From: an uncultured Serinicoccus sp.
Lineage (GTDB): Bacteria > Actinomycetota > Actinomycetes > Actinomycetales > Dermatophilaceae
Length of the DNA stretch: 64,000 nt
Direction of reading: 5' to 3'
NCBI RefSeq assembly: GCF_947500995.1
Contig: NZ_CANMUA010000002.1
Span: forward strand, 248,001 to 312,000
The position numbers and the translations under genes were made by a program. A model generated the notes under the pieces. That model was not told the DNA's origin and searched no databases. It saw nothing but the letters and a program-made list of their open reading frames with translations. This document shows positions 1 through 64,000 of this stretch, piece after piece (the stretch's first letter is position 1; every line of letters begins with the position of its first letter).

Positions 1-960
1 AGCAGCCAGGTTCGTGGTGAACGTCGTCAGGAGCACCCGCGGCGTGGGTCGCCGTGTGGCCAGCGCCCGCGCCCGGTGCAGCACGACCACCGTCTTGCCG
101 GTGCCGGCTCCCCCGGTCACCTTCGCCGGTCCCCGGTAGGGCCGGTCGACGAACTGCTGCTGCAGCGGGTGCAGGAAGATTCGCCACGCGGCGAAGTCGC
201 TGTCCTCCACGACCCGGCGGAGCTCCTCGTCGTCCTCGATCCATGCGAACGACAGCCGCCCGGCCGGATGCTGCAGACCGCGCAGCAGTCGCTCCTCGTC
301 GCTGCCGCTGGTGTCCACCTCGGCGTCCAGGCCCAGCTTGCTGCGCACCTCCTCGACCGGTGTCCCGGCGCTGAGGTCGATGAGGGCCATCCCCTGCCAT
401 TCGGCCGGCGCCGCCTCGGCCAGCGTGAGCACGCCCTCTTCGTCGGTGACCGTCATCGCCCTGCCCACGAAGTCCTCGTCCAGTCCGAGCTCGGTGAGCT
501 GCTCGACGGTGAGCCCGTATGCCGGGAGCAGAGCTGGTGAGGTCGGCTCCGGTGCGGCAGCGGGCGGAGCCGCACGCGCAGCCTCTGACGTGGGGACGAC
601 CTCTGCCTCAGCCACCGGTGCGGCCGCTGCCGGCTCAATAGTGCGGATCTCGGCGATCCCGGAGATCGGGTTCAGGCGCAGGGAGGTGCGCTCGGCGATC
701 TTGATGGCCTCGTCGTGCGGCCAGATGCCGTGGAAGACGTAGGTGCTGGTGTCGGCCGTCGTGATCTTGAAGAGCACCGCCCGGTAGCCCTGGTCGACCC
801 GCCCGGTGCGCACCCGCTCGTCGGCGGCGTTGACGATGGGCTCGATGTGCAGACCGGGTCGGGTGTCGTCCTCCGAGAGTTTCTCGAGGAAGGCGTAGGC
901 CTTCTTCTTCATGACCGGCTCCAGCGGCCGCTCCTGCTTGGCCATGACGATGGTGGGCAT
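1..960 (-). CDS. UvrD-like helicase with RelE-like N-terminus (3' end outside window)
   Basis: Partial gene; 320 codons are visible, starting at ATG 960 and running off the left edge. The first ~90 residues look like a RelE/ParE-type toxin fold (a Lys-rich helix, then a stretch ending in the residues VFHGIW). After a Pro/Ala-rich linker, residues 281-295 carry a Walker A motif, GGAGTGKT, with Lys289, followed by residues LLTTFT typical of UvrD/Rep superfamily I helicases. Met6 is an alternative start. The start overlaps the stop of the upstream helicase gene (TGATG), so it is the last visible gene of the DISARM-like operon. Inference: an ATP-driven DNA translocase of the defence system. Whether the RelE-like part is an active RNase cannot be judged, and the helicase motifs beyond Walker A lie outside the window. 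Confidence 0.75.
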   Translation of the reverse strand, partial: MPTIVMAKQERPLEPVMKKKAYAFLEKLSEDDTRPGLHIEPIVNAADERVRTGRVDQGYRAVLFKITTADTSTYVFHGIWPHDEAIKIAERTSLRLNPISGIAEIRTIEPAAAAPVAEAEVVPTSEAARAAPPAAAPEPTSPALLPAYGLTVEQLTELGLDEDFVGRAMTVTDEEGVLTLAEAAPAEWQGMALIDLSAGTPVEEVRSKLGLDAEVDTSGSDEERLLRGLQHPAGRLSFAWIEDDEELRRVVEDSDFAAWRIFLHPLQQQFVDRPYRGPAKVTGGAGTGKTVVVLHRARALATRRPTPRVLLTTFTTNLAA

Positions 961-3900
961 CAGCGTCCTTCCGTAGCGGTCAGGGCCGCAGCGATGAGCT
1001 CGGGGTCGGGGGCGAGGACCGTCCATGCGTCGGCGCGCAGGTCGGCCTCCATCTGCGGGTCGGGCTCCAGCAGCACGACGACGCGCTGGTCGGTCCACAC
1101 CAGGTCGGCGGGCAGCCCGCCAGCGAGCTCGACGCCGATCTCTGGCACCGGCACCCGCAGTGCCGCCAGTCGCGTCGCCAGGGCCTTCTCCTGGGAGGTG
1201 AGCTGTTGACCCTCCAGCGCCGCCCACGGCCCGGTGAGCTCCCCCTCGGCGGCTCCGGACCGGGTCGGGGCGGGCTCGCCCTCGAGCTTCTCCACGGCGG
1301 TGCGGGCGGTCACCGCCACATCGGGCAGCGCCGAGGTCACCGCGTTGCCGATGCGCAGCCACTCCTGCCACGACTCCTTGTGGGTGGGGCTGTCCACCGC
1401 TGTGTCACGGTCGTCGAGCATCACGACCGTCTCCACGCCCGTGCCGAGGCGGCTCAGGACGACGAGATGGTCCCGTCGCCAGAGAAGCCCGCCGGCGGCC
1501 CCCTCCACCTCGACACCGTCGAGCAGTGCCGCCGCGGCCTCCGCCAGGGGCCGGTCGGCGGGCAGTCTCAGGGGCTCGGAGTCGGGTGCGAGGACCAGGC
1601 CGAGTGCCCGGCCGAGAGCCGTGCGCGGATCGTTGTCATAGGGCCGCTGCAGCCGACCGAGCAGCATGGACAACGGACCGCCCCGGACCTCGTCGACGGC
1701 GCCCTGGCCGATCCCCGCCCCGACGCCGCCAGCCGGTCGGGCGAGCAGCTCGGCCATCACGTCCTGACGCAGCCAGTCCGGCCCCGGGGTCGACCCCTCG
1801 ACGGGCTGGAGGTCGGCATGTGTCACGGACAGCACCTCGATCCCGTTGTCCCGCAGCGTCGCACGCTTGGCGGCATCGTCCTCGATCCGGTTGTGGGCCG
1901 GGCTCGCGTGGTAGGTCCAGCCGTCGGCGAAGATGGCGACGGGCGCGACATTGGGGTCGTCGGTGCGCAGGACGAAGTCGGGCTTGCACCCGTGCATCAG
2001 GACCTGCGGCGACAGACGCCACACGCGGTCCTGCCCGAGGCCCGTGATCGTGAGCTCGTTGCCGGTGGGCCCCGGCTTCTCCTTGACGGTGGCCCCCGCC
2101 GCGGCGAGCCGCTCGGCGAGGACCTTCCGGAAGAGCAGCTCGAGCACGGACTCGGTGTTGGTCGTGCCCACCGGCCCGTCCTCCACCGTCCAGCGCATGG
2201 CGTCTGTGTCGAGGTCGCGCCAGGTCTCGTCCTCCGCCAGGCCGAGCACTCCCCGCAGATGCCGTTCTGCCGACACGCGGGACAAGGAGTCGGCTCCTCT
2301 GCCCCGAGAATGGGGCAGGAGGCAGCGGTAGCAGGACAGCCGTCCCTCGTCGCGGCAGGGACACTCGGCGAGCACGGCATACGCTTTGACCAGCAGCCGC
2401 CAGACCCGCTCCGGCGAGGCGAGGTCGGCGAGGTATCCGGTGCCACCCGGGACGAGGTCGTGCAGCAGCAGCGCCTCGCGCACCTCGGCCGGCGCGCCAC
2501 CGGGTACGGGTGCGGGGACCGTCTCGACCTGCAGGTGGTCCGGCGCGCCGCCGATCTCTTCGCGCAGTCCCAGCAACAGGGAGGCGGCGAGGCTCGGGAC
2601 GGCGAAGGCGTCCCCGAGGGTCGCCGAGACCGGGAGGGTGACGACCACACCCTGGGTGCGGAGCTCGCGGGTGAGGGCGACCGTGCGGGTGTCCTCGGTG
2701 TTCGACCTGCGGTAGCGGCACCACGGCCGGTGCTCGTCCCGGCTGTTATGGTCGGCGGTGGTGTCGAGCTTGCCGCACCCGGCGCACACCCGGAACAGCG
2801 AGGTGGCGACGGGCACCCCGGCCACCTGGCTGTTGACGACCGCTCCTCTCGACCGCGTGCCGACGTTGACCCACCGCAGGTCCACACGGCGGTGGTGCGC
2901 CACCCCGAAGTCGCCTCCGGCGACCTTCCACTGCCGCGCGATCCAGGACGGGTCGAGGTCCGCGGCCGCGACCACCGAGAAGCTCGTCCGGGTCCGTTCG
3001 TCGCGCTGGTCGTCGATGAGGTCACGGTCGCGCCGCACCTCGGAGTAGACGTGGGTGAGCCGGACGGCGTCGAAACGCTGGCTGGTGTCGGCCAGCTGCG
3101 CGCTGCCGCAGCGCGGGCACACGCTCGGGCCGGCGACGGCCTGGGCGTCGACCGCGTATCCGCAGTGTGCGCACCAGACCCACGACCGGACGTGGGCACC
3201 GGCCTGACCCAGGTCGAGGCCGTCGATGCGCATCGCCAGGCCGCGCGTGTAGAACGTCGCCCCGGGGGCGAGCTCACGCAAGGCCTGCGCAGAGGCGCGC
3301 TGCACCGTCTCGCCCTCCGACTCGTACTGCCCCGTCTCCGGGTCGACCCACGTCACCCGCGCCTCGAGGGTGACGATGTCGTCCAGGAGGGTGTAGTTGG
3401 GCAGGATGCCGCGCTCCTCGAGGGCGCTCACCCAGTGCTGGTTGCGCAGCTGGCGTAGATCCCTGCGGGTCAAGCGTTCCGCAGCGACCGCAGTGCGGTA
3501 GTCGCGCGTGTCGTCGTCGGAGGCGGCCGGGCCCTCGGCCGCCGCCCGCAGCCCCGGCAGCGCGTCCTCGATCTCGGCGCGGCGTCGCTCCAGCCCCTCC
3601 TCGGCGCTGGCCCACTCCTGGCTGGCACGGTGCACCAGGGCGGCCAGCGACTCTCCCTCAGCACCGGTCGCCTCGGGGTCAGGGCTGGCCCACGCGCGGA
3701 GTGCCTCGACCACGTCGGGGTCCAGCGTGTCGAAGGAGCCGAGAAAGGTGTCGAGGTAGTGGTCGGACCGTTCCTCCGCCTCGGCGATGACGTCGCCGAG
3801 GAACGTCCCTGGGGCCGACGAGCGCAGCGCATCGGCGGCACGACGCGGCATGCGCCGGTCGCCTGCACGAGCGATGGCGTCCACGATCGAGGCGAGGTAC

Positions 3901-6900
3901 TGCCGGCGCAGGATCTCCTCGGCATCGAGGTAGGTGGCCGGTGGGCGCACCTGCCCGTTGATGACCGACAGCGGGTTGCCGAGGCGAGGCAGCTGGTCAC
4001 CGCGTCCCGTGACGAACGCCAGGTTGAGGGCGTTCCCGGTCAGGCGACCCGCGCGTCCGACCCGCTGGAGATACTTCGCGACGGAGTCCGGCAGCGAGGC
4101 GAGCATCACCGTCGACAGGTCACCGATGTCGATCCCCATCTCCAGGGTAGGGGTGGCGACGAGCACGTTGGGCGCGTCCGGCGTCGGCCGCGACGCCTTG
4201 AAGCCCTCCTCGATCTCCCGCCGCTCGTCGTCCTCTAGCAGGCCCGTGTGCTCACGGGCGACGACCCGGCGCATGTCGACCGAGGCGTAGAGCCGCCGGT
4301 AGAAGTTGTCGTCCCGGGCCGTGGCCCGCAGCCTGCCGGTGCAGCGCACGACCGTGCACGGGGCGCCGTCCAGCTGACCGACCACCTCCGGCGAGGCCGG
4401 CACGTGGTCGCGGCAGAGATCGCAGACCAGGAGGGTCCGCCCCGCCGCGAAGTCCCCCTCTCCCGCGGCCTCGATCACGACGTTCCCCGGGGCGATGCCG
4501 TATGCCGTGCCCCTGCTCTGCGTCTCCGTCGTCGTGAGCACGTCCTGCGCCGCCAGGGCGGCCAGCAGCCGCTCCGCGAGCTTCGCACCGTGCTGCGGGT
4601 TGACCCCGAGACACTTGGCCGCCCACCGGGCATACCAGCTCTGCGGCGAGCGCACCGGGTCCAGGAGCAGCTCCTGCTTGTCCGGCAACGACGGACCGAC
4701 CCGCGGGAATGCGGGCGCGGAGCGTCCCCGGGGAAACGCGGGCATACCGCCCTTCGGGCGCCCGCCCCAGATGCGGTAGCGGCGCCCGTCCTCCTGGACG
4801 TACTTACGCAGCCAGTCGTGGTCGATGCCCCCTCTGTGGCGGATGTGCTCGAGCGTGCCCCGCACCCACGCGGTCAGGTCCCCCTCCCCCGTCTCGGCGA
4901 CCGGAAGCAGCTCCTGCTCGTCCTGGCCGAGGACGTCGCGGGCGATCGCAAGCAGGCGGGTCGCTGGGCCGGCGGCGACCGAGACGACGATCGAACCAGT
5001 CGCCTCCAGCGTTCGGCCGAAGGTCGACTGCAGGCCGACCTCGAGGGAGGCGTCGAGCAACAGCCTCTTCTTGACCCGGTCGCGGTCCCTGCCTGGCACA
5101 TCCTTGAGAGTGCCCGCGGACCAGAATCGCGCGAACGGCTCCAGCAACAGACAGTCCGGCGGCACCAGCCGGTATCGGCGGAACGGGTCGTCGCCGGCCT
5201 CGGCCAGCACTATGTCGACCAGGCTCTCCAGCGTCGTCGGCGCCGAGCCGACCGCGGCCCGCAGCGAGGCCCGCAGGGTCATCGAGTGGGAGCGGGCCTG
5301 CACGAAACCGGCACGGTGGGCGGCGTCCTGGACCGAGTCGGTGAAGACGAGCGACTTCTTCTCCCCGGCGTCCAGGGCGGGGTTGCCGAAGAGGACCGAC
5401 AAGGTCACCGAGAGCATCGTCGCGATCGCGCTGCCGAGGAAGCGGATGCCGTCGGCCTGCTGGCACGAGGGGCAGTCGTCGGCGCGTGCGCGCTCGTCGG
5501 CGTCCTTGCCGGTGCGGGTGAGCACGGGCAGCACCCGCCCGGCTCGCATCTCGGGGTCGTCCTCGTCCGGACGACGGTCGAGCAGCCGGCGTCCGGTGAC
5601 TGAGAGCCAGCGCAACCCTTCGACGGTCCCTTCGGCGCCCGTCGCCTCGGCCACTCGTTCGTCCTCGGCGGGCGCATGCAGGAGCGCGCGGAAGCGCCCC
5701 TCGCCGGCCATCCGGTCCCGTCGGATGTTCGTGTCCTCGGCAGTCAGGTCCTCGCCCACGGCTGCCAGCGTGACGCCCCACCCGGAGCGACCGCAGTGCC
5801 GGCAGTAGACGGCGGGGAAGGTCCGGCCGACGCGGTCGTCGTCTGAGCCCACCCACGCGCCGTCGTCGCTCCAGTGGTAGGCGGGCACGGCCGAGGCCAC
5901 GCGGTCGATGCGGGTGAGCTCGCGCACCCAAAAGTTGAGCTCGACCCCGAGGGCGTCGCGACCGGACACCGCCCGCACGTGGCTGAGGGCGGCCACGACG
6001 CCTTCGACCGCGCGCACCCGCGTGGCGTGAAGGCGTGAGTCAGGGTCGGGACGAAAGATCGCGTCGACCAGGGTGTCGTAGCCCGCCGCCTCCGAGGCGG
6101 CCTCGACCAGGGCGCGGACGTCAGCGTGGCGGCGCACCAGCGTCAGGGGCTCCGCCTCGTGCACATCACCGTCGTGGAGCGCCGCCAGCACCTGTGCGGT
6201 CAGGGCGGCAGGGTCCTCCTCGAGCTCGTCGACGACGCGGACCAGCTGCTCAAGCTCCGGCTCGGAGAGCTGGTCCAGCCTCCGAGCCGGAGGGGTCACG
6301 TCCGCAGACCCCTTCTCAGGCGCTGACCCCCACTCGTCGACCGTCAGACGGCTCTCCGTGACGACCGCGTCCTCATCCAACTGCTCCCCGAACACGGTGC
6401 GGGCGAACGAGAGCATCACGGCCGGGTCACCCTCGTCACCCAGCGTGGCCGAGGTCGCCACGGGCGTCAGCCGGCCCAGTGGTCGCGCCCGGTCGGCGTC
6501 GGTCAGGTCAGGGTGGTCATCGGGCCACTGGCTCTTCAGCGCGATGCCGAGCCGCCGGAGCAGTATGGCGACGTCCGTGCCCTGGGCACCGTCGTAGGTG
6601 TGGAACTCGTCGAGCACGAGGTAGGTCAGCGACAGCGCGCTCTGCTCCCACAGCGACCGGTCCTCGGCACGCAGCAGCAGCTGGTCGAGCATCTTGTAGT
6701 TGGTGAGCAGGATGTCGGGGGCGCTGTCCCGGATGACGGCACGGTCGGTGATGAGCCCTGCTTGCGAGACGGTGGTGCGCGGCCCTGCTTGGTTGCCGGT
6801 GTAGACCGCGGCGGTGACCGACGACAGCGCCGGGTCGGTGGTGAGCAGCTCGGTCAGCCGCTTCGCCTGGTCGTCGGCGAGCGCGTTCATCGGGTAGAGG

Positions 6901-7322
6901 ATGATCGCCTTGGTGCCGCTCACCCCGTCCCGCTTGGAGCGCAGCACGTGGTCGAGGATCGGGTGCAGGAACGCCTCGGTCTTGCCCGAGCCCGTGCCGG
7001 TCGTGACCAGCGTCGGTAACGGCCGCTGCCCGGGCCCCGTCCGCCCCAGGGAGGACAACCTCGCGTAGGCCTGGGCCTGGTGCCGGTAGGGAGCGAACGG
7101 CGGACGCCACTCGAGGTGCTGCTCCCACCCCTCCTCGGCCTGCCGGAACGGCAGGCGGAGCCGGAGGTACGGCCCCTTGAAGAGACCGTCCTGCGGGTCC
7201 TCGAGGAACTCCTGCAGCGCGCGACGCGGCTCGGCGTCGGCGAGGGCGAAGGTCGTCGTCAGGTAGTTGACCAGGCCGTCAGCCAGCTCGCGGGCCTGCA
7301 GGGTGGGGAGCAGCTCGCTCAT
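960..7322 (-). CDS. DEAD/DEAH helicase with DUF1998 and nuclease-like C-terminus (DrmA/DrmB-like fusion)
   Basis: A 2120-residue protein. Residues ~75-330 hold a superfamily II helicase core: Walker A GTGSGKTE (109-116, Lys114), the motif MNALADDQ, and DEFH (238-241). The C-terminal helicase half carries TPTLEMGIDIGD and QRVGRAGR. Cys pairs (CRHC, CPSC, CDLC, CAHC/CPRC) suggest zinc sites. A DUF1998-type block (VPGGTGYL, then Cys1654, Cys1656, Cys1664, Cys1667) resembles MrfA/YprA helicases and DrmB. Residues ~1735-1825 look like a Vsr/DUF559-type nuclease fold: KPDFVL (Asp1782) and ADGWTYH (Asp1800, His1805). Residues ~2030-2120 may be a second, degenerate copy. It overlaps the methylase stop by 4 bp (ATGA). 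In DISARM, DrmA and DrmB are separate proteins; here the equivalents seem fused. Role in defence is inferred. Confidence 0.85.
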   Translation of the reverse strand: MSELLPTLQARELADGLVNYLTTTFALADAEPRRALQEFLEDPQDGLFKGPYLRLRLPFRQAEEGWEQHLEWRPPFAPYRHQAQAYARLSSLGRTGPGQRPLPTLVTTGTGSGKTEAFLHPILDHVLRSKRDGVSGTKAIILYPMNALADDQAKRLTELLTTDPALSSVTAAVYTGNQAGPRTTVSQAGLITDRAVIRDSAPDILLTNYKMLDQLLLRAEDRSLWEQSALSLTYLVLDEFHTYDGAQGTDVAILLRRLGIALKSQWPDDHPDLTDADRARPLGRLTPVATSATLGDEGDPAVMLSFARTVFGEQLDEDAVVTESRLTVDEWGSAPEKGSADVTPPARRLDQLSEPELEQLVRVVDELEEDPAALTAQVLAALHDGDVHEAEPLTLVRRHADVRALVEAASEAAGYDTLVDAIFRPDPDSRLHATRVRAVEGVVAALSHVRAVSGRDALGVELNFWVRELTRIDRVASAVPAYHWSDDGAWVGSDDDRVGRTFPAVYCRHCGRSGWGVTLAAVGEDLTAEDTNIRRDRMAGEGRFRALLHAPAEDERVAEATGAEGTVEGLRWLSVTGRRLLDRRPDEDDPEMRAGRVLPVLTRTGKDADERARADDCPSCQQADGIRFLGSAIATMLSVTLSVLFGNPALDAGEKKSLVFTDSVQDAAHRAGFVQARSHSMTLRASLRAAVGSAPTTLESLVDIVLAEAGDDPFRRYRLVPPDCLLLEPFARFWSAGTLKDVPGRDRDRVKKRLLLDASLEVGLQSTFGRTLEATGSIVVSVAAGPATRLLAIARDVLGQDEQELLPVAETGEGDLTAWVRGTLEHIRHRGGIDHDWLRKYVQEDGRRYRIWGGRPKGGMPAFPRGRSAPAFPRVGPSLPDKQELLLDPVRSPQSWYARWAAKCLGVNPQHGAKLAERLLAALAAQDVLTTTETQSRGTAYGIAPGNVVIEAAGEGDFAAGRTLLVCDLCRDHVPASPEVVGQLDGAPCTVVRCTGRLRATARDDNFYRRLYASVDMRRVVAREHTGLLEDDERREIEEGFKASRPTPDAPNVLVATPTLEMGIDIGDLSTVMLASLPDSVAKYLQRVGRAGRLTGNALNLAFVTGRGDQLPRLGNPLSVINGQVRPPATYLDAEEILRRQYLASIVDAIARAGDRRMPRRAADALRSSAPGTFLGDVIAEAEERSDHYLDTFLGSFDTLDPDVVEALRAWASPDPEATGAEGESLAALVHRASQEWASAEEGLERRRAEIEDALPGLRAAAEGPAASDDDTRDYRTAVAAERLTRRDLRQLRNQHWVSALEERGILPNYTLLDDIVTLEARVTWVDPETGQYESEGETVQRASAQALRELAPGATFYTRGLAMRIDGLDLGQAGAHVRSWVWCAHCGYAVDAQAVAGPSVCPRCGSAQLADTSQRFDAVRLTHVYSEVRRDRDLIDDQRDERTRTSFSVVAAADLDPSWIARQWKVAGGDFGVAHHRRVDLRWVNVGTRSRGAVVNSQVAGVPVATSLFRVCAGCGKLDTTADHNSRDEHRPWCRYRRSNTEDTRTVALTRELRTQGVVVTLPVSATLGDAFAVPSLAASLLLGLREEIGGAPDHLQVETVPAPVPGGAPAEVREALLLHDLVPGGTGYLADLASPERVWRLLVKAYAVLAECPCRDEGRLSCYRCLLPHSRGRGADSLSRVSAERHLRGVLGLAEDETWRDLDTDAMRWTVEDGPVGTTNTESVLELLFRKVLAERLAAAGATVKEKPGPTGNELTITGLGQDRVWRLSPQVLMHGCKPDFVLRTDDPNVAPVAIFADGWTYHASPAHNRIEDDAAKRATLRDNGIEVLSVTHADLQPVEGSTPGPDWLRQDVMAELLARPAGGVGAGIGQGAVDEVRGGPLSMLLGRLQRPYDNDPRTALGRALGLVLAPDSEPLRLPADRPLAEAAAALLDGVEVEGAAGGLLWRRDHLVVLSRLGTGVETVVMLDDRDTAVDSPTHKESWQEWLRIGNAVTSALPDVAVTARTAVEKLEGEPAPTRSGAAEGELTGPWAALEGQQLTSQEKALATRLAALRVPVPEIGVELAGGLPADLVWTDQRVVVLLEPDPQMEADLRADAWTVLAPDPELIAAALTATEGR

Positions 7323-10300
7323 GCCGACCCGCCAGCCGCGGACAAGCGACGCTCGAACTCGGCGTATGCCGCGCGCATGTCAGCCTCGCGGTCTAGACTC
7401 CCGAAGGGCAGCTCGTAGGTGTACTCGACGCCGCTGCCCGGGTGCACCGCGGTGCGGTCCGTCACGGGCAAGTCGTCCCCCCATCGGCGCCATGAAGTCA
7501 AGACCGACCCTGGGACCAGCCTTCCCTTCGAGTCGAAAACGTGCTTCCTACGGTCAGCCCCGACGAGCACCCCGAAATGCGACCTGTAAACCGTGCACAG
7601 ATCCTCGATCCCGATTCCGACCATTAACGCAATGAGGGCATCGATCTCAACTAGGGCGTCGCGCCGGTCCCGCGCTATTCTGAGACTTACCTGCGGGGAC
7701 CATTGCGGAGTGACCTCTGACTGCCTATGCCTCACAATGGCGCGATCCAACAAGTACGCGTCGCTCCACCCAGTGCACCAGAGCTCAGCATATGCATCGG
7801 TAAGGCAATTCAATTGCAGCACTCGCAGGAGAAGCTGGTCGATTAGTGGGTGGTCCTCATCGACCATCGGCAGGCGCCCGAACGTGGACCCCGAGATGGT
7901 CGACCTAGGGATACTACGGATGAGAAAATCCGCCACCAGCGAAGCCGCAAGCCCCGCGGCGGAGATAAGCGACCGGGGATCTGTCGATCCTGGAACCGCG
8001 GCGCTTATAATCGTGTGCGTATGCCCCGCCTCGGCCGGGATCAGCGCCGCCATAAGAGTTCTTTCACCGACATTGGCAGCCGTCATCGACCGCCACGCAA
8101 GGCGGGGAACAGAACGCACCGGTATCGATGCCTCCGCCGTAGGCCAGGAACCGTATTTCGCATCGTACAAGGGAGTGTCCCAAGCAGGTTTGAATTCAGT
8201 GACTGGAACGTCTCGCGGCCCTAGCGCCTCAAGGTCGGCCTCCGTCCAATCTTGCTGATGCTTCAAGGTTGGGTTGGGAGAGGCGGCCAAAGGTGTCGAC
8301 ACCTGAATATGCGAACCTTGAAGAATAGCTTGAGCCCAGGAATCGACGGCCCCCCACTCGGAGACAAAGACACCCCGTTTACGGTCGATGGACTGATCCC
8401 AGCCCCTCGAATAATGGAACCCCACGTCCCTCACTAGACGATTGCGAGAGGCTGCCTGGAAAACTCGGGCCTGTGCTGTGTTTACGGCATAGACCATCGG
8501 GGCGGACTGCCATGACCCCTCATACCCGGAAGTACGCCCCCAAGTCTCCAGCACGATGTTAGTCACGCGCTGAATGCGTGCCGCGTGCGGGCGCAGGTCC
8601 CACCTGCCTTCCTCGTCACGAACGCCTGGCTCTAGGCCACTCCCGTCATGTTGCAGCGAGCGCAAAAGGGTATCTGGGTGGTACAAGGTGACAGCATGCT
8701 CGAAATCCACCTCTCCCCGCTGTGCGTACACATGGATGCCGAACTGCTTGTTGTCTTTTATGTCGAATAGCAATAGGGCGTTCACGAAATGCCAGTGCCT
8801 CCGGAGATGGCGATATGCCGCCGCCCGCAGGACCTGCGCCTTATCATCATTGAAGTGCGTCTCAGGATGAATCAGGGCAGAAACACCCTGAACTGATGCG
8901 TGCCTCCACACCTGAACCATAAAGGCCCGGTACAGATCTGGTTGCCCTGACAAGAGTGGGTAAGTGTCGCTTGCCGCTAACATTTCGGCCAAGGCGAAGG
9001 TGTCCCCTGTGGCGAGTACTACGAGGTCTCGGACCCCGCTGACGTGGAGAGCAACGCCCTTCATATCGGCCTTCTCGGCTTCCGAAGGCTTTTGCGCCAG
9101 CTCCCACCAGGGGTCGCCCTCGGCTAGGAGACCCTCGACGTTTGATCTGGGCCGCACCCACGGCGGGTTCCCGACCTGCAGGTCGAACCCGCCCTGGGCG
9201 AAGACCGTCGCGAAGTCGAGCTCCCAGTGGAAGAAACCCTGCTGCTGAGCGACTCGTTCGCAGACAGCGAGCCACGGATGACGCTCGAGCACCTCGGCCA
9301 CGCGTACAGCTCCGCTGTAGATGCGGTCCTGCTCCTCGGCCTCACCGAGCTGGTCCCAGTCGGTCAGGTCCTGGAAGGTGTCCATCCACCCACGCTTGCT
9401 GTCACGAGTGTCCCGGCCGAGCAGGAGCGTCAGAGCGTCGATCCACTCGTCGAAGGACGGCGGATCGATCTCGGTCTCGGTGAGGGGCCAGAACCACAGT
9501 GCGCCCCAGGCATCCATGACGCGTCGCAGTCGTCGGTAGGCGCCGTCCTGGTCGGCCAGTGACACCTCGATCTGCTCGCGGGTGACGGCGTGCGTCTCCG
9601 GCGTCTCCTCACGCCCCCAGAGCTTCAGACGGCGGCTGGACTCCTGCTCGGCGATCCGCAGGCGCCGGAGGCTGATCTGCCAGAGCTGCTCGGCTCGCTG
9701 CGTCAGGTCCAGTATCTGCTTGACCTGCGTCGTACTAGGCTTCCGTCGTACCGAGGAGCGCCAGGTCTTGAGTGCTCGGACCTCGTCCTCGGCAAGGTCG
9801 CGGACAGACCTCGGCGCCTCGACGGCCGACCCCCACCCCCGGGCGGGCAGGAGGAAGTGGTGGACCGCGGCGGTGACGGCATTCCCTATCCCGCCGTCCT
9901 CCATCTCCTTCGCGAGGTCGCGCAGGGGGACATCCCGGGGGGTCGAGGTCAGCCATGCCTTGTTCCGGACGTCTGCTGCCGGGTAGACCGCGTGGCGGGC
10001 GCCGACGAGCGAGTTGCCGCGGCGGAGGCGCAGTCCGAACCACGGGGCCTGCAGCCCCTCGACCATGGTGTCCAGCCAGAGAGACACCTCGGCCAGCTCC
10101 ACGGCGGTGGCATTGAGGTCTACGCCGTAGACCTGGTGGAGGGCGATGTGGGCCTTCACCCGCTGCAGCTGGCGCGGGTAGTCGTCCGGGTCGATACGCC
10201 GGTCGAGCTCTTCCTGACGCCGGGTGAGGTATTCCCGTGCCAGCTGGTCGACCGCCTCCAGGGCGAACGCACCGGAGCCCAGAGCGGGCTCGCAGACGGT

Positions 10301-11959
10301 GAGGTCGAGGATCTCGCCGGCGCTGGTGCGGGTGCCGTCCTGGTCGAGCAGCTCCTCCAGCGCCTGCTGCACCGTGAAACGGGTCAGCACCTCCGGCGTG
10401 TAGTAGGACGCCGACTGCTGGCGCTCCCGACCCGCCAGGCGGAAGACGAAGGAGCCCTTCGGGTGCACCACCGCGCGGGACTCCCCCGTGTCTGGGTCGA
10501 CCACACGCACGAAGTCCTTCTCGGCCAAGTGGTCAGCTCGGTCCACCGGCACGACCCAGGACCCCTTGGAGGCATCGCCGTCCTTGGCCACCTCGTAGAG
10601 GTCGTCGGTGGCGAAGAACCCGGTGTAGGACATCAGGCCCTCGTAGACCGCGCCGAGCTGGTTGATGCCGAGCTCGACGTAGGAGATGAAGCCCCGCTCA
10701 CGCCCCTTGCGCTCCTTGCTCAGAAGCAGATGACGCAGGACGCGCTGCACAGCCTCGTTGCCGAGCCGCACCTCGTCGATGAGCGCCGTGGCCTGCGGTC
10801 GGAAGAGGTCCGCCCGCAACGGGTCGAACCGAAGCCCCACCGCGCCGGCGTGCGCCTGCTCCTCGGGCGGCCGGTGGCCCGTGTCCACGAGCCGCGAAAG
10901 GCGGTGCAGCGACTCGTAGAGGTGGGTGCCCTCACGGGACCGCTGCTGGTGCAGGTCGACCAGGGTCATCTCGCGCAGGCGGTCGAGCCCGTAGCCGGCG
11001 TCATACTCGCTCGCTCCCGTGGGGAGGACGCCCAGCTCGGGCGAGGCCTCGGCATACAGGAGGAAAAGGATGCGGTAGAGGTAGCGCAGGGACTGGACGG
11101 CCAGCGGCTGCGCCTGGTCGGCGGCCAGTGGCGGCAGGCCCTGTGCCCCTCGGCGGGATACGACCTCGTTGGCGATGATCTCGACCGAGCGACGCACGCC
11201 CTCGCGCAGGTCCTCGGAGACACCCACGGTGTGCTGGACCGACTCCTCCAGCACCGAGGACCACCACACGGAGCCGTCGGCGGCCGGACCGAGGGAGTGT
11301 GCCTCAAGGCACGTCAGGGCGCGGTCGATCTCACCACCTCGCTTGACGTCGTTGCGTTCGGCCACCAGCTGCAGGTCGATCGCCAGGTAACGGCCCTCGG
11401 GCCATCGCTCCTGCTCCGCGATGACGCACCAGCGACCGGCGAGCACCAGCGCGAACGTCGGCGCGTCCTCGCTGACGAACAGGGTAGACAGCTGACGTGC
11501 CACGGACGTGACCATGGTGCCGTCCTCGCCCTCCACCGGCTTGAGCAGGGAGTCGGCGTCCTTGGCCAGCACATCCTCGACGGCGCCAGCCGGTTTCGCG
11601 AGCACGATGACCAGCGGTGGTGCCCCGGTCAGCCCGGGCGAGGACACCGCGGTGATCGGGCCGTGGGTGTCGAGGGTGAACTCCCCGGTGCGGTAACCGA
11701 GCACGTCCATGAGATCGGCATACAGCGCGCGTGCCTCGTCGTGACCGGTGGCGGCCTCCTCGCTGACCGCGCCGAGGCGGCGCTGCAGGTCGGCGCGTCG
11801 CTCCGTGAAGCGGGAGCGGGCGGTGGGGGTGTCCTGATCGTCCCACGCCTTGCGTCGAGCCACGACCTGAGCGTGGAACGACTCGTTGCGCGCGTCGGTG
11901 GTGAAGTAGTGCTCGCTGATCCAGTCCTCGCCGATGACGAAGGCATCGCTGATGGCCAT
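7319..11959 (-). CDS. Large Eco57I/PglX-type DNA adenine methylase (DrmMI-like)
   Basis: A 1546-residue class I SAM-dependent DNA methylase. The start is ATG 11959, one base after the stop of the drmD-like gene; the reading frame is open further upstream but that part overlaps the helicase gene. SAM-binding motif I is EPALGSGAF (557-565) and the catalytic N6-adenine motif is NPPW (931-934). The N-terminal ~500 residues and the long C-terminal target-recognition region resemble Eco57I-type methylases of BREX (PglX) and class 1 DISARM (DrmMI). The expected role is to modify host DNA so the linked helicases spare it. Just downstream of NPPW the base composition drops for about 1.6 kb (separate entry), suggesting exchange of the specificity region. 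The gene ends in a 4-bp overlap with the next helicase. Confidence 0.85.
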   Translation of the reverse strand: MAISDAFVIGEDWISEHYFTTDARNESFHAQVVARRKAWDDQDTPTARSRFTERRADLQRRLGAVSEEAATGHDEARALYADLMDVLGYRTGEFTLDTHGPITAVSSPGLTGAPPLVIVLAKPAGAVEDVLAKDADSLLKPVEGEDGTMVTSVARQLSTLFVSEDAPTFALVLAGRWCVIAEQERWPEGRYLAIDLQLVAERNDVKRGGEIDRALTCLEAHSLGPAADGSVWWSSVLEESVQHTVGVSEDLREGVRRSVEIIANEVVSRRGAQGLPPLAADQAQPLAVQSLRYLYRILFLLYAEASPELGVLPTGASEYDAGYGLDRLREMTLVDLHQQRSREGTHLYESLHRLSRLVDTGHRPPEEQAHAGAVGLRFDPLRADLFRPQATALIDEVRLGNEAVQRVLRHLLLSKERKGRERGFISYVELGINQLGAVYEGLMSYTGFFATDDLYEVAKDGDASKGSWVVPVDRADHLAEKDFVRVVDPDTGESRAVVHPKGSFVFRLAGRERQQSASYYTPEVLTRFTVQQALEELLDQDGTRTSAGEILDLTVCEPALGSGAFALEAVDQLAREYLTRRQEELDRRIDPDDYPRQLQRVKAHIALHQVYGVDLNATAVELAEVSLWLDTMVEGLQAPWFGLRLRRGNSLVGARHAVYPAADVRNKAWLTSTPRDVPLRDLAKEMEDGGIGNAVTAAVHHFLLPARGWGSAVEAPRSVRDLAEDEVRALKTWRSSVRRKPSTTQVKQILDLTQRAEQLWQISLRRLRIAEQESSRRLKLWGREETPETHAVTREQIEVSLADQDGAYRRLRRVMDAWGALWFWPLTETEIDPPSFDEWIDALTLLLGRDTRDSKRGWMDTFQDLTDWDQLGEAEEQDRIYSGAVRVAEVLERHPWLAVCERVAQQQGFFHWELDFATVFAQGGFDLQVGNPPWVRPRSNVEGLLAEGDPWWELAQKPSEAEKADMKGVALHVSGVRDLVVLATGDTFALAEMLAASDTYPLLSGQPDLYRAFMVQVWRHASVQGVSALIHPETHFNDDKAQVLRAAAYRHLRRHWHFVNALLLFDIKDNKQFGIHVYAQRGEVDFEHAVTLYHPDTLLRSLQHDGSGLEPGVRDEEGRWDLRPHAARIQRVTNIVLETWGRTSGYEGSWQSAPMVYAVNTAQARVFQAASRNRLVRDVGFHYSRGWDQSIDRKRGVFVSEWGAVDSWAQAILQGSHIQVSTPLAASPNPTLKHQQDWTEADLEALGPRDVPVTEFKPAWDTPLYDAKYGSWPTAEASIPVRSVPRLAWRSMTAANVGERTLMAALIPAEAGHTHTIISAAVPGSTDPRSLISAAGLAASLVADFLIRSIPRSTISGSTFGRLPMVDEDHPLIDQLLLRVLQLNCLTDAYAELWCTGWSDAYLLDRAIVRHRQSEVTPQWSPQVSLRIARDRRDALVEIDALIALMVGIGIEDLCTVYRSHFGVLVGADRRKHVFDSKGRLVPGSVLTSWRRWGDDLPVTDRTAVHPGSGVEYTYELPFGSLDREADMRAAYAEFERRLSAAGGSA
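7480..9150 (-). other. AT-richer segment inside the methylase gene (target-recognition region)
   Basis: Within the methylase gene, bases ~7480-9150 are about 50-56% G+C in lines counted by hand (30/60 at 7801-7860, 33/60 at 8641-8700), against ~70% on both sides. Codons such as ATA, AAT, TTA and AGG-type codons appear here but are nearly absent in the neighbours. The reading frame stays open throughout. The segment begins just downstream of the catalytic NPPW motif and covers most of the C-terminal part, where sequence specificity of such enzymes resides. Inference: a horizontally exchanged target-recognition domain. Confidence 0.7.
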
Positions 11960-11960
11960 G

Positions 11961-14822
11961 TCAGCCTTCCTGTACGGGATGGTCGGAGGGCACGACGACG
12001 AGCAGCGGGCGCACCAGCTGCCGGTCGGGGGCACGCTCGGCGGCGAGCCTCTGCTCCTCGGCGACGCCCGTGCGGCGGGTGCGCACCTGCGAGCGCTGGA
12101 TGAGGACGTCGGCCTCCTCGGTCCACGACTGCGCACGGTGCACCCACTCGTCGACGCGGCGGAGGGTCTCGGCCTCGGCGGCAGCCACGACGGTCTTGAG
12201 CTGGTCCCGCGCGCTCTGGACCGCCGTCGGCATCAACCGGTCGAGCTGGTATGCCGCGGCGACCGCGCCGGGGTTGCTGCCCCCACGGCTCACACCGACC
12301 GCGGTCAGCATGGCCTCGGCGCTCTCGTGCACGGTGACGGGGGCGAAGCCGGGACCGCCGCGGGGGAAGTCGACCTGCAGCCAGGTCGACGTGACCGTGT
12401 GGCCCGAGCGGTTCGTCAACGAGCCGAGGAGCAGGACCGCGGGCGCCTCGACTGTCCCCCGGACGGCGAAGACCTGGTTGCGGGCCAGGCTCGCCAGGGC
12501 ACGGTCGCTCACCCAGTCGAGGACGGGGTGCAGCGGTGCGAGGTAGTGCGCCTCGGGCCAGGACGAGTCTGAAGCGTCGCTGAGCGCGCCGGCGAGCAAC
12601 GCCTGCCCCTTGGCCTTCGTGGTCGCGAGCTTGAAGGTGTCGGTGACGCGGCGGTCGCGCAGATAGGACTGAGGCAGCACCTCGAGTCGTCGACGCAGGT
12701 CCGACGGCGGTGCGAGCTCGACGACCTGCTCATGGGTGTGTTCGCGCCAGCTGACGCCTCCGCCCTGCTCCGCCGGCGGCTGCTGGGGCTGGGTGTAGAC
12801 CTCGAGGAGCGCCTCCTTGAGGAAGTCGGAGGGGGCGGCGTACAGGCCCTTCTCGCCCGCCGCGGACCCGGTCGCCGTGGTTGCCTTGCCCCCCAGTGCC
12901 TGGAGCCGGGCGAGGAGGCCGGCGACGTCGTCCCGCTGCGCGACCTCGTCCGGGTTGGCCACCACGTCGTCGAGGTCACGCTGGCCCGCGAGGACCTCGC
13001 GGATGCGGCTCTCCTCCGCCTCCACGTCATACTCGCCCATCAAGCCGGCGACATCCCCGAGCGCGGTGTGGGCCTCGTGCTCCTTCTCCATCAGCCGGGT
13101 GAGCACCCGCAAGTCGCCGGAGAAACGGGGGTGAGTGGGCTCGAGCAGGAGGGTGGTGATCTGCGGGCGGTGGCGCTGACCGTAGCGGTCGATGCGGCCG
13201 TTGCGCTGCTCGAGCCGGATGAGCGACCAGGGGATGTCGTAGTGCACGAGCTCGTGACACTGCAGGTGCAGGTTGACGCCCTCGGAGGCGACGTCTCCAG
13301 TGATGAGGACGCGGATCGGCGAGGTCGTCTGCTTGAAGCTCTCGACGATGCCCTGCTGGTCCTGGTCGGACAGGCCGCCGTGCAGGATGGCCACGGCGTC
13401 GGCGGGGAGTTCGAGGTCGCGGCGGACGCGCTCTGCGAGCCAGTGCAGGGTGGCGATCCGCTCGGCGAAGACGACAACCCGATCGGGGCTGCCGGGGACC
13501 ACACCGACGGACCGGAGGTGGTCCAACAGCGCGGCATACTTGCCGCCCGTCTCGGTGAGGCTGCGCTGGTTAACGTCACGGAGGCGCTGGAGCGCCTCGA
13601 TCTCGGCCGCCTCCGCCGGGTGATCCGCGTCGAGCCGGGCGATGCGCTGGCGGAGGGTCTCCTCCAGGGCAGCCGGGGAGGAGAGGAAGGCCTTGGCGAG
13701 CGTCCACGGGAAGAGCCCGGAGCCCTTGGAGTGCGGGCTTCTCCCGCCGTGGGGGTGCAGCCACGTGTCGGCCAGCTCGTGGGCGACGTCGTCCTCGCCG
13801 GGTGAGGCGGGCACGAGGATGTTCTGCGGCTCGAGGCGCTCGGCCCAGGCGGCACCGACCACGCGGGCGACCTCGGGGCTGTGGCGGTGCCGGCGCAGCA
13901 CCAGGCGCCGCACCTCGTCCTCGACCAGCGACCCGTCGGGACGGACCGCGGTCGGCTCGAGGAGGCGGATGAGCTCGGCGAAGGACTCTGCCTTGCCGTT
14001 GTGCGGGGTCGCGGAGGCGAGGATCAGCGCGTCGGTCTGCGGCGCCAGCGTGGTGGCGAGCTTGTTGTTCTGCGTGGCCGAGTTGGTGATGTTGTGCGAC
14101 TCGTCGATGACGACCGCGTCCCACCGGTGCTTCTTGAGGTGCGCGAGGTAGCGCTCGCTCTTCAGCGTGTCGATGGAGATGATGGCGCGCTTGTAGAGCG
14201 AGAACGGGTTGCGGGTGGCGGGCAGCTGCTGACGCACCCGTTGGATGCCGACCGAGTCGAGGCGCACGAACGGCAGGGCGAACCTGGTCCACATCTCGTG
14301 CTGCATCTGCTCGAGGACGTGCCGGGGCGTGACGATGAGGATGCGCTCGCCGCGGCCGCGTCGGACGAGCTCGGACAGGATCATGCCGATCTCGAGGGTC
14401 TTTCCGAGGCCCACGGCATCGGCGAGCAGGATCCGCGGGCGAAGGTTGGCGGGGTCGAGGGCGCGGCGCACGGCCTCCTGCTGGTAGTCCAGCGGGTCCG
14501 CGAGCGCCTGTGTCGAGACGGTCACCGAGGGGTCGTCCACGGGCAGGGGCGTCTTGCGCAGCGTCGACTCGAGCCAGAGGAGCGAGCGGCGGTAGCCCGG
14601 TGAGTCGTCGCCGACGACCTTGGCCTCGGCAGGGTCGAGCACCTCGATCTCGTCGAGGGCCTCGTAGAACATGGCCGGCGCGTCCTTGACGAGCTCGGTG
14701 AGCCCGCGCACGGAGACGAGGGCCCCGTCGGTGGCTTGCTCGACGTTGGTGACCAGCCACTCCTCGTCACGGACGACGACGACTGAGCCTGGCGCCACTG
14801 CCAGCGTGGACGTGGAAGTCAA
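11961..14822 (-). CDS. drmD: DISARM-type SNF2-like helicase DrmD
   Basis: A 953-residue SNF2-family ATPase. Walker A is DAVGLGKT (135-142), the Walker B box is DESH (240-243), and the C-terminal half has EGVNLHLQCHELVHYD and RNGRIDRYGQ (motif VI). The run from Walker A through the RLDSVGIQRVR segment matches my recollection of DrmD, the signature helicase of class 1 DISARM. The start is TTG 14822, preceded by a GGGGTGGAG ribosome-binding stretch; the next Met is only at residue 51, after conserved sequence. It lies 69 bp after the 687-aa gene and one base before the methylase, so it belongs to the same operon. Expected role: ATP-driven translocation on incoming DNA. The family call is firm; membership of a true DISARM system is inferred. 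Confidence 0.82.
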   Translation of the reverse strand: MTSTSTLAVAPGSVVVVRDEEWLVTNVEQATDGALVSVRGLTELVKDAPAMFYEALDEIEVLDPAEAKVVGDDSPGYRRSLLWLESTLRKTPLPVDDPSVTVSTQALADPLDYQQEAVRRALDPANLRPRILLADAVGLGKTLEIGMILSELVRRGRGERILIVTPRHVLEQMQHEMWTRFALPFVRLDSVGIQRVRQQLPATRNPFSLYKRAIISIDTLKSERYLAHLKKHRWDAVVIDESHNITNSATQNNKLATTLAPQTDALILASATPHNGKAESFAELIRLLEPTAVRPDGSLVEDEVRRLVLRRHRHSPEVARVVGAAWAERLEPQNILVPASPGEDDVAHELADTWLHPHGGRSPHSKGSGLFPWTLAKAFLSSPAALEETLRQRIARLDADHPAEAAEIEALQRLRDVNQRSLTETGGKYAALLDHLRSVGVVPGSPDRVVVFAERIATLHWLAERVRRDLELPADAVAILHGGLSDQDQQGIVESFKQTTSPIRVLITGDVASEGVNLHLQCHELVHYDIPWSLIRLEQRNGRIDRYGQRHRPQITTLLLEPTHPRFSGDLRVLTRLMEKEHEAHTALGDVAGLMGEYDVEAEESRIREVLAGQRDLDDVVANPDEVAQRDDVAGLLARLQALGGKATTATGSAAGEKGLYAAPSDFLKEALLEVYTQPQQPPAEQGGGVSWREHTHEQVVELAPPSDLRRRLEVLPQSYLRDRRVTDTFKLATTKAKGQALLAGALSDASDSSWPEAHYLAPLHPVLDWVSDRALASLARNQVFAVRGTVEAPAVLLLGSLTNRSGHTVTSTWLQVDFPRGGPGFAPVTVHESAEAMLTAVGVSRGGSNPGAVAAAYQLDRLMPTAVQSARDQLKTVVAAAEAETLRRVDEWVHRAQSWTEEADVLIQRSQVRTRRTGVAEEQRLAAERAPDRQLVRPLLVVVPSDHPVQEG

Positions 14823-14891
14823 CGCTCCACCCCTACTTTCTCTACAACTCCGCAGATCCTATCCAGCCACTCCAGCACCGCGGGCTGGGGG

Positions 14892-16955
14892 TCAGTCCAG
14901 CACGCCCGGCGACTCGCCCCAGAGGTAGTGGTCGTCGATGACGTCCCACTGGGGATCGGGAGTGCCCTGCCACCGCCGGACCGCATCGTGGATGGCGAAG
15001 GCGGCCCCGGGGGTCGAGCCCACCAGTCTCCTTGCTTCCGCGGACTCGGCGACGAACCACATACGCCAGCGGGAGGTCGCAACGAGGCCCAGTCCGGACA
15101 GGGCCGGTCGTGTTGAGTCGACGACCGAGAGCCGCCTGCGGATCTCGGACGCGACGGCGTGCAGGCCTCCCACGGGGTCCCCGGCGTGGAAGACGTCCAG
15201 GCCGCTGGAGCCGGCACGGCGCTTCGGGGGGACGAAGCGGCTGGCGCTGCGGTCGATGATCTTGACCTGGTCGACACGGCCGCCTGTCGCGCCGGCCACC
15301 CGTTCGACGAACTCGTCCTTGATCTCCGCCAGGGGGTCACCTTGGCCGAAGTCGTATGGCACGTGAATGAGGAGCACCTTGCCCCTCCGCTCCAGAGAGC
15401 AACCGGGCCAGGCGGAGCCCAGATCGTGCCCCTCGGCGTCCAACCATGGCCCGAGCTCGTCGGTCCACAGGCGACGAAGGCGCTGGGCCACCACAGTGTC
15501 GTGCAGAGGAGCGGCGGCGGGCCGAGCCTGGTCCGACTGGAGGACGGGTTCTTTCGCCGGGACGGGCCGCGGCTCGGGCTCAGCAGGCGGGAGCAGGTCG
15601 CGCCACAGCACCGACGCGTCTGCCATCCGTTCCGAGAGATCGAAGAGGTAACCGGCGAAGACGTCGATGACCCAGCGGCCGTCAATCTCACCGAGCGCGA
15701 CCAGTCGGTCGACGGACGGCCTGACCTGGTCGAGGACCGCGTCGCAGAAGGCCTCCTCCAGGTCGATCGTGCGCGCGGCCGCCGTCCTCCAGCTGTCGCC
15801 CTGGTGGACGACGCCCTCCACACCCACCTTCCGCGAGCGACAGAGGAGGACGAGCTCAGCGACGTCGCTCACGTCATCGAGGTCAAAGACGATCTCCTCG
15901 GTCAGGGCGTCCCGGTCCTTGTCGACCAGGAAGATGCCCAGGAGACTGTCCTCGCGGATGAGGCCCAGCTCGCGCGTGCGTGGATAGACGGCGGCCGCTG
16001 TGACGTCCTCAGCAGGAAAGGACCACCACGGCAGACCGCCATACAGCCCGTGCCATGGCTCCGCAGGATCAGGGGACGCTGGCCGGCCTGAGAGCAACCC
16101 CCGCACCAGTGCGCGCTCCACATAGTCGCCGCGCTCGTGCACCTCCATCCACGCGAACTCCCCCGCCGTCAGCGACTCGACCGCGTAGAGGGGCGCCCGG
16201 AGATGCCAGTGCAGCCGGTCCGAGGGGTCAACACCCTCCCGCTGGGCGCGGCGTTGTGAGGTCTTCAGCAGAGCCAGGTCGTTGACGATGGGGACCAGGT
16301 GACCCGGAGCACCCGGAGTCATGAGTGTCAGCTCCCAGTTGCGCCGCGCGTCGAAGTACGGCCCTTCCGTCAGGCGCTCCAGCTCGGTCTGGACCGAGCG
16401 CGGCGCGCTGCCCAGGATCGACTCGATGACACTCCTGTATCCATGGAGCGGGCGGATCGGCAGTGCTATCAGCGCGTCACGGATCTGTGGCTGGTCTACC
16501 CCGAAGACCTCCTCAAGCAGGTCCCGCGTCCGGGCGTCGTCGTTTGGGCCGCTGCGGAACCGTCGGCTGGCCCAGAGTTCGGTCAGCAGCTCGACGGCCG
16601 CGTGCGGCTGCCACGGGACGGGCGCACGAAGGGAACGGTAGGTCATCCGCTCCTTGACGTTGGCGAGCACAGCCTCGGCGAGGCGCTTGTCCTGTACGAA
16701 GCGAGAGAGCGCCTGGGTGGCCTCTTCATCGCCGCGATCCTGCAGGACGGAGAACACAGCGCCTGCACAGGCCGCGGCTGCGGCGAACTCACGTGGCTCG
16801 AGGTGCGCGGGGATCGCCTCGACGAGCTGCTCGCGAACATCTCCGGCCCACTCGATGGTCTCCGAAACCAGCCCCCGGATCCACTCCTCCCGCTCGCTGG
16901 AGAGCTCCTCCATCTCGTCGCCGAAGTCGTCGTACTCCTCGAGCTCTGCGTCCAA
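14892..16955 (-). CDS. Unrecognised 687-aa protein leading the defence operon
   Basis: A 687-residue soluble protein that I do not recognise. The likely start is TTG 16955 behind an AGGGGGCGG stretch; Met15 is an alternative. The first 20 residues are strongly acidic (Asp/Glu-rich). The middle is alpha-helical-looking with many Trp and Arg residues. Around residue 480 a Pro/Ala/Glu-rich linker precedes a C-terminal domain of ~200 residues that starts near the residues RRLWTDELGPWL and contains VLLIHVPYDFGQGDP. No Walker, nuclease or methylase motif and no membrane segment is visible. It is the first gene of the minus-strand operon, 69 bp before the drmD-like gene, so a role as sensor, loader or specificity factor of that system is possible but unproven. 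Confidence 0.7.
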   Translation of the reverse strand: MDAELEEYDDFGDEMEELSSEREEWIRGLVSETIEWAGDVREQLVEAIPAHLEPREFAAAAACAGAVFSVLQDRGDEEATQALSRFVQDKRLAEAVLANVKERMTYRSLRAPVPWQPHAAVELLTELWASRRFRSGPNDDARTRDLLEEVFGVDQPQIRDALIALPIRPLHGYRSVIESILGSAPRSVQTELERLTEGPYFDARRNWELTLMTPGAPGHLVPIVNDLALLKTSQRRAQREGVDPSDRLHWHLRAPLYAVESLTAGEFAWMEVHERGDYVERALVRGLLSGRPASPDPAEPWHGLYGGLPWWSFPAEDVTAAAVYPRTRELGLIREDSLLGIFLVDKDRDALTEEIVFDLDDVSDVAELVLLCRSRKVGVEGVVHQGDSWRTAAARTIDLEEAFCDAVLDQVRPSVDRLVALGEIDGRWVIDVFAGYLFDLSERMADASVLWRDLLPPAEPEPRPVPAKEPVLQSDQARPAAAPLHDTVVAQRLRRLWTDELGPWLDAEGHDLGSAWPGCSLERRGKVLLIHVPYDFGQGDPLAEIKDEFVERVAGATGGRVDQVKIIDRSASRFVPPKRRAGSSGLDVFHAGDPVGGLHAVASEIRRRLSVVDSTRPALSGLGLVATSRWRMWFVAESAEARRLVGSTPGAAFAIHDAVRRWQGTPDPQWDVIDDHYLWGESPGVLD

Positions 16956-16991
16956 CGCCGCCCCCTGAACCGGACTGATCTGACCAGGGCC

Positions 16992-16997
16992 ACCCTA
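16992..16997 (-). promoter_or_regulatory. Possible -10 box of the DISARM-like operon
   Basis: Minus-strand TAGGGT lies ~36 nt upstream of the TTG start at 16955, giving a short leader of about 30 nt with a purine-rich Shine-Dalgarno stretch. No well-spaced -35 box is evident (a TTGCTA sits 25 nt further upstream, too far). It matches the TAnnnT -10 pattern used elsewhere in the window. Confidence 0.3.
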
Positions 16998-17119
16998 GGA
17001 CGCGACTGCGGGCTGGGCGGGGTAGCAACACACCGCGGAGTGCGCCTCCTACCTGCTTGCCCACTCCTCGATTCGGCGATTCCGCGCGACGATGAAGGCG
17101 TTGCTGGCGTGGGCGGAAT

Positions 17120-17740
17120 CTAGGTAGTCCCCAACCGTCCGTGCGACCGCCGGACTGCGGAAGCCGTCAAGGGGTGGAAGAAGCGGATCTCGCCGGCGGC
17201 GTCGAGGAGGTCCTGCAGGAGCCAGAACTGCACATACCCGTCGAAGTCCACGAAAAGTTCGAAGAAGTAGCCGTACCGCTCCAGCACCTCGGACAGAGGA
17301 CTCTCCTTTGCGTCGTAATGACGACGGATGCACTCGAGCATGAGATCGAAGCGGTCGGCGATACGCGGGTGGAACCCGCGCGCGCCGTTGATCGTCATCT
17401 GCCGACCAACCTTCTCGCCCGGGAAGAGGAGGGAGCTGCCAATCGTGTAGCCACGGTCCGGTGGTCGGCGCTCGGGTGGGATCTGGGCGAGAACGCCAGC
17501 AGCCTTGCCGTGAAGGTTCGTGGTGATCGCATCACTGGCGGGATAGATCGTCCGCTCCTTGGCCTCATGCACGAGGTACGCCCCCGCCCGGTCCTTCAGG
17601 TCGAATACCGGGCCAGATGGCAGCGGCTTGGTCCAGAGAAGCCGGTGGTAGCGCTTCAGGGTCGGGCTGACGGCGTCGGCGTCCTTACCGGAGGGAGTCT
17701 CTTTGAGGAAGTCGAACTGCGTGTCGATGGGCATCGTCAT
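17120..17740 (-). CDS. DUF6994-like protein of unknown function
   Basis: A 206-residue protein starting at ATG 17740 (Met3 at 17734 is an alternative). The open frame continues upstream but that part overlaps the divergent DUF6361 gene and its ribosome-binding site, so it is rejected. It has a DTQFDFLKETPSGKD start, a block YHRLLWTKPLP, and the residues YTIGSSLLFPG and FHPRIADRFDLMLECIRRHY. This resembles proteins I recall as DUF6994, with no known activity. Many aromatic and charged residues and no membrane segment suggest a soluble protein. Codon use and G+C are less extreme than in the right half of the window. It is divergent from the DUF6361 operon across a 169-bp gap, and 164 bp upstream of the DISARM-like operon on the same strand. 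Its role is unknown. Confidence 0.7.
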   Translation of the reverse strand: MTMPIDTQFDFLKETPSGKDADAVSPTLKRYHRLLWTKPLPSGPVFDLKDRAGAYLVHEAKERTIYPASDAITTNLHGKAAGVLAQIPPERRPPDRGYTIGSSLLFPGEKVGRQMTINGARGFHPRIADRFDLMLECIRRHYDAKESPLSEVLERYGYFFELFVDFDGYVQFWLLQDLLDAAGEIRFFHPLTASAVRRSHGRLGTT

Positions 17741-17909
17741 CCGGCTCAATCCCGCCTTCGTAGGGCTTGCTCCGAGGCTAGCTACGAGAATCCCTTCTGG
17801 ACAGATGTCGGGTTCGTCGGGAGGTACGTCTAGGCTCTCGGGCGGAAGACCCGCGCATAGGTAGCGGCACGCGAAGCAGTCATCGACGACTGCGCAGGAG
17901 GGGATCGAC

Positions 17910-19085
17910 ATGTCGGTGATGGCCTGGGTCGACTTCGGCCAGGAGCACCGGGAGGGTATGGACCGTCTGCTCGACGCGTTCCGCGACGAGTCGACGGTCG
18001 ATGAGCTCGGCATCGGGACGGTGCGTGACGCCTTTGCCGACATAATGTTCCCGGGGACGTCCACGCTGCACACGCGTGCGCGTTACCTGCTGTTCGTCTC
18101 CTGGCTCGCCACGTCGGTCGCCGCACAGCGCCTGTCGCTCGAGCGTGCCACGGGCGAGCTGCGACGCCGCGAGACGCAACTCATCGAGGCGCTCGTCGCA
18201 GGTGACCCCGAGGGCGGTGTGATTGGCCGCGTCTCGCGAGCCCGCCTCAAGCGCATGCCGAGCGAGGTCTACTGGGGTGCGCTGGGCCGTTATCGGATCC
18301 GCCGCTGCGGCGAGGGGCCCCAGCAGCACTTCCGTGCCGTGACCGCCCTGCCGGTCCCGCCCCACGAGGAGGAGGACGACGCCCCACGGCATCTGCACGA
18401 TCCGCACTTCGCCCAGCTCCCACCAGTCCCGGCCGGACTCGACACGGCTATCGACTTCGAGCTGACCCGGGAGGAGGCCGAGTTCCTAGACGAGCGGATT
18501 CAGGCGACCTGCCCGGGGTCCTACCTGGCCTGGTTGATCCGGCACCGCACACCGGATGACGCGGCATATCCTTGGGACCGCGAGCTGACCGAGGACCTTC
18601 ACGAGGAGCCGGCGGTCGTGGTCGCCTACGCCCGTCGTCTGCGGCATCTCTACCAGGGGGCGCCGCTGCTCTACAACCTCCTCCTGGCGAGGTCGAAAGG
18701 GTGGGCTGAAGGGGTTGAGGACTACGAGGAGCGGCTGGACGCGTGGTCGGCCTCGGACGAGCTGCGAACCTCTGTCCAGGAGTGGGACAGCAAAGCGTTC
18801 TGGCAGGTGGTGCTAGGCCAACGCCGGGTCAACATCGGCACCCGGAGCTTCGTGGACGCCTGGGTGGGCCTAGTCTGCAGCGACCCAGCACAGGGATGGC
18901 GTGGCGAGGCGGCGGCCGACCTCGTGCGCCGGCGCGAGCGCCGCCTGAAGCGGTCACGATCCCGGTTCGACAACCGCGACGCCCTAGCCGCGTGGGAGGG
19001 CGAGGCAGGTGTGGCTGGCCTGCACTACCGGTGGGCCAGCGCGAGCACGCTGGTCAACGACATCCGCGACGGGCTGGAGCGCTGA
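17910..19085 (+). CDS. DUF6361 family protein
   Basis: A 391-residue protein with the family hallmark near the N-terminus: DELGIGTVRD (31-40) then FPGTSTLHTRARY (47-59). The start is ATG 17910 with a strong AGGAGG Shine-Dalgarno 8 nt upstream. No catalytic motif of a known nuclease or ATPase is visible; Arg/Trp-rich segments and a basic C-terminus (RRRERRLKRSRSR) could bind nucleic acid. Its stop overlaps the next start (TGATG), so it is translationally coupled to the phospholipase-D-fold protein and helicase. From memory, DUF6361 genes often sit beside such pairs, which suggests a conserved three-gene module, probably antiviral. The biochemical function is unknown. Confidence 0.85.
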   Translation: MSVMAWVDFGQEHREGMDRLLDAFRDESTVDELGIGTVRDAFADIMFPGTSTLHTRARYLLFVSWLATSVAAQRLSLERATGELRRRETQLIEALVAGDPEGGVIGRVSRARLKRMPSEVYWGALGRYRIRRCGEGPQQHFRAVTALPVPPHEEEDDAPRHLHDPHFAQLPPVPAGLDTAIDFELTREEAEFLDERIQATCPGSYLAWLIRHRTPDDAAYPWDRELTEDLHEEPAVVVAYARRLRHLYQGAPLLYNLLLARSKGWAEGVEDYEERLDAWSASDELRTSVQEWDSKAFWQVVLGQRRVNIGTRSFVDAWVGLVCSDPAQGWRGEAAADLVRRRERRLKRSRSRFDNRDALAAWEGEAGVAGLHYRWASASTLVNDIRDGLER

Positions 19086-20962
19086 TGCTGGACCCCACCG
19101 GACGACACCTCTTCGTCGACGGGCTGCGCCCGCCGCCTGGCTTCCGGATGGACGTGGCTGTCGGGACCACCTACACGCTCGGCCTCGTCAGCCTCCTCCT
19201 TCCACCGCTCGCGATGGCGGCGCACGACCGGGTGAACGTCGACGACGGGGACGTGCGGGACGACGACATCGCCCTGCTCGAGGCGGTGCGCCGGCTCGCA
19301 GACCGGACGACCGTCTTCTGCCACGCCGGAGCGATCCACGTCCCGGGGACCTACCGGCGACTGCTGACTTTCGCCGAGGACTGCGTGGTCGAGGTCCTCC
19401 CGAGTCGTCCGGGACGCACCTTCCACCCCAAGCTGTGGGCTTTGCGCTTCACCGACGGGGAGTCAATGCACCATCGCCTGCTTGTCCTGAGTCGAAACCT
19501 CACGGGCGACAGGTCGTGGGACACGGTGGTGCAGCTGGAGGAGGACCCCGCTGGTGCGGTCGACGGTGCTCCCGCTGCTGTCTTCCTCCGGCAGCTCCCG
19601 GAGCTAGCTGTCAAGGGCGTCACCGCGGCTCGCTCTGCCCAGGTGGAGGACCTCGCCGACACGTTGCAGCGGGTGCGCTTCGCGACGCCTGCCCCCTTCA
19701 CTCGCGGGGAGCTCTGGCCGCTCGGCGTCGGGACGGACCACGGCTGGCCGATGCCTGACAACGTCGGGCGACCGGTGGTGATCTCCCCCTTCCTCGACCA
19801 GAAGACGCTCAAGCGCGTCCCGGCCCGGGACTCGACCTACGTCTCACGGCCCGACACCCTCGACGAGCTCGGGTCGGCGGCTTTCCGTGGCCGCCGCACC
19901 CTCGTCCTCGACCCGTTGGCGGAGACGACGCACTTCACCGAAAACGAGGATTCGTGGAGTCAGGGCGTCGGTGGCGAGCCCGGCCACAGCGACACCGCTC
20001 AGGACACCGCCCCTTGGGAGGTGCGGTCCGGCCTGCATGCCAAGGTTCTTGTGTGGAACGACGACGGCAGCGGCTGGTGGTTCGTCGGTTCGGCCAACGC
20101 AACCGGTGCGGCGTTCGACGGCAACGTGGAGTTCAACGTGCTACTGCGCGGACCGCAGCGCAGCTGCGGTCCGCAGACGCTCTTCGCCGAGGAGGACCGC
20201 AGAGGTGAGCTGACGCTCTCCAGGATCCTGACGCCATACGCCATCGAGGACGCAGATCCCCGTCCCGACCCGGGTCGGCGGGTGGAGATGGACGTGGCGG
20301 CCTTCCACGCGGCTCTGGCGACGGCCGGCCCTCAGCTGGTCGCGGACGAGGAGTCGGAGGGGCGGTATGACGTGCGCCTCGCCTTCACCTCAGACGTGCC
20401 CGAAGACCCGGGAGTGACGACGATGCGCCCGCTGAGCCGGTCACGGACCGACGCTCGAGCCCTGGGTGCGGCGGCACGTTGGCCAGATGTGGGGCTCGCC
20501 GACCTGTCTCCGTTCATCGCGGTCATGACGGAGGTGACCGTCGACGGCGCGGACACGCCCGTGCGCCTGGAGTGCGTGCTCAAGGCCGAGCTGGTCGGTG
20601 TCGAGCACGACCGGCCCGCCTTCATCCTGCGCACGCTGCTCGACTCGGAGGACAGCGTCATGCGCTACCTCTCGTTCCTGCTCGACGAGGCGGGTGGCTC
20701 CGGGTGGTACCTCGACGGTCAGGCGGACGGGGAACGCGCCGAGGGATCGTCTCTGCCTCGACCGACCTACGAAGACCTCGTCCTGCTCGAGACGTTGGTC
20801 CGCGCCGCCGGCCGGGGAGACGAGTCATTGACCAGGGTGCACAGCCTCATGGAGGACCTCAGGGACCACAACGGTGACTCGCCCGTGGTGTCCGAGCAGT
20901 TCCTCAAGGTGTGGGAGGCGGTCTGGGCCGCGGTCGAGCCGCAGAGGGGCGGAACACGATGA
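19085..20962 (+). CDS. Phospholipase D-fold protein (probable nuclease-like)
   Basis: A 625-residue protein; the start is ATG 19085, overlapping the DUF6361 stop by one base. It carries two PLD-type motifs: HPK (His114, Lys116), and HAK (His318, Lys320) followed by the residues GSANATG (335-341). In both, the Asp expected four residues after the Lys is not in its canonical place, so activity is uncertain. In defence systems this fold usually acts as a nuclease or backbone-cleaving enzyme (as DrmC in DISARM). The C-terminal ~280 residues are a separate region with no recognised motif. It ends in a 4-bp overlap (ATGA) with the helicase. Inference: the effector of the DUF6361-PLD-helicase operon. 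Confidence 0.83.
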   Translation: MLDPTGRHLFVDGLRPPPGFRMDVAVGTTYTLGLVSLLLPPLAMAAHDRVNVDDGDVRDDDIALLEAVRRLADRTTVFCHAGAIHVPGTYRRLLTFAEDCVVEVLPSRPGRTFHPKLWALRFTDGESMHHRLLVLSRNLTGDRSWDTVVQLEEDPAGAVDGAPAAVFLRQLPELAVKGVTAARSAQVEDLADTLQRVRFATPAPFTRGELWPLGVGTDHGWPMPDNVGRPVVISPFLDQKTLKRVPARDSTYVSRPDTLDELGSAAFRGRRTLVLDPLAETTHFTENEDSWSQGVGGEPGHSDTAQDTAPWEVRSGLHAKVLVWNDDGSGWWFVGSANATGAAFDGNVEFNVLLRGPQRSCGPQTLFAEEDRRGELTLSRILTPYAIEDADPRPDPGRRVEMDVAAFHAALATAGPQLVADEESEGRYDVRLAFTSDVPEDPGVTTMRPLSRSRTDARALGAAARWPDVGLADLSPFIAVMTEVTVDGADTPVRLECVLKAELVGVEHDRPAFILRTLLDSEDSVMRYLSFLLDEAGGSGWYLDGQADGERAEGSSLPRPTYEDLVLLETLVRAAGRGDESLTRVHSLMEDLRDHNGDSPVVSEQFLKVWEAVWAAVEPQRGGTR

Positions 20963-23900
20963 CCGAGCAGGTGGCCACGAGTGAAGCCCTCCGCGGGCTG
21001 AAGGACTTCCAGCGGCGATCGGTGGACAACGCCTGCGAGCGTCTGTGGGGCACGAACCCCGTGTCGCGCTTTCTCGTCGCCGACGAGGTCGGCCTAGGCA
21101 AGACGCTCGTCGCCAGAGGCGTGGTCGCCCGGACCGTCGAGCACCTGCGCCGCAAGGGCGAGAAGCGGATCGACATCGTTTACATCTGCTCCAACCGACA
21201 GATCGCTCAGCAGAACCTGCGGCGCCTGCACGACGGCGTCAACGTGAACATCCCGCACGCCGACCGCCTCACTCTCCTGCCTCAGGTGCTGCAGGAGATG
21301 AACCGCCCCAAGGGCGACGGGCCGGCCATCAACATCGTGTCCCTGACACCGGGCACCTCCTTCGACCTGCGCAGCAGCGGGGGCGTCGCCGGGGAGCGAG
21401 CGCTTCTCCACGTGCTGCTGGAGGAGCTGTGGGGTCGCCGAGCGGTGTCGTCCGGCAAGTGGGAGCGCTTCTTCCGCGGCGGGGCCAGCCAGAGCCGGAT
21501 GGAGTGGGAGCGGTGGGCAGTGGACCGTTCGACGTTGACCGACGATGTGCTGGAGTCCTTCGACGCGTGCCTGGCCGCCGCGACGTTCGGAGAGGGCGGC
21601 ACTCCCCTCGTCGATGCCCTGCACGACACGGTCGAGCTCTTTGACGGCCGGCGCCGGCTCACATCCCGAGCATCCTCCGAGCGGTATGCCGTGCTCAGCC
21701 AGCTGCGCCGCGCCCTCGCGGAAGCGTGCGTGGGTCATCTTGACCCCGACCTGGTGATCCTGGACGAGTTCCAGCGCTTCGGCTCTCTGCTGCACGGAGA
21801 CAACGAGGCTGCGCTGCTCGCCCGGCACCTACTGGGCGACGAGGCCATCGATCCCGACAATCGGCATACCCAGACGCGTGTGCTGCTGCTCTCGGCGACA
21901 CCGTTCAAGATGTACACGCTCCCCGACGAGCCTGAGGGTAACGACCACTACCGGGACTTCATCCGCACGGTGTCGTTCCTCGGCGGCGCGGAACGGGCGG
22001 ACGCTGTGCGGCGGTCGTTGAAGGACATGCGCACCGCCCTGCTCGTGGGCGACACGGAGCGTGCGGTCGCGGCCAAGGACCTGGCACAGGACGAGCTGCG
22101 CCAGGTCATGTCTAGGACCGAGCGCCTCGCCGTGTCCTCGAGCCGCGACGGCATGCTCAGCTCGCACGACGACCTGCAGATCGAGCTCACGCCCGACGAC
22201 GTACGTGACTACGTCTCGCAGTCCGAGGTCGCGCGCCTGCTCGGTGCCGGCGACATGCTCGAGTACTGGCGCAGCTCCCCGTACGCCCTCGAGCTGATGG
22301 ACCAGTACCAGGTGAAGAAGAAGCTGAAGACGCAGCTCGACGCGGGCGACGTCGCGCTGCGACAGGTGCTGAGCAGCCGACTCCGCCATGACGAGATCCG
22401 GCAGTACGGACAGATCGACCTGGCCAACCCCAAGCTGCGTTGGCTCGCGGATGACGTCGTCAGGTCCGGCGCCTGGCAGGTGGCGTGGCTGCCTCCCGCG
22501 CTGCCCTACTACACACCCGCGGGAGCGTATGCAAACCCGCGCCTGCAGGGGTTCACGAAGCGGCTGGTCTTCTCCGCCTGGACCGTGGCGCCGAAGGGCA
22601 TCGCCGCGTTGCTGAGCTATGAGGTCGAGCGGCTGCTGCAGAGCCGCAGCACGGGCAGCGCCGCACGGGACTACTTCGGCGCCCGCCGGACCGGACTGCT
22701 GACGTTCAACCGTTCAGATGGCCGACTGTCGGGCATGCCGGTCCTCGGCCTGCTCTACCCGAGCCGGGCGCTGGCGGAGCTCGGGGACCCGCTGAGGGTG
22801 GCCCGAGATCTGCGGGCGAGTCTGCCCATCGACCGCGACACTCTTCACGACGTGGTTCGTCGCAGGGTCGAGACAGCGCTCGAGCGGCTGCCGCCAGGGT
22901 CGCCTGACGGGTCTCTGCCCCCAGGTGCCTGGTACTGGGCCGCGCCGATGATGCTGGACAGGGTTGCCGGGCGGCAGGTGGCGTTTAACGACCTTCCCTT
23001 TGGCGCCGTGACCGACGGTGACGGCGAGGACCACGGGACCGCCTTCCAGGCTCACCTCGACCAGGCGGACACGCTTGATTCGACCGAGCTTCCGGCGCGG
23101 CCCGACGACCTGGCCGATGTCCTGACGTCCGTGGCCCTGGGTGGACTCGGCGTCGCGGCGCTGCGGGCGCTGAACCGAGTCGTGAGCGAAGAGGCGGTGA
23201 ACGACGCTGCGACGGTCCGGGCAGCATCCAGCTGGGCCTGGTCGTTGCGGGCACTCTTCAACACACCGGAGATCATGGCCATGCTTCAGGGCGGGGAAGG
23301 CACCTACTGGCGTCAGGTGCTGGAGCACTCGATGAACGGCAACCTCCAGGCGGTGCTCGACGAGTATGCCGAGGTGCTCTTCTCCTCGCGGTCGTTGCGG
23401 CACGAGCCCGTCGACGTGCAGCTGTCCGACCTTGTCTCTGCGTTCGCCGAAGGCGCCGGGCTGCGCGCGGCATCCCAGGCGGTCGACCACTTCGGCGCCG
23501 AGTACGAGGGCTACGTGCGTCGCGATCGCCTGCGCAGCCATTTCGCGGTGCGCTACGGCCGGCACGCCGCCGAGGACGACAAGACCGTCCAGCGGGAGAC
23601 GCAGGTCAGGGACGCCTTCAACTCACCGTTCTGGCCGTTCGTCCTGGCCTCGACGTCCGTTGGCCAGGAAGGCCTCGACTTCCACCACTACTCACATGCC
23701 GTCGTGCATTGGAACCTGCCGGGCAACCCCGTTGACATGGAGCAGCGCGAGGGACGCGTCCACCGGTTTCGCGGGCACGCCGTCCGCAAGAACGTGGCGG
23801 CCGCCCTTGGCGGGCGGGAAGAGGTGCTTGCGGGGCGCAATCCCTGGGAGGCGCTGTTCACTGTGGCGAGTTCGTCGACGGACTGGGCAGGCGGCATCGT

Positions 23901-24105
23901 GCCGGACTGGGTCTTCCCATTGGCGGACGGAGCGACCATCGAGCGCTACGTCCCGGCGCTCCCCATGAGTCGGGAGCGTCAGCACTATCGGCGCCTTCTC
24001 AGGACCATGGGGGCATACCGGCTCACGCTCGGGCACCCCCGGCAATCGGACCTGTTGGCCTACGTCGGCGACCACGCCGATCTGGCACTGGACTTGGCCC
24101 CATGA
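20959..24105 (+). CDS. SNF2-like superfamily II helicase
   Basis: A 1048-residue helicase. Walker A is DEVGLGKT (42-49), Walker B is DEFQ (269-272), motif III has LSATPFKMY, and motif VI is QREGRVHRFRGH (from Gln929). Long inserts (~100-260 and ~470-780) separate the two RecA-like halves, as in SNF2/DrmD-type defence helicases. ATG 20959 overlaps the stop of the PLD-fold gene by 4 bp, so it is the third gene of the operon. Expected role: ATP-dependent translocation or remodelling of target DNA. Nothing in it shows whether DNA or RNA is the substrate. The next gene follows after 75 bp with its own Shine-Dalgarno and is probably not part of the core operon. Confidence 0.88.
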   Translation: MTEQVATSEALRGLKDFQRRSVDNACERLWGTNPVSRFLVADEVGLGKTLVARGVVARTVEHLRRKGEKRIDIVYICSNRQIAQQNLRRLHDGVNVNIPHADRLTLLPQVLQEMNRPKGDGPAINIVSLTPGTSFDLRSSGGVAGERALLHVLLEELWGRRAVSSGKWERFFRGGASQSRMEWERWAVDRSTLTDDVLESFDACLAAATFGEGGTPLVDALHDTVELFDGRRRLTSRASSERYAVLSQLRRALAEACVGHLDPDLVILDEFQRFGSLLHGDNEAALLARHLLGDEAIDPDNRHTQTRVLLLSATPFKMYTLPDEPEGNDHYRDFIRTVSFLGGAERADAVRRSLKDMRTALLVGDTERAVAAKDLAQDELRQVMSRTERLAVSSSRDGMLSSHDDLQIELTPDDVRDYVSQSEVARLLGAGDMLEYWRSSPYALELMDQYQVKKKLKTQLDAGDVALRQVLSSRLRHDEIRQYGQIDLANPKLRWLADDVVRSGAWQVAWLPPALPYYTPAGAYANPRLQGFTKRLVFSAWTVAPKGIAALLSYEVERLLQSRSTGSAARDYFGARRTGLLTFNRSDGRLSGMPVLGLLYPSRALAELGDPLRVARDLRASLPIDRDTLHDVVRRRVETALERLPPGSPDGSLPPGAWYWAAPMMLDRVAGRQVAFNDLPFGAVTDGDGEDHGTAFQAHLDQADTLDSTELPARPDDLADVLTSVALGGLGVAALRALNRVVSEEAVNDAATVRAASSWAWSLRALFNTPEIMAMLQGGEGTYWRQVLEHSMNGNLQAVLDEYAEVLFSSRSLRHEPVDVQLSDLVSAFAEGAGLRAASQAVDHFGAEYEGYVRRDRLRSHFAVRYGRHAAEDDKTVQRETQVRDAFNSPFWPFVLASTSVGQEGLDFHHYSHAVVHWNLPGNPVDMEQREGRVHRFRGHAVRKNVAAALGGREEVLAGRNPWEALFTVASSSTDWAGGIVPDWVFPLADGATIERYVPALPMSRERQHYRRLLRTMGAYRLTLGHPRQSDLLAYVGDHADLALDLAP

Positions 24106-24180
24106 CCGCCAGGCCGGGTCACCGTAGGGCACCTCCAAGGCAATTAGCACAAGCACCCTCCATCGACGAAAGGAAACGAC

Positions 24181-24903
24181 GTGACGGATTTCGACAGTCC
24201 CGAGCGGGACGAGCACAGCGATGAAGACCCCCAGGAGTCGAACGCGCTCCAGCGGATGGTGCTTTCGGTGATAAGCAAGGGCGTCGGCCCGGTGGCAGGC
24301 TCTGTAGACTACGCGCACGCGAGGCTTCGGGACGAGAACGGTGGATCGATACCCGTGCCCGAGGACCCGCTCAATGCGGTCTACGAAGGCGCCGGCTCGT
24401 CGGCGGCGGAGCGAGCCATTCAGCGCATCCGACGGGAGGCTGCGGCTGCCGCAGGCACGAATGGTTTCCTCACCGGCCTCGGTGGTTTCGTGACGCTGCC
24501 CGTGGTCATCCCGGCCAACATCGCCGGCGTGCTGATCGTCAACGCCCGACTGGTGGGGGCCATTGCCTATCTCCGCGGGTACAAGCTGACGGATCCTCAC
24601 ACTCAAGCGATGGCCATGTTGGTGGTCGCAGGGACGAGCGCGCAAGGGGCCGCTTCGCTTGTCGGCATCAAAGTGGGGGCCAATGTGACCAAGGCACTTA
24701 TCCGGCAGGTGCCGATCTCCGTCATCCGCCAGATCAATAAGCGCGTCGGCTTCATGCTTGTCGCCAAGTACGGGACCACGAGAGCGACCGTCACCCTCGC
24801 CAAGAGTGTTCCGATCGTCGGAGGGCTAGCAGGGGGCGCCGTCGACGCCACCCTGACTGGCGCCGTCGGACGTGTGGCATGCCGGGTGTTTCCGAGCGAG
24901 TAG
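24181..24903 (+). CDS. EcsC-family protein
   Basis: A 240-residue protein starting at GTG 24181 behind an AAAGGAA ribosome-binding site. The N-terminus is acidic (Asp/Glu-rich, residues 1-25). Two Gly/Ala/Val-rich hydrophobic stretches (~95-125 and ~205-230) flank a helical middle, the pattern of EcsC-like proteins. The segment LTGLGGFVTLPVVIPANI is typical. EcsC proteins are poorly understood; some are fused to or linked with defence or secretion genes and they are thought to associate with membranes. It lies between the DUF6361 operon and an HhH-GPD-like gene, all on the plus strand. A membrane-acting role in defence would be an inference only. Confidence 0.7.
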   Translation: MTDFDSPERDEHSDEDPQESNALQRMVLSVISKGVGPVAGSVDYAHARLRDENGGSIPVPEDPLNAVYEGAGSSAAERAIQRIRREAAAAAGTNGFLTGLGGFVTLPVVIPANIAGVLIVNARLVGAIAYLRGYKLTDPHTQAMAMLVVAGTSAQGAASLVGIKVGANVTKALIRQVPISVIRQINKRVGFMLVAKYGTTRATVTLAKSVPIVGGLAGGAVDATLTGAVGRVACRVFPSE

Positions 24904-24990
24904 CGAGTCTAGGACGGACCGAAGGGACGAACCGCGGTCTGCGCCAAAATGGCCCGATAGTCTTCACCGCCACCCACGGAAAGGGAGCAC

Positions 24991-25689
24991 ATGACTACGA
25001 CCGATGATGTCACGAGGCTGCAGCGTGCGGTCGAGACCGAACTGCCGCGACCATGGACTGAATGGCCAGGAGGGTGGCCGGATGAGGTCGAGGCAGCGCT
25101 CCTGGACGCCGTCCTGTCGATCCGTGCGCGATACGGACGTGAGGATACGGGCGTCCGCGGCGCGATCGAGCGGTATCGGCGCGAGGTCGGTGGTGGGCCC
25201 ATCGATGATCTGCCTCGCCTGGCCAACTTCGACGCAGGCCGGCTTGCAGAGGTTCTGCGCAACGAGCAACGCACCAGCGGCCGACCCAAGGCGCAGGCGA
25301 TCGTCGAGGCTGCGCGCAGCCTCGTCGACGCTGGTCTGCGTTCGGCGGTTGATCTCGACCTCGAGACGCACAAGCGCGCCTACACGCGAGTTCATGGGCT
25401 GGGATGGATCACCTGGGAGTACTTCACGATGTTGCTCGGCCAGCCCGGTGCGAAGGCGGACACGTGGGTCGTCAGGTGGGTTTCTCAGCAACTGAACCGG
25501 GACGTCTCCTCGAAGGAGGTCCGCAGTCTCCTAGGAGAGGTAGCGACCCAGTTGTCGGATGGCGAAACCAACTCCCCCCATGCACTGCTCACGCGACTCG
25601 ACCACCAGATCTGGCGCACCGCACGGTCCACGCAACCGCTTCGGACACTCGACAGGACGTCCTCACGCAATGGGGGCATCAGACCTTAG
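24991..25689 (+). CDS. HhH-GPD-like protein lacking the catalytic lysine
   Basis: A 232-residue protein beginning at ATG 24991 after an AAAGGGAG Shine-Dalgarno. The middle resembles a helix-hairpin-helix base-excision glycosylase: GLGWITWEYFTMLLG (136-150) followed by ADTWVVRWV with Asp157 where the family has its invariant catalytic Asp. The Lys found in bifunctional endonuclease III-type hairpins is absent (Trp139/Ile140 in its place), and no four-cysteine iron-sulfur loop follows. It could be a monofunctional glycosylase-like or simply DNA-binding protein. The gene is convergent with the XPB-like helicase 66 bp away. Its position in the island suggests recognition of modified or damaged DNA, but that is inference. 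Confidence 0.6.
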   Translation: MTTTDDVTRLQRAVETELPRPWTEWPGGWPDEVEAALLDAVLSIRARYGREDTGVRGAIERYRREVGGGPIDDLPRLANFDAGRLAEVLRNEQRTSGRPKAQAIVEAARSLVDAGLRSAVDLDLETHKRAYTRVHGLGWITWEYFTMLLGQPGAKADTWVVRWVSQQLNRDVSSKEVRSLLGEVATQLSDGETNSPHALLTRLDHQIWRTARSTQPLRTLDRTSSRNGGIRP

Positions 25690-25755
25690 GACCCGCGCCA
25701 GCTTGATCCATCCGCGCCGCCCTGACAGATGCCCTGCCGCTGTGCCGAGTTGGAC

Positions 25756-27741
25756 CTAGATTTGAAGAACGTGTCTTTTCGCCGCTGAGAACTCTTCGTC
25801 GGTGAGCATCCCGGACGACCGCAGGGCTGCGAGTCTCTCGAGTTGTACGACTAGGGGGTCCGGCTGTTCGTGCCCCGCGGAAGCCGGTTTCATAGTGGGC
25901 GTGCTTGACGGCCCGGGCGCACCACCCGACACTACCGACTCGAGAGGACTCGGGCGTCCATCGCCGCTTGATGCCTCTGCGTGTCCGGGCCTTCGCGAGT
26001 CCGCACTGCCGCGAGTGCCTTCCTGTTCAGCTTCGTCGTGTGCGAGAACTGAACGCACCGTCCCTTCGTCCATTGTCCGTGCCCGAGCCAAGGAGGCCGA
26101 GGCCGCCGAGAGGGTTGCTTCTACAGGGGCAACGACGGGGACGGCCACGTGTCCCGGGACCGGCAGATGCGAGATCGGCGCGAGCGCGCCGTCCTCCCGC
26201 ACGGAGTCGGCATGCTTAACCAGGAGGTCGAGACATCCCTCCTCGCCCGAGTGGGCGGATACATCCTCCACCGTTCCGGCGGCGTAGACGAGCACGAACC
26301 GAGCGGGCCGTCCGTCTCTCTTGCGACGGAGGACGCGTCCCATGCGCTGAATCATCTGTCGACGTGACTGCGAACCGCCCAGCACCACTCCCAGGTCAAC
26401 GTCCGGGACGTCGATTCCCTCATCGAGAATGGTCGGCGCGACAACGGCTCGCAACATGCCTGCGCGCAGGTCTGCGAGTCGATCCCTACGTTCGGCTCCG
26501 GAGAGGTCGCTGTGCACCGCGGCCGCGGGCACACCTTCACGGACAAGGATCTGGGCGATTTCCTCGGCAGCGCTCACCCGGCGAGTGAACAGCAGTGCGC
26601 CCCGCGAGGATTTGATGAGCGGAGCGACGCGTCGAGCCGCCTCCATCTTGGACCGGGCGTTCGACATCACGCTCAGTCGTTGGGAAAAGGCAGAGAGATA
26701 ACGGCGCGCCAAGTCACGTAACTCGTAGTCGGGCTCGTCGTCTGCAGCTGCGATCTGCACTGCAGCCAGGAACTCACCGAACGGATTCTCGGGGAGACCC
26801 CGACCCAGCAGGTCCGCCCGACTCTCCACCACAGCTTCATGTGCCTCGTCGTACCGGGCTCTCTCTGTGACCGACAGCTGTACGGGCACAAGATCTAGGG
26901 AGTACCTCGCGATGACGTCGTCCGCCATAGCTCGCCCGAAGCCGATCCGGTAGACACATTCACCTCCGAAGTAGTCCCGAAGAATTTCTATCCCGTCGTC
27001 GGCGCGCTCAAAGGTGGCGGTCAGCCCAAGCCGCCGGCGATACGAGGGATGAAGCACTTTGCTCCACTGCTCGGCACCGTATCGGTGACACTCATCTGCG
27101 ACGAGAAGCACTTTGCCATCATCACGCGACGGCGGCGACAGATACAGCGACTGGACCGTGGCGATAAGGACGTCGCACCGGTCAAGGGGTGTCCGAGGTG
27201 TTTCGGCGGAGGTGGCTACGCGCTGTACCCCGTGCCTGCGCAGGGCATCTCGCCATTGCCCGACCAGTTCGATCGTGGGCACCACGACGATGCACGAGTA
27301 GTCATGCCGGATGCCTTCGCGAATGGCTTCGATGCCCACGCGGGACTTACCGGTCCCGGTCACCGCTTCCACTACACCGTGTCGACCGTGCTCGGCCCAG
27401 GCGTCTAGGGCCTCGACTTGCCACGCGCGCATTTGGGGCAAGGATCCAGGGCTCAGGTCCAACCAATCACTCGGCGGTCTGCCAGCCTCGAGCAGCCACT
27501 CCTCGCCGTCATCGTTGAGGTGATACTGGCCATCGCCGTTGGCCCGGACCAGAGGCAGGAGCGACGCCACTGCGAGATTATGTTCCTGCGGGCAAGAGCT
27601 CTCCTCGACAAGGCGATGCATGGCACCACCCACGACAGGCCCTTCGTCATCAACGAAGGTCAAGACCTGCGCCATCCGAGCTCGGCAGGTGACAGGTGGC
27701 ACAGCATTCCTCATGATTCCCCAAACGACTTCATCAGCCAC
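25756..27741 (-). CDS. XPB-like DEAD/DEAH helicase with C-terminal SHOCT domain
   Basis: A 661-residue superfamily II helicase. Walker A is VTGTGKSR (127-134, Lys132), the Walker B box is DECH (216-219), motif III is GLTATFER, and the C-terminal half has APTILDEGIDVPDVD and QRMGRVLRRK. The layout resembles XPB/Ssl2-type and type III restriction-like helicases. After a Ser/Pro/Gly-rich linker (~540-625), the last ~33 residues (DPLVVQLERLAALRSSGMLT then DEEF) form a SHOCT domain, a short module associated with oligomerisation. The start is taken as GTG 27741; Met10 and Met23 are alternatives. Base composition is lower in G+C than in the right half of the window. No partner gene is coupled to it, so it may be a stand-alone defence helicase. 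Confidence 0.82.
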   Translation of the reverse strand: MADEVVWGIMRNAVPPVTCRARMAQVLTFVDDEGPVVGGAMHRLVEESSCPQEHNLAVASLLPLVRANGDGQYHLNDDGEEWLLEAGRPPSDWLDLSPGSLPQMRAWQVEALDAWAEHGRHGVVEAVTGTGKSRVGIEAIREGIRHDYSCIVVVPTIELVGQWRDALRRHGVQRVATSAETPRTPLDRCDVLIATVQSLYLSPPSRDDGKVLLVADECHRYGAEQWSKVLHPSYRRRLGLTATFERADDGIEILRDYFGGECVYRIGFGRAMADDVIARYSLDLVPVQLSVTERARYDEAHEAVVESRADLLGRGLPENPFGEFLAAVQIAAADDEPDYELRDLARRYLSAFSQRLSVMSNARSKMEAARRVAPLIKSSRGALLFTRRVSAAEEIAQILVREGVPAAAVHSDLSGAERRDRLADLRAGMLRAVVAPTILDEGIDVPDVDLGVVLGGSQSRRQMIQRMGRVLRRKRDGRPARFVLVYAAGTVEDVSAHSGEEGCLDLLVKHADSVREDGALAPISHLPVPGHVAVPVVAPVEATLSAASASLARARTMDEGTVRSVLAHDEAEQEGTRGSADSRRPGHAEASSGDGRPSPLESVVSGGAPGPSSTPTMKPASAGHEQPDPLVVQLERLAALRSSGMLTDEEFSAAKRHVLQI

Positions 27742-28296
27742 ATCATGGACTACGCCCCGATGAACGGAGCACGCACCTGCCAGGTATCGCTTGAACAGTT
27801 CACCGCGGGGTGGCTGAGCCGGCGACTGCCGTCAACTCGAACGGCGGTAAGCGACGCCCCGCGAGACGGTCGCCGCGCACCTGCCGCCGGGGGCTACTGG
27901 GCCGAACCACGATCTGCTGGCTTGCGCCAGCTGGCGCTTCCGTGCACACGGTCATCGGCGAGTTTGTCGTCCCTGTCGGCAAGTACACAACGCTGGTGTC
28001 GGTCCAGCAGAACGCCCGCGCGTGTCTGCAGACCGCCCCCTTGCGAATACCGACCGCCGCAGCGAGCAAATGACGATGCGCTGTCCGCGCCGCGGCGGGA
28101 CGAGCGAGTGGAAACAGGTACACCTAGGCAGCTGACCAACCGTCACGGCGGCCACTGTCAGCGACAAACCCTGCTAATGTCCCGCTTTCTGGGCCGTGCC
28201 GCCACGAGCCGCGACAATGCGCAAATGCAGACTCGGCCCAGGCAAGAAGGGGTTAGGGCCGTGGGCACCCACCCTGAACGATGAAGGGGTGCGACC
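27742..28296 (+). other. 555-bp gap between divergent helicase genes
   Basis: This stretch lies between the starts of the XPB-SHOCT helicase (minus) and the HelD-like helicase (plus). Short open frames exist on both strands (for example 27810-28073 plus), but none has a convincing start, codon bias or recognisable motif. It is mixed in composition and may hold promoters for both genes or decayed coding DNA. No repeat or hairpin stands out. Confidence 0.5.
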
Positions 28297-30783
28297 ATGG
28301 CGGTTCCCGTCATCTGGCGCGGCACCACGCCGCACGGCGAGGACTGGGTGGTCGTGCGTCGCGACGACGGGTTCGCTCTCCGTCACGGCACCGACGAGAT
28401 CCACATCCCCGCCTCCGGGGCCGACCGCATCTCGGTGACCCGCCGATGGTGGCGGACGACCGTGACCGTGGCCGGGGTGCCGGAGCGAGCCCGTGTCCTC
28501 AACGGTCTGTCCGGCGAGGAGGGCCGGCGCCTCGAGCAGGCCGTGCAGGAGGCACTGTCTAGCTCTCTCACTGCCTGGACCGCGAGGCTCTCGACCACGA
28601 TCGAGGCAGCTGGGCGAGACCTCCAGTGGATCACCGAGGAGGAGGTCGCAGCGCTGCTCTCCACCCGCCCCGCCACAGCCGACCAAGAGCCAGCCGTCGC
28701 CGGCCACACGCGGGGAGCCGGACCGCTCTGGCTGACCGAGGAGGGCACCCGCAGCTGGCTGCGGACCGTCAACGACGAGATCGCGACTGCGATCGCCCAG
28801 CAGCAGCGCCAGTTCTTCGACACGGTCGAGAGCAGCCCGCTGACCGACGAGCAGGCGCGCGCGGTCGTGACCTACGACAACCGGGTCAACGTCATCGCCG
28901 CAGCCGGGTCCGGCAAGACGTCGGTCATGGTGGCCCGGGCCGCGTATGCCGTCTCCCGCGGCCTGGCGAGGCCCGAGGAGATCGTGCTCCTCGCCTTCAA
29001 CCGGGACGCCACCACCGAGCTGCAGACGCGCATACAACGCCGGTTCGCAGCAGCCGGCCTGCCCGCCGAGGGAGTCGAGGCCACGACCTTCCACGCCTTC
29101 GGGCTCAGGGTCATCGGCCAGGCCACCGGTCGCAAGCCGACGGTGGCGCCGTGGCTGACCGACAACGACGAGCTCGGCGTCCTGTCGGAGATCGTGGCGG
29201 AGCTGAAGGACAGCGATCCCCGGTTCCGGTATGCCTGGGACTGGTTCCGGCTGCTGCTCTTCACGCGTCCGGACGAGGACTTCACCGAGCCAGCGGCACC
29301 CGACGCCTGGGACCCGGCCCGACGCGCGACGGGCTACCGCGCGATGGACGGCACCACGGTCAAGAGCGAGGGAGAGCGCTGGGTCGCGAACTTCCTCTAC
29401 CTCCACGGCGTCAGCTACGAGTACGAACGCCCCTACCCGCACGACACCGCCGACGCCGAGCACCGGCAGTACCACCCCGACTTCTACTACCCCGACATCG
29501 ACGTCTGGCACGAGCACTGGGGCCTCGACGCGAACGGCAACCCCCGCCCCGGGTGGACCGACTACCTCGACGGGATGGAGTGGAAGCGCCAGCTGCATCA
29601 ACAGCACGGCACGACCCTGGTGGAGACCACGTGGGCCGAGGTCATGCAGGGTGACGGCCTGTCCCACCTCGAGAAGGAGCTGGTGGGGCACGGCATACGC
29701 CTCGACTGGGACCCCGACCGGCCGCCCGCGCGAGGCGTCAGGGTCGTCACCGACGCCGACATGCTCCGCCTTGTCCGCACCTTCATGCTGCACGTCAAGG
29801 CGAACTCGCTGGACCGGCAGGAGGTCGAACGACGCCTGGACGCCGGCCTCGTGCGCAACCGGGGACGCGCCGGCATCTTCCTGGACCTCTACTGGCCGAT
29901 CCACGACGCCTGGCAGGCCCGGCTCGCCGACGGCGGCTACGTGGACTTCGAGGACATGCTCATGCAGGCCGCCGACCACCTCGAGTCCGGCAGGTACGTC
30001 AGCCCCTACCGGCTGGTCATGGTCGACGAGCTGCAGGACGCCAGCCAGGCGCGGGCGCGCCTGACCCGGGCCCTCGTGTCCCAGCCCGGCCGCCACCTGA
30101 TCGCCGTCGGGGACGACTGGCAGTCCATCAACCGCTTCGCCGGCGCCGACCTGAGCGTGGTGACGGGATTCCACGACCAGTTCGGCCCCGGCCCCACGGT
30201 GCACCTGACCACGACCTTCCGGTGCCACCAGTCGATCACCGACACTGCGGCGAGCTTCGTCCGGAAGAGTCCCGCCCAGGTCCGCAAGACTGTCGTGTCG
30301 GTGCACGACCGGCCGATCGACCGGGCCGCGCACGAGGGGGTGCAGCTGCGCACGGTGGCGAGCGCCGCCGAGGTCCCCCGCGCGATCGGCGACTTCCTCA
30401 CCCAGCTGCGTGACGCCATACACGGGGGGATCATCAGCACGGACACGGTCAGCGTCGACGTCCTCGGGCGCTACCACCAGGACCGCGGCCTCATGCCGCA
30501 GGCGGCCCCGCAGGGCATCCGGCTGGCGTTCCGCACCATCCACTCCGCCAAGGGGCTCGAGGCCGACTACGTCGTCGTCCCCAACCTGTCGGCGGGGTCC
30601 TACGCCTTCCCGAGCCGGATCGCGGACGACCCGGTCCTGGCGCTCGCCATGGCCGGTGGTGACACCTACCCGCACGCGGAGGAGCGCCGGCTCTTCTACG
30701 TGGCGCTCACCCGGGCACGCCGCGGGGTGCTGCTCATCAGCCCCGAGCACAACCCCTCCCCCTTCGTGACCGAGCTCATCTAG
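28297..30783 (+). CDS. UvrD/HelD-like superfamily I helicase with inserted nuclease-like domain
   Basis: An 828-residue helicase starting at ATG 28297 (GAAGGGG ribosome-binding site). The N-terminal ~180 residues are family-specific. Walker A is AAAGSGKTSV (201-210, Lys207), motif Ia is TTFHAFG, motif II is VDELQD, motif III is GDDWQSINRFAGAD and motif VI is EERRLFYVALTRAR. Inserted at ~352-440 is a PD-(D/E)XK-like block: KSEGERW (Glu358, Glu360), HPDF (393-396) and WHEHWG (404-409, with Glu406), ending in EWKR. Such insertions are common in HelD-like helicases. Expected role: ATP-dependent unwinding of DNA, possibly with end cleavage. It is monocistronic and lies at the right edge of the helicase-rich island; it could equally be a housekeeping repair enzyme. 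Confidence 0.85.
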   Translation: MAVPVIWRGTTPHGEDWVVVRRDDGFALRHGTDEIHIPASGADRISVTRRWWRTTVTVAGVPERARVLNGLSGEEGRRLEQAVQEALSSSLTAWTARLSTTIEAAGRDLQWITEEEVAALLSTRPATADQEPAVAGHTRGAGPLWLTEEGTRSWLRTVNDEIATAIAQQQRQFFDTVESSPLTDEQARAVVTYDNRVNVIAAAGSGKTSVMVARAAYAVSRGLARPEEIVLLAFNRDATTELQTRIQRRFAAAGLPAEGVEATTFHAFGLRVIGQATGRKPTVAPWLTDNDELGVLSEIVAELKDSDPRFRYAWDWFRLLLFTRPDEDFTEPAAPDAWDPARRATGYRAMDGTTVKSEGERWVANFLYLHGVSYEYERPYPHDTADAEHRQYHPDFYYPDIDVWHEHWGLDANGNPRPGWTDYLDGMEWKRQLHQQHGTTLVETTWAEVMQGDGLSHLEKELVGHGIRLDWDPDRPPARGVRVVTDADMLRLVRTFMLHVKANSLDRQEVERRLDAGLVRNRGRAGIFLDLYWPIHDAWQARLADGGYVDFEDMLMQAADHLESGRYVSPYRLVMVDELQDASQARARLTRALVSQPGRHLIAVGDDWQSINRFAGADLSVVTGFHDQFGPGPTVHLTTTFRCHQSITDTAASFVRKSPAQVRKTVVSVHDRPIDRAAHEGVQLRTVASAAEVPRAIGDFLTQLRDAIHGGIISTDTVSVDVLGRYHQDRGLMPQAAPQGIRLAFRTIHSAKGLEADYVVVPNLSAGSYAFPSRIADDPVLALAMAGGDTYPHAEERRLFYVALTRARRGVLLISPEHNPSPFVTELI

Positions 30784-31007
30784 GACGACGGATGGAGCAT
30801 CGGTCGCAGGGGCAGACTCCCCCAGTGCTGCCCACCACATGCCACTTCGTGCCCAGGCGCGTCGCCAGCTCGCCATTGCGGAGACGACGGCCGGGTCAGC
30901 AAGAGAGAACCCCGTCAGGGACCTGCGGGCCTCACTCTCCCGGGTGTAGCCTGGGCGAACCCTGTGAACCGGCGTCACCGTGGGCGCCGCCTGGCGAGGA
31001 GCCCGTG

Positions 31008-32267
31008 ATGGCCGCTACTGCTGTCTACTACCCCCGCACCGACACCTCTCCTGCCCCGCCGCACTGGCGCCGGCCGCAGGCGGTGCTCCCTGTCACGCTG
31101 CTGGCGGGCCTCACCCTCACGGGCTGCGGCGGCTCGGCCGAGGCCGGCGGCTGTCCGCTCAGCGAGGACACCATGAGTGCCTATCTCACGACGTTGCACG
31201 TCGAGGAACAGGTGGTGACCATCACTCCCGAAGAGGAGCTGCCCGCGCTCTGCGTCTACACCGTCACCACCGCCGGGAGCCCACCAGAGGAGGGCGATTC
31301 CGCGCGGGTGACGATCGCCACGGGATGGGACGAATTCTCCACCCGGGAGGACCACGAGGCGACCCTGGCCGAGTACGCGCAGGACGACGACGACTACACC
31401 GAGGTGCGAGAGGTCGACGGTGTGCCGTACTTCGTCAACGTGGAGCGTGGCGCTCAGGTCGCGCTGGACGACGAGCGCTACTGGGTGACCTGGACGATCT
31501 ACGAGGACGGCGTCGTCTACCGACCCTCGCTCTCGCACGAGACCACCGGGCTGCGCGCCGCCTGGGTGGTAGACCTGCTCATCCACACCCGAGCCGGGGA
31601 GGAGCCGGACGGTTGGCGGGACGCGCAGGCTGCGGAGTCCGCCGAGCCCGCGCCGTCCGAGCCCGAGCAGGATGCCTTCACCGAGGAAACCGACGTGCAG
31701 GTGCAGCCCGACGACGCCGGCGCCGTGGAGCCGGGCCCGGAGGGCGGGGTCGTGGCCGCGCCGGAGACGTTGCAAGACGACAGCCTCCAGGGCGAGGGCA
31801 CCGGTCCGTTCCCGGACGACGGCTCCGTCTGGCTCGACGGCGACGGCACCGGCCCGTTCCCCGACGACGGCTCCGTCTGGCTCGGGGACGAGGAACCGGG
31901 CACCGACCCGAGCGACGGCTCCGCTGTTGCGGATCCGGGCGACGGCACCGACCACCCCCTGGTCGGCAGCGTGCTGCCTGCCGCCGACCCGGAGGACGCC
32001 GCTTTCCTGCTCTGGCAGGACTCCGGCTACCCGCCGTGCGAAGCGATGCTGCCCGGTGAGTCCTGCGTCGACGGGCCGGTGGAGCTCGGGGGCGAGGTGC
32101 TCGTCACGGCCTTGCAGGCACCGGTCGCGGATGCCCCGATCGACCCGGTGGACCCGGTCCGGGACACCGCGGTGCTGCTGCGGCCCGCCGCTGAGGGCTG
32201 GACGGTCGTCCGCTACTGGGAGACCGACCAGCCGCTGGCCGAGACGTTGCCCACCTGGGCCGGCTGA
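31008..32267 (+). CDS. Secreted lipoprotein with acidic Pro/Asp-rich tail
   Basis: A 419-residue protein, start ATG 31008 behind a GCGAGGAG ribosome-binding site; an open frame further upstream lacks signals. A basic N-region and hydrophobic segment end in the lipobox LTGC (Cys40), so it should be lipid-anchored outside the membrane. Residues 45-190 form a globular, acidic domain. The region ~200-310 is Glu/Asp/Pro-rich, low-complexity, with two copies of a 16-residue unit. The C-terminal ~90 residues (with CEAMLPGESC) look folded. I do not recognise the family. No neighbour shares an operon with it, and the function is unknown. Confidence 0.78.
   Translation: MAATAVYYPRTDTSPAPPHWRRPQAVLPVTLLAGLTLTGCGGSAEAGGCPLSEDTMSAYLTTLHVEEQVVTITPEEELPALCVYTVTTAGSPPEEGDSARVTIATGWDEFSTREDHEATLAEYAQDDDDYTEVREVDGVPYFVNVERGAQVALDDERYWVTWTIYEDGVVYRPSLSHETTGLRAAWVVDLLIHTRAGEEPDGWRDAQAAESAEPAPSEPEQDAFTEETDVQVQPDDAGAVEPGPEGGVVAAPETLQDDSLQGEGTGPFPDDGSVWLDGDGTGPFPDDGSVWLGDEEPGTDPSDGSAVADPGDGTDHPLVGSVLPAADPEDAAFLLWQDSGYPPCEAMLPGESCVDGPVELGGEVLVTALQAPVADAPIDPVDPVRDTAVLLRPAAEGWTVVRYWETDQPLAETLPTWAG
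31797..31892 (+). repeat. Two 48-bp in-frame tandem repeats in the lipoprotein gene
   Basis: Two consecutive 48-bp units (31797-31844 and 31845-31892) encode near-identical 16-residue peptides containing GTGPFPDDGSVWL. They differ mainly at third codon positions. They lie in the low-complexity linker of the lipoprotein. Confidence 0.85.
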
Positions 32268-32422
32268 GACCCTGCCGCGGAAGTGCATCTGGGCCGGCTG
32301 GACCGAGCAGCAGATCGTGGCCATCTTCTGGCGACTGACCTCCGCCTTCCTCTTGGCCTGAAGCATCTCCGCCGACCGATCCACGACCTGGAGCCCCGCC
32401 CGGTCACCGATAGGGCGCTGAC

Positions 32423-32940
32423 GTGCGCCGGATCCTTGATCTCTGGACGCTCTCAACGACGCGGGCGTCGACTACGTCAACGGCGGCGTCGCGGTGGTCC
32501 TGCGCGGTCATGCCCGTATGACGGTCCACCTGGACCTCGCGCTCGACCTCACGACCGACAACCTCACCGCCGCCCTCGACGTCCTCAAGGCGCAGGGGCT
32601 CGTGCCCAGGCTCCCGGTCGCACCCGAGCAGTTCGCCGACCCGGACACCCGACGCACCTGGGTGGAGGAGCGCAACCTGGTGGCCTTCACGCTGCACGAC
32701 CCCTCCGACGCGCTGCGCGAGGTGGATCTGCTGGCGGACACTCCCCTGCCCTTCGCCGCCCTCCGCACGTCCTCCGACATCGTCGACGTCGACGGCGTCC
32801 CCGTGCGCGTAGCGTCGGTCGAGCACCTTGTGACCATGAAACGCCATTCCGGGCGTGCGCAGGACCTGGCTGACATCGAAGCGTTGTCGCAGCTGACGAG
32901 TCCACCTAGGGTGGCGAGGGATGAGCGCGACCCAGGCTGA
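32423..32940 (+). pseudogene. Frameshifted nucleotidyltransferase-like gene
   Basis: The 148-residue frame that opens at GTG 32494 starts too late: in the same frame, upstream codons read DALNDAGVDYVNGGVAVVLRG-like sequence back to a stop at 32437. A start GTG 32423 reads MRRILDL in a different frame. Joining the two near 32443 (a +2 or -1 change) restores a usual minimal nucleotidyltransferase N-terminus with its GG motif. The residues after it (RMTVHLDLAL) have His where such proteins usually have the first Asp of DxD. The rest is ~110 residues typical of nucleotidyltransferase/AbiEii-like antitoxin-toxin proteins. It overlaps the next small gene. It is either a real pseudogene or a sequencing error; if translated from 32494 it lacks the GG motif. 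Confidence 0.6.
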
Positions 32941-33124
32941 GGATCTCTGGCGCGGCACCTCGGACGCGAGGTCCGCCATCCAGGCGCGTGCGACGACGAC
33001 CCCGGCGCAGCGGCTGGCCTGGCTCGAGGAGAGTCTCCTGCTCGCCCAGGCATCCGGGGCGCTGGCGCGAGACCGGGCCAGGCGGCAACGTCAGGCTGAC
33101 GAGTGGGCTCGTTCCGCTGACTGA
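32921..33124 (+). CDS. Small partner of the nucleotidyltransferase-like gene
   Basis: A 67-residue protein starting at ATG 32921, overlapping the 3' end of the nucleotidyltransferase-like frame by 20 bp. It is Arg/Ala-rich and helical-looking, with RLAWLEESLLLAQASGALAR in the middle, a pattern I associate with small proteins encoded next to such nucleotidyltransferases. No signal peptide or catalytic motif is visible. The overlap suggests a two-gene operon, perhaps an antitoxin/toxin-like pair, but the activity is unknown. Confidence 0.55.
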   Translation: MSATQAEDLWRGTSDARSAIQARATTTPAQRLAWLEESLLLAQASGALARDRARRQRQADEWARSAD

Positions 33125-33152
33125 GTCCCGCCTTGCACCTTGGAATGGGATG

Positions 33153-33182
33153 TTGACCAGGTCAGGTTGGTCGACCTATCAT
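33153..33182 (+). promoter_or_regulatory. Leaderless promoter of the PhdYeFM/PIN toxin-antitoxin operon
   Basis: TTGACC (33153-33158) and TATCAT (33177-33182) are separated by 18 bp. The antitoxin ATG (33189) begins 6 nt after the -10 box, so the transcript probably starts at or next to the start codon with no leader. Two inverted repeats overlap the promoter: TGACC-A-GGTCA (33154-33164) and GGTCGACC (33169-33176). They are good candidates for the operators bound by the autoregulating antitoxin-toxin complex. Confidence 0.65.
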
Positions 33183-33188
33183 GGGCGG

Positions 33189-33410
33189 ATGGAGGTCACG
33201 GTCCAGGAAGCGAAGACCCACCTCTCTCGGCTGCTCCGCAAGGTGGAGGCCGGTGAGACCGTCGTGATCCGTCGTGGCCGCACTCGCGTCGCCGTGCTCA
33301 GCCCCGCGCCGATGACGACGGAGCAGCGGAGGATCTGGGGCGACCTGCCCGGTGAGCTGACGCCGATGTTCGACGAGCCCCTGGACGACCTCGCGCCATA
33401 CACGCCATGA
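33189..33410 (+). CDS. PhdYeFM-family antitoxin
   Basis: A 73-residue antitoxin. The N-terminus, MEVTVQEAKTHLSRLLRKVE, is the classic Phd/YefM fold that dimerises and binds operator DNA, followed by GETVVIRRGRTRVAVLSP. The C-terminal ~30 acidic residues would wrap the toxin. The start is ATG 33189, 6 nt after a -10 box (leaderless). Its stop overlaps the toxin start by 4 bp (ATGA), giving translational coupling. It should neutralise the PIN toxin and repress the shared promoter. Confidence 0.9.
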   Translation: MEVTVQEAKTHLSRLLRKVEAGETVVIRRGRTRVAVLSPAPMTTEQRRIWGDLPGELTPMFDEPLDDLAPYTP

Positions 33411-33799
33411 GGCTGCTCCTCGACACCAACGTCGTCATCTGGCTCTTGCTCGGCGAACGGCGGTCCGTGCCCCAGGACGTCGCGGACACCCTGGCTTCAC
33501 CCTCGTCTTCGGTGATCGTGAGCGCCGCGTCCGTGTGGGAGATCGCCATCAAGCGCTCGCTGGGCAAGCTGCGCATCGACGGTGGCTGGTACCGCGCACT
33601 GATGGGCCTGGATCTCGCGCATCTTCCCGTCTCCGCCGAACACGCCCACGGTGTGCAAGACCTCCCCTGGCACCACCGGGACCCCTTCGACCGGATCCTC
33701 CTCGCCCAGTCCCTGGTCGAGGCCTGCACGCTCGTCACCGCCGACCGGACCCTGGACGCCTACGAGGCGCCCACCTGGTGGGGTGGCCCACTTCCCTGA
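33407..33799 (+). CDS. PIN-domain toxin (VapC-like ribonuclease)
   Basis: A 130-residue PIN-domain protein. Acidic residues expected to bind the metal ion are visible: Asp6 (LLLDTN), Glu45 (VWEIAIK), Asp95 (HRDPFDRILLAQ) and Asp113 (VTADRTLDAY). Length and order match VapC-type RNases that cut tRNA or other RNA when freed from the antitoxin. It is translationally coupled to the PhdYeFM antitoxin by a 4-bp overlap. The type II toxin-antitoxin call is firm; the RNA target cannot be read from the sequence. Confidence 0.9.
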   Translation: MRLLLDTNVVIWLLLGERRSVPQDVADTLASPSSSVIVSAASVWEIAIKRSLGKLRIDGGWYRALMGLDLAHLPVSAEHAHGVQDLPWHHRDPFDRILLAQSLVEACTLVTADRTLDAYEAPTWWGGPLP

Positions 33800-33908
33800 A
33801 AGGTCGGAACCGGCCTAAGGCTCCGGCCCGGGCTCGGCGGCCGCTACCAAGCCCCGCCCCGTATCCTCGTGCCCGGCGCCCCACCCGCACGCCATCGAGG
33901 AGTCAGAC

Positions 33909-36900
33909 ATGGCCGGCCCGCCGCCCGCCTTCGTGGCACCGGACTGGATCCGGCAGCTGGGCCGCGACGACCTCAGCAGGGTCTTCGGCACGACCACGCT
34001 GCGACGGGCCGTCACCTACCAGCGGCGGGGTGCGGTCCACGGTCTGCGGGAGGACCAAGACGGGGTGCTGAGGGCCACGGTCTACGGCAACCGCCGATAC
34101 TCCACCACGGTCTGGTCGCAGGCCGGAGCCCGCCGGACCCCCCGCCGGCCCGCGGGTCTGGCCACCTCCTGCTCCTGCCCCGTCGGCACGCTGTGCAAGC
34201 ACGCGGCGGCGGTGATCCTGCACGCGCAGCGCACCGCAGGGGCCGCGACCCCCGCCTCGGGCACACCGCATACCCCAGCCACCCCGGCCTGGGAGAACCT
34301 GCTCGCGCCCGTCCTGGCCGAGCTCCACTCCGCCTCCGGGGACCGCAGCGGCACACCGCTCGCCCTGCAGGTCGAGCTGGCCCAGGCCACCACCGCGCAC
34401 CCCACCCGGCTACGCCTGAAGCCGTTGGTCCGGGGAGCCTCGGGCACCTGGATCCAGACCGGGATCTCCTGGGCCGACCTGCACCGGGGCTACGCCTCTG
34501 CCCGCACCGACGACCGGCACCGGGCCGCGCTGGCCGCCGTCGTGCAGGCACAGGCGGCCCGCTCGCCGCACTGGTACCACCCCGGGGAGTGGGTCGAGGC
34601 CACCGCTCTGGGGCCGGCCGTCTGGCCGCTGCTGCGCGACGCGGCCCACGCCGGCGTCGCCCTGGTGACCGGGCGTGGTCGAGGGTCCGTCCGGCTGGCC
34701 GACCCGGTCGAGCTCTCGCTCGACCTCACGAGGGACTCCGACGCGGCCATCACCCTGGCCCCGGTCGTGGACCTGCCCGGCGCCACCGCGCCGCCGCAGC
34801 TGGTCGGTGACCCCGGCCACGGGCTGGCTGCCGGGGACGAGCACGGGATGGTGCTCGCACCGCTGACCCGTCCGCTCAGCAAGGCGGTCACCACCCTGCT
34901 CGGCCAGGCCGGGCGGCTGCGGGTCCCGGCGGCGGACTCCGAGCGCTTCCTCACGGCATACTCCCCCGCCCTGCGCCGCCACACCACCCTCACCTCCAGC
35001 GACGGCAGCGTCCTCATCCCCGAGGTCCGCCCGCCGCACCTCGGGCTGACGGTCACCTTCGAGCCCGGGCACGTCACCCGGCTCCGCTGGACGTTCAGGT
35101 ATGCCGTCGGCCAGGTCACCCACGACGTCCCCCTGCGTCCGCCGCGCCATCCGCAGGACGCCCGTCCCACCACCCAGCAGCCCGTGGTCCGCGACCCCGA
35201 CCGCGAGGAGGCGCTGCTCTCCAGCCTCGACGTGCTGGACAGGGCGCCCGGGCTGCGCATCCCCCTGCCCGGCAAGGCGCGCCTCGGGGTGGTCCTGGAG
35301 CCCGAGCTCACCGGCTGGGCCACCGTGCAGTTCGCCCGCGACGTCCTCCCGGCGCTGCAGGAGCGGGACGACATCGACGTCACCCTCGTCGGAGAGCCCC
35401 TGCCCTACGCCGAGGTCGAGGACGGCCCGGTCGTGCAGGTGTCCACCCGGGACCTCGGGCCGGAAGACGGCGCGGACGGCGCCGGGACGGGACAGGTCGG
35501 TGACGTCGCCGACCGCGACTGGTTCGGCCTGGGTGTCAGCGTCCGGGCAGGCGGCCAGGAGGTGCCGCTGCGCGACCTGCTCACCGCCCTGACCCGCGAC
35601 GAGGAGGTGCTGCTGCTCCCGGACGGATCGTGGTTCCGGCTGGACACCGACGAGCTGCGCGCCCTGCAACGGCTGGTCCAGGAGGCCCTGGCCCTCCACG
35701 ACGGCGCCGACGACGGCGACGGCCTGCGGATCAACCGCTACCAGGCCGGGCTCTGGGAGGAGCTCGTCGCCCTCGGCGTAGTCACCGAGCAGAGCGAGCG
35801 CTGGCAGCGCACCGTGGGGGCCTTGCTGGCCCTCGAGGAGCTGCCGCACCCGGACCCACCGGGCACCGTCGAGGCGACGCTGCGCGACTACCAGCTGGAC
35901 GGCTACCGGTGGTTGTCCTTCCTGCTCGACCATGACCTCGGCGGGATCCTGGCCGACGACATGGGGCTCGGCAAGACCCTGCAGGTCCTCACCGCCGCCG
36001 AGCGGCTGCGGGCCGAGGGCCGGCTGAGCCCGGATGAGCCGCTGCTCGTCGTCGCACCGACGAGCGTCCTCGCCACGTGGCAGCGCGAGGCGGCGCGGTT
36101 CACCCCGCACCTGGACGTGGCCGCGCTCACCCAGACCACGCGCCGCACGGGCCGACCCCTGGACGACCTGGTGGCGGGCGCCCACGTGGTGGTCACGTCA
36201 TACACCCTGCTGCGGATCGAGGAGGAGCACCTGGTGGAGCGTGCCTGGGGCGGGGTGGTCCTCGACGAGGCTCAGGCGGTCAAGAACCACCGGTCGCGGA
36301 CCTACCAGGTCGCCCGGCGGCTGCGGGCGCCGGTGAAGATCGCGGTCACCGGGACGCCGCTCGAGAACTCGCTCATGGACCTGTGGGCGCTGCTGTCCAT
36401 CGTCGCGCCCGGGCTGTTCAGCTCCCCGGAGCGCTTCAGCACCGTCTTCCGCCGACCCATCGAGTCGGGGACCACTCCCGAGCTGCTGGACACGCTGCGC
36501 CGCCGCATCCGCCCCCTCGTGCTGCGCCGGACCAAGGAGTCGGTGGCGGCCGACCTGCCACCGAAGATCGAGCAGGTCGTCTCGGTGCCGCTGAACCCCG
36601 CCCATCGGCGCATCTACGACACCCACCTGCAGCGCGAGCGGCAGCGCATACTCGGCCTGCTGGACGACGTCGACCGGCACCGGATCGCGATCCTCGCCGC
36701 GCTCACGAAGCTGCGCCAGCTCAGCCTCGACGTTCACCTCGTGGTGCCCGACGCCCCGGCCTCCGCCCGACCCAGCAAGGTCGACGCCCTGCTGGAGCAG
36801 GTGGTCGAGCTCGCCGCCGAGGGGCACCGGTGCCTAGTCTTCAGCCAGTTCACCCGCTTCCTGCGGGTGGTCCGGGACCGCCTGCAGGCCGAGGGCATCG

Positions 36901-37295
36901 AGCACGTCTACCTCGACGGACGCACCCGGGACCGGCCGCGCCGCATCGCGCAGTTCACCGACGGGGACGCGCCGGTCTTCCTCATTAGCCTCAAGGCCGG
37001 CGGCTCCGGGCTCACGCTCACCGAGGCCGACTACGTCTTCGTGCTCGACCCGTGGTGGAACCCTGCCGTCGAGGCGCAGGCCGTCGACCGCACCCACCGC
37101 ATCGGTCAGGACAAGACGGTGATGGTCTACCGGCTGGTCGCCAAGGACACCATCGAGGAGAAGGTCGTCGCGCTGCAGGAGCACAAGCGGGAGCTCTTCG
37201 ACAAGGTCGTCGACGCCGGTGGCGCCCTGGGCGCGGCCCTGAGCGCCGAGGACATCCGCGGGCTGCTGGACGTCCCGGCCGGGCTCACGTCCTGA
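33909..37295 (+). CDS. SWIM-zinc-finger SNF2-family ATPase
   Basis: An 1128-residue protein. A SWIM zinc finger sits at 88-98 (Cys88, Cys90, Cys96, His98). A middle region of ~550 residues follows, then a SNF2 ATPase core: DDMGLGKT (683-690), DEAQ (786-789), motif LKAGGSGLTLTEADYV and DRTHRIGQDK near the end. This is the usual bacterial SWIM-SNF2 architecture (HepA/RapA-related). Such proteins move on double-stranded DNA or remodel RNA polymerase; the exact substrate is unknown. ATG 33909 follows a GAGGAG site and a TATCCT box ~45 nt upstream. It is a single gene, widespread in actinobacteria, and probably not part of the defence island proper. Confidence 0.9.
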   Translation: MAGPPPAFVAPDWIRQLGRDDLSRVFGTTTLRRAVTYQRRGAVHGLREDQDGVLRATVYGNRRYSTTVWSQAGARRTPRRPAGLATSCSCPVGTLCKHAAAVILHAQRTAGAATPASGTPHTPATPAWENLLAPVLAELHSASGDRSGTPLALQVELAQATTAHPTRLRLKPLVRGASGTWIQTGISWADLHRGYASARTDDRHRAALAAVVQAQAARSPHWYHPGEWVEATALGPAVWPLLRDAAHAGVALVTGRGRGSVRLADPVELSLDLTRDSDAAITLAPVVDLPGATAPPQLVGDPGHGLAAGDEHGMVLAPLTRPLSKAVTTLLGQAGRLRVPAADSERFLTAYSPALRRHTTLTSSDGSVLIPEVRPPHLGLTVTFEPGHVTRLRWTFRYAVGQVTHDVPLRPPRHPQDARPTTQQPVVRDPDREEALLSSLDVLDRAPGLRIPLPGKARLGVVLEPELTGWATVQFARDVLPALQERDDIDVTLVGEPLPYAEVEDGPVVQVSTRDLGPEDGADGAGTGQVGDVADRDWFGLGVSVRAGGQEVPLRDLLTALTRDEEVLLLPDGSWFRLDTDELRALQRLVQEALALHDGADDGDGLRINRYQAGLWEELVALGVVTEQSERWQRTVGALLALEELPHPDPPGTVEATLRDYQLDGYRWLSFLLDHDLGGILADDMGLGKTLQVLTAAERLRAEGRLSPDEPLLVVAPTSVLATWQREAARFTPHLDVAALTQTTRRTGRPLDDLVAGAHVVVTSYTLLRIEEEHLVERAWGGVVLDEAQAVKNHRSRTYQVARRLRAPVKIAVTGTPLENSLMDLWALLSIVAPGLFSSPERFSTVFRRPIESGTTPELLDTLRRRIRPLVLRRTKESVAADLPPKIEQVVSVPLNPAHRRIYDTHLQRERQRILGLLDDVDRHRIAILAALTKLRQLSLDVHLVVPDAPASARPSKVDALLEQVVELAAEGHRCLVFSQFTRFLRVVRDRLQAEGIEHVYLDGRTRDRPRRIAQFTDGDAPVFLISLKAGGSGLTLTEADYVFVLDPWWNPAVEAQAVDRTHRIGQDKTVMVYRLVAKDTIEEKVVALQEHKRELFDKVVDAGGALGAALSAEDIRGLLDVPAGLTS

Positions 37296-37519
37296 CCAGG
37301 CTGCCGGCCCGGCGCGTTGCGGGGTCGGAAGGCATCACGTGGCAGGGTCGGGACGCGGCGTAGAAGCTGACGAGCGTGGCCTCCGGGGGGGTCGGTCCGG
37401 CGTCCTCGCCACCGACTCGACGGCGCGGGGATGACGCGGTCGGGCCGCTCCCGGTTCTCAGCGAAGTGCCCTGGCGCAGGGGGAAGGGTCTGTCAGACCT
37501 GACTCGTACACTTGTTCGC

Positions 37520-38881
37520 ATGAGGGGTAGCTGGGGTAGTGAGGCGACCGGCGGTCAGGCCGACGGCGCGGTAGCCGTCATGGGTGGTCTGGGGGACGCG
37601 GTCGAGCGGTCTGCGTCGGCGTTGGCGTCGCCTGCGCTGTTGCAGGAGCGTGAGCTGGGTGAGGTGCTGGGAGCCCTCGATCGGGTGGCGGCGCGGACGC
37701 ACGCGTTGCTGATGGCGGTGGCCCGGGAGGGACTGGGGCGGGGGCTGCACCAGGAGGCCGGGTTCTCCGACGTGGACTGGGTGAGACTGGTATGCCCCGG
37801 GCTGGCGTCGCGGACCGCGGTCGAGATCGCGCTGGTCGCCCGCGCTGCCCAGCAGCGCGTGCACGCGCCCCTGGCGGACGCCGTCCAGGAGGGGGAGGTG
37901 CCGTTGCACCGCGCGGCGCAGGTCCTGCGCGCGTTGATGAGGATCCGCCCGGCCCTGGGAGAGGCCGAGTACGCCGATGCCACCGACCTGCTGACCACAG
38001 CGGCAGGCCGGGCTGAGTTCGACGAGAAGGACCTGGCCAGGATCACGTCCAAGCTCGTCGCGACCTGCCTGTCCGAGAAGGAACAGATCGCCCGGGCCCA
38101 GGCGAAGCACGAGCTGCGGGAGGTGCACGAGTCGTCGTTGGCGGACGGGTCGCTGCGCCGGTTCGTGGTGACAGTGGGCAGCGACGCCGACTACGAAGCC
38201 ATCAAGGCGGTGCTGATGTCACCGCTGGCCGCACCGGCACCGGCACCGGCCAAGGATCCAGGCCAGGGTGGTGGGCCTGGGGCGGCCCAGGGCGGTGGCA
38301 CCGTCGCGCCTCAGCTTGGCATCGCCGGGATGGCCGAGGGTGGTGGTGCCACGGTGGCGGAGCTGGACCTGCGGACCGCGGGTCAGCGGCGGTACGACGC
38401 TCTCATGACTGTCCTGCGGCGCGGGGTGGCCGGTACGCGGGGGCAGCCCACGACACCCAAGGCGCAGGTCATGGTGACCATCGGGCTGGCGGAGCTGCGC
38501 GGCTCCCTGGCCGGGGTCGGGCACACCGTGCACGCCGGCACCCTTTCGGCCGGTGAGGTGCGGCAGCTGGCGTGCGAGGCCGACGTCATCCCGGCCGTGC
38601 TCGGCGAGAAGGGACAGATCCTGGACCTGGGTCGGGCGAAGCGGTTGGTCACGCCGGGTCAGCGGCGGGCCTTGGCGCACCGCGACGGCGGGTGCACCTT
38701 CCCCGGGTGCCACGTGCCCGCGACCTGGTGCGACGCGCACCACATCGTGCACTGGGCCCGCGGCGGCCCCTCGGACCTGGGCAACTACGCCCTCCTCTGC
38801 CCCCGCCACCACACCTGGGTCCACCAGCACGACACCACCGCCGACGTCGACGCGACCGGTGTCCGGTGGAGACTGCGATGA
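37520..38881 (+). CDS. DUF222 / HNH endonuclease-domain protein
   Basis: A 453-residue protein starting at ATG 37520; the upstream extension of the frame lacks signals. Residues ~1-300 are the helical DUF222 domain with a Gly/Ala/Pro-rich insert (~235-280). The C-terminus has an HNH zinc-nuclease motif: CTFPGCHV, then CDAHHIVHWARGG and LLCPRHHTWVH. Such genes occur in many copies in actinobacterial genomes; a DNA-cleaving or recombination role is presumed but unproven. No coupled neighbour is present. Confidence 0.88.
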   Translation: MRGSWGSEATGGQADGAVAVMGGLGDAVERSASALASPALLQERELGEVLGALDRVAARTHALLMAVAREGLGRGLHQEAGFSDVDWVRLVCPGLASRTAVEIALVARAAQQRVHAPLADAVQEGEVPLHRAAQVLRALMRIRPALGEAEYADATDLLTTAAGRAEFDEKDLARITSKLVATCLSEKEQIARAQAKHELREVHESSLADGSLRRFVVTVGSDADYEAIKAVLMSPLAAPAPAPAKDPGQGGGPGAAQGGGTVAPQLGIAGMAEGGGATVAELDLRTAGQRRYDALMTVLRRGVAGTRGQPTTPKAQVMVTIGLAELRGSLAGVGHTVHAGTLSAGEVRQLACEADVIPAVLGEKGQILDLGRAKRLVTPGQRRALAHRDGGCTFPGCHVPATWCDAHHIVHWARGGPSDLGNYALLCPRHHTWVHQHDTTADVDATGVRWRLR

Positions 38882-39095
38882 CCCCGCCCCACACCCGGCC
38901 CCCCAAGGGCCGGGCCACCGGCCTGCGCCCGGTCGATGACGCGGGACGCCGACGAGGCGGCGGCGTGAGCCGCTGTGGGAGCCCGGCCAAGGACACGGCG
39001 TGAGCCGCGGTGAGAGCCCGGCTCAGGTCCGGAGCCGCGACGTGAACCGGGCGAAGGGCCGGTCCAGATGCCGCGCCATGTGGTGCGCGACCGCA

Positions 39096-39101
39096 TACCC
39101 T
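39096..39101 (+). promoter_or_regulatory. -10 box for leaderless ERCC4-Lsr2 gene
   Basis: TACCCT ends 6 nt before GTG 39108, the same TAnnnT-N6-start arrangement seen at 33177, 40706, 42897, 49509 and 57587. It supports GTG 39108 as the start over the upstream ATG in the same frame. Confidence 0.5.
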
Positions 39102-39107
39102 GACCTC

Positions 39108-40067
39108 GTGCCGGACGACTTCCTCATCGCCCACAACCCCGAGGACGGCTCGCGACTGCCCTACCTGCTGCGCATCCCCCTCGGGCCGGAGGGCGTCGTG
39201 CTCAAGGCAAGGGAGACGTGGCCGCGCACCGGAAAGGTCTACTGCCACCGCGCGACCGGATGGCCGAGCGAGCCCGACCTCGTGGAACGCGTGCCGACCC
39301 GGTCATGCATCCGGCGCGGCGCCAGCATCGACCTCGTCCTCGACCGGGGCCGGGAGAACCGCTCGCAGTTCGTCCTGACCCGAGCCCGCGGCCGCGAGGC
39401 GGTCTTCTGGCAGACCGCGCGCACCGCCAAGCAGGCGCGCCCGGCGGTGAGCCTCCCTACGGCGCGCGGCTCGGGCATCCCCACCCTGGAGATCGTCGTG
39501 GACAGCCACGAGCGGTATGCCTGGCCCTTCGACCACCAGCAGGTGATCACCCGCCGCGAGGGTCTGCCTGCGGGCGACTACGCCGTCGAGGTGGCCGGCC
39601 GGGTGCTCGCCTCGGTCGAGCGCAAGAGCCTGGTCGACCTCGTCTCTACGCTGACCAGCGGGCGGATGCGCTACCTGCTCGCCGACCTCTCATCACTCCC
39701 CACCGCGGCCGTCGTCGTCGAGGACCGTTACTCCGCCGTCTTCAGGCTCGACCACGTCCGCCCCGCGGTCGTCGCCGACGCGCTCGGCGAGTGCCAGGCC
39801 CGCTTCCCCACCGTCCCCATCGTCTTCTGCGAGACCCGCGCGCTCGCCCAGGAGTGGACCTACCGCTTCCTCGCCGCCGCGCTCGCCCACGCCGGCGAGG
39901 AGACCCACGTCGAGACCGCGGCCACACCGCTCACCTCCGCGCGCGCCGCCAGCCCCGGCGAGGTGCGCGAGTGGGCACGCGAGCACGGGTATGCCGTGTC
40001 CGACCGCGGGCGCATCCCGCGCGAGGTCCGCGCGGCGTTCGACGCGCGCCGGGAGGCCACGCGCTGA
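39108..40067 (+). CDS. ERCC4-type nuclease fused to Lsr2-like DNA-binding domain
   Basis: A 319-residue protein; GTG 39108 (residues MPDDFLIAHNPEDGS) is preferred because homologous-looking sequence begins there and a -10 box precedes it. Residues ~125-260 form an ERCC4 nuclease domain: VDSHER (131-136), GDYAVEV, then VERKS (Glu171, Arg172, Lys173), matching the catalytic GDX(n)ERKX3D pattern of XPF/Mus81-type nucleases. The last ~35 residues (REWAREHGYAVSDRGRIP) match the Lsr2 C-terminal AT-hook-like domain that binds AT-rich DNA. The pairing suggests a structure-specific nuclease targeted to AT-rich, possibly foreign, DNA. That function is inferred; the domain calls are firm. Confidence 0.85.
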   Translation: MPDDFLIAHNPEDGSRLPYLLRIPLGPEGVVLKARETWPRTGKVYCHRATGWPSEPDLVERVPTRSCIRRGASIDLVLDRGRENRSQFVLTRARGREAVFWQTARTAKQARPAVSLPTARGSGIPTLEIVVDSHERYAWPFDHQQVITRREGLPAGDYAVEVAGRVLASVERKSLVDLVSTLTSGRMRYLLADLSSLPTAAVVVEDRYSAVFRLDHVRPAVVADALGECQARFPTVPIVFCETRALAQEWTYRFLAAALAHAGEETHVETAATPLTSARAASPGEVREWAREHGYAVSDRGRIPREVRAAFDARREATR

Positions 40068-40118
40068 GTGCGTCGACGGATCGAGGGGGTACCAGTGGGG
40101 GACGCGAGGGGTCTTCTG

Positions 40119-40613
40119 TCAGCCGCTGGGCCACCCGGCGCGGTCCAGGTCGTCTGCCGTCACGTGTGTCGCGAGCGCCAGCGTCTCCTCCGGTGTCAGG
40201 TGCAGCGGGTTGGCGGCACGACCGAGCCGGATGAGCTCGCAGCCCGCCAGGACCGGGTCGTCCTTGAGCACCTGCCGGGCGACCGGCTCACGGAGGGACA
40301 CCGCGGCGTAGCGCACCACCGGCTTGTCGTCGCCGACCGCAGGCTCGACCGCATGCGTGACCCGGCCGAGCTCGACGATGGCGGGCGCCTTCTGGCCGCC
40401 GAGGTATCGCACGATGAGATCACCCGGCTCGACCAGGCGGCTCCGGTAGGTGCGCGCCAGGCACCACTGCCGTGGCGTCGGCTCGGCTGGGGCCGACGTC
40501 GAGCCGGCGGCCGTGGTCCCGGAGGTCGGTTCCCACGCGGCGCTCGTCGGGGCCACTGTCCCGGCGTTGCCCCGCACGACCCAGCAGCCGACGTCCGCGC
40601 GCTCGATGGGCAC
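40119..40613 (-). CDS. EVE/PUA-like domain protein
   Basis: A 164-residue protein starting at GTG 40613. The residues CWVVRGNAG at the N-terminus, then YRSRLVEPGDLIVRY and APAIVELGRVT, follow the pattern of EVE/PUA-like domains, which bind modified bases. The middle linker (~20-45) is Thr/Ala-rich. EVE domains often accompany modification-dependent restriction, but here no nuclease is fused. It is convergent with the ERCC4-Lsr2 gene (51 bp gap). A TAGCGT box on the minus strand (40656-40661) lies 42 nt upstream. Function is not established. Confidence 0.55.
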   Translation of the reverse strand: MPIERADVGCWVVRGNAGTVAPTSAAWEPTSGTTAAGSTSAPAEPTPRQWCLARTYRSRLVEPGDLIVRYLGGQKAPAIVELGRVTHAVEPAVGDDKPVVRYAAVSLREPVARQVLKDDPVLAGCELIRLGRAANPLHLTPEETLALATHVTADDLDRAGWPSG

Positions 40614-40705
40614 GTGATCTCCCTCCCCGTCCCCTGACAGGGACCTCGTTCGTCCACGCTAGGAGCAGCCCGCCGACTCAGCAAGCGGCATACCCCGCCG
40701 CCTCC

Positions 40706-40711
40706 TAGCGT
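40706..40711 (+). promoter_or_regulatory. -10 box for leaderless SDR gene
   Basis: TAGCGT ends 6 nt before ATG 40718. The sequence from TCCTAGCGTGGAGG is repeated, inverted, at 40654-40663 upstream of the EVE-like gene and at 42894-42903 upstream of the alcohol dehydrogenase gene, so the three genes share a promoter motif. Confidence 0.55.
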
Positions 40712-40717
40712 GGAGGC

Positions 40718-41719
40718 ATGAGCACCCCCGACATACCCCGCCCCGTCTCGCTCGTCGCGGGAGGCTCCCGCGGCCTGGGGCTCCTGGTCGCCCAGGAGCT
40801 GGCCCAGCGCGGCTACGACGTCGCGGTCTGCGCCCGGCACCTCGAGGAGACCCGGCGCGGCGCCAAGATCGCCGAGACCCGGGCACGCGAGCACGCCGGG
40901 GCGGACGCCGGCCGCGTCCACGCCTACGAGTGCGATGTCGCCGACCGCGACGCCGTGCAGGACTGGGTGGCGCAGGTCGAGAGCGACCTCGGACCGGCCG
41001 AGGTGTGCATCCACGTCGCCGGCATCATCCAGGTCGGCCCGGCCGAGACGATGACCTTCCACCACTTCGACCAGGCCCTGGGCACCATGCTCCTGGGCCC
41101 GCTCAACACCCTCTGGTCGGTGCTGCCCGGCATGCGCGAGCGCGGCCACGGCCGGCTGGGCGTGGTCTCCAGCATCGGCGGCGTGGTCGCCCCGCCGCAC
41201 CTCCTCCCCTACTCCACCGCCAAGTTCGGCGCTACCGGTCTCACCCAGGGCCTCGCCAGCGAGCTGGCCGGCACCGGCGTCACCGCCACGACCATCGTGC
41301 CCGGCCTCATGCGCACCGGCTCCCACGAGAACGCCCAGTTCACCGGCGACCGCGCCGCAGAGTACGCCTGGTTCGCCCCCGCCGCCTCACTCCCCCTGCT
41401 GTCCATGGACGCCGAGCGCGCGGCGCGCCGCATGGTCGACGGCGTGCTGGCCGGCCGCCCCATGGTCGTCCTCACCCCGCTGGCCAAGATCGGCATGCGG
41501 GTGCACGGCCTCATGCCCGCCACCACCGTCCGCGTCATGGGCCTGACCTCCCGGCTGCTGCCCAGCGCCCCCGCAGACCGCGACGCGGCCCGCCCGGTGA
41601 CCGGACGGACCGCGGCGCAGCAGCTGGGGTCCGGCGTGGTGAGCCGGCTCACCACCCTGGGCAGCCGGGCCGCGCAGCGCTTCAACCAGCGCGGCCCCGG
41701 CTCGGCCCCTACGGCGTGA
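40718..41719 (+). CDS. Short-chain dehydrogenase/reductase
   Basis: A 333-residue SDR. The Rossmann motif GGSRGLG (15-21) binds the nicotinamide cofactor, and the catalytic pair Tyr165/Lys169 (PYSTAKFG) with the preceding VVSSIGG Ser are present. A ~60-residue C-terminal tail beyond the usual core is Ala/Arg-rich. Substrate is unknown; ketoacyl- or other carbonyl-reductase activity is plausible. It starts with ATG 40718 from a leaderless promoter and converges with the zinc alcohol dehydrogenase, the two 3' ends overlapping by 11 bp. Confidence 0.9.
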   Translation: MSTPDIPRPVSLVAGGSRGLGLLVAQELAQRGYDVAVCARHLEETRRGAKIAETRAREHAGADAGRVHAYECDVADRDAVQDWVAQVESDLGPAEVCIHVAGIIQVGPAETMTFHHFDQALGTMLLGPLNTLWSVLPGMRERGHGRLGVVSSIGGVVAPPHLLPYSTAKFGATGLTQGLASELAGTGVTATTIVPGLMRTGSHENAQFTGDRAAEYAWFAPAASLPLLSMDAERAARRMVDGVLAGRPMVVLTPLAKIGMRVHGLMPATTVRVMGLTSRLLPSAPADRDAARPVTGRTAAQQLGSGVVSRLTTLGSRAAQRFNQRGPGSAPTA

Positions 41720-42890
41720 GCACGACCTTGAGGCAGTTGTCCTGCTTGTCGTTGAACGTCTTGTACATCTCCGGCGCCTGCTCCAGCGGCACCCGGTGGG
41801 TCGCCAGGTCCTCCAGCCCGAGGACGTCCTCGGCACCGCTGACCAGCTCGTAGAGCTCGTCGGTCCACCGGCGCACGTGGCACTGGCCCATGCGCATCTG
41901 CACGCCCTTGTCGAAGAGCTCCATCATCGGCATCGGGTCGGCCATGCCACCGTAGACGCCGCTGATCGAGACCGTGCCCCCACGGCGCACCGCGTCGATG
42001 GAGGCGTGCAGCGCCGCCAGGCGGTCCACCCCGGCCGTCTCGATCGCGGCGCGGGCGAGGGGCTTGGGCAGCCGCTTGGCCGCCGACACCGCCGCACCCA
42101 GCACAGGGCTGCCGTGCGCCTCCATGCCGACCGCCTCGAGGACGCCGTCAGCGCCCCGGCCGTCGGTGAGGTCGCGGATCGCGCCGCCGACGTCCTTCGT
42201 TGAGTCCAGGTCCACGACCTCGGCGCCCCACTGGGCCGCCAGCGCGTTGCGCTCCGGGATCCGGTCGACGCCGATGACCCGCAGGCCACGGTGCCGGGCC
42301 GCCCGCACGGCCAGCTGCCCGACCGGGCCGAGACCCATGACGGCGAGGGTGCCGCCCTCCTCGACGTCGGCATACTCGATGCCCTGCCACGCGGTGGGGA
42401 GGATGTCGGTGAGGTAGAGCACGCGCTCGTCGGCGAGCTGGGGGTCGACGCGCACCGGGCCGAAGTCGGCGTGCGGCACGCGCACCAGCTCGGCCTGGCC
42501 ACCCGGCACAGCGCCGTAGAGGTCGGAAAAGCCGAAGAGGCTCGCGCCCTTGCCCTGGTCGACGTTCTGCGTGGTCTCGCACTGGGCGAAGAGGCCGCGC
42601 TCGCACATCCAGCACTTCCCGCAGCTGACGTTGAACGGGACGATGACCTTGTCGCCCACCTCGAGGGTGTCGACGGCGCTGCCGACCTGCTCGACGACGC
42701 CCATGAACTCGTGCCCGAGGATGTCCCCGGGGTGCAGGTAGGCCGCCAGCACGTTGTAGAGGTGCAGGTCGGAACCGCAGATCGCGGTCGAGGTGACGCG
42801 GACGATCGCGTCGGTCGGGTCCTGGAGGACGGGGTCGGGGACCTCCTGGACCGAGACGTCCTGGAGTCCTTGCCATGTGAGTGCTCGCAT
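41709..42890 (-). CDS. Zinc-dependent alcohol dehydrogenase (formaldehyde dehydrogenase-like)
   Basis: A 393-residue medium-chain dehydrogenase. Catalytic zinc ligands Cys38 (ICGSD), His60 and Glu61 (GHEF) and the structural zinc cysteines Cys90, Cys93, Cys96 and Cys104 are all present, followed by the nucleotide-binding GLGPVGQLA. The long insertion and overall pattern resemble glutathione-independent formaldehyde dehydrogenases. It uses NAD(P) to oxidise an alcohol or aldehyde; the true substrate cannot be read. It starts with ATG 42890, 6 nt after TAGCGT, a leaderless arrangement shared with the neighbouring SDR. Confidence 0.9.
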   Translation of the reverse strand: MRALTWQGLQDVSVQEVPDPVLQDPTDAIVRVTSTAICGSDLHLYNVLAAYLHPGDILGHEFMGVVEQVGSAVDTLEVGDKVIVPFNVSCGKCWMCERGLFAQCETTQNVDQGKGASLFGFSDLYGAVPGGQAELVRVPHADFGPVRVDPQLADERVLYLTDILPTAWQGIEYADVEEGGTLAVMGLGPVGQLAVRAARHRGLRVIGVDRIPERNALAAQWGAEVVDLDSTKDVGGAIRDLTDGRGADGVLEAVGMEAHGSPVLGAAVSAAKRLPKPLARAAIETAGVDRLAALHASIDAVRRGGTVSISGVYGGMADPMPMMELFDKGVQMRMGQCHVRRWTDELYELVSGAEDVLGLEDLATHRVPLEQAPEMYKTFNDKQDNCLKVVLTP

Positions 42891-42896
42891 CCCTCC

Positions 42897-42902
42897 ACGC
42901 TA
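42897..42902 (-). promoter_or_regulatory. -10 box for leaderless alcohol dehydrogenase gene
   Basis: Minus-strand TAGCGT ends 6 nt before ATG 42890. The surrounding CTCCTAGCGTGGAGGG is almost identical to that before the SDR start at 40718. Confidence 0.55.
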
Positions 42903-43008
42903 GGAGCGTGGCCGGAGGCTCGCGCGCTGAGGCGACACGGGGTGGAGGCGCTGGGCGTGGTGGGCCCGCCGACCCCGGGTCGGTGCCCCCGTCTGCGACG
43001 ATCGCGGT

Positions 43009-43491
43009 ATGAGCTCACTCACCCACGCCGAGTCGGTCACCGTCAGCGCCACCCCCGAGGACCTCTACGACCTGGTCTCCGACGTCACCCGGACCGGCGA
43101 GTGGAGCCCGATCTGCACCGGCTGCTGGTGGGACGAGGGCGCCACCGGCCAGGTCGGCGACTGGTTCACCGGCCGCAACGAGACCCCGGACCGCACCTGG
43201 GAGACCCGCAGCGAGGTGGTCGCCGCGGACCGCGGCCGCGAGTTCGCGTGGCTCGTCGGCGGCGCCTACGTCCGTTGGGGCTTCACCCTCGACCCGGTCG
43301 AGGACGGCACCCGGCTCACCGAGTCGTGGGAGTTCCTGCCCGCCGGGCTCGAGATGTTCCGGGAGAAGCACGGCGACCGGGCCGAGCACGAGATCGAGGT
43401 CCGCACCCGCGCCGCGCACTCGGGCATCCCGGTGACCCTGGGTCGCATCAAGGCCATCGCCGAGGCCGGTGACGGCCCGGACGGGGCCTGA
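43009..43491 (+). CDS. SRPBCC (START-like) family protein
   Basis: A 160-residue protein with the helix-grip fold of SRPBCC/polyketide cyclase-like proteins: an N-terminal strand, the residues PEDLYDLVSDVTRTGEWSP, then a Trp-rich middle (CWWDEG, FAWLVGG, VRWGFTL). These bind hydrophobic ligands or act as co-chaperones; no catalytic residue stands out. It starts at ATG 43009, divergent from the alcohol dehydrogenase gene (118 bp gap) and convergent with the DUF6351 gene. The ligand is unknown. Confidence 0.85.
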   Translation: MSSLTHAESVTVSATPEDLYDLVSDVTRTGEWSPICTGCWWDEGATGQVGDWFTGRNETPDRTWETRSEVVAADRGREFAWLVGGAYVRWGFTLDPVEDGTRLTESWEFLPAGLEMFREKHGDRAEHEIEVRTRAAHSGIPVTLGRIKAIAEAGDGPDGA

Positions 43492-43570
43492 CCACACCCT
43501 GAGCCGACCCGGCCGGCCGGGAGCGCCCTGGACGGACGCCGACCCGACCGGCCACGAGACCGCATACCGC

Positions 43571-45715
43571 TCAGAAGCGCAGCCAGGTCCCGGCCAGCCC
43601 CTGCTGCTCGACACCGGGCACCGAGTAGTCGCACACTCCCTCGGCGAAGACCTCGCCCAGGCGCGCCCACTGCTCGTCGCTCATCTCCGGGTAGTCACCG
43701 CGCGCCGGCTCGGTCGTCCGGCAGTCGATGACGTCGGCCTTCACCGACTCCCCCGCGACCTCGCGCGGGAAGCTGGCGGAGGGGTAGAGCTGCTCGCACG
43801 TGCCCTCGGGGTCCCGGTCCAGCGTCTCGGCGACGAAGGTCGGGTCCTCCTCGCGCGTCTGGCAGCCCTCGACGAGCGCCTCCGGCCGGGCCGCGCCGAT
43901 CTCCGCCAGCGTGGGCCGCTCGCCCTCGAGATCCAGCCCGCTCAGCCAGGCGTCCATCTGGGTGACGCCGTGCTGCAGCAGCGGGCTGCCGGTGCTGAAC
44001 AGCCCGTAGCGGTCGTCCTCGAGCAGGCTGACGTGGTTGACGACCGACCCGTTGGCCGCGCGCAGCCGTTCCCGCATGGAGTTGGTGTGGTAGCGCACGT
44101 GGATGTCGCCGTTCGGCTGGTCGTCGAAGTAGGCGCGGTAGTCCACGATCGGTGTGCTCGCCAGCCCGCCGCCGCCGTTCGTCAGCCGCCCGGTGCGGTA
44201 TGCCGCCGCGACCGCGGGGAGGTCGGCCTGGGTCCGCGCGTCCTGGAAGCCGCCGTCCTGGTCGTAGCCACCGACCTGCTCGTTGAGGTCGAGGAACTGG
44301 TCGACGGTGATGGTGCCGTCCTGCAGGGCCGCGAGCCCGTACTGGATGCCGCCGTTGTCCAGCGGCCGCAGCGCGAAGCCGGTCTCCGGGTCGGTGCCGT
44401 AGATGTTGACCGTGTGGTCGTAGACGTCGCACCGGGCGCCGTCAGGGTTGGTCTCCGGGTCGTAGCGCAGCTCCTCCGGCAGGACCGAGGGGCAGAACAC
44501 CCGCGGGTCGATGCGCTGCGCGCCACCGGCGACGTTGCTCATGGTGGCCAGCGTCTGGAAGCCGGTGACCTGCCGCTTCTCCTCGTCGGTCCACGCGAGG
44601 TCGGTCTGCCCGAAGTAGTGGTCCAGCAGCCGCGCGTCGGTGATGAAGTTCACCGTGCCGAAGCCGACCTCCGGGAAGGAGCAGCCCACGACGATGCCGT
44701 CGAAGATCCCCGGGTAGTTGTCGGCCGCCTGGTGCGCCTGGTAGCTGCCGCCCGAGCAGCCGAAGCCGATGGTGAACTCGTCCCGGCCGTAGCGCTGGAG
44801 GAACACCTCCTTGGTCATCTGCGCGGTCTCCGAGGTCAGCAGGTCCGAGCAGTTCTGCCCGAAGACGTTGAGGCTCGAGGAGACCAGCGCATACCCCTGC
44901 CCGAGCATCCACGCGTCGGTGACCCCGCCGGTGCTGTTGCCCTGGCGGAACCACCCGCCGGCGCACCCGCCGCCGAGGGTGTAGACGACCTTGCCATTCC
45001 ACCCCTCGCCGCGTTCCACCGGCGACGGCTCGGCCTCGGTCAGCGGGTCGTGCAGCATCGTGTGCTGGAAGATCCCCCGGTTGGCGGTGCCGGTCTCCAT
45101 CCGCACGATGAAGGGCACCTCGACCCCCTCGGTGGTGGTGGTCGTCGCCAGATCCTCCGGGTATGCCGCCGCGCCCGCCGGCCACGTCTCGTAGGTCTCG
45201 TCGGTGGTCCGGTAGAAGTAGTCGACCCGGTCCTCGACGGAGCAGTCGTCGTCGAGCGGTGCGCCCAGGGTGCCGCCGACGACCGGCAGCGTGAAGAGGT
45301 CGGTCTCGCAGACGAACGGCTCCTCGTGCGGCCCGGAGAGCAGCGGCCCCTCGTCCGGGTGGTTCACCACGGTGAGCGAGTCCCCGGCGCGTCCCTTCCC
45401 CGGGGGCCGGGCGGTGATGACGTTGTCCCCCAGCTCCATCCCCTCGACCACCCCGACGAGCACGCGCCGCTGCGCGTCCCACTCGAAGGCGTCGGTCACG
45501 TCGGTGCCGTCGAGGTCGACGCGCACCCGGTGCTGCGGGACGTTCCGGGGCACCGACACCTCGACGAGGGCGTCCCCCGCGGTGACGAGGTCGGGGGCGC
45601 TCGAGACGGTGCTCACCTCCAGGCCCGACGGCTTCGGTGAGGGCGGTGCGGCGGCTGCCTGCGTGCCCGTGATGAGAAGTGCAGCCAGGGTGGCCGCGCC
45701 GGTCGCCAGCTTCAT
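43571..45715 (-). CDS. Secreted DUF6351 esterase-like protein
   Basis: A 714-residue exported protein. An N-terminal signal peptide (~1-23, ending ITGTQAAAA) is followed by an Ig-like region, and then a large alpha/beta-hydrolase-like part. The residues GFGCSGGSYQAH carry a nucleophile-elbow-like Ser near 321-324 with surrounding Cys, resembling the tannase/feruloyl-esterase-like DUF6351 family. Several Cys pairs could form disulfides outside the cell. Expected role: hydrolysis of an extracellular ester or lactone; substrate unknown. The gene has a GAAAGGAC Shine-Dalgarno and a palindrome typical of LacI-family operators next to its promoter. Confidence 0.82.
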   Translation of the reverse strand: MKLATGAATLAALLITGTQAAAAPPSPKPSGLEVSTVSSAPDLVTAGDALVEVSVPRNVPQHRVRVDLDGTDVTDAFEWDAQRRVLVGVVEGMELGDNVITARPPGKGRAGDSLTVVNHPDEGPLLSGPHEEPFVCETDLFTLPVVGGTLGAPLDDDCSVEDRVDYFYRTTDETYETWPAGAAAYPEDLATTTTTEGVEVPFIVRMETGTANRGIFQHTMLHDPLTEAEPSPVERGEGWNGKVVYTLGGGCAGGWFRQGNSTGGVTDAWMLGQGYALVSSSLNVFGQNCSDLLTSETAQMTKEVFLQRYGRDEFTIGFGCSGGSYQAHQAADNYPGIFDGIVVGCSFPEVGFGTVNFITDARLLDHYFGQTDLAWTDEEKRQVTGFQTLATMSNVAGGAQRIDPRVFCPSVLPEELRYDPETNPDGARCDVYDHTVNIYGTDPETGFALRPLDNGGIQYGLAALQDGTITVDQFLDLNEQVGGYDQDGGFQDARTQADLPAVAAAYRTGRLTNGGGGLASTPIVDYRAYFDDQPNGDIHVRYHTNSMRERLRAANGSVVNHVSLLEDDRYGLFSTGSPLLQHGVTQMDAWLSGLDLEGERPTLAEIGAARPEALVEGCQTREEDPTFVAETLDRDPEGTCEQLYPSASFPREVAGESVKADVIDCRTTEPARGDYPEMSDEQWARLGEVFAEGVCDYSVPGVEQQGLAGTWLRF

Positions 45716-45731
45716 CGCTGAGTCCTTTCGA

Positions 45732-45753
45732 AAGCGCTTACACCAGCAACCTA
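45732..45753 (-). promoter_or_regulatory. Promoter and LacI-type operator of the DUF6351 gene
   Basis: Minus strand: TAGGTT (45753-45748) is a likely -10 box. The palindrome AAGCGCTT (45739-45732) sits over the expected transcription start, between promoter and ribosome-binding site. AAGCGCTT within a GTAAGCGCTTTC context is typical of LacI-family sugar repressors, so the gene may be carbon-source regulated. No LacI gene is in the window. Confidence 0.5.
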
Positions 45754-45810
45754 GCAGCGCACCCCCACCCGCGCAGGGGGTCTCAGGTCAAGGTTTGGTC
45801 AGCATCGTCC

Positions 45811-46254
45811 CTACGCGACGCGGTCCCAGCGCCACCGCGCGTCGGGCACCCCGGTCCCCAGGACGCGCAGGGCACCGACGAGCATGTCGGCGCTGCCCGC
45901 GGGGTCCTCGACCCGGCCGAGGTAGACGTGGTTCTCCGAGGCGACTCCTCCCGGCTGCTGCTCCGGGTCCGACCAGCCCTGCGTCTGCAGCGCGGTGGTC
46001 TGCTCCGGCGTGAGGTCGGCATACGCGGCGGAGACGCTCTCGCAGAGCAGGTCCGCACCCAGGCGCGAGGCCTGCACGTAGCGTCCCGCCGTCGCGGCGG
46101 GCCCTGAGCGCGGGCCCAGGCCGAACCAGCGGCGACCTGCCGGCGGGGCCGCCCGGTCGGGCTCGGACAGCACCAGCGACTCCCCGTCGTCGAGCGTGGC
46201 GAGCTCGTCGACCAGTCGGGTGCGGACGTCGTCCCAGCGGGTGGAGGCGCTCAT
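45811..46254 (-). CDS. TY-Chap-like protein, possibly type VII secretion associated
   Basis: A 147-residue soluble protein; start ATG 46254 is chosen over an upstream Met. The N-terminus (STRWDDVRTRLVDELATLDD) and the rest resemble small TY-Chap-type proteins that accompany type VII secretion genes and may act as chaperones. It contains RYVQASRLGADLLCE and ends in WRWDRVA. It is divergent from the WXG100-like operon across 83 bp that contains a TATCCT box. The chaperone role is an inference from neighbourhood and a weak family resemblance. Confidence 0.6.
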   Translation of the reverse strand: MSASTRWDDVRTRLVDELATLDDGESLVLSEPDRAAPPAGRRWFGLGPRSGPAATAGRYVQASRLGADLLCESVSAAYADLTPEQTTALQTQGWSDPEQQPGGVASENHVYLGRVEDPAGSADMLVGALRVLGTGVPDARWRWDRVA

Positions 46255-46337
46255 GGCGCCAGGGTGCCACGGCTTGGGATCCGTCGCAGCGGCCACTATC
46301 CTCGGCGTCGGTCAGGGACGGGAGGGGAGACACGAGC

Positions 46338-46604
46338 ATGGGCGGCTTCGTCGGAGGAGACCCGCAGGAGATGGGCGCGGGCGCGCGGGCGCTGCACCGC
46401 ACCGGGGGACGCATCCAGGACATCGGGCGCGGGCTCGCGCAGGTGCAGGGCTCCGGCGCCGGGTATGCCGACCTCTCCACCGCCGTCCGCCGGCTCGGGT
46501 CGGCGGTCGGCACGGCCGTCGAGGACACCGGCACCCAGACCACCATCGCCGCCGCGCTCGCCGACGCCGCGGCCGAGGACATCGACACCGCCGGGGGCGG
46601 CTGA
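46338..46604 (+). CDS. WXG100/EspC-like small protein
   Basis: An 88-residue, Gly/Ala-rich protein predicted to form a helical hairpin (two helices around AQVQGSGAGYADL). It lacks a clear WxG turn. Size, composition and position at the head of the operon fit the ESX secretion-partner family (WXG100 or EspC/DUF2580-like). A GGGAGGGGAGA ribosome-binding region precedes ATG 46338. Its stop overlaps the next start (TGATG). Probable role: co-secreted or targeting partner of the downstream large protein. Confidence 0.65.
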   Translation: MGGFVGGDPQEMGAGARALHRTGGRIQDIGRGLAQVQGSGAGYADLSTAVRRLGSAVGTAVEDTGTQTTIAAALADAAAEDIDTAGGG

Positions 46605-47962
46605 TGGTGGCCGGCTTCGGTCCACCCCAGGGCGACCCCGCGCTGCTGGACTCCCTCGCCACGACCCTGGCCACGGTGTCCGGCGACCTGACCACCGAGC
46701 AGGGCCACGTCGAGAGCGGGGTCGAGCAGACCCTCGGCACGTGGCGCGCGACCCGCTCCCGCGACTTCGAGGACGTCGGCCGTGGCATCGCCGGCACCCT
46801 CGGGGGCGCCTCGGGCGTCGTCGACGCCGCGCAGGAGCAGGTCGGCGGGTATGCCCGCCGGCTGCGCGACGCCATCGAGGACATCGAGGACCTCGAGCGG
46901 CGCGCGCAGCAGCAGCTCGACCGCCTGGACGGCGTGGACACCGACGACGAGGGCCACGACACCCTGCAGGGCCAGGTCGACGCCGAGGTCGCCCGGCTGC
47001 GCGAGCAGGCCCAGGAGATCCGCGACGAGGTGGAGCGGGACGCCACCGCGACCGCCGCGGCGCTGGACGCCGGCACCGAGATCCTCGTGCCCGGGGCCGC
47101 CCGGCTGACCCCGGACCAGGTCGCGCTCCGGGTGCACGGCACCACGGGGGTCTCCGGCACCGGGGCCCCGCTGGCCACCGGCACGCTGAGCACGCAGAGC
47201 GCCTGGGAGGCCCTGGAGTCGGTGTCGCAGCCCGCCACGAACGTCGCCGAGACCGCCCTCGACTCCTGGCTCGGCTTCCGGCCCCCGGTCGGCGAGGGCT
47301 CGGTGAGCATGACGCTCTTCACCCTCGGGCAGGTCCAGTTCGGCGCCTCGACGGTGGCCAGCTGGATGGCCGACCAGCGCTACTCCCACTTCCGCCCCAT
47401 CGACGCCGCGGGCCGGGTCGTCTCTCCCCGCATGGGCTTCTGGCAGCGGCTGCGGCACGGGGCCGGCCGCTTCCCGACCGCCCGCGGGCTCAGCCCCTGG
47501 CAGCGGGTCCGCGGCTTCGACCCGCGGGGGCACTTCAGCGCCCGGCCGTGGCACGGTGCCCCGGCCTCGGGCTGGAGCACCGCGGGGCGCTGGCTCGGGC
47601 GGGGCGGCACCGTCCTCACCGCCGCCACCTCGGGGTGGAACGAGTGGAACGAGAGCGCGAACTACCCCACCGACGAGCGGGTGGGCCGCACCGTCACGGT
47701 GTCGGCCGCCACCACCGGTGGCGCCCTCGTGGGCGCCAAGGCGGGCGCCTGGGCGGGCGGTGCCATCGGCACCGCGATCATGCCCGGCGTGGGGACCGTC
47801 ATCGGGGCCGGCCTGGGTGCGCTCATCGGCGGCTTCGTGGGCTCGCAGGCCGGCGCGTGGGTGGGCGACCAGCTCAAGGACATCGGGGGCGACATCGCCG
47901 ACGGGGTGGGGGACGCCCTGGACAGTGCCGGGGACTTCATCGACGACATCACTCCCTGGTGA
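46604..47962 (+). CDS. Type VII-like effector or substrate with glycine-zipper segment
   Basis: A 452-residue protein; start ATG 46604 overlaps the stop of the WXG100-like gene. Residues ~1-160 are helical and coiled-coil-rich, with a WRATRSRDF turn reminiscent of WXG/LXG-type domains. Residues ~370-425 are a long glycine-zipper segment (repeated Gly-x3-Gly: GALVGAKAGAWAGG and so on) that could insert in membranes. No catalytic toxin motif is visible. As second gene of the operon it is the likely cargo. Pore-forming or surface function is an inference. Confidence 0.7.
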   Translation: MVAGFGPPQGDPALLDSLATTLATVSGDLTTEQGHVESGVEQTLGTWRATRSRDFEDVGRGIAGTLGGASGVVDAAQEQVGGYARRLRDAIEDIEDLERRAQQQLDRLDGVDTDDEGHDTLQGQVDAEVARLREQAQEIRDEVERDATATAAALDAGTEILVPGAARLTPDQVALRVHGTTGVSGTGAPLATGTLSTQSAWEALESVSQPATNVAETALDSWLGFRPPVGEGSVSMTLFTLGQVQFGASTVASWMADQRYSHFRPIDAAGRVVSPRMGFWQRLRHGAGRFPTARGLSPWQRVRGFDPRGHFSARPWHGAPASGWSTAGRWLGRGGTVLTAATSGWNEWNESANYPTDERVGRTVTVSAATTGGALVGAKAGAWAGGAIGTAIMPGVGTVIGAGLGALIGGFVGSQAGAWVGDQLKDIGGDIADGVGDALDSAGDFIDDITPW

Positions 47963-48336
47963 CCCCCGTGGTGTCCACCGTGGTGTCCGTCGTCGGCCTG
48001 GCCCTGGGGGTCCTGCTGCTCGGGCTCGCCGTCTGGGAGCGGCTGGGCCGCGGCGAGCAGGCGCGCGCCTGGCTGCGCGGGCCGAGCGAGGCCAGCATCC
48101 GCGGCTCGCTGTTCGTGCTCCCCGGGCTGGGCCTGCTCAGCCTGCTCGTCGGACTCTCCCCGTGGATCGCCGACGTGCCGGCGCTGGGCTTCCTGGCCCT
48201 CGTCCTCGCGCCGCTGGGGCTGTGGCTGGTGTTCGGCTGGGGGGCGCTCGCCCTCCCCTACCCGCGCTGGTCGGTGCCCGCCTGGGCGCGCGGGCCCATC
48301 GCGAGGCGGTTCGGCAAGAAGAGGTGGTCGAGGTGA
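47959..48336 (+). CDS. Small membrane protein of the type VII-like operon
   Basis: A 125-residue integral membrane protein starting at GTG 47959 (GTGA overlap with the preceding stop). About three hydrophobic segments are visible: ~5-25, ~48-68 and ~73-97, the last ending in GWGALALPYPRW. The C-terminus is basic (RRFGKKRWSR). No recognised domain. Coupling to the putative effector upstream suggests an immunity-like, anchoring or membrane-targeting role, but this is untested. Confidence 0.7.
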   Translation: MTPVVSTVVSVVGLALGVLLLGLAVWERLGRGEQARAWLRGPSEASIRGSLFVLPGLGLLSLLVGLSPWIADVPALGFLALVLAPLGLWLVFGWGALALPYPRWSVPAWARGPIARRFGKKRWSR

Positions 48337-48791
48337 AGGTGACCCACGAGGGGTCGGGAGCGACGTTCGAGGCGCCCGACGGCTGGCAGGTCGAGGACAC
48401 CGGGCGCCCCGAGGTGCTCGTCGTGCTGGAGCCGGAGCCGGCCGAGGGAGGCGTCCGCGCCAACCTGGTGCTCACCGCCGTGGACACCGGCGGGCGCTCC
48501 TTGCGCGACTGGCAGAACGGCACCGAGGCCCTGCTCCCGCGCGAGCTGTCGGACTACCTCGTCCTCGACCTGCACGCCGTCGAGGTCGACGGTCGGCCGG
48601 CCGGCAGCCGGTTGGCCCACCACGTCGACGCCGAGGGCCGCGCGCTGGTCATGGAGCAGCGCTTCACCGAGGTCGACGGTCTCGGCGTCACCCTCACCGC
48701 CACCGTCGACACCCTGCGCTACCCGCTGGTGGCCGAGGAGCTGTCCTCCTGCTGCGCCAGCCTGCGCGTGCCCCAGGGGACGGTCCGATGA
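48333..48791 (+). CDS. LpqN/DUF1795-like protein
   Basis: A 152-residue soluble protein starting at GTG 48333, overlapping the previous stop by 4 bp. The pattern (EGSGATFEAPDGWQVEDTG at the N-terminus, an alternating strand/helix body, LEPEPAEGG) resembles the DUF1795/LpqN fold. It lacks a lipobox or signal peptide. LpqN-like proteins associate with secretion or cell-envelope proteins in mycobacteria; here it may be a chaperone or adaptor of the type VII-like operon. The family call is tentative. Confidence 0.6.
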   Translation: MKVTHEGSGATFEAPDGWQVEDTGRPEVLVVLEPEPAEGGVRANLVLTAVDTGGRSLRDWQNGTEALLPRELSDYLVLDLHAVEVDGRPAGSRLAHHVDAEGRALVMEQRFTEVDGLGVTLTATVDTLRYPLVAEELSSCCASLRVPQGTVR

Positions 48792-49504
48792 CGCTGCGGG
48801 TGGAGGGCGACGCGCTGCTCGTGGACACCGGCACGTGGGCACGGCTGGCGGGCGCGGAGCAGGCCGACCCCGAGCTGGCGGGGGTGATGTCCGCCATCCC
48901 CGGCGGGGAGCAGGCCCTCGAGGCCGGCCGCGCCCCACGGGTCGTGGTGCAGGTGCAGACGGCCACTCCCGGCGGCGTGTTCACCCACGAGGCGTGGGTG
49001 GGCGAGGACGCCCTGGCCGTGCTCCTCGACCTGGGGCTCGGTGAGGACCGCCGGCTGCTCGTCCTGCCGCCGGACCACCTGGCCGCCTCGTTGGCCCGGA
49101 TGGTCGGACTGGCCCCCCGGTCGCACGCCCCCGCCGACCGCGAGGCCCGGCCGGTCGGCGAGGCCGAGCTGGAGGCGTGGTTCACCCAGGCTGAGGAGGC
49201 CCCCACCGGCGCAGGCGCCGAAGAACGTCCCGTGGACGTCGGGCAGGGTGCCGAGTCCCACGGGACGCTGCCTGCCGGACGGGCGGGCGCCAACGAATCG
49301 GTCGGCGCGGACCGCGCCTGGCGCCTCGTCGCCGCGGCCGTGGGATCGGACGACACACCCCTCATGCTCGCCGCGGTCGACGGCCGCGACAGCGGCCTGT
49401 GGGTCGTCGAGGCCGACCCCGACCTGCGGCTGGTCCCGGTCACCCCCACCGAGGTATGGCGTGAGCTCACCTCGGTGCTGCCTGCGCTTGCCCCGCCGGC
49501 CTGA
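48788..49504 (+). CDS. EspG-like or unknown protein ending the type VII-like operon
   Basis: A 238-residue soluble protein, ATG 48788 overlapping the previous stop by 4 bp. Two alpha/beta halves (residues ~1-125 and ~175-238) are joined by an acidic Pro/Ala/Gly-rich linker. The overall shape and context are like EspG-type chaperones of ESX systems, but sequence similarity cannot be confirmed by eye. It contains VVVQVQTATPGGVFTHEAWVG and WVVEADPDLRLVPVTP. It is the last of five overlapping genes, so it likely serves the same secretion substrate. Confidence 0.6.
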   Translation: MTLRVEGDALLVDTGTWARLAGAEQADPELAGVMSAIPGGEQALEAGRAPRVVVQVQTATPGGVFTHEAWVGEDALAVLLDLGLGEDRRLLVLPPDHLAASLARMVGLAPRSHAPADREARPVGEAELEAWFTQAEEAPTGAGAEERPVDVGQGAESHGTLPAGRAGANESVGADRAWRLVAAAVGSDDTPLMLAAVDGRDSGLWVVEADPDLRLVPVTPTEVWRELTSVLPALAPPA

Positions 49505-49508
49505 CCAC

Positions 49509-49514
49509 TAGGGT
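49509..49514 (+). promoter_or_regulatory. -10 box for leaderless phosphatidyltransferase gene
   Basis: TAGGGT ends 6 nt before ATG 49521, so transcription likely starts at or near the start codon, independent of the type VII-like operon that ends 4 bp upstream of the box. Confidence 0.5.
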
Positions 49515-49520
49515 CTCGGC

Positions 49521-50255
49521 ATGACGTCGCCTGCCGCCACCGCCCCCGCACGCCTGGCGGCAGCAGCCGTCCACGCGTATACCGCCCTTGGCGTCGTGCT
49601 GGCGCTGCTCATGGTCCACTTCTCCTACGCGGGCGAGGTCGAGCTCGTGCTCTGGCTGTTCCTCGCCGCGATGGTCGTGGACGGCACCGACGGCTTCGCG
49701 GCCCGACGCTGGCGGGTCAAGGAGCTGGTGCCCGGGTTCGACGGCGCGCTGCTGGACAACATCGTCGACTACATCACCTACGCCTTCGCGCCCATGATCC
49801 TGCTGTGGAGCGCCGGACTCCTCCCGGCCGGCTGGCTCGGCGGCGTCGTCGCCTCGATCCCCCTGCTGGCCTCGTGCTTCCAGTTCTGCCGCAGCGACGC
49901 CAAGACCGACGACCACTTCTTCCTCGGCTTCCCCAGCTACTGGAACATCGCCGCCTTCTACCTCGTCGTGCTCGGCGCCGGGACCACGGCCACCACGATC
50001 ACGCTGCTGGCTCTGACGGTGCTGGTCTTCGTCCCGGTCCGCTACGTCTACCCGTCCCGCACCGAGACCGCCTGGTGGCCGACGATGACGCTGACGACGC
50101 TGTGGTTCGTCCTGTACGCCGTGGTGCTCGCCCAGTACCCGTCGCCGAGCTGGTGGCTCGTCGCGCTCTCGGGGGCCTACGTCGTCTACTACGCCGCCCT
50201 GAGCCTGCACCTCACGGTGACCCGCCGTCGCAGCGCCGAGGTCATCACCGCCTGA
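49521..50255 (+). CDS. pcs: CDP-alcohol phosphatidyltransferase, phosphatidylcholine synthase-like
   Basis: A 244-residue membrane protein with about seven to eight hydrophobic segments. The CDP-alcohol phosphotransferase motif is present: Asp54-x2-Asp57-Gly58, then AR (61-62), and after a longer than usual spacer Gly75-x3-Asp79-x3-Asp83 (GALLDNIVD). The spacer and the following YITYAFAP fit the phosphatidylcholine synthase (Pcs) subfamily, which joins CDP-diacylglycerol and choline. The choline genes 2.7 kb downstream make that attractive. Other members of the superfamily (for example phosphatidylglycerophosphate synthase) differ in spacing but cannot be fully excluded. Confidence 0.75.
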   Translation: MTSPAATAPARLAAAAVHAYTALGVVLALLMVHFSYAGEVELVLWLFLAAMVVDGTDGFAARRWRVKELVPGFDGALLDNIVDYITYAFAPMILLWSAGLLPAGWLGGVVASIPLLASCFQFCRSDAKTDDHFFLGFPSYWNIAAFYLVVLGAGTTATTITLLALTVLVFVPVRYVYPSRTETAWWPTMTLTTLWFVLYAVVLAQYPSPSWWLVALSGAYVVYYAALSLHLTVTRRRSAEVITA

Positions 50256-50384
50256 CGCGTCGGCATTCTTCCTCCTCATGGGTAGGAATCGAGAAAAGCG
50301 TGGGGTATGGTCCGTGCAGCACCACGCGCAATGCTTACCATTCTCGCGATCACGGGGATCGACGAGACCGGTATGACGATACTC

Positions 50385-50401
50385 CCCACGATTTTCGTGG
50401 G
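50385..50401 (+). terminator. Weak hairpin after the phosphatidyltransferase gene
   Basis: CCCACGA (50385-50391), loop TTT, and TCGTGGG (50395-50401) form a 7-bp stem ~130 nt after the stop. The flanks lack a T-run, so terminator function is uncertain. The rest of the 249-bp gap between the two genes shows no other clear signal. Confidence 0.3.
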
Positions 50402-50504
50402 ACCTCTGCGTCGTGCGCACGGGGCTGTGGTTGAAGGGTTCACGACAGGGTCGGGACCGATGTCGTCCTGCCTGCGGAGGAGGGACCTGAGGTGAGGGAC
50501 GTCC

Positions 50505-51515
50505 ATGCTGCGCAAGCTCGTCATCGGTCTGCTGGCCGTCGTGGGGGTCGTCGTCGGCGGCTTCGTCATGCTGGTCATCGCGGCGATCGCCTTCTTTGGG
50601 GTCGAGGACGCCGAGCCTGCCGCCCAGGCAGCACCGGCCGCCACGGGCGAGTCCTCCGTCGACGCCGAGACGCAGGCTGAGCAGGACGCGGCGGCCGAGG
50701 AGAAAGCCGCCGCCGAGAAAGCGGCGGAGGACGCTGCCGCTGAGCAGGAAGCCGCAGAGGAGAAAGCAGCGGAGAAAGCCGCAGCCGCAGAGCAGGAGGC
50801 GGCCGAGAAAGAAGCCGCGGAGAAAGCAGCGGCCGAGAAAATTGCGGCGGATGCTGCCGCCGAGAAAGCAGCGGCGGACGCTGCCGCCGAGCAGGCAGCC
50901 GCGGAGAAGGCCGCTGCCGACACGGAGGCGGCCGAGCGGGCCGCCGCCGACACCCTGACCGTCGTCGCCATCGTGGACGGCGACACCGTCGACGTGTCCA
51001 ACGGCGCCCGCATCCGGATCGCGGGCATCGACACCCCCGAGCGGGGCGAGTGCGGCTACGACGAGGCGGGCGCGCGGATGATGAAGCTCGCGCGGGACCG
51101 CCAGGCCGTGCTCGTCCTCGCGGGCGCCGACAGCATCGACCGCTACGGCCGGCTCATCCGCTACCTCGACGTGGACGGGCGCGACGTGGGCCTGACCCTC
51201 ATCCAGGAGGGCCTGGCGACGGCGCGGTACGACTCCCGCGACGGCTACGGCTGGCACGACCGGGAGGCGGAGTACGTCGCCGCCGACGCGGCCAGCCCGC
51301 AGGCGTTCTCCTGCCCGGCCCAGCCGTCCCCGCAGCCCGCGGCTCCCGCCGCGCCAGCAGCACCGGCCATACCCGCCGGCTCCGGCACCGACCCGCAGTT
51401 CGGCACCTGCGCCGAGGCGCTCGCGCACGGCTACGGGTGGTACGTCGTGGGGGTCGACCCGGAGTACCACTGGTACCGCGACGGTGACGGCGACGGGGTC
51501 GTCTGCGAGACCTGA
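50505..51515 (+). CDS. Membrane-anchored thermonuclease with excalibur domain
   Basis: A 336-residue protein. A basic start and hydrophobic segment (~5-30) anchor it to the membrane. Residues ~50-148 are an Ala/Glu/Lys-rich coiled-coil stalk made of near-repeats of AAAEKAAAE-type units. Residues ~150-265 are a staphylococcal-nuclease-like domain: DGDTVDV, then IRIAGIDTPERGEC (catalytic Arg and Glu) and DRYGRLIRYLDV (second Arg). Residues ~297-336 are an excalibur calcium-binding domain (CAEAL, YRDGDGDGVVCE). Expected role: extracellular, calcium-dependent nuclease held at the cell surface. The bi-directional hairpin after it probably terminates it. Confidence 0.88.
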   Translation: MLRKLVIGLLAVVGVVVGGFVMLVIAAIAFFGVEDAEPAAQAAPAATGESSVDAETQAEQDAAAEEKAAAEKAAEDAAAEQEAAEEKAAEKAAAAEQEAAEKEAAEKAAAEKIAADAAAEKAAADAAAEQAAAEKAAADTEAAERAAADTLTVVAIVDGDTVDVSNGARIRIAGIDTPERGECGYDEAGARMMKLARDRQAVLVLAGADSIDRYGRLIRYLDVDGRDVGLTLIQEGLATARYDSRDGYGWHDREAEYVAADAASPQAFSCPAQPSPQPAAPAAPAAPAIPAGSGTDPQFGTCAEALAHGYGWYVVGVDPEYHWYRDGDGDGVVCET

Positions 51516-51540
51516 CCGATCCCACACGCCTGACCACGCA

Positions 51541-51582
51541 GACCGGCGCCCGCCCCCACAGGATCTGGGACGGGCGCCGGTC
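51541..51582. terminator. Bidirectional intrinsic terminator
   Basis: GACCGGCGCCCG (51541-51552) and CGGGCGCCGGTC (51571-51582) form a perfect 12-bp stem with an 18-nt loop. It lies between the convergent thermonuclease and SRPBCC genes and could serve both. Confidence 0.75.
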
Positions 51583-51600
51583 GCTGCCGTGGTGGCGGGC

Positions 51601-52059
51601 TCAGTCGCGGGGGACGTCACCCTCCCAGCCGCCGGTCGGCACCTCGCGCGCCTCGATGAACTCCTTGAAGCGCTTGGCGTCGCCCTTGACCCGGCGGTCG
51701 TCGACGCCGACGAGGGCCCCGGCCTTCTCCAGCAGACCCTCGGGGTCCCAGTCCATCTGGATGGTCACCCGGGTCGTCGTGTCGCTCAGCTTGTGGAAGG
51801 TGACGACGCCGGCGTGCTTGGTGTCACCCTCGACGGTGGTCCAGGCCACCCGCTCCTCGGGGTGCTGCTCGCTGATCTCGGTGTCGAACTCGCGGGTGGC
51901 GCCGCCGACCTCGACGACCCAGTGGTTGCGGGTGTCGGTGACCTGGGTGACCGACTCCACGCCCTCCATGAAGTGGGGGAAGGACTCGAACTGCGTCCAC
52001 TGGTCGTACGCGACCTTGACGGGGACCTCGACGTCCACGGACTCCGTGACGTTGCTCAT
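51601..52059 (-). CDS. SRPBCC family protein (stress-type)
   Basis: A 152-residue protein starting at ATG 52059 with a strong AGGAGG site 5-10 nt upstream. The sequence VDVEVPVKVAYDQWTQFESF with FPHFMEGVESV is typical of the cyclase/dehydrase-like SRPBCC group common in actinobacteria. No catalytic residue is evident; ligand binding or a stress role is assumed. It is divergent from the betB-like gene (131 bp gap) and convergent with the thermonuclease gene, with the shared hairpin between. Confidence 0.88.
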   Translation of the reverse strand: MSNVTESVDVEVPVKVAYDQWTQFESFPHFMEGVESVTQVTDTRNHWVVEVGGATREFDTEISEQHPEERVAWTTVEGDTKHAGVVTFHKLSDTTTRVTIQMDWDPEGLLEKAGALVGVDDRRVKGDAKRFKEFIEAREVPTGGWEGDVPRD

Positions 52060-52190
52060 GCATACCTCCTGATCGGAAAAGGGGGATCGGACCCACGGAA
52101 CACCAGATCGGGCGCGGACGCACGGCCAAGCCGCACCCCCCGCCCGGTCGGTATGTCGACGGGGGGCCGGTTTCCTGGTATCTATGGGCG

Positions 52191-53723
52191 ATGAGCCAAC
52201 TCCTGATCGACGGCACCTGGCGCGACGCCTCGGACGGGGGGACGCGGACGATCCTCTGCCCGGCCGACCAGACCGAGGTCGGAGTGGTCGCCGAGGCGAC
52301 CGCGGACGACGCCGAGGCGGCCGTCCTGGCCGCCCGTCGCGCCTTCGACGAGGGCGGGTGGCCGCACACCCCGGCACCGGAGCGGGCCGCGCTGCTGCGC
52401 CGGGTCGCCGACCGGCTCGCCGCCGACCGCGACGAGGTCGCCCGCCTGGAGTCGCGGGACACCGGCAAGCGCTTCGTCGAGTCCCAGATCGACGTCGACG
52501 ACATCGAGGCCGTCTTCCGGCACTTCGCCGATCTCGCCGCGAGCGAGGCGGGCCGGGTCGTCGACACCGGTATGCCGGACGTCGCCAGCAAGGTGGTCCA
52601 CGAGCCGGTCGGGGTCTGCAGCCTCATCACCCCGTGGAACTTCCCGCTGCTGCAGACCAGCTGGAAGGTCGCCCCGGCGCTGGCGGCCGGCAACACCTTC
52701 GTCCTCAAGCCCAGCGAGCTGACCCCGCACACCTCGGTCTGGCTCATGCACGCGCTCACCGACGCCGGCCTGCCGGACGGCGTCGCCAACCTCGTCCTCG
52801 GCTCCGGCGCCACCGTCGGTCCGACCATGACCACGCACGACGCGGTCGACCTCGTCTCCTTCACCGGCGGCGTCGAGACCGGGCGGACCATCATGGCCGC
52901 CGCCGCGGCGACGGTGAAGCGGGTCGCCCTCGAGCTGGGCGGCAAGAACCCCAACGTGGTCTTCGCCGACGCCGACCTCCCGGCCGCCATCGACAACGCG
53001 CTCACCGCGATCTTCCTCGACTCCGGCCAGGTCTGCAGCGCCGGGGCCCGGCTCATCGTCGAGGAGTCGGTGCACGACGAGGTCGTCGACACCCTGGTCG
53101 AGCGGGCGCGGCGGATCCGCCTCGGCGGACCCTTCGACGAGGACGCGGAGGCCGGGCCGCTCATCAGCGAGGCGCACCGCGACAAGGTCGCCCGCTACGT
53201 CGCCGAGGCGGTCGAGGACGGTGCCGTGCTGCGGTGCGGCGGCGGCCCGCCGGACGAGCCGGCCCTGGCCGACGGCTGGTTCTTCTCCCCCACCGTCCTG
53301 GACGGCTGCGCGCAGGACATGCGCTGCGTGCACGACGAGTCCTTCGGCCCGGTCCTCACCGTCGAGACGTTCTCCGGGCCGGACCCGGACTCGGCCGAGG
53401 ACGCCGCGGTGGCCATCGCCAACGACACGATCTACGGGCTCGCCGGGGCGGTGTGGACGCAGAACGCCGGGCGCGCGGAGCGGGTGGCCGGCCGGCTGCG
53501 GCACGGGACCATCTGGATCAACGACTACCACCCCTACGTCCCGGGGGCGGAGTGGGGCGGCTACAAGCAGTCCGGCATCGGGCGCGAGCTGGGGCGGGCG
53601 GGCCTGGAGGAGTACCGCGAGACCAAGCACATCTGGCACAACACCCGCCCGGCACCGGCCGGCTGGTTCGCCGACCACGCCGGCACCGACCCCAGCACCC
53701 CCACGGAGGCCACCGATGCCTGA
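52191..53723 (+). CDS. betB: Betaine-aldehyde dehydrogenase-type ALDH
   Basis: A 510-residue NAD(P)-dependent aldehyde dehydrogenase. Catalytic Glu248 (LELGGKNP) and Cys282 (SGQVCSAG) are in place, together with the Asn of PWNFPLL. The C-terminal residues of this subfamily ([14 protein letters not shown]) are typical of betaine aldehyde dehydrogenases. It should oxidise betaine aldehyde to glycine betaine. ATG 52191 follows a TATCTAT box closely, and the gene overlaps the choline dehydrogenase start by 8 bp. With the next two genes it forms a choline-to-betaine operon. Substrate choice is inferred from context. Confidence 0.88.
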
Positions 53724-55515
53724 ACGCTACGACTACGTCATCGTCGGCGGCGGCTCCGCCGGGTCCGCCCTGGGCAACCGGCTCAGCAGCGACCCCTCGA
53801 CGCGGGTCCTCGTCCTCGAGGCGGGACGCAACGACTTCCGCTTCGACCCCTTCATCCACATGCCGGCCGCCCTGCCCTTCCCCATCGGCAGCCGCTTCTA
53901 CGACTGGAAGTACGAGTCCGACCCCGAGCCCGCGATGGGCGGGCGCCGGATCTACCACGCCCGCGGCAAGGTCCTCGGCGGCTCCAGCTCGATCAACGGG
54001 ATGATCTTCCAGCGCGGCAACCCTATGGACTTCGAGCGCTGGGCCGCCGAGCCCGGGATGCAGGACTGGGACTACGCCCACTGCCTGCCCTACTTCAAGC
54101 GGATGGAGACCGTGCTGCTGGAGGACGGGAGCACCGGTGCCGACGCCTGGCGCGGCGGCTCGGGCCCGCTCGTGCTGGAGCGCGGACCGGCCAGCTCGCC
54201 GCTCTTCGGCGCGTTCTTCGAGGCGACCCAGGAGGCGGGCTACCCGCTGACCGACGACGTCAACGGCTACCGCCAGGAGGGCTTCGCCAAGTTCGACCGC
54301 AACGTCCACCGCGGCCGCCGGCTGTCGGCCGCCAGGGCCTACCTGCATCCCGTGGAGCACCGGCGGAACCTGCGCATCGAGACGCTCGCGACGGTGACCG
54401 GCCTGCGGATGCAGGGGACCCGGTGCACGGGCGTGGACTACGTGCGCGGCGGGCGGCTGCGCCGCAGCGTCGAGGCCGGCGAGGTCATCCTCTGCGGGGG
54501 CGCCTTCGCCACCCCGCAGCTGCTGCAGCTGGCCGGGATCGGCGACCCCGAGGTGCTGGGGGCCGCCGGGGTGCAGACGCGGGTCGACCTGCCCGGTGTC
54601 GGGTCCAACCTCCAGGACCACCTCGAGGTCTACCTCCAGCACTCCTCCACCCAGCCCGTCTCCATCGCGCCCTGGCTGGCTCACCACCACAAGCCCCGGA
54701 TCGGCGCCGAGTGGCTCTTCGCGCGCCGCGGGGTCGGCGCCAGCAACCACTTCGAGGCCGGCGGGTTCATCCGCTCCAACGACCAGGTCGAGTGGCCCAA
54801 CCTCATGTTCCACTTCCTGCCGATCGCCATCCGCTACGACGGCAGCAAGCCTGCCGAGACCGAGCACGGCATCCACGGCTACCAGGTGCACATCGGCCCG
54901 ATGTATGCCGACACCCGCGGCCACGTGCACATCCGCTCCGCCGACCCGGCGCAGCGCCCCTCGATCCTGTTCAACTACCTCTCGACCGACACCGACCGGC
55001 GCGAGTGGGTCGAGGTGGTCCGGGCCGCGCGAGACATCCTCGGCCAGCCCGCGTTCGCGCCGTTCAGCGGTGGTGAGATCTCCCCCGGACCCGAGGTCGA
55101 GACCGACGAGGAGATCCTGGAGTGGGTGCGCGGCGACGCCGAGACCGCGCTGCACCCCTCGTGCACGGCCAAGATGGGCGGCGCCGAGGACGGGCAGGCG
55201 GTCGTCGACCCCACCTCGATGCGGGTGCACGGCACCGAGGGCCTGTCGGTCGTGGACGCCTCCGTCTTCCCCTTCGTCACCAACGGCAACATCTACGCCC
55301 CCGTGATGATGGTCGCCGAGAAGGCCGCCGACCTCATCGCCGGCAACACCCCGCTGCCCGCGTCCGAGGCCCCGTGGTACCGCCACGGCACCGGGCAGCC
55401 CCTGTACCCGCCGGGCGACCCGCGCAACGACGCGTGGGACGCGATGCAGGACCCGCCATCGGCCGAGCGGCTCCGACGGGAGGCCGGGTCCACCAGCGAG
55501 AGGAACCCGTGTTGA
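53716..55515 (+). CDS. betA: Choline dehydrogenase-type GMC oxidoreductase
   Basis: A 599-residue GMC flavoprotein; start ATG 53716 overlaps the betB stop. The FAD-binding motif [14 protein letters not shown] is at residues 9-23, followed by GGSSSING and, near the C-terminus, HPSCTAKMG with the catalytic His and [17 protein letters not shown]. Length and motifs match choline dehydrogenase (BetA), which oxidises choline to betaine aldehyde using a flavin. The gene sits between betB and the BCCT transporter and overlaps the latter by 7 bp. The call is strong from both sequence and context. Confidence 0.9.
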
Positions 55516-57557
55516 GCGCCACCACCGAGCAGAGCACCCCCACCCCGACCCCGCGCTCCGGACCGCCCGGCTCCCCACCGGTGCGCATGCCCGTCTTCGT
55601 CTCCTCGCTCGTCGGCGTCCTCATCTTCGCGATCTGGGCCATCGCCATGCCGGACCGGGCCTACGACATCATCTTCTCCGCCACCGAGTGGGTCGGCGGC
55701 GCCTTCGGGTGGTTCTACATCGCCCTCGGCACCGCCATCCTCGTCTTCGTCCTCTACCTCGGGATCTCCCGCTACGGCACCCTGCGCCTCGGCCCGGCGC
55801 ACTCCCGGCCCGAGTTCTCCACCTTCGCCTGGGCCTCGATGCTCTTCGCCGCCGGCATCGGCACCGACGTCATGTTCTTCTCCGTCGTCGAGCCGGTGAG
55901 CCAGTACATCTCCCCGCCGGTCATCGAGGGTGAGACCGTGCAGGCCGCCCGGGAGGCCACGGTGTGGACGCTGTTCCACTACGGCATCACCGGCTGGGGC
56001 ATGTACGCGCTCATGGGGATGGCGCTGGCCTTCTTCGCCTACCGGCTCAACCTGCCACTGGCCGTCCGCTCGGCCCTGGCCCCGGTCTTCGGCCGGCGCA
56101 TCGAGGGCCCGATCGGGCACGCCGTCGACACCGCCGCCGTGCTGGGCACCATCTTCGGGGTGGCCACCAGCCTCGGGATCGGCGTGGTCTTCCTCAACTT
56201 CGGCCTGGGCGAGCTGTTCGGCATACAGCAGGGCCTGGCCGCCCAGATCGGCCTCGTCGTCCTGGCCATCACCATCGCCGCGGTCTCGGCGACCACCGGC
56301 GTCGACAAGGGCATCCGCTTCCTCTCCCAGCTCAACGTCGTCCTCGCCCTGGGCCTCGCGGCCTGGGTCCTGGTCACCGGCCGCACCCAGCTGCTCATCG
56401 AGGGCGTGGTGATGAACGTCGGTGACTTCGTCTCGCGCTTCCCCACCATGACGATGGACACCATGGCCTACGACGGGGCCAACGAGTGGATGAACCTGTG
56501 GACCCTCTTCTTCTGGGCCTGGTGGGTGGCCTGGGCGTCCTTCGTCGGGCTCTTCCTCGCCCGCATCTCGCGGGGCCGGACCATCCGGCAGTTCGTCGCG
56601 GGGACGATGGTCATCCCGTTCGCCTACATCGTCATGTGGGTCTCGATCTTCGGCAACGCGGCACTGACGCGGGTGCGCGGCGGCGACGCCGACTTCGCGG
56701 CCGCCGCGCAGGAGTACGACGGCCGGGGCTTCTTCATGCTCCTCCAGGACTACCCGGCCGCCGGGCTGCTCGTGCTCCTCGCGACGGCCGTCGGGCTGCT
56801 GTTCTACGTCACCTCCGCCGACTCCGGCGCCCTGGTCATGGGCAACCTGTGCTCCCAGCTGCGGGAGGTCCAGGAGGACTGCGCGCCGTGGCTGCGGATC
56901 GTCTGGGCGGCGACCACCGGCCTGCTCACCATCGCGGTGCTCTCGGTCGGCGGCATCTACGCGCTCCAGTACGCCACCGTCATCATGGGGCTGCCCTTCG
57001 CGGTCGTCCTCGTGCTCGTCATGTGGGGGCTGTTCACCGCCCTGCGCACCGAGCTGCGCCGGGTCGAGTCCGGCAACGGCACCCACGCCGTCCTGTATGC
57101 CGTGGGTGACGGCAAGAGCGACCGGGAGACCTGGAAGGCGCGCGTGGCCCGAGCGACGAACTTCGTCGACACCGAGGACGCCGAGGCATACCTGGAGAGC
57201 GTCGTGGACCCGGCGCTCACCGACGTCGCCGAGGAGCTGCGCACCCGCGGCGTCGAGGCGTCCACCGACCGTGGCACCGCCCAGCCGGACGACCAGGACG
57301 CCGAGGGTGGCAGGTTCGTCGAGCTGCGGACCTCCGACGACGAGCACCCCTTCGTCTACCGGGTCAAGGTGTCCCTGCACCCCGTCCCGACCTACGGCGG
57401 GCGGATGATCGGCAACCGCGACCGCTACGCCCGGCTCGAGGTGCACCTCGCCGACGGCGGGCAGGACTACGACGTCATGGGCTACACCCGTCAGCAGGTC
57501 ATCCACGACTGCCTGGACGCCTACGAGCGGCACCTGGACTTCCTGCGCAGCGTGTGA
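55509..57557 (+). CDS. betT: BCCT-family choline/betaine transporter
   Basis: A 682-residue transporter; GTG 55509 is the likely start (TTG 55512 is the alternative), overlapping the betA stop. About 12 hydrophobic segments are visible, with the BCCT-typical [16 protein letters not shown] and the Trp-rich stretch [15 protein letters not shown] that lines the substrate path. A long hydrophilic C-terminal domain (~550-682) resembles that of BetT-type transporters and may sense osmotic state. Expected role: sodium- or proton-coupled choline uptake supplying the two enzymes upstream. Betaine itself is a possible alternative substrate. Confidence 0.88.
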
Positions 57558-57586
57558 GCCGTCGACTGCGGCACGCCCGTCCGCAC

Positions 57587-57592
57587 TAGGCT
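57587..57592 (+). promoter_or_regulatory. -10 box for leaderless GlcD/GlcF-type gene
   Basis: TAGGCT ends 7 nt before GTG 57600, giving the gene its own leaderless promoter rather than relying on the choline operon. Confidence 0.5.
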
Positions 57593-57599
57593 GGCCGGC

Positions 57600-60497
57600 G
57601 TGCCGCCGACGACCCTCGAGATCCCCTGGAGCCACCTCGAGACCTCGCTGGGCGAGCAGCTCGGCAGGAGCGCGGTCAGCCGGCGACCGCTGGACCTGCA
57701 CGCGCTGGCGCACGACGCGTCGCACTACCTGCTCACCCCGGAGCTGCTGGTCCGCCCCACCTCGGCCGACCAGGTGGCGGCGGTCATGGCGGCCTGCGAC
57801 GAGGTCGGCGCGCCGGTCACCTTCCGCTCCGGCGGCACCAGCCTGTCCGGGCAGGGGGTCACCGACGCGGTCCTGGTCGACACCCGCCGGCACTTCACCG
57901 ACGTCGAGGTGCTGGACGGCGGCGCCCGGGTCCGGGTCCAGCCCGGCGTGACGGTCCGGGCGGTGAACGCCCGGCTCGCGCCCTACCACCGCAAGCTCGG
58001 GCCCGACCCGGCCAGCGAGGGCGCGTGCACGCTGGGCGGCGTCATCGCCAACAACTCCAGCGGGATGCACTGCGGCACCCAGCTCAACACCTACGCCACC
58101 CTGGAGTCCCTGACCGTCGTGCTGCCCTCGGGCACGGTCGTCGACTCGGCCGCCCCGGACGCCGAGGCCGAGCTGGCCGCCCGCGAGCCCGAGCTCGTGG
58201 CGGGGCTGCTCGCCCTGCGCCGGCGCGTGCTGGGCGACCCGGACTCGGTGGCGACGATCCGGCGGCTGTTCTCGATGAAGAACACCATGGGCTACGGCAT
58301 CAACGCCCTCCTCGACTTCGAGAGCCCGCTCGACATGCTCGTGCACCTGCTCATCGGCAGCGAAGGCACGCTCGGCTTCGTCGCCTCGGCCGTGCTGGCG
58401 ACCGTCCCTGTCCACCCCGAGGTGGCGACCGGGCTCCTCGTCCTCGACACCATCGGCGCGGCCACCGGCGCGGTGCCCGAGCTCGCCGGGACCGGTGTCG
58501 CCACGGCCGAGTTGCTCGACGCCGCCTCCCTGCGGGTGGCCCAGCAGGACCCCCGCTGCCCGCCCCGCATCGCCGACCTCGACGTGGAGCAGCACGCCGC
58601 GCTCCTCGTGGAGTGGCAGGGTGACAGCCCGGCAGAGCTGGACGCCGCGGTCGGGTCGGCCGCCGCGACCCTGGACCGGCTGCCGCTCACGACGCCGGCC
58701 CGGCTCACCCGCGACGCCCGGGAGCGGGCCGCGCTGTGGACGGTGCGCAAGGGCCTGTTCTCGGCGGTCGCCGAGGCCCGCCCCGCCGGCACCAACGCCC
58801 TGCTCGAGGATGTCGTCGTCGGCGTCGACGTGCTCGGGGAGACCTGCGTCGCGCTCACCGAGCTCTTCGCCAAGCACCGCTACGAGAGCTCGGTCATCTT
58901 CGGGCACGCCCGCGACGGCAACGTCCACTTCCTGCTCAACGAGCGCTTCGACGACGCGGGCTCGATGCGCCGCTACGCCGACTTCACCGAGGACCTGGTC
59001 GACCTGGTCCTGGGGCAGGGTGGCTCGCTCAAGGCCGAGCACGGGACCGGCCGCATCATGGCGCCCTTCGTCCGGCGCCAGTACGGCGACGAGCTCTACG
59101 CGGTGATGTGGGAGATCAAGCGGCTCCTCGACCCCCGAGGACTGCTCAACCCGGCGGCGGTGCTCTCCGACGAGCCCACGTCATACCTGCAGGACCTCAA
59201 GCCCTCCCCGCCGGTGGAGGAGGAGGTCGACCGCTGCGTGGAGTGCGGCTACTGCGAGCCGGTCTGCCCGTCCAAGGACCTCACCCTCACCCCGCGCCAG
59301 CGGATCGTGGTGCGCCGCGACATCCAGACCGCGCGCGCCGCCGGCGACCACGCGCTCGCCGACTCCCTCGAGCGCGACTACGACTACGACGGCACCCAGA
59401 CGTGCGCCGTCGACGGGATGTGCCAGAGCGCCTGCCCGGTCCGCATCGACACCGGCGCCCTGACCCGTCGGCTGCGGCGGGAGTCCGCCACCCGCACGGC
59501 GCAGACCGCCTGGGCCGGCGCCGCCCGGGCCTGGGGCACGGTGGCACCCCTGGGCGGGCTGGCGCTGAGCGCGGCCCGGCTGGTGCCCTCCGGCGTGCCG
59601 GTGACCGCCACCCGGCTGGTGCGCGCGGTCGCCGGCGCCGACGCCCTGCCGCTCTACGACGCCCGCCTGCCCGGTGGTGGAAGCAGGAGACGCGAGCTGG
59701 CGACCGGCTCCCCCGTCGCGGTGCTCTTCAGCACGTGCATCGGCGAGATGTTCGGCACCGAGCCCGGCGGGCACACCGGCGACCTCGGGTCCGGGGCGAC
59801 CGGGGCACTCGTCGAGCTGTGCGTGCGGGCCGACGTCCCGCTGCGCACCCCTGCCGGGATCGGCGGGCTCTGCTGCGGCACGCCCTGGAAGTCCAAGGGC
59901 ATGAGCAGCGGGTATGCCGTCATGGCCGACCGGGTGGTCCCCGCCCTGCGCGAGGCGACCGAGGGCGGCCGGCTCCCGGTGGTGGTCGAGGCGTCCTCGT
60001 GCGTGGAGGGGCTGGAGATGATGCTGGCCGAGCGCGCCCCGGACCTGCGGGTCGTGGACGCCGTGGACTTCGTCCGGGACACGGTGCTCCCCCGCCTCGA
60101 CGTGCGCCGCACCGACCGCACCCTCGTGGTGCACCCGACCTGCTCTTCCCAGCGGGCGGGCAGCACCGAGGCCCTGGTGGCACTGGCCGAGGCGGTCGCG
60201 ACCGACGTCGTGGTGCCCATCTCCTGGGGGTGCTGCGCCTTCGCCGGGGACCGCGGCCTGCTGCACCCCGAGCTCACCGCCTCGGCCACCGCCGCCGAGG
60301 CCGCCGAGGTCGCGGGGATCGTCGCGCGGGTGACGCCTCCCCGTGCCGAGAACGCCTCCCCGAGCACTGCCCTCACCCCTGCTGGCGAGCCCGGCTTCGT
60401 CTCCTCCAACCGCACCTGCGAGATCGGGATGACCCGGGCCACCGGGCAGCCCTACCGGCACGTCCTCGAGCTGCTGGCTGAGGCGAGCCGGGCATGA
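57600..60497 (+). CDS. FAD/4Fe-4S oxidoreductase (D-lactate dehydrogenase/GlcD-GlcF type)
   Basis: A 965-residue fusion enzyme. Residues ~40-540 are an FAD-binding_4 / FAD-oxidase C-terminal unit (PVTFRSGGTSLSGQGVTD; GTGRIMAPFVRRQYG). It is followed by two 4Fe-4S motifs, Cys546/549/552/556 and Cys602/608/612, and then CCG-type domains (LCCGTPWKSKG, WGCCAFAGDRG). This architecture is that of D-lactate dehydrogenases and glycolate oxidase-like enzymes that pass electrons to quinones. Start GTG 57600 follows a -10 box by 7 nt. Substrate (D-lactate, glycolate or another 2-hydroxy acid) cannot be decided from the sequence. Confidence 0.88.
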   Translation: MPPTTLEIPWSHLETSLGEQLGRSAVSRRPLDLHALAHDASHYLLTPELLVRPTSADQVAAVMAACDEVGAPVTFRSGGTSLSGQGVTDAVLVDTRRHFTDVEVLDGGARVRVQPGVTVRAVNARLAPYHRKLGPDPASEGACTLGGVIANNSSGMHCGTQLNTYATLESLTVVLPSGTVVDSAAPDAEAELAAREPELVAGLLALRRRVLGDPDSVATIRRLFSMKNTMGYGINALLDFESPLDMLVHLLIGSEGTLGFVASAVLATVPVHPEVATGLLVLDTIGAATGAVPELAGTGVATAELLDAASLRVAQQDPRCPPRIADLDVEQHAALLVEWQGDSPAELDAAVGSAAATLDRLPLTTPARLTRDARERAALWTVRKGLFSAVAEARPAGTNALLEDVVVGVDVLGETCVALTELFAKHRYESSVIFGHARDGNVHFLLNERFDDAGSMRRYADFTEDLVDLVLGQGGSLKAEHGTGRIMAPFVRRQYGDELYAVMWEIKRLLDPRGLLNPAAVLSDEPTSYLQDLKPSPPVEEEVDRCVECGYCEPVCPSKDLTLTPRQRIVVRRDIQTARAAGDHALADSLERDYDYDGTQTCAVDGMCQSACPVRIDTGALTRRLRRESATRTAQTAWAGAARAWGTVAPLGGLALSAARLVPSGVPVTATRLVRAVAGADALPLYDARLPGGGSRRRELATGSPVAVLFSTCIGEMFGTEPGGHTGDLGSGATGALVELCVRADVPLRTPAGIGGLCCGTPWKSKGMSSGYAVMADRVVPALREATEGGRLPVVVEASSCVEGLEMMLAERAPDLRVVDAVDFVRDTVLPRLDVRRTDRTLVVHPTCSSQRAGSTEALVALAEAVATDVVVPISWGCCAFAGDRGLLHPELTASATAAEAAEVAGIVARVTPPRAENASPSTALTPAGEPGFVSSNRTCEIGMTRATGQPYRHVLELLAEASRA

Positions 60498-60815
60498 CCG
60501 GCCGGCCCTACAGCCGACGGCACCCAGGTGCATGACCGCGTGACCCCTCAGCCTCGGCCGGCGATCTCGGGCTTGCAGGGAGCTGGTCTGAACGGCGCGC
60601 GACTGCAGCGGTCATGTCGCCTTGTCGGCCGTTCTCACGACACAACCGGTGCACTCGCGCAGCCACCCGCGACGCCGGGACGCGCCACCCGGCGCGCGTC
60701 GGCCATCCTCTGGGAGCGGTAAAGGTTTGCCCATCTTTGGGTATCGACCCGCCGTCCGCGGTCCGCCCGCGCCTACTGTCGAGGAGTCCCCGAGCTCCAC
60801 TGGAGGTGGGTTGTC
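60498..60815 (+). other. 318-bp intergenic region before the LVIVD-DUF305 gene
   Basis: No convincing gene is present on either strand. The last ~100 bp are AT-richer in places and probably hold the promoter; a clear -35/-10 pair was not identified. Confidence 0.5.
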
Positions 60816-62822
60816 ATGGTCGACACCACGAACCGGGCACGACGCCTGCTACGCACCGTAGCGGCGGCAGCCCTCGCGATGACCCTGAGCGTCGCGTTCC
60901 TTCCCGGGGCGGTCCAGGCCGACCCCGACGACATCGAGACGAGCGACAACATGTCGCTCGTCGACAACACCCCGAAACGGTCCCCGCTGGACCAGGGCTT
61001 CAACTCCGACATCGCGTTCTGGGGCGACTACGCCTTCCAGGGCAACTACGACGGCTTCACCATCTGGGACATCTCGCGGCCCAGGAACCCGCAGATCGTC
61101 AGCCAGGTGCTCTGCCCCGGTGGCCAGGGCGACATCTCCGTCACCGAGGACGGCTCGCTGCTCTTCTTCTCCGTCGACTACGCCCGCACCGACGACTCGT
61201 GCACCAGCGAGTCGACCAGCACGGGGAACCCGGACGGCTGGGAGGGGATGCGCATCTTCGACATCAGCAACCTGCGCAACCCCGACTACGTCGGCACCGT
61301 CGCCACCGAGTGCGGCTCGCACACGCACACCCTCGTGCCGGACGACGCCGGCGAGAGCGTCTACCTCTACGTCTCCTCCTACGGCCCCAACGCCGCCTTC
61401 CCCAACTGCCAGCCCCCGCACGACAGCATCTCCATCGTCGAGGTGCCGCTGGACGACCCGGGGGCCGCCGCGGTGGTCGCCGAGCCGGTGCTCTTCCCCG
61501 GTGGTGGCGCGCCCGGCACGAGCGGGTGCCACGACATCACGGCATACCCCGACCGCGACGTGGCCGCCGGCGCCTGCATGGGCAACGGCATCCTCATGGA
61601 CATCTCCGACCCGGTGGACCCGCAGGTCATCGACCGGGTGCGCGACAGCAACTTCGCGTTCTGGCACTCGGCGACCTTCAACAACTACGGCACCAAGGTC
61701 GTCTTCACCGACGAGCTCGGTGGCGGCGGGGCGGCGACCTGCAACGAGGAGGTCGGCCCGAACCGCGGCGCCAACGCGATCTTCGACGTGGCCGGGGCGG
61801 GGAGCTCGCGCGACCTGGTCTTCCGCAGCTACTACAAGATCCCCCGGCCCCAGAGCGACACCGAGAACTGCGTGGCCCACAACGGCTCCTTGGTGCCCGT
61901 CGTCGGTGGCGACGTCATGGTGCAGGCGTGGTACCAGGGCGGGGTCTCGGTCTTCGACTTCACCGACTCCTCGGCCCCCGAGGAGATCGGCTACTTCGAC
62001 CGCGGCGCGCTCTCGGACGACGTGCTGACGCTCGGCGGCTCGTGGTCGGCCTACTACTACAACGGCCACATCTACTCCAGCGACATCCAGCAGGGCCTGG
62101 ACGTCCTGCGGGTGCGCGGCACCAAGGGTGACCGACGGGTCACCTTCGACGTGCTCAACGCGCAGACGCAGTACCAGTACGCCGAGGGCCGCAACCGCGG
62201 CCGGGCGCCGTCCATGAGCGTCCAGGGCGACACGGCGAGCGCCCCGGTGATCCTGCCCGGGTCCCCGGGCGAGGAAGCCCGGGTTCTCAGCGCCGGGGAG
62301 GCCGATCGCATGACCGCCCAGAGCCGTGCCGAGGTGGCCGGCGTCAACGAGGCGGACGAGATGTTCATGCACATGATGGCGCCGCACCACCACCAGGCGG
62401 TCCTCATGAGCCGGATGGCCCCCAGCCGGGCGCAGAGCCCGGAGGTCAAGGCCCTGGCCGCGCGCATCCTCGTCGAGCAGGGCCTGGAGATCGACGCGAT
62501 GCAGGGCTGGCAGGCCCGCAACGACCTGCCGGTCACCGACGAGAAGGCGGCCTACCGGCAGATGATCCGGGACCCGGAGATGGTCGAGCAGATGGGTATG
62601 GCGACCCGCCAGGAGATGCGCGCCCTGCGTGGCTCCGAGGGAGCCGAGTTCGACGCCCTCTTCCTCGACCTCATGATCCCCCACCACGAGGGGGCGGTCC
62701 GGATGGCCGTCGACGCCAACCTCCACGGTGAGGACGGGTTCGTGCGCCAGTTCAGCACGGATCTCATCGTCACCCAGGAGGCGCAGATCGCCCAGATGGA
62801 GCAGATGCGCACCACGGTCTGA
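60816..62822 (+). CDS. Secreted LVIVD beta-propeller fused to DUF305
   Basis: A 668-residue exported protein, start ATG 60816 after a GGAGGTGGG site. A Sec-type signal peptide (~1-35, RRLLRT then a hydrophobic core, ending AVQA) is followed by an LVIVD-repeat beta-propeller (~45-450) with repeated FxIWDIS-type strands (TIWDISRPRNP, IFDISNLRNP, MDISDPVDP). The C-terminus carries a DUF305 domain with two His-rich helices: MAPHHHQAVLM (~519-529) and MIPHHEGAVRM (~619-629). DUF305 His/Met clusters likely bind metals such as copper. The fusion suggests an extracellular metal- or surface-binding protein. Function is not known. Confidence 0.85.
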   Translation: MVDTTNRARRLLRTVAAAALAMTLSVAFLPGAVQADPDDIETSDNMSLVDNTPKRSPLDQGFNSDIAFWGDYAFQGNYDGFTIWDISRPRNPQIVSQVLCPGGQGDISVTEDGSLLFFSVDYARTDDSCTSESTSTGNPDGWEGMRIFDISNLRNPDYVGTVATECGSHTHTLVPDDAGESVYLYVSSYGPNAAFPNCQPPHDSISIVEVPLDDPGAAAVVAEPVLFPGGGAPGTSGCHDITAYPDRDVAAGACMGNGILMDISDPVDPQVIDRVRDSNFAFWHSATFNNYGTKVVFTDELGGGGAATCNEEVGPNRGANAIFDVAGAGSSRDLVFRSYYKIPRPQSDTENCVAHNGSLVPVVGGDVMVQAWYQGGVSVFDFTDSSAPEEIGYFDRGALSDDVLTLGGSWSAYYYNGHIYSSDIQQGLDVLRVRGTKGDRRVTFDVLNAQTQYQYAEGRNRGRAPSMSVQGDTASAPVILPGSPGEEARVLSAGEADRMTAQSRAEVAGVNEADEMFMHMMAPHHHQAVLMSRMAPSRAQSPEVKALAARILVEQGLEIDAMQGWQARNDLPVTDEKAAYRQMIRDPEMVEQMGMATRQEMRALRGSEGAEFDALFLDLMIPHHEGAVRMAVDANLHGEDGFVRQFSTDLIVTQEAQIAQMEQMRTTV

Positions 62823-62833
62823 TCCGCTGACGG

Positions 62834-62863
62834 AGGGCCCGGCACCGCACGGTGCCGGGCCCT
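62834..62863 (+). terminator. Intrinsic terminator after the LVIVD-DUF305 gene
   Basis: AGGGCCCGGCACC (62834-62846), loop GCAC, and GGTGCCGGGCCCT (62851-62863) form a perfect 13-bp stem. It ends 10 nt before the stop codon of the convergent thiamine-diphosphate enzyme, so it may serve both genes. Confidence 0.85.
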
Positions 62864-62873
62864 TCGTGCCGCC

Positions 62874-64000
62874 TCAGCTGTTCACCCGGATGATCTCCTC
62901 CTGGTAGGGCGCGACCACCCCGCCGGAAACCCGGCAGTCCAGCACGAGGAAGGGCCGCTCCTCCGCAGGCTCGGCGGCCCAGGTCTCGAGTCGGTCGAGG
63001 TCGGCCAGGGTCCGCACCACCACCCCCTCGGCGCCCACGCCGCCGGCCAGGGCGGCGAAGTCGACCTGCGGGATGAGCATGGGCGGCAGCGCCAGGCCCT
63101 GCAGCCCGTAGAGGTTGACCTCGGCGCCATAGGCGGCGTCGTTCCAGACCACGGCCAGTCCCGAACCCCCGGCGACCCGCACCGCCGACTCCAGGTCGGA
63201 CAGCGCCATGAGGCCGCCGCCGTCACCGGTGGTGAGCACCACCGTCGACCCGGGCCGGGCCAGGGCCGCGCCGAGCACGGAGGGCCAGCCCAGACCGATG
63301 GACTGGAAGGCGGTGCCCACCATGATCATCCGGTCCGGCGAGGCCACCGGCCAGTACATGTTGGCCCACCCGATGAAGTGCCCGCCGTCGGAGACGACCA
63401 CCCGGTCCTGCGGCAGCAGCTCGCCGATCCGGACCGCCACCGACCGCGGGTCCAGCCGACCGTCCGGCGCGAGGTCCTCCCCCGGGTGGTAGGCGCACAG
63501 GTCACGCACGGGCACGGACTCGCGCCAGCGACCCGGTTCGTGCCCTGCCCCGGTGAGGTGTTCCGTGAGCGCCCGCGCCACGAGGGCCGCGTCACCCCGC
63601 ACGTAGCCCCCCACGTGGGGATGCGTCGCCGCCGGGGCGACGTCGACCTGGAAGAGGCGGGTGCCCGGCGCGAACAGCTCGCCGAAGCGCATGGTGAACT
63701 GGTTGAGCGAGGCGCCGAAGACGACCGCCACGTCGGCCTGGCGCACGAGGTCCAGCGCGCCCTCGGCACCCCAGCCGCCGGCCACCCCCAGGTCGTACTC
63801 CGGCCGGGGGAAGATGCTGCGCCCCAGCGAGGTGGTGGCGGTCACCGCGCCGGTCGCGTCGGCCAGCTCGCCCAGCGCCCCGCCGGCGTCCGCCAGCCAG
63901 GCGCCCCGTCCGGCCAGCAGCAGCGGACGCTGCGCCGCGCCCAGTGCGCGGGCCATCTCCCCGACGGTGCCCTCGGCGTACTCCCCGGTCGGGGCGATCG
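62874..64000 (-). CDS. Thiamine-diphosphate enzyme, acetolactate synthase-like (5' end outside window)
   Basis: Partial gene: 375 codons from the right edge to the stop at 62874. The visible part covers the end of the central domain (LLAGRGAWLADAGGALGELA, then a strand-rich section) and the full C-terminal TPP-binding domain. The latter carries GDGGGLMALSDLESAVR ... WNDAAYG, the usual GDG-x-N pattern, and FQSIGLGWPSVLGAALA. The pattern resembles acetolactate synthase/benzoylformate decarboxylase-like enzymes. No neighbour clarifies the reaction. Substrate and symbol cannot be given. Confidence 0.8.
   Translation of the reverse strand, partial: IAPTGEYAEGTVGEMARALGAAQRPLLLAGRGAWLADAGGALGELADATGAVTATTSLGRSIFPRPEYDLGVAGGWGAEGALDLVRQADVAVVFGASLNQFTMRFGELFAPGTRLFQVDVAPAATHPHVGGYVRGDAALVARALTEHLTGAGHEPGRWRESVPVRDLCAYHPGEDLAPDGRLDPRSVAVRIGELLPQDRVVVSDGGHFIGWANMYWPVASPDRMIMVGTAFQSIGLGWPSVLGAALARPGSTVVLTTGDGGGLMALSDLESAVRVAGGSGLAVVWNDAAYGAEVNLYGLQGLALPPMLIPQVDFAALAGGVGAEGVVVRTLADLDRLETWAAEPAEERPFLVLDCRVSGGVVAPYQEEIIRVNS

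Follow-up and report, generated by a model that had tools for sequence, protein, structure and literature searches.

Judged by its sequence, the set of four minus-strand genes at the left end of the window (the whole 64,000-nucleotide stretch of DNA analysed here) is the armA–armD set of ARMADA Type II, a system already described and shown to defend bacteria against phages, and not a new class of DISARM. The region 960–14822(-) and about 1.3 kb leftward of the window is almost certainly best explained as an ARMADA Type II anti-phage operon, armA-armB-armC-armD, with the extra genes upstream and downstream probably as island cargo. The operon is an actinobacterial copy of this known four-gene system, and two unrecognised genes that are not seen in the nearest relative lie beside it. 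The features are as follows.

17168–17728, minus strand: DUF6994 gene (Pfam DUF6994, 229 bits; the extent is that of the Pfam match)
14892–16955, minus strand: 687-aa gene from the ORF list, 69 bp upstream of ArmA
11961–14822, minus strand: ArmA, 953 aa, SNF2/RapA, BrxHII-/DrmD-like helicase (from domains, PADLOC and alignment to E. coli)
7319–11959, minus strand: ArmB, 1546 aa, PglX/YeeA-like adenine methylase (start refined)
960–7322, minus strand: ArmC, 2120 aa, YprA-family helicase with fused DUF1998/MZB and a likely C-terminal nuclease region
963–2225, minus strand: C-terminal 421 aa of ArmC, likely a PD-(D/E)xK/Vsr-like nuclease domain and then further domains
1–960, minus strand: N-terminal part of ArmD, putative RelE/ParE-like domain and then UvrD/GajB-like helicase
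6 bp downstream of ArmD, same strand as armA–D: 550-aa gene

Identification of the operon

The starts were refined by comparison with relatives, to 11959 for the methylase (the raw ORF is 1605 aa, 7319–12136(-)) and to 960 for the UvrD protein. The ORF of the latter enters the window from 1371(-) and runs past the left edge. ArmD was completed with contig sequence to the left of the window, giving 743 aa (G000:C2:246729–248960, window 960 to about -1271). After refinement, the gaps from the 687-aa gene through ArmA, B and C to D are 69, +1, -4 and -1 bp, the same values as originally predicted. The codon-position G+C is gene-like in all five genes and in the sixth, which encodes 550 aa. Of the minus-strand ORFs to the left of the operon, two (793 and 411 aa) are judged to be mere shadows, antisense to a plus-strand gene of 1094 aa.

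According to a 2025 preprint, ARMADA Type II consists of a BrxHII-like helicase, a PglX-like methylase, a YprA helicase with fused DUF1998, and RelE-GajB, in this order, and its phage protection was tested in E. coli systems (PMC12458937). In the window the four families, their order and their placement on one strand are the same, and therefore the set is not new. The original prediction had proposed a distinct variant or a new relative of DISARM, and this claim falls to the match with a characterised system of the same gene set, described with phage tests (PMC12458937). Its observations of a relationship to DISARM, of helicase and DUF1998 in one protein and of an added RelE-UvrD protein hold. 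As for the families it had named, the SNF2 helicase (DrmD/BrxH-like), the Eco57I-type methylase, the DEAD helicase with MZB/DUF1998 and the UvrD/GajB-like protein were broadly confirmed, and the RelE part was weakly seen. The type assignment is based on gene content, gene order and pairwise scores.

The window proteins align over long stretches with those of the E. coli ATCC 8739 system. ArmA, which has Pfam SNF2-rel_dom and Helicase_C domains, shows 36% identity over 841 columns. The identity is 32% over 1451 columns for ArmB, which matches PADLOC PDLC03611 with 1407 bits, and 30% over 1947 columns for ArmC, which has DEAD, Helicase_C and MZB (residues 1579–1668) domains in Pfam. ArmD, with UvrD and UvrD_C domains and a GajB match, shows 33% identity over 733 columns. 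In the E. coli study eight residues were mutated; six of the mutations abolished and two reduced protection (PMC12458937). All eight are conserved in the window proteins: K141 and D240 of ArmA (E. coli K136 and D236), those in the SAM motif and NPPW of ArmB, K114 and D238 of ArmC, and K426 and D633 of ArmD (numbering of a longer 880-aa ORF). The same positions agree in all the relatives aligned; counting the window and E. coli, the alignments contain 21, 19, 18 and 18 sequences for A, B, C and D.

Terminal domains of ArmC and ArmD

The C-terminus of ArmC likely carries a PD-(D/E)xK/Vsr-like nuclease domain. In its last 421 aa, P82 D83, D101 G102, H106, N112, R121 and R125 are invariant among 17 sequences, and the structure model has a mean pLDDT of 85.8. 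The family REase_MTES_1575 matches 7 of the 17 C-termini, and the window protein matches at E 4.8e-4, falling short of Pfam's cut-off. The PDB profile search found no nuclease for this region. Foldseek gave nothing at E<=0.001, the best match being to an unrelated fold at E 0.055; in the weak list, Hjc, EcoRV and TnsA are mixed with unrelated folds.

The N-terminus of ArmD is a conserved 126-aa domain that aligns with the N-terminus of E. coli ArmD. ParE_toxin is weakly seen there: two of the 17 family members match it, at best with E 0.042, and NA-iREase3 appears in one of the 17 at E 0.0017, better than ParE_toxin. The PDB profile search of this region gave no RelE match.

Gene order, nearest relative and flanking genes

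The order A-B-C-D is found in 15 of 20 loci picked by the ArmB match, with one more interrupted, and in 51 of the 70 named loci long enough to hold it. The 20 loci (17 above 850 bits and three weaker) come from 37 other genomes with an ArmB-type match; one of them, at a contig end (G422), was omitted from gene calling. A set of 80 loci comprises the best 80 of 568 confirmed matches, so that counts from it are not those of a random sample. The sets of 20 and 80 partly overlap (for example, L112 is G623 and L114 is G434). The genes upstream of ArmA vary between loci, and both the 5' side of armA and the armB-armC junction look like settling places for other genes.

Among the best 80 of 568 matches, the closest ARMADA is that of Ornithinimicrobium sp. 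F0845 (L088), whose ArmA–D are 68–76% identical to those of the window. Like the window, L088 has a divergent DUF6361-ZacB-ZacC operon upstream, located about 300 bp from ArmA. In contrast to the window, it has no 687-aa gene (the whole L088 genome was searched), no DUF6994 between Zac and ArmA, and no 550-aa gene within 1.4 kb after ArmD. The sole match of the long DUF6994 ORF in L088 covers residues 1–51 and is antisense to DUF6361. On either side, the DNA similarity between L088 and the window ends where the genes start.

The 687-aa gene is probably inserted cargo and not a core part, and together with the upstream DUF6994 gene and the downstream 550-aa gene it is probably dispensable for the core system. 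Its protein had been called unrecognised, and the searches run gave nothing beyond chance. No match was found in padloc, pfam, phrogs, ncbifam or PDB, nor in plasmids, viral_contigs or genome_contigs with exact 8-residue patterns. Among 296 genomes only the protein itself was found; among 347 genomes, itself and two chance matches. These weak matches (G763 and G861) have no ARMADA gene nearby by tblastn; by eye, the first lies in an ORF resembling prephenate dehydratase, and the second in an ORF overlapping and antisense to a trehalose-type gene. The AlphaFold2 model from one sequence has a mean pLDDT of 40 and is unfit for a fold search. A likeness of the C-terminal part to the DnaA N-domain was unsupported by the Pfam scan and is not claimed. 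The searches run for the 550-aa protein likewise stayed at chance level. Its weak match in G716 was absent on repeat at E 1e-3, has no ARMADA gene nearby by tblastn and is ascribed to chance, as are three PDB matches at E 1.4–2.4. As the flanking sequence stops about 10 kb beyond ArmB, the 80 loci (the best 80 of 568) show only part of the slot of the 550-aa gene.

Proposed mechanism

In the E. coli NCTC 12900 operon all four genes are required, and protection occurs without cell death (PMC12458937). Drawing on the published E. coli systems and on DISARM, BREX and Druantia, we presume that ArmB would methylate host DNA and mark it as self. ArmA, an SNF2-type translocase, may act with ArmB on foreign DNA. 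ArmC, the YprA-family helicase, would load onto phage DNA, unwind it and cut it with the likely nuclease domain at its C-terminus. ArmD, the UvrD-like motor that bears a putative RelE-like domain, would also be needed.

Alternative assignments

The operon could be an extended ARMADA, in which the 687-aa protein, and perhaps the 550-aa protein too, is a lineage-specific part that is expressed along with armA–D and acts, for instance, as a sensor of phages or as an adaptor. The two genes share the armA–D strand, the first lying 69 bp upstream of ArmA and the second 6 bp downstream of ArmD, their codon composition is gene-like, and in the related Druantia III the DruH partner of DruE is reported to be the likely sensor (PMC13192584). 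The original prediction had counted the 687-aa gene in the gene set of the operon. However, no relative of the two proteins occurs in the 20 and 80 other ARMADA loci (partly overlapping; the best 80 of 568), the nearest-relative locus has no 687-aa gene and its similarity stops at the flanking gene starts, and the upstream neighbours of ArmA differ among loci. The extended system is thus unlikely, and equally so its example, a phage-sensing module in a variable 5' slot between the divergent Zac-like operon and armA.

Assignment to DISARM, or to a new DISARM class as first proposed, draws on the homology of ArmA and ArmB to DrmD and DrmMI (PADLOC 308 and 189 bits), yet DUF1998 is fused to the helicase and neither DrmB nor DrmC is among the PADLOC matches listed for the operon proteins. 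For DrmD the NCBIfam score is 328 bits where the cut-off is 610, and for DrmA it is 19.7 where the cut-off is 999. By themselves these cut-offs carry little weight, as even the separate DrmA-like gene next to another ARMADA locus does not reach its own (372 of 950); the DrmA-like and DrmB-like genes at that locus are related to these families, but under the NCBIfam cut-offs. Class 1 is refuted by gene content, as separate drmA, drmB and drmC with drmD and drmMI are not seen among the matches listed, and any DISARM assignment is very improbable. It is just as hard to sustain a Druantia-type system with ArmC as DruE and the 687-aa protein as its partner. DruE3 is indeed the best PADLOC profile for ArmC (282 bits), in a 2023 library older than the ARMADA preprint of 2025. 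By direct comparison with E. coli ArmC, DruE and six DrmA-like proteins, however, ArmC scores highest with E. coli ArmC (621 bits); DruE from that E. coli island reaches 119 bits in its best segment, and none of the DrmA-like proteins exceeds 43 bits. Druantia was rejected on this comparison. Moreover, the 687-aa protein has no PADLOC match, and two-gene Druantia III has neither methylase nor SNF2 helicase, whereas the window has four genes.

Comparison with known systems

The candidate new system is struck off: although distant, the operon is clearly homologous to one that has been tested. DISARM class 1 has in common with the window operon a YprA-family helicase as well as an SNF2 helicase (DrmD-related) and a PglX-like methylase (DrmMI-related); the window differs in the fusion of DUF1998, the added ArmD and the lack of separate DrmB and DrmC among the matches listed. 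Druantia type III shares the DruE-like fused YprA helicase, whereas the window has the methylase, the SNF2 helicase and the UvrD protein, with no DruH among the PADLOC matches listed. The E. coli ATCC 8739 ARMADA II (NC_010468 4239557–4255798; PMC12458937) has the same four families, order and strand and a fused YprA-DUF1998 helicase; the C-terminal nuclease-type region of that helicase is likely shared too, and of its RelE-GajB type ArmD the RelE part is weakly seen in the window. The window proteins are 30–36% identical to it and come from another host phylum. A DruE gene lies beside the E. coli system, whereas the window operon has DUF6994, the orphan 687-aa and 550-aa genes and a divergent Zac-like operon as neighbours. 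What the operon still offers is an ARMADA II native to an actinobacterium, for which L088 provides a close natural comparison; as L088 is without the 687-aa gene, core and cargo are separable by experiment.

Gene organization

The operon consists of four minus-strand genes, armA to armD, which encode an SNF2 helicase, a PglX-like methylase, a YprA helicase with fused DUF1998, and a UvrD protein with a putative RelE-like N-terminus, respectively. The genes of the region are as follows (L003 is the left stretch of the same contig; other coordinates are those of the window, which spans contig positions 248001-312000).

L003:5733-8507, minus: helicase with an HmaA match (735 bits), left of the operon
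L003:9375-12659, plus: ATPase (1094 aa) with weak mad3/LmuB matches, left of the operon
L003:13070-14722: orphan (550 aa), 6 bp after ArmD
L003:14729-16960, minus: ArmD (743 aa), beginning at window position 960 and ending 1.3 kb left of the window
960-7322, minus: ArmC (2120 aa), ORF
7319-11959, minus: ArmB (1546 aa), start refined from a raw ORF of 1605 aa
11961-14822, minus: ArmA (953 aa), ORF
14892-16955, minus: orphan (687 aa), with a 69 bp gap before ArmA
17910-24105, plus: divergent Zac-like operon of DUF6361, ZacB (549 bits) and ZacC (1095 bits)
24181-24903, plus: EcsC family PDC-S29
25756-27741, minus: PbeA-like helicase
28297-30783, plus: GajB-like UvrD protein with a HEAT_CxxC_PDDEXK match
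33909-37295, plus: DpdE/ZorD-like SNF2 protein with SWIM (DpdE, 747 bits)

The ArmA/ArmB/ArmC/ArmD junctions are +1, -4 and -1 bp, and the codon-position G+C is gene-like for ArmA-D and for both orphan genes. The gene run of the original prediction is borne out by the ORFs, junctions and codon-position G+C, and its portion left of the window is now added. ArmA contains SNF2 and Helicase_C (Pfam), and its top PADLOC defence model is DrmD (308 bits). ArmB is an Eco57I-type methylase matching PADLOC PDLC03611 (1407 bits). ArmC contains DEAD, Helicase_C and MZB (Pfam), with the DruE models at the top in PADLOC (282 bits). ArmD contains UvrD, and its top PADLOC models are GajB-type and NERD+UvrD. 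The four genes listed between 24181 and 37295 are defence-like as well.

Assignment to ARMADA Type II

The ARMADA anti-phage system was described in a preprint (Bell and others, 2025; PMC12458937). According to the preprint, the E. coli NCTC 12900 operon protects from 13 of 80 phages and requires all four of its genes, and the protection is direct and non-abortive; deletion was used to test the ATCC 8739 system. The mutated residues are ArmA K136 and D236, ArmB G605 and N971, ArmC K110 and D234, and ArmD K266 and D454. Six mutations abolished protection, and those of ArmB G605 and ArmD D454 reduced it (PMC12458937).

The ARMADA II locus of ATCC 8739 is located at NC_010468 4239557-4255798, and a DruE gene adjoins it. 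The window proteins are 36.0% (ArmA, 841 columns), 32.5% (ArmB, 1451 columns), 29.6% (ArmC, 1947 columns) and 32.6% (ArmD, 733 columns) identical to those of ATCC 8739. For the window ArmC, the score is 621 bits with E. coli ArmC and 119 bits for the best segment with the DruE of that E. coli island. None of six DrmA-like proteins taken from elsewhere exceeds 43 bits. The ATCC 8739 proteins have the expected letters at all the mutated positions. All eight residues are conserved throughout the alignments of the window proteins with their relatives, which comprise 21 (ArmA), 19 (ArmB), 18 (ArmC) and 18 (ArmD) sequences, window and E. coli included. Judged from sequence, the operon is an actinobacterial member of ARMADA Type II, an already known kind of system. 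The proposal of a new DISARM variant is unsupported.

Conservation of gene order

PDLC03611 (E<=1e-100) was detected in 38 of 394 class genomes, including the genome studied here, and in 1 of 14 control genomes. Among 20 chosen loci, A-B-C-D is contiguous on one strand in 15, and ArmB is interrupted in one of these (G402). The order is kept in G561 with additional genes separating B and C. The contig ends within or after B in G324, G622 and G422, and G324 has 2.5 kb after B without C. In G403, A-B is followed directly by neither C nor D, and a match resembling ArmC is located about 14 kb further on.

In genome_contigs (84,980 species), 568 matches were confirmed, and the best 80 of these were taken as named loci. 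Their names are actinobacterial except one, Planococcus. A-B-C-D is in order in 52 of these best 80, A-B-C is found in 15, A-B in 11 and B alone in 2. For the 70 with room for four genes, the numbers are 51, 14 and 5 for A-B-C-D, A-B-C and A-B, respectively. Since C is often located kilobases after B in the incomplete loci, D may sit past the flank.

In 19 of the best 80 of 568 loci, the ArmC start estimated from tblastn is more than 900 bp beyond ArmB, and 5 further loci have no ArmC within at least 2.5 kb of ArmB. Most of the enlarged gaps (e.g. L090, L091, L099, L103, L116, L130, L142) contain other genes. One gap-gene family occurs in 4 of the best 80 loci; in L127 it is represented by a GmrSD restriction endonuclease. 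The boundary between armB and armC seems to be a site of repeated gene insertion.

Orphan genes and neighbouring defence-like genes

The 687-aa and 550-aa proteins gave no match in Pfam, PADLOC, NCBIfam or PHROGs. The 687-aa protein matched only itself in 296 genomes, and itself plus two matches judged to be chance in 347 genomes. Nothing was found for it in viral_contigs, plasmids, PDB or genome_contigs (the last by exact 8-residue patterns), and tblastn detected no relative in the 20 class loci or the best 80 of 568 ARMADA loci. With phmmer against all frames of the 20-locus set, the best E was 0.15. The 550-aa protein shows the same null picture in genomes, PDB, the 20 loci and the best 80 of 568, in which its slot is partly visible.

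The top ARMADA match among the best 80 of 568 is Ornithinimicrobium sp. F0845 (L088), with ArmA-D 76, 68, 70 and 72% identical. The same divergent DUF6361-ZacB-ZacC operon is located upstream, whereas the DUF6361-ArmA spacing is only about 300 bp, and no relative of the 687-aa protein is encoded anywhere in the L088 genome. The DNA similarity ends at both gene starts (window 17922 and 14805), and it also ends after ArmD. Because the similarity ends at two gene starts, the 3.1 kb carrying DUF6994 and the 687-aa gene was, by DNA comparison, inserted in the window or lost in L088. The gene directly upstream of ArmA varies among loci. As an explanation of the orphan neighbours, defence-island cargo fits better than a core component.

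A protein kinase family (F7) is found directly upstream of ArmA in G403, G502 and G561 and directly downstream of ArmD in G412 and G625; Pkinase was confirmed in the members of G502 and G412. The Zac-like operon is head-to-head with ARMADA in L088, L106 and L123 and in the same direction in L138 (4 of the best 80 of 568), and it is downstream of ARMADA in G623. Because ZacB is present in 9 of 394 class genomes, including the genome studied here, the pairing may be commoner than chance.

DrmA-like (F6) and DrmB-like (F5) genes are neighbours of ARMADA in 6 of the 19 class loci with called genes, window excluded (G204, G434, G381, G560, G551, G278), and family F8 is also present in 5 of the 6. 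Both DrmA-like and DrmB-like genes were detected at E<=1e-20 in 8 of the best 80 of 568 loci (L092, L094, L109, L110, L114, L135, L142, L160). In G434, the one locus scanned, the scores stay under the cut-offs for both DrmA (372 bits; cut-off 950) and DrmB (22 bits; cut-off 240), and the F8 member is a C5-methylase. The F5/F6/F8 genes are DISARM-like, perhaps of a divergent class.

Terminal regions and proposed mechanism

An alignment of the C-terminal 421 residues of ArmC with those of 16 relatives shows an invariant P-D ... D-G-x-x-x-H ... N pattern in the 17 sequences, in keeping with a Vsr-like type. AlphaFold2 modelling based on the alignment gave a mean pLDDT of 85.8. REase_MTES_1575 matches 7 of the 17 C-termini, with E 4.8e-4 for the window, below Pfam's cut-off. 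Foldseek gave no match at E 0.001 or better; the top row is an unrelated fold (E 0.055), and Hjc, EcoRV, PvuRts1I and TnsA appear weakly among unrelated folds. A PDB profile search detected no nuclease. A nuclease domain is likely in this C-terminal region. Conservation across 17 sequences is also seen for the RelE-like N-terminal region of ArmD. ParE_toxin matches 2 of the 17 weakly (best E 0.042), NA-iREase3 matches one member (E 0.0017), and a PDB profile search detected no RelE.

In the proposed mechanism, ArmB would mark self DNA, and ArmA and ArmB would act on foreign DNA. ArmC would unwind and cut the foreign DNA, and ArmD would assist. A recent report on DruE, which is related to ArmC, describes loading on 3' single-stranded DNA (PMC13192584). 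The ARMADA motifs are reported to be needed for protection in E. coli (PMC12458937). The ARMADA II of E. coli ATCC 8739 has the same genes and motifs as the window operon.
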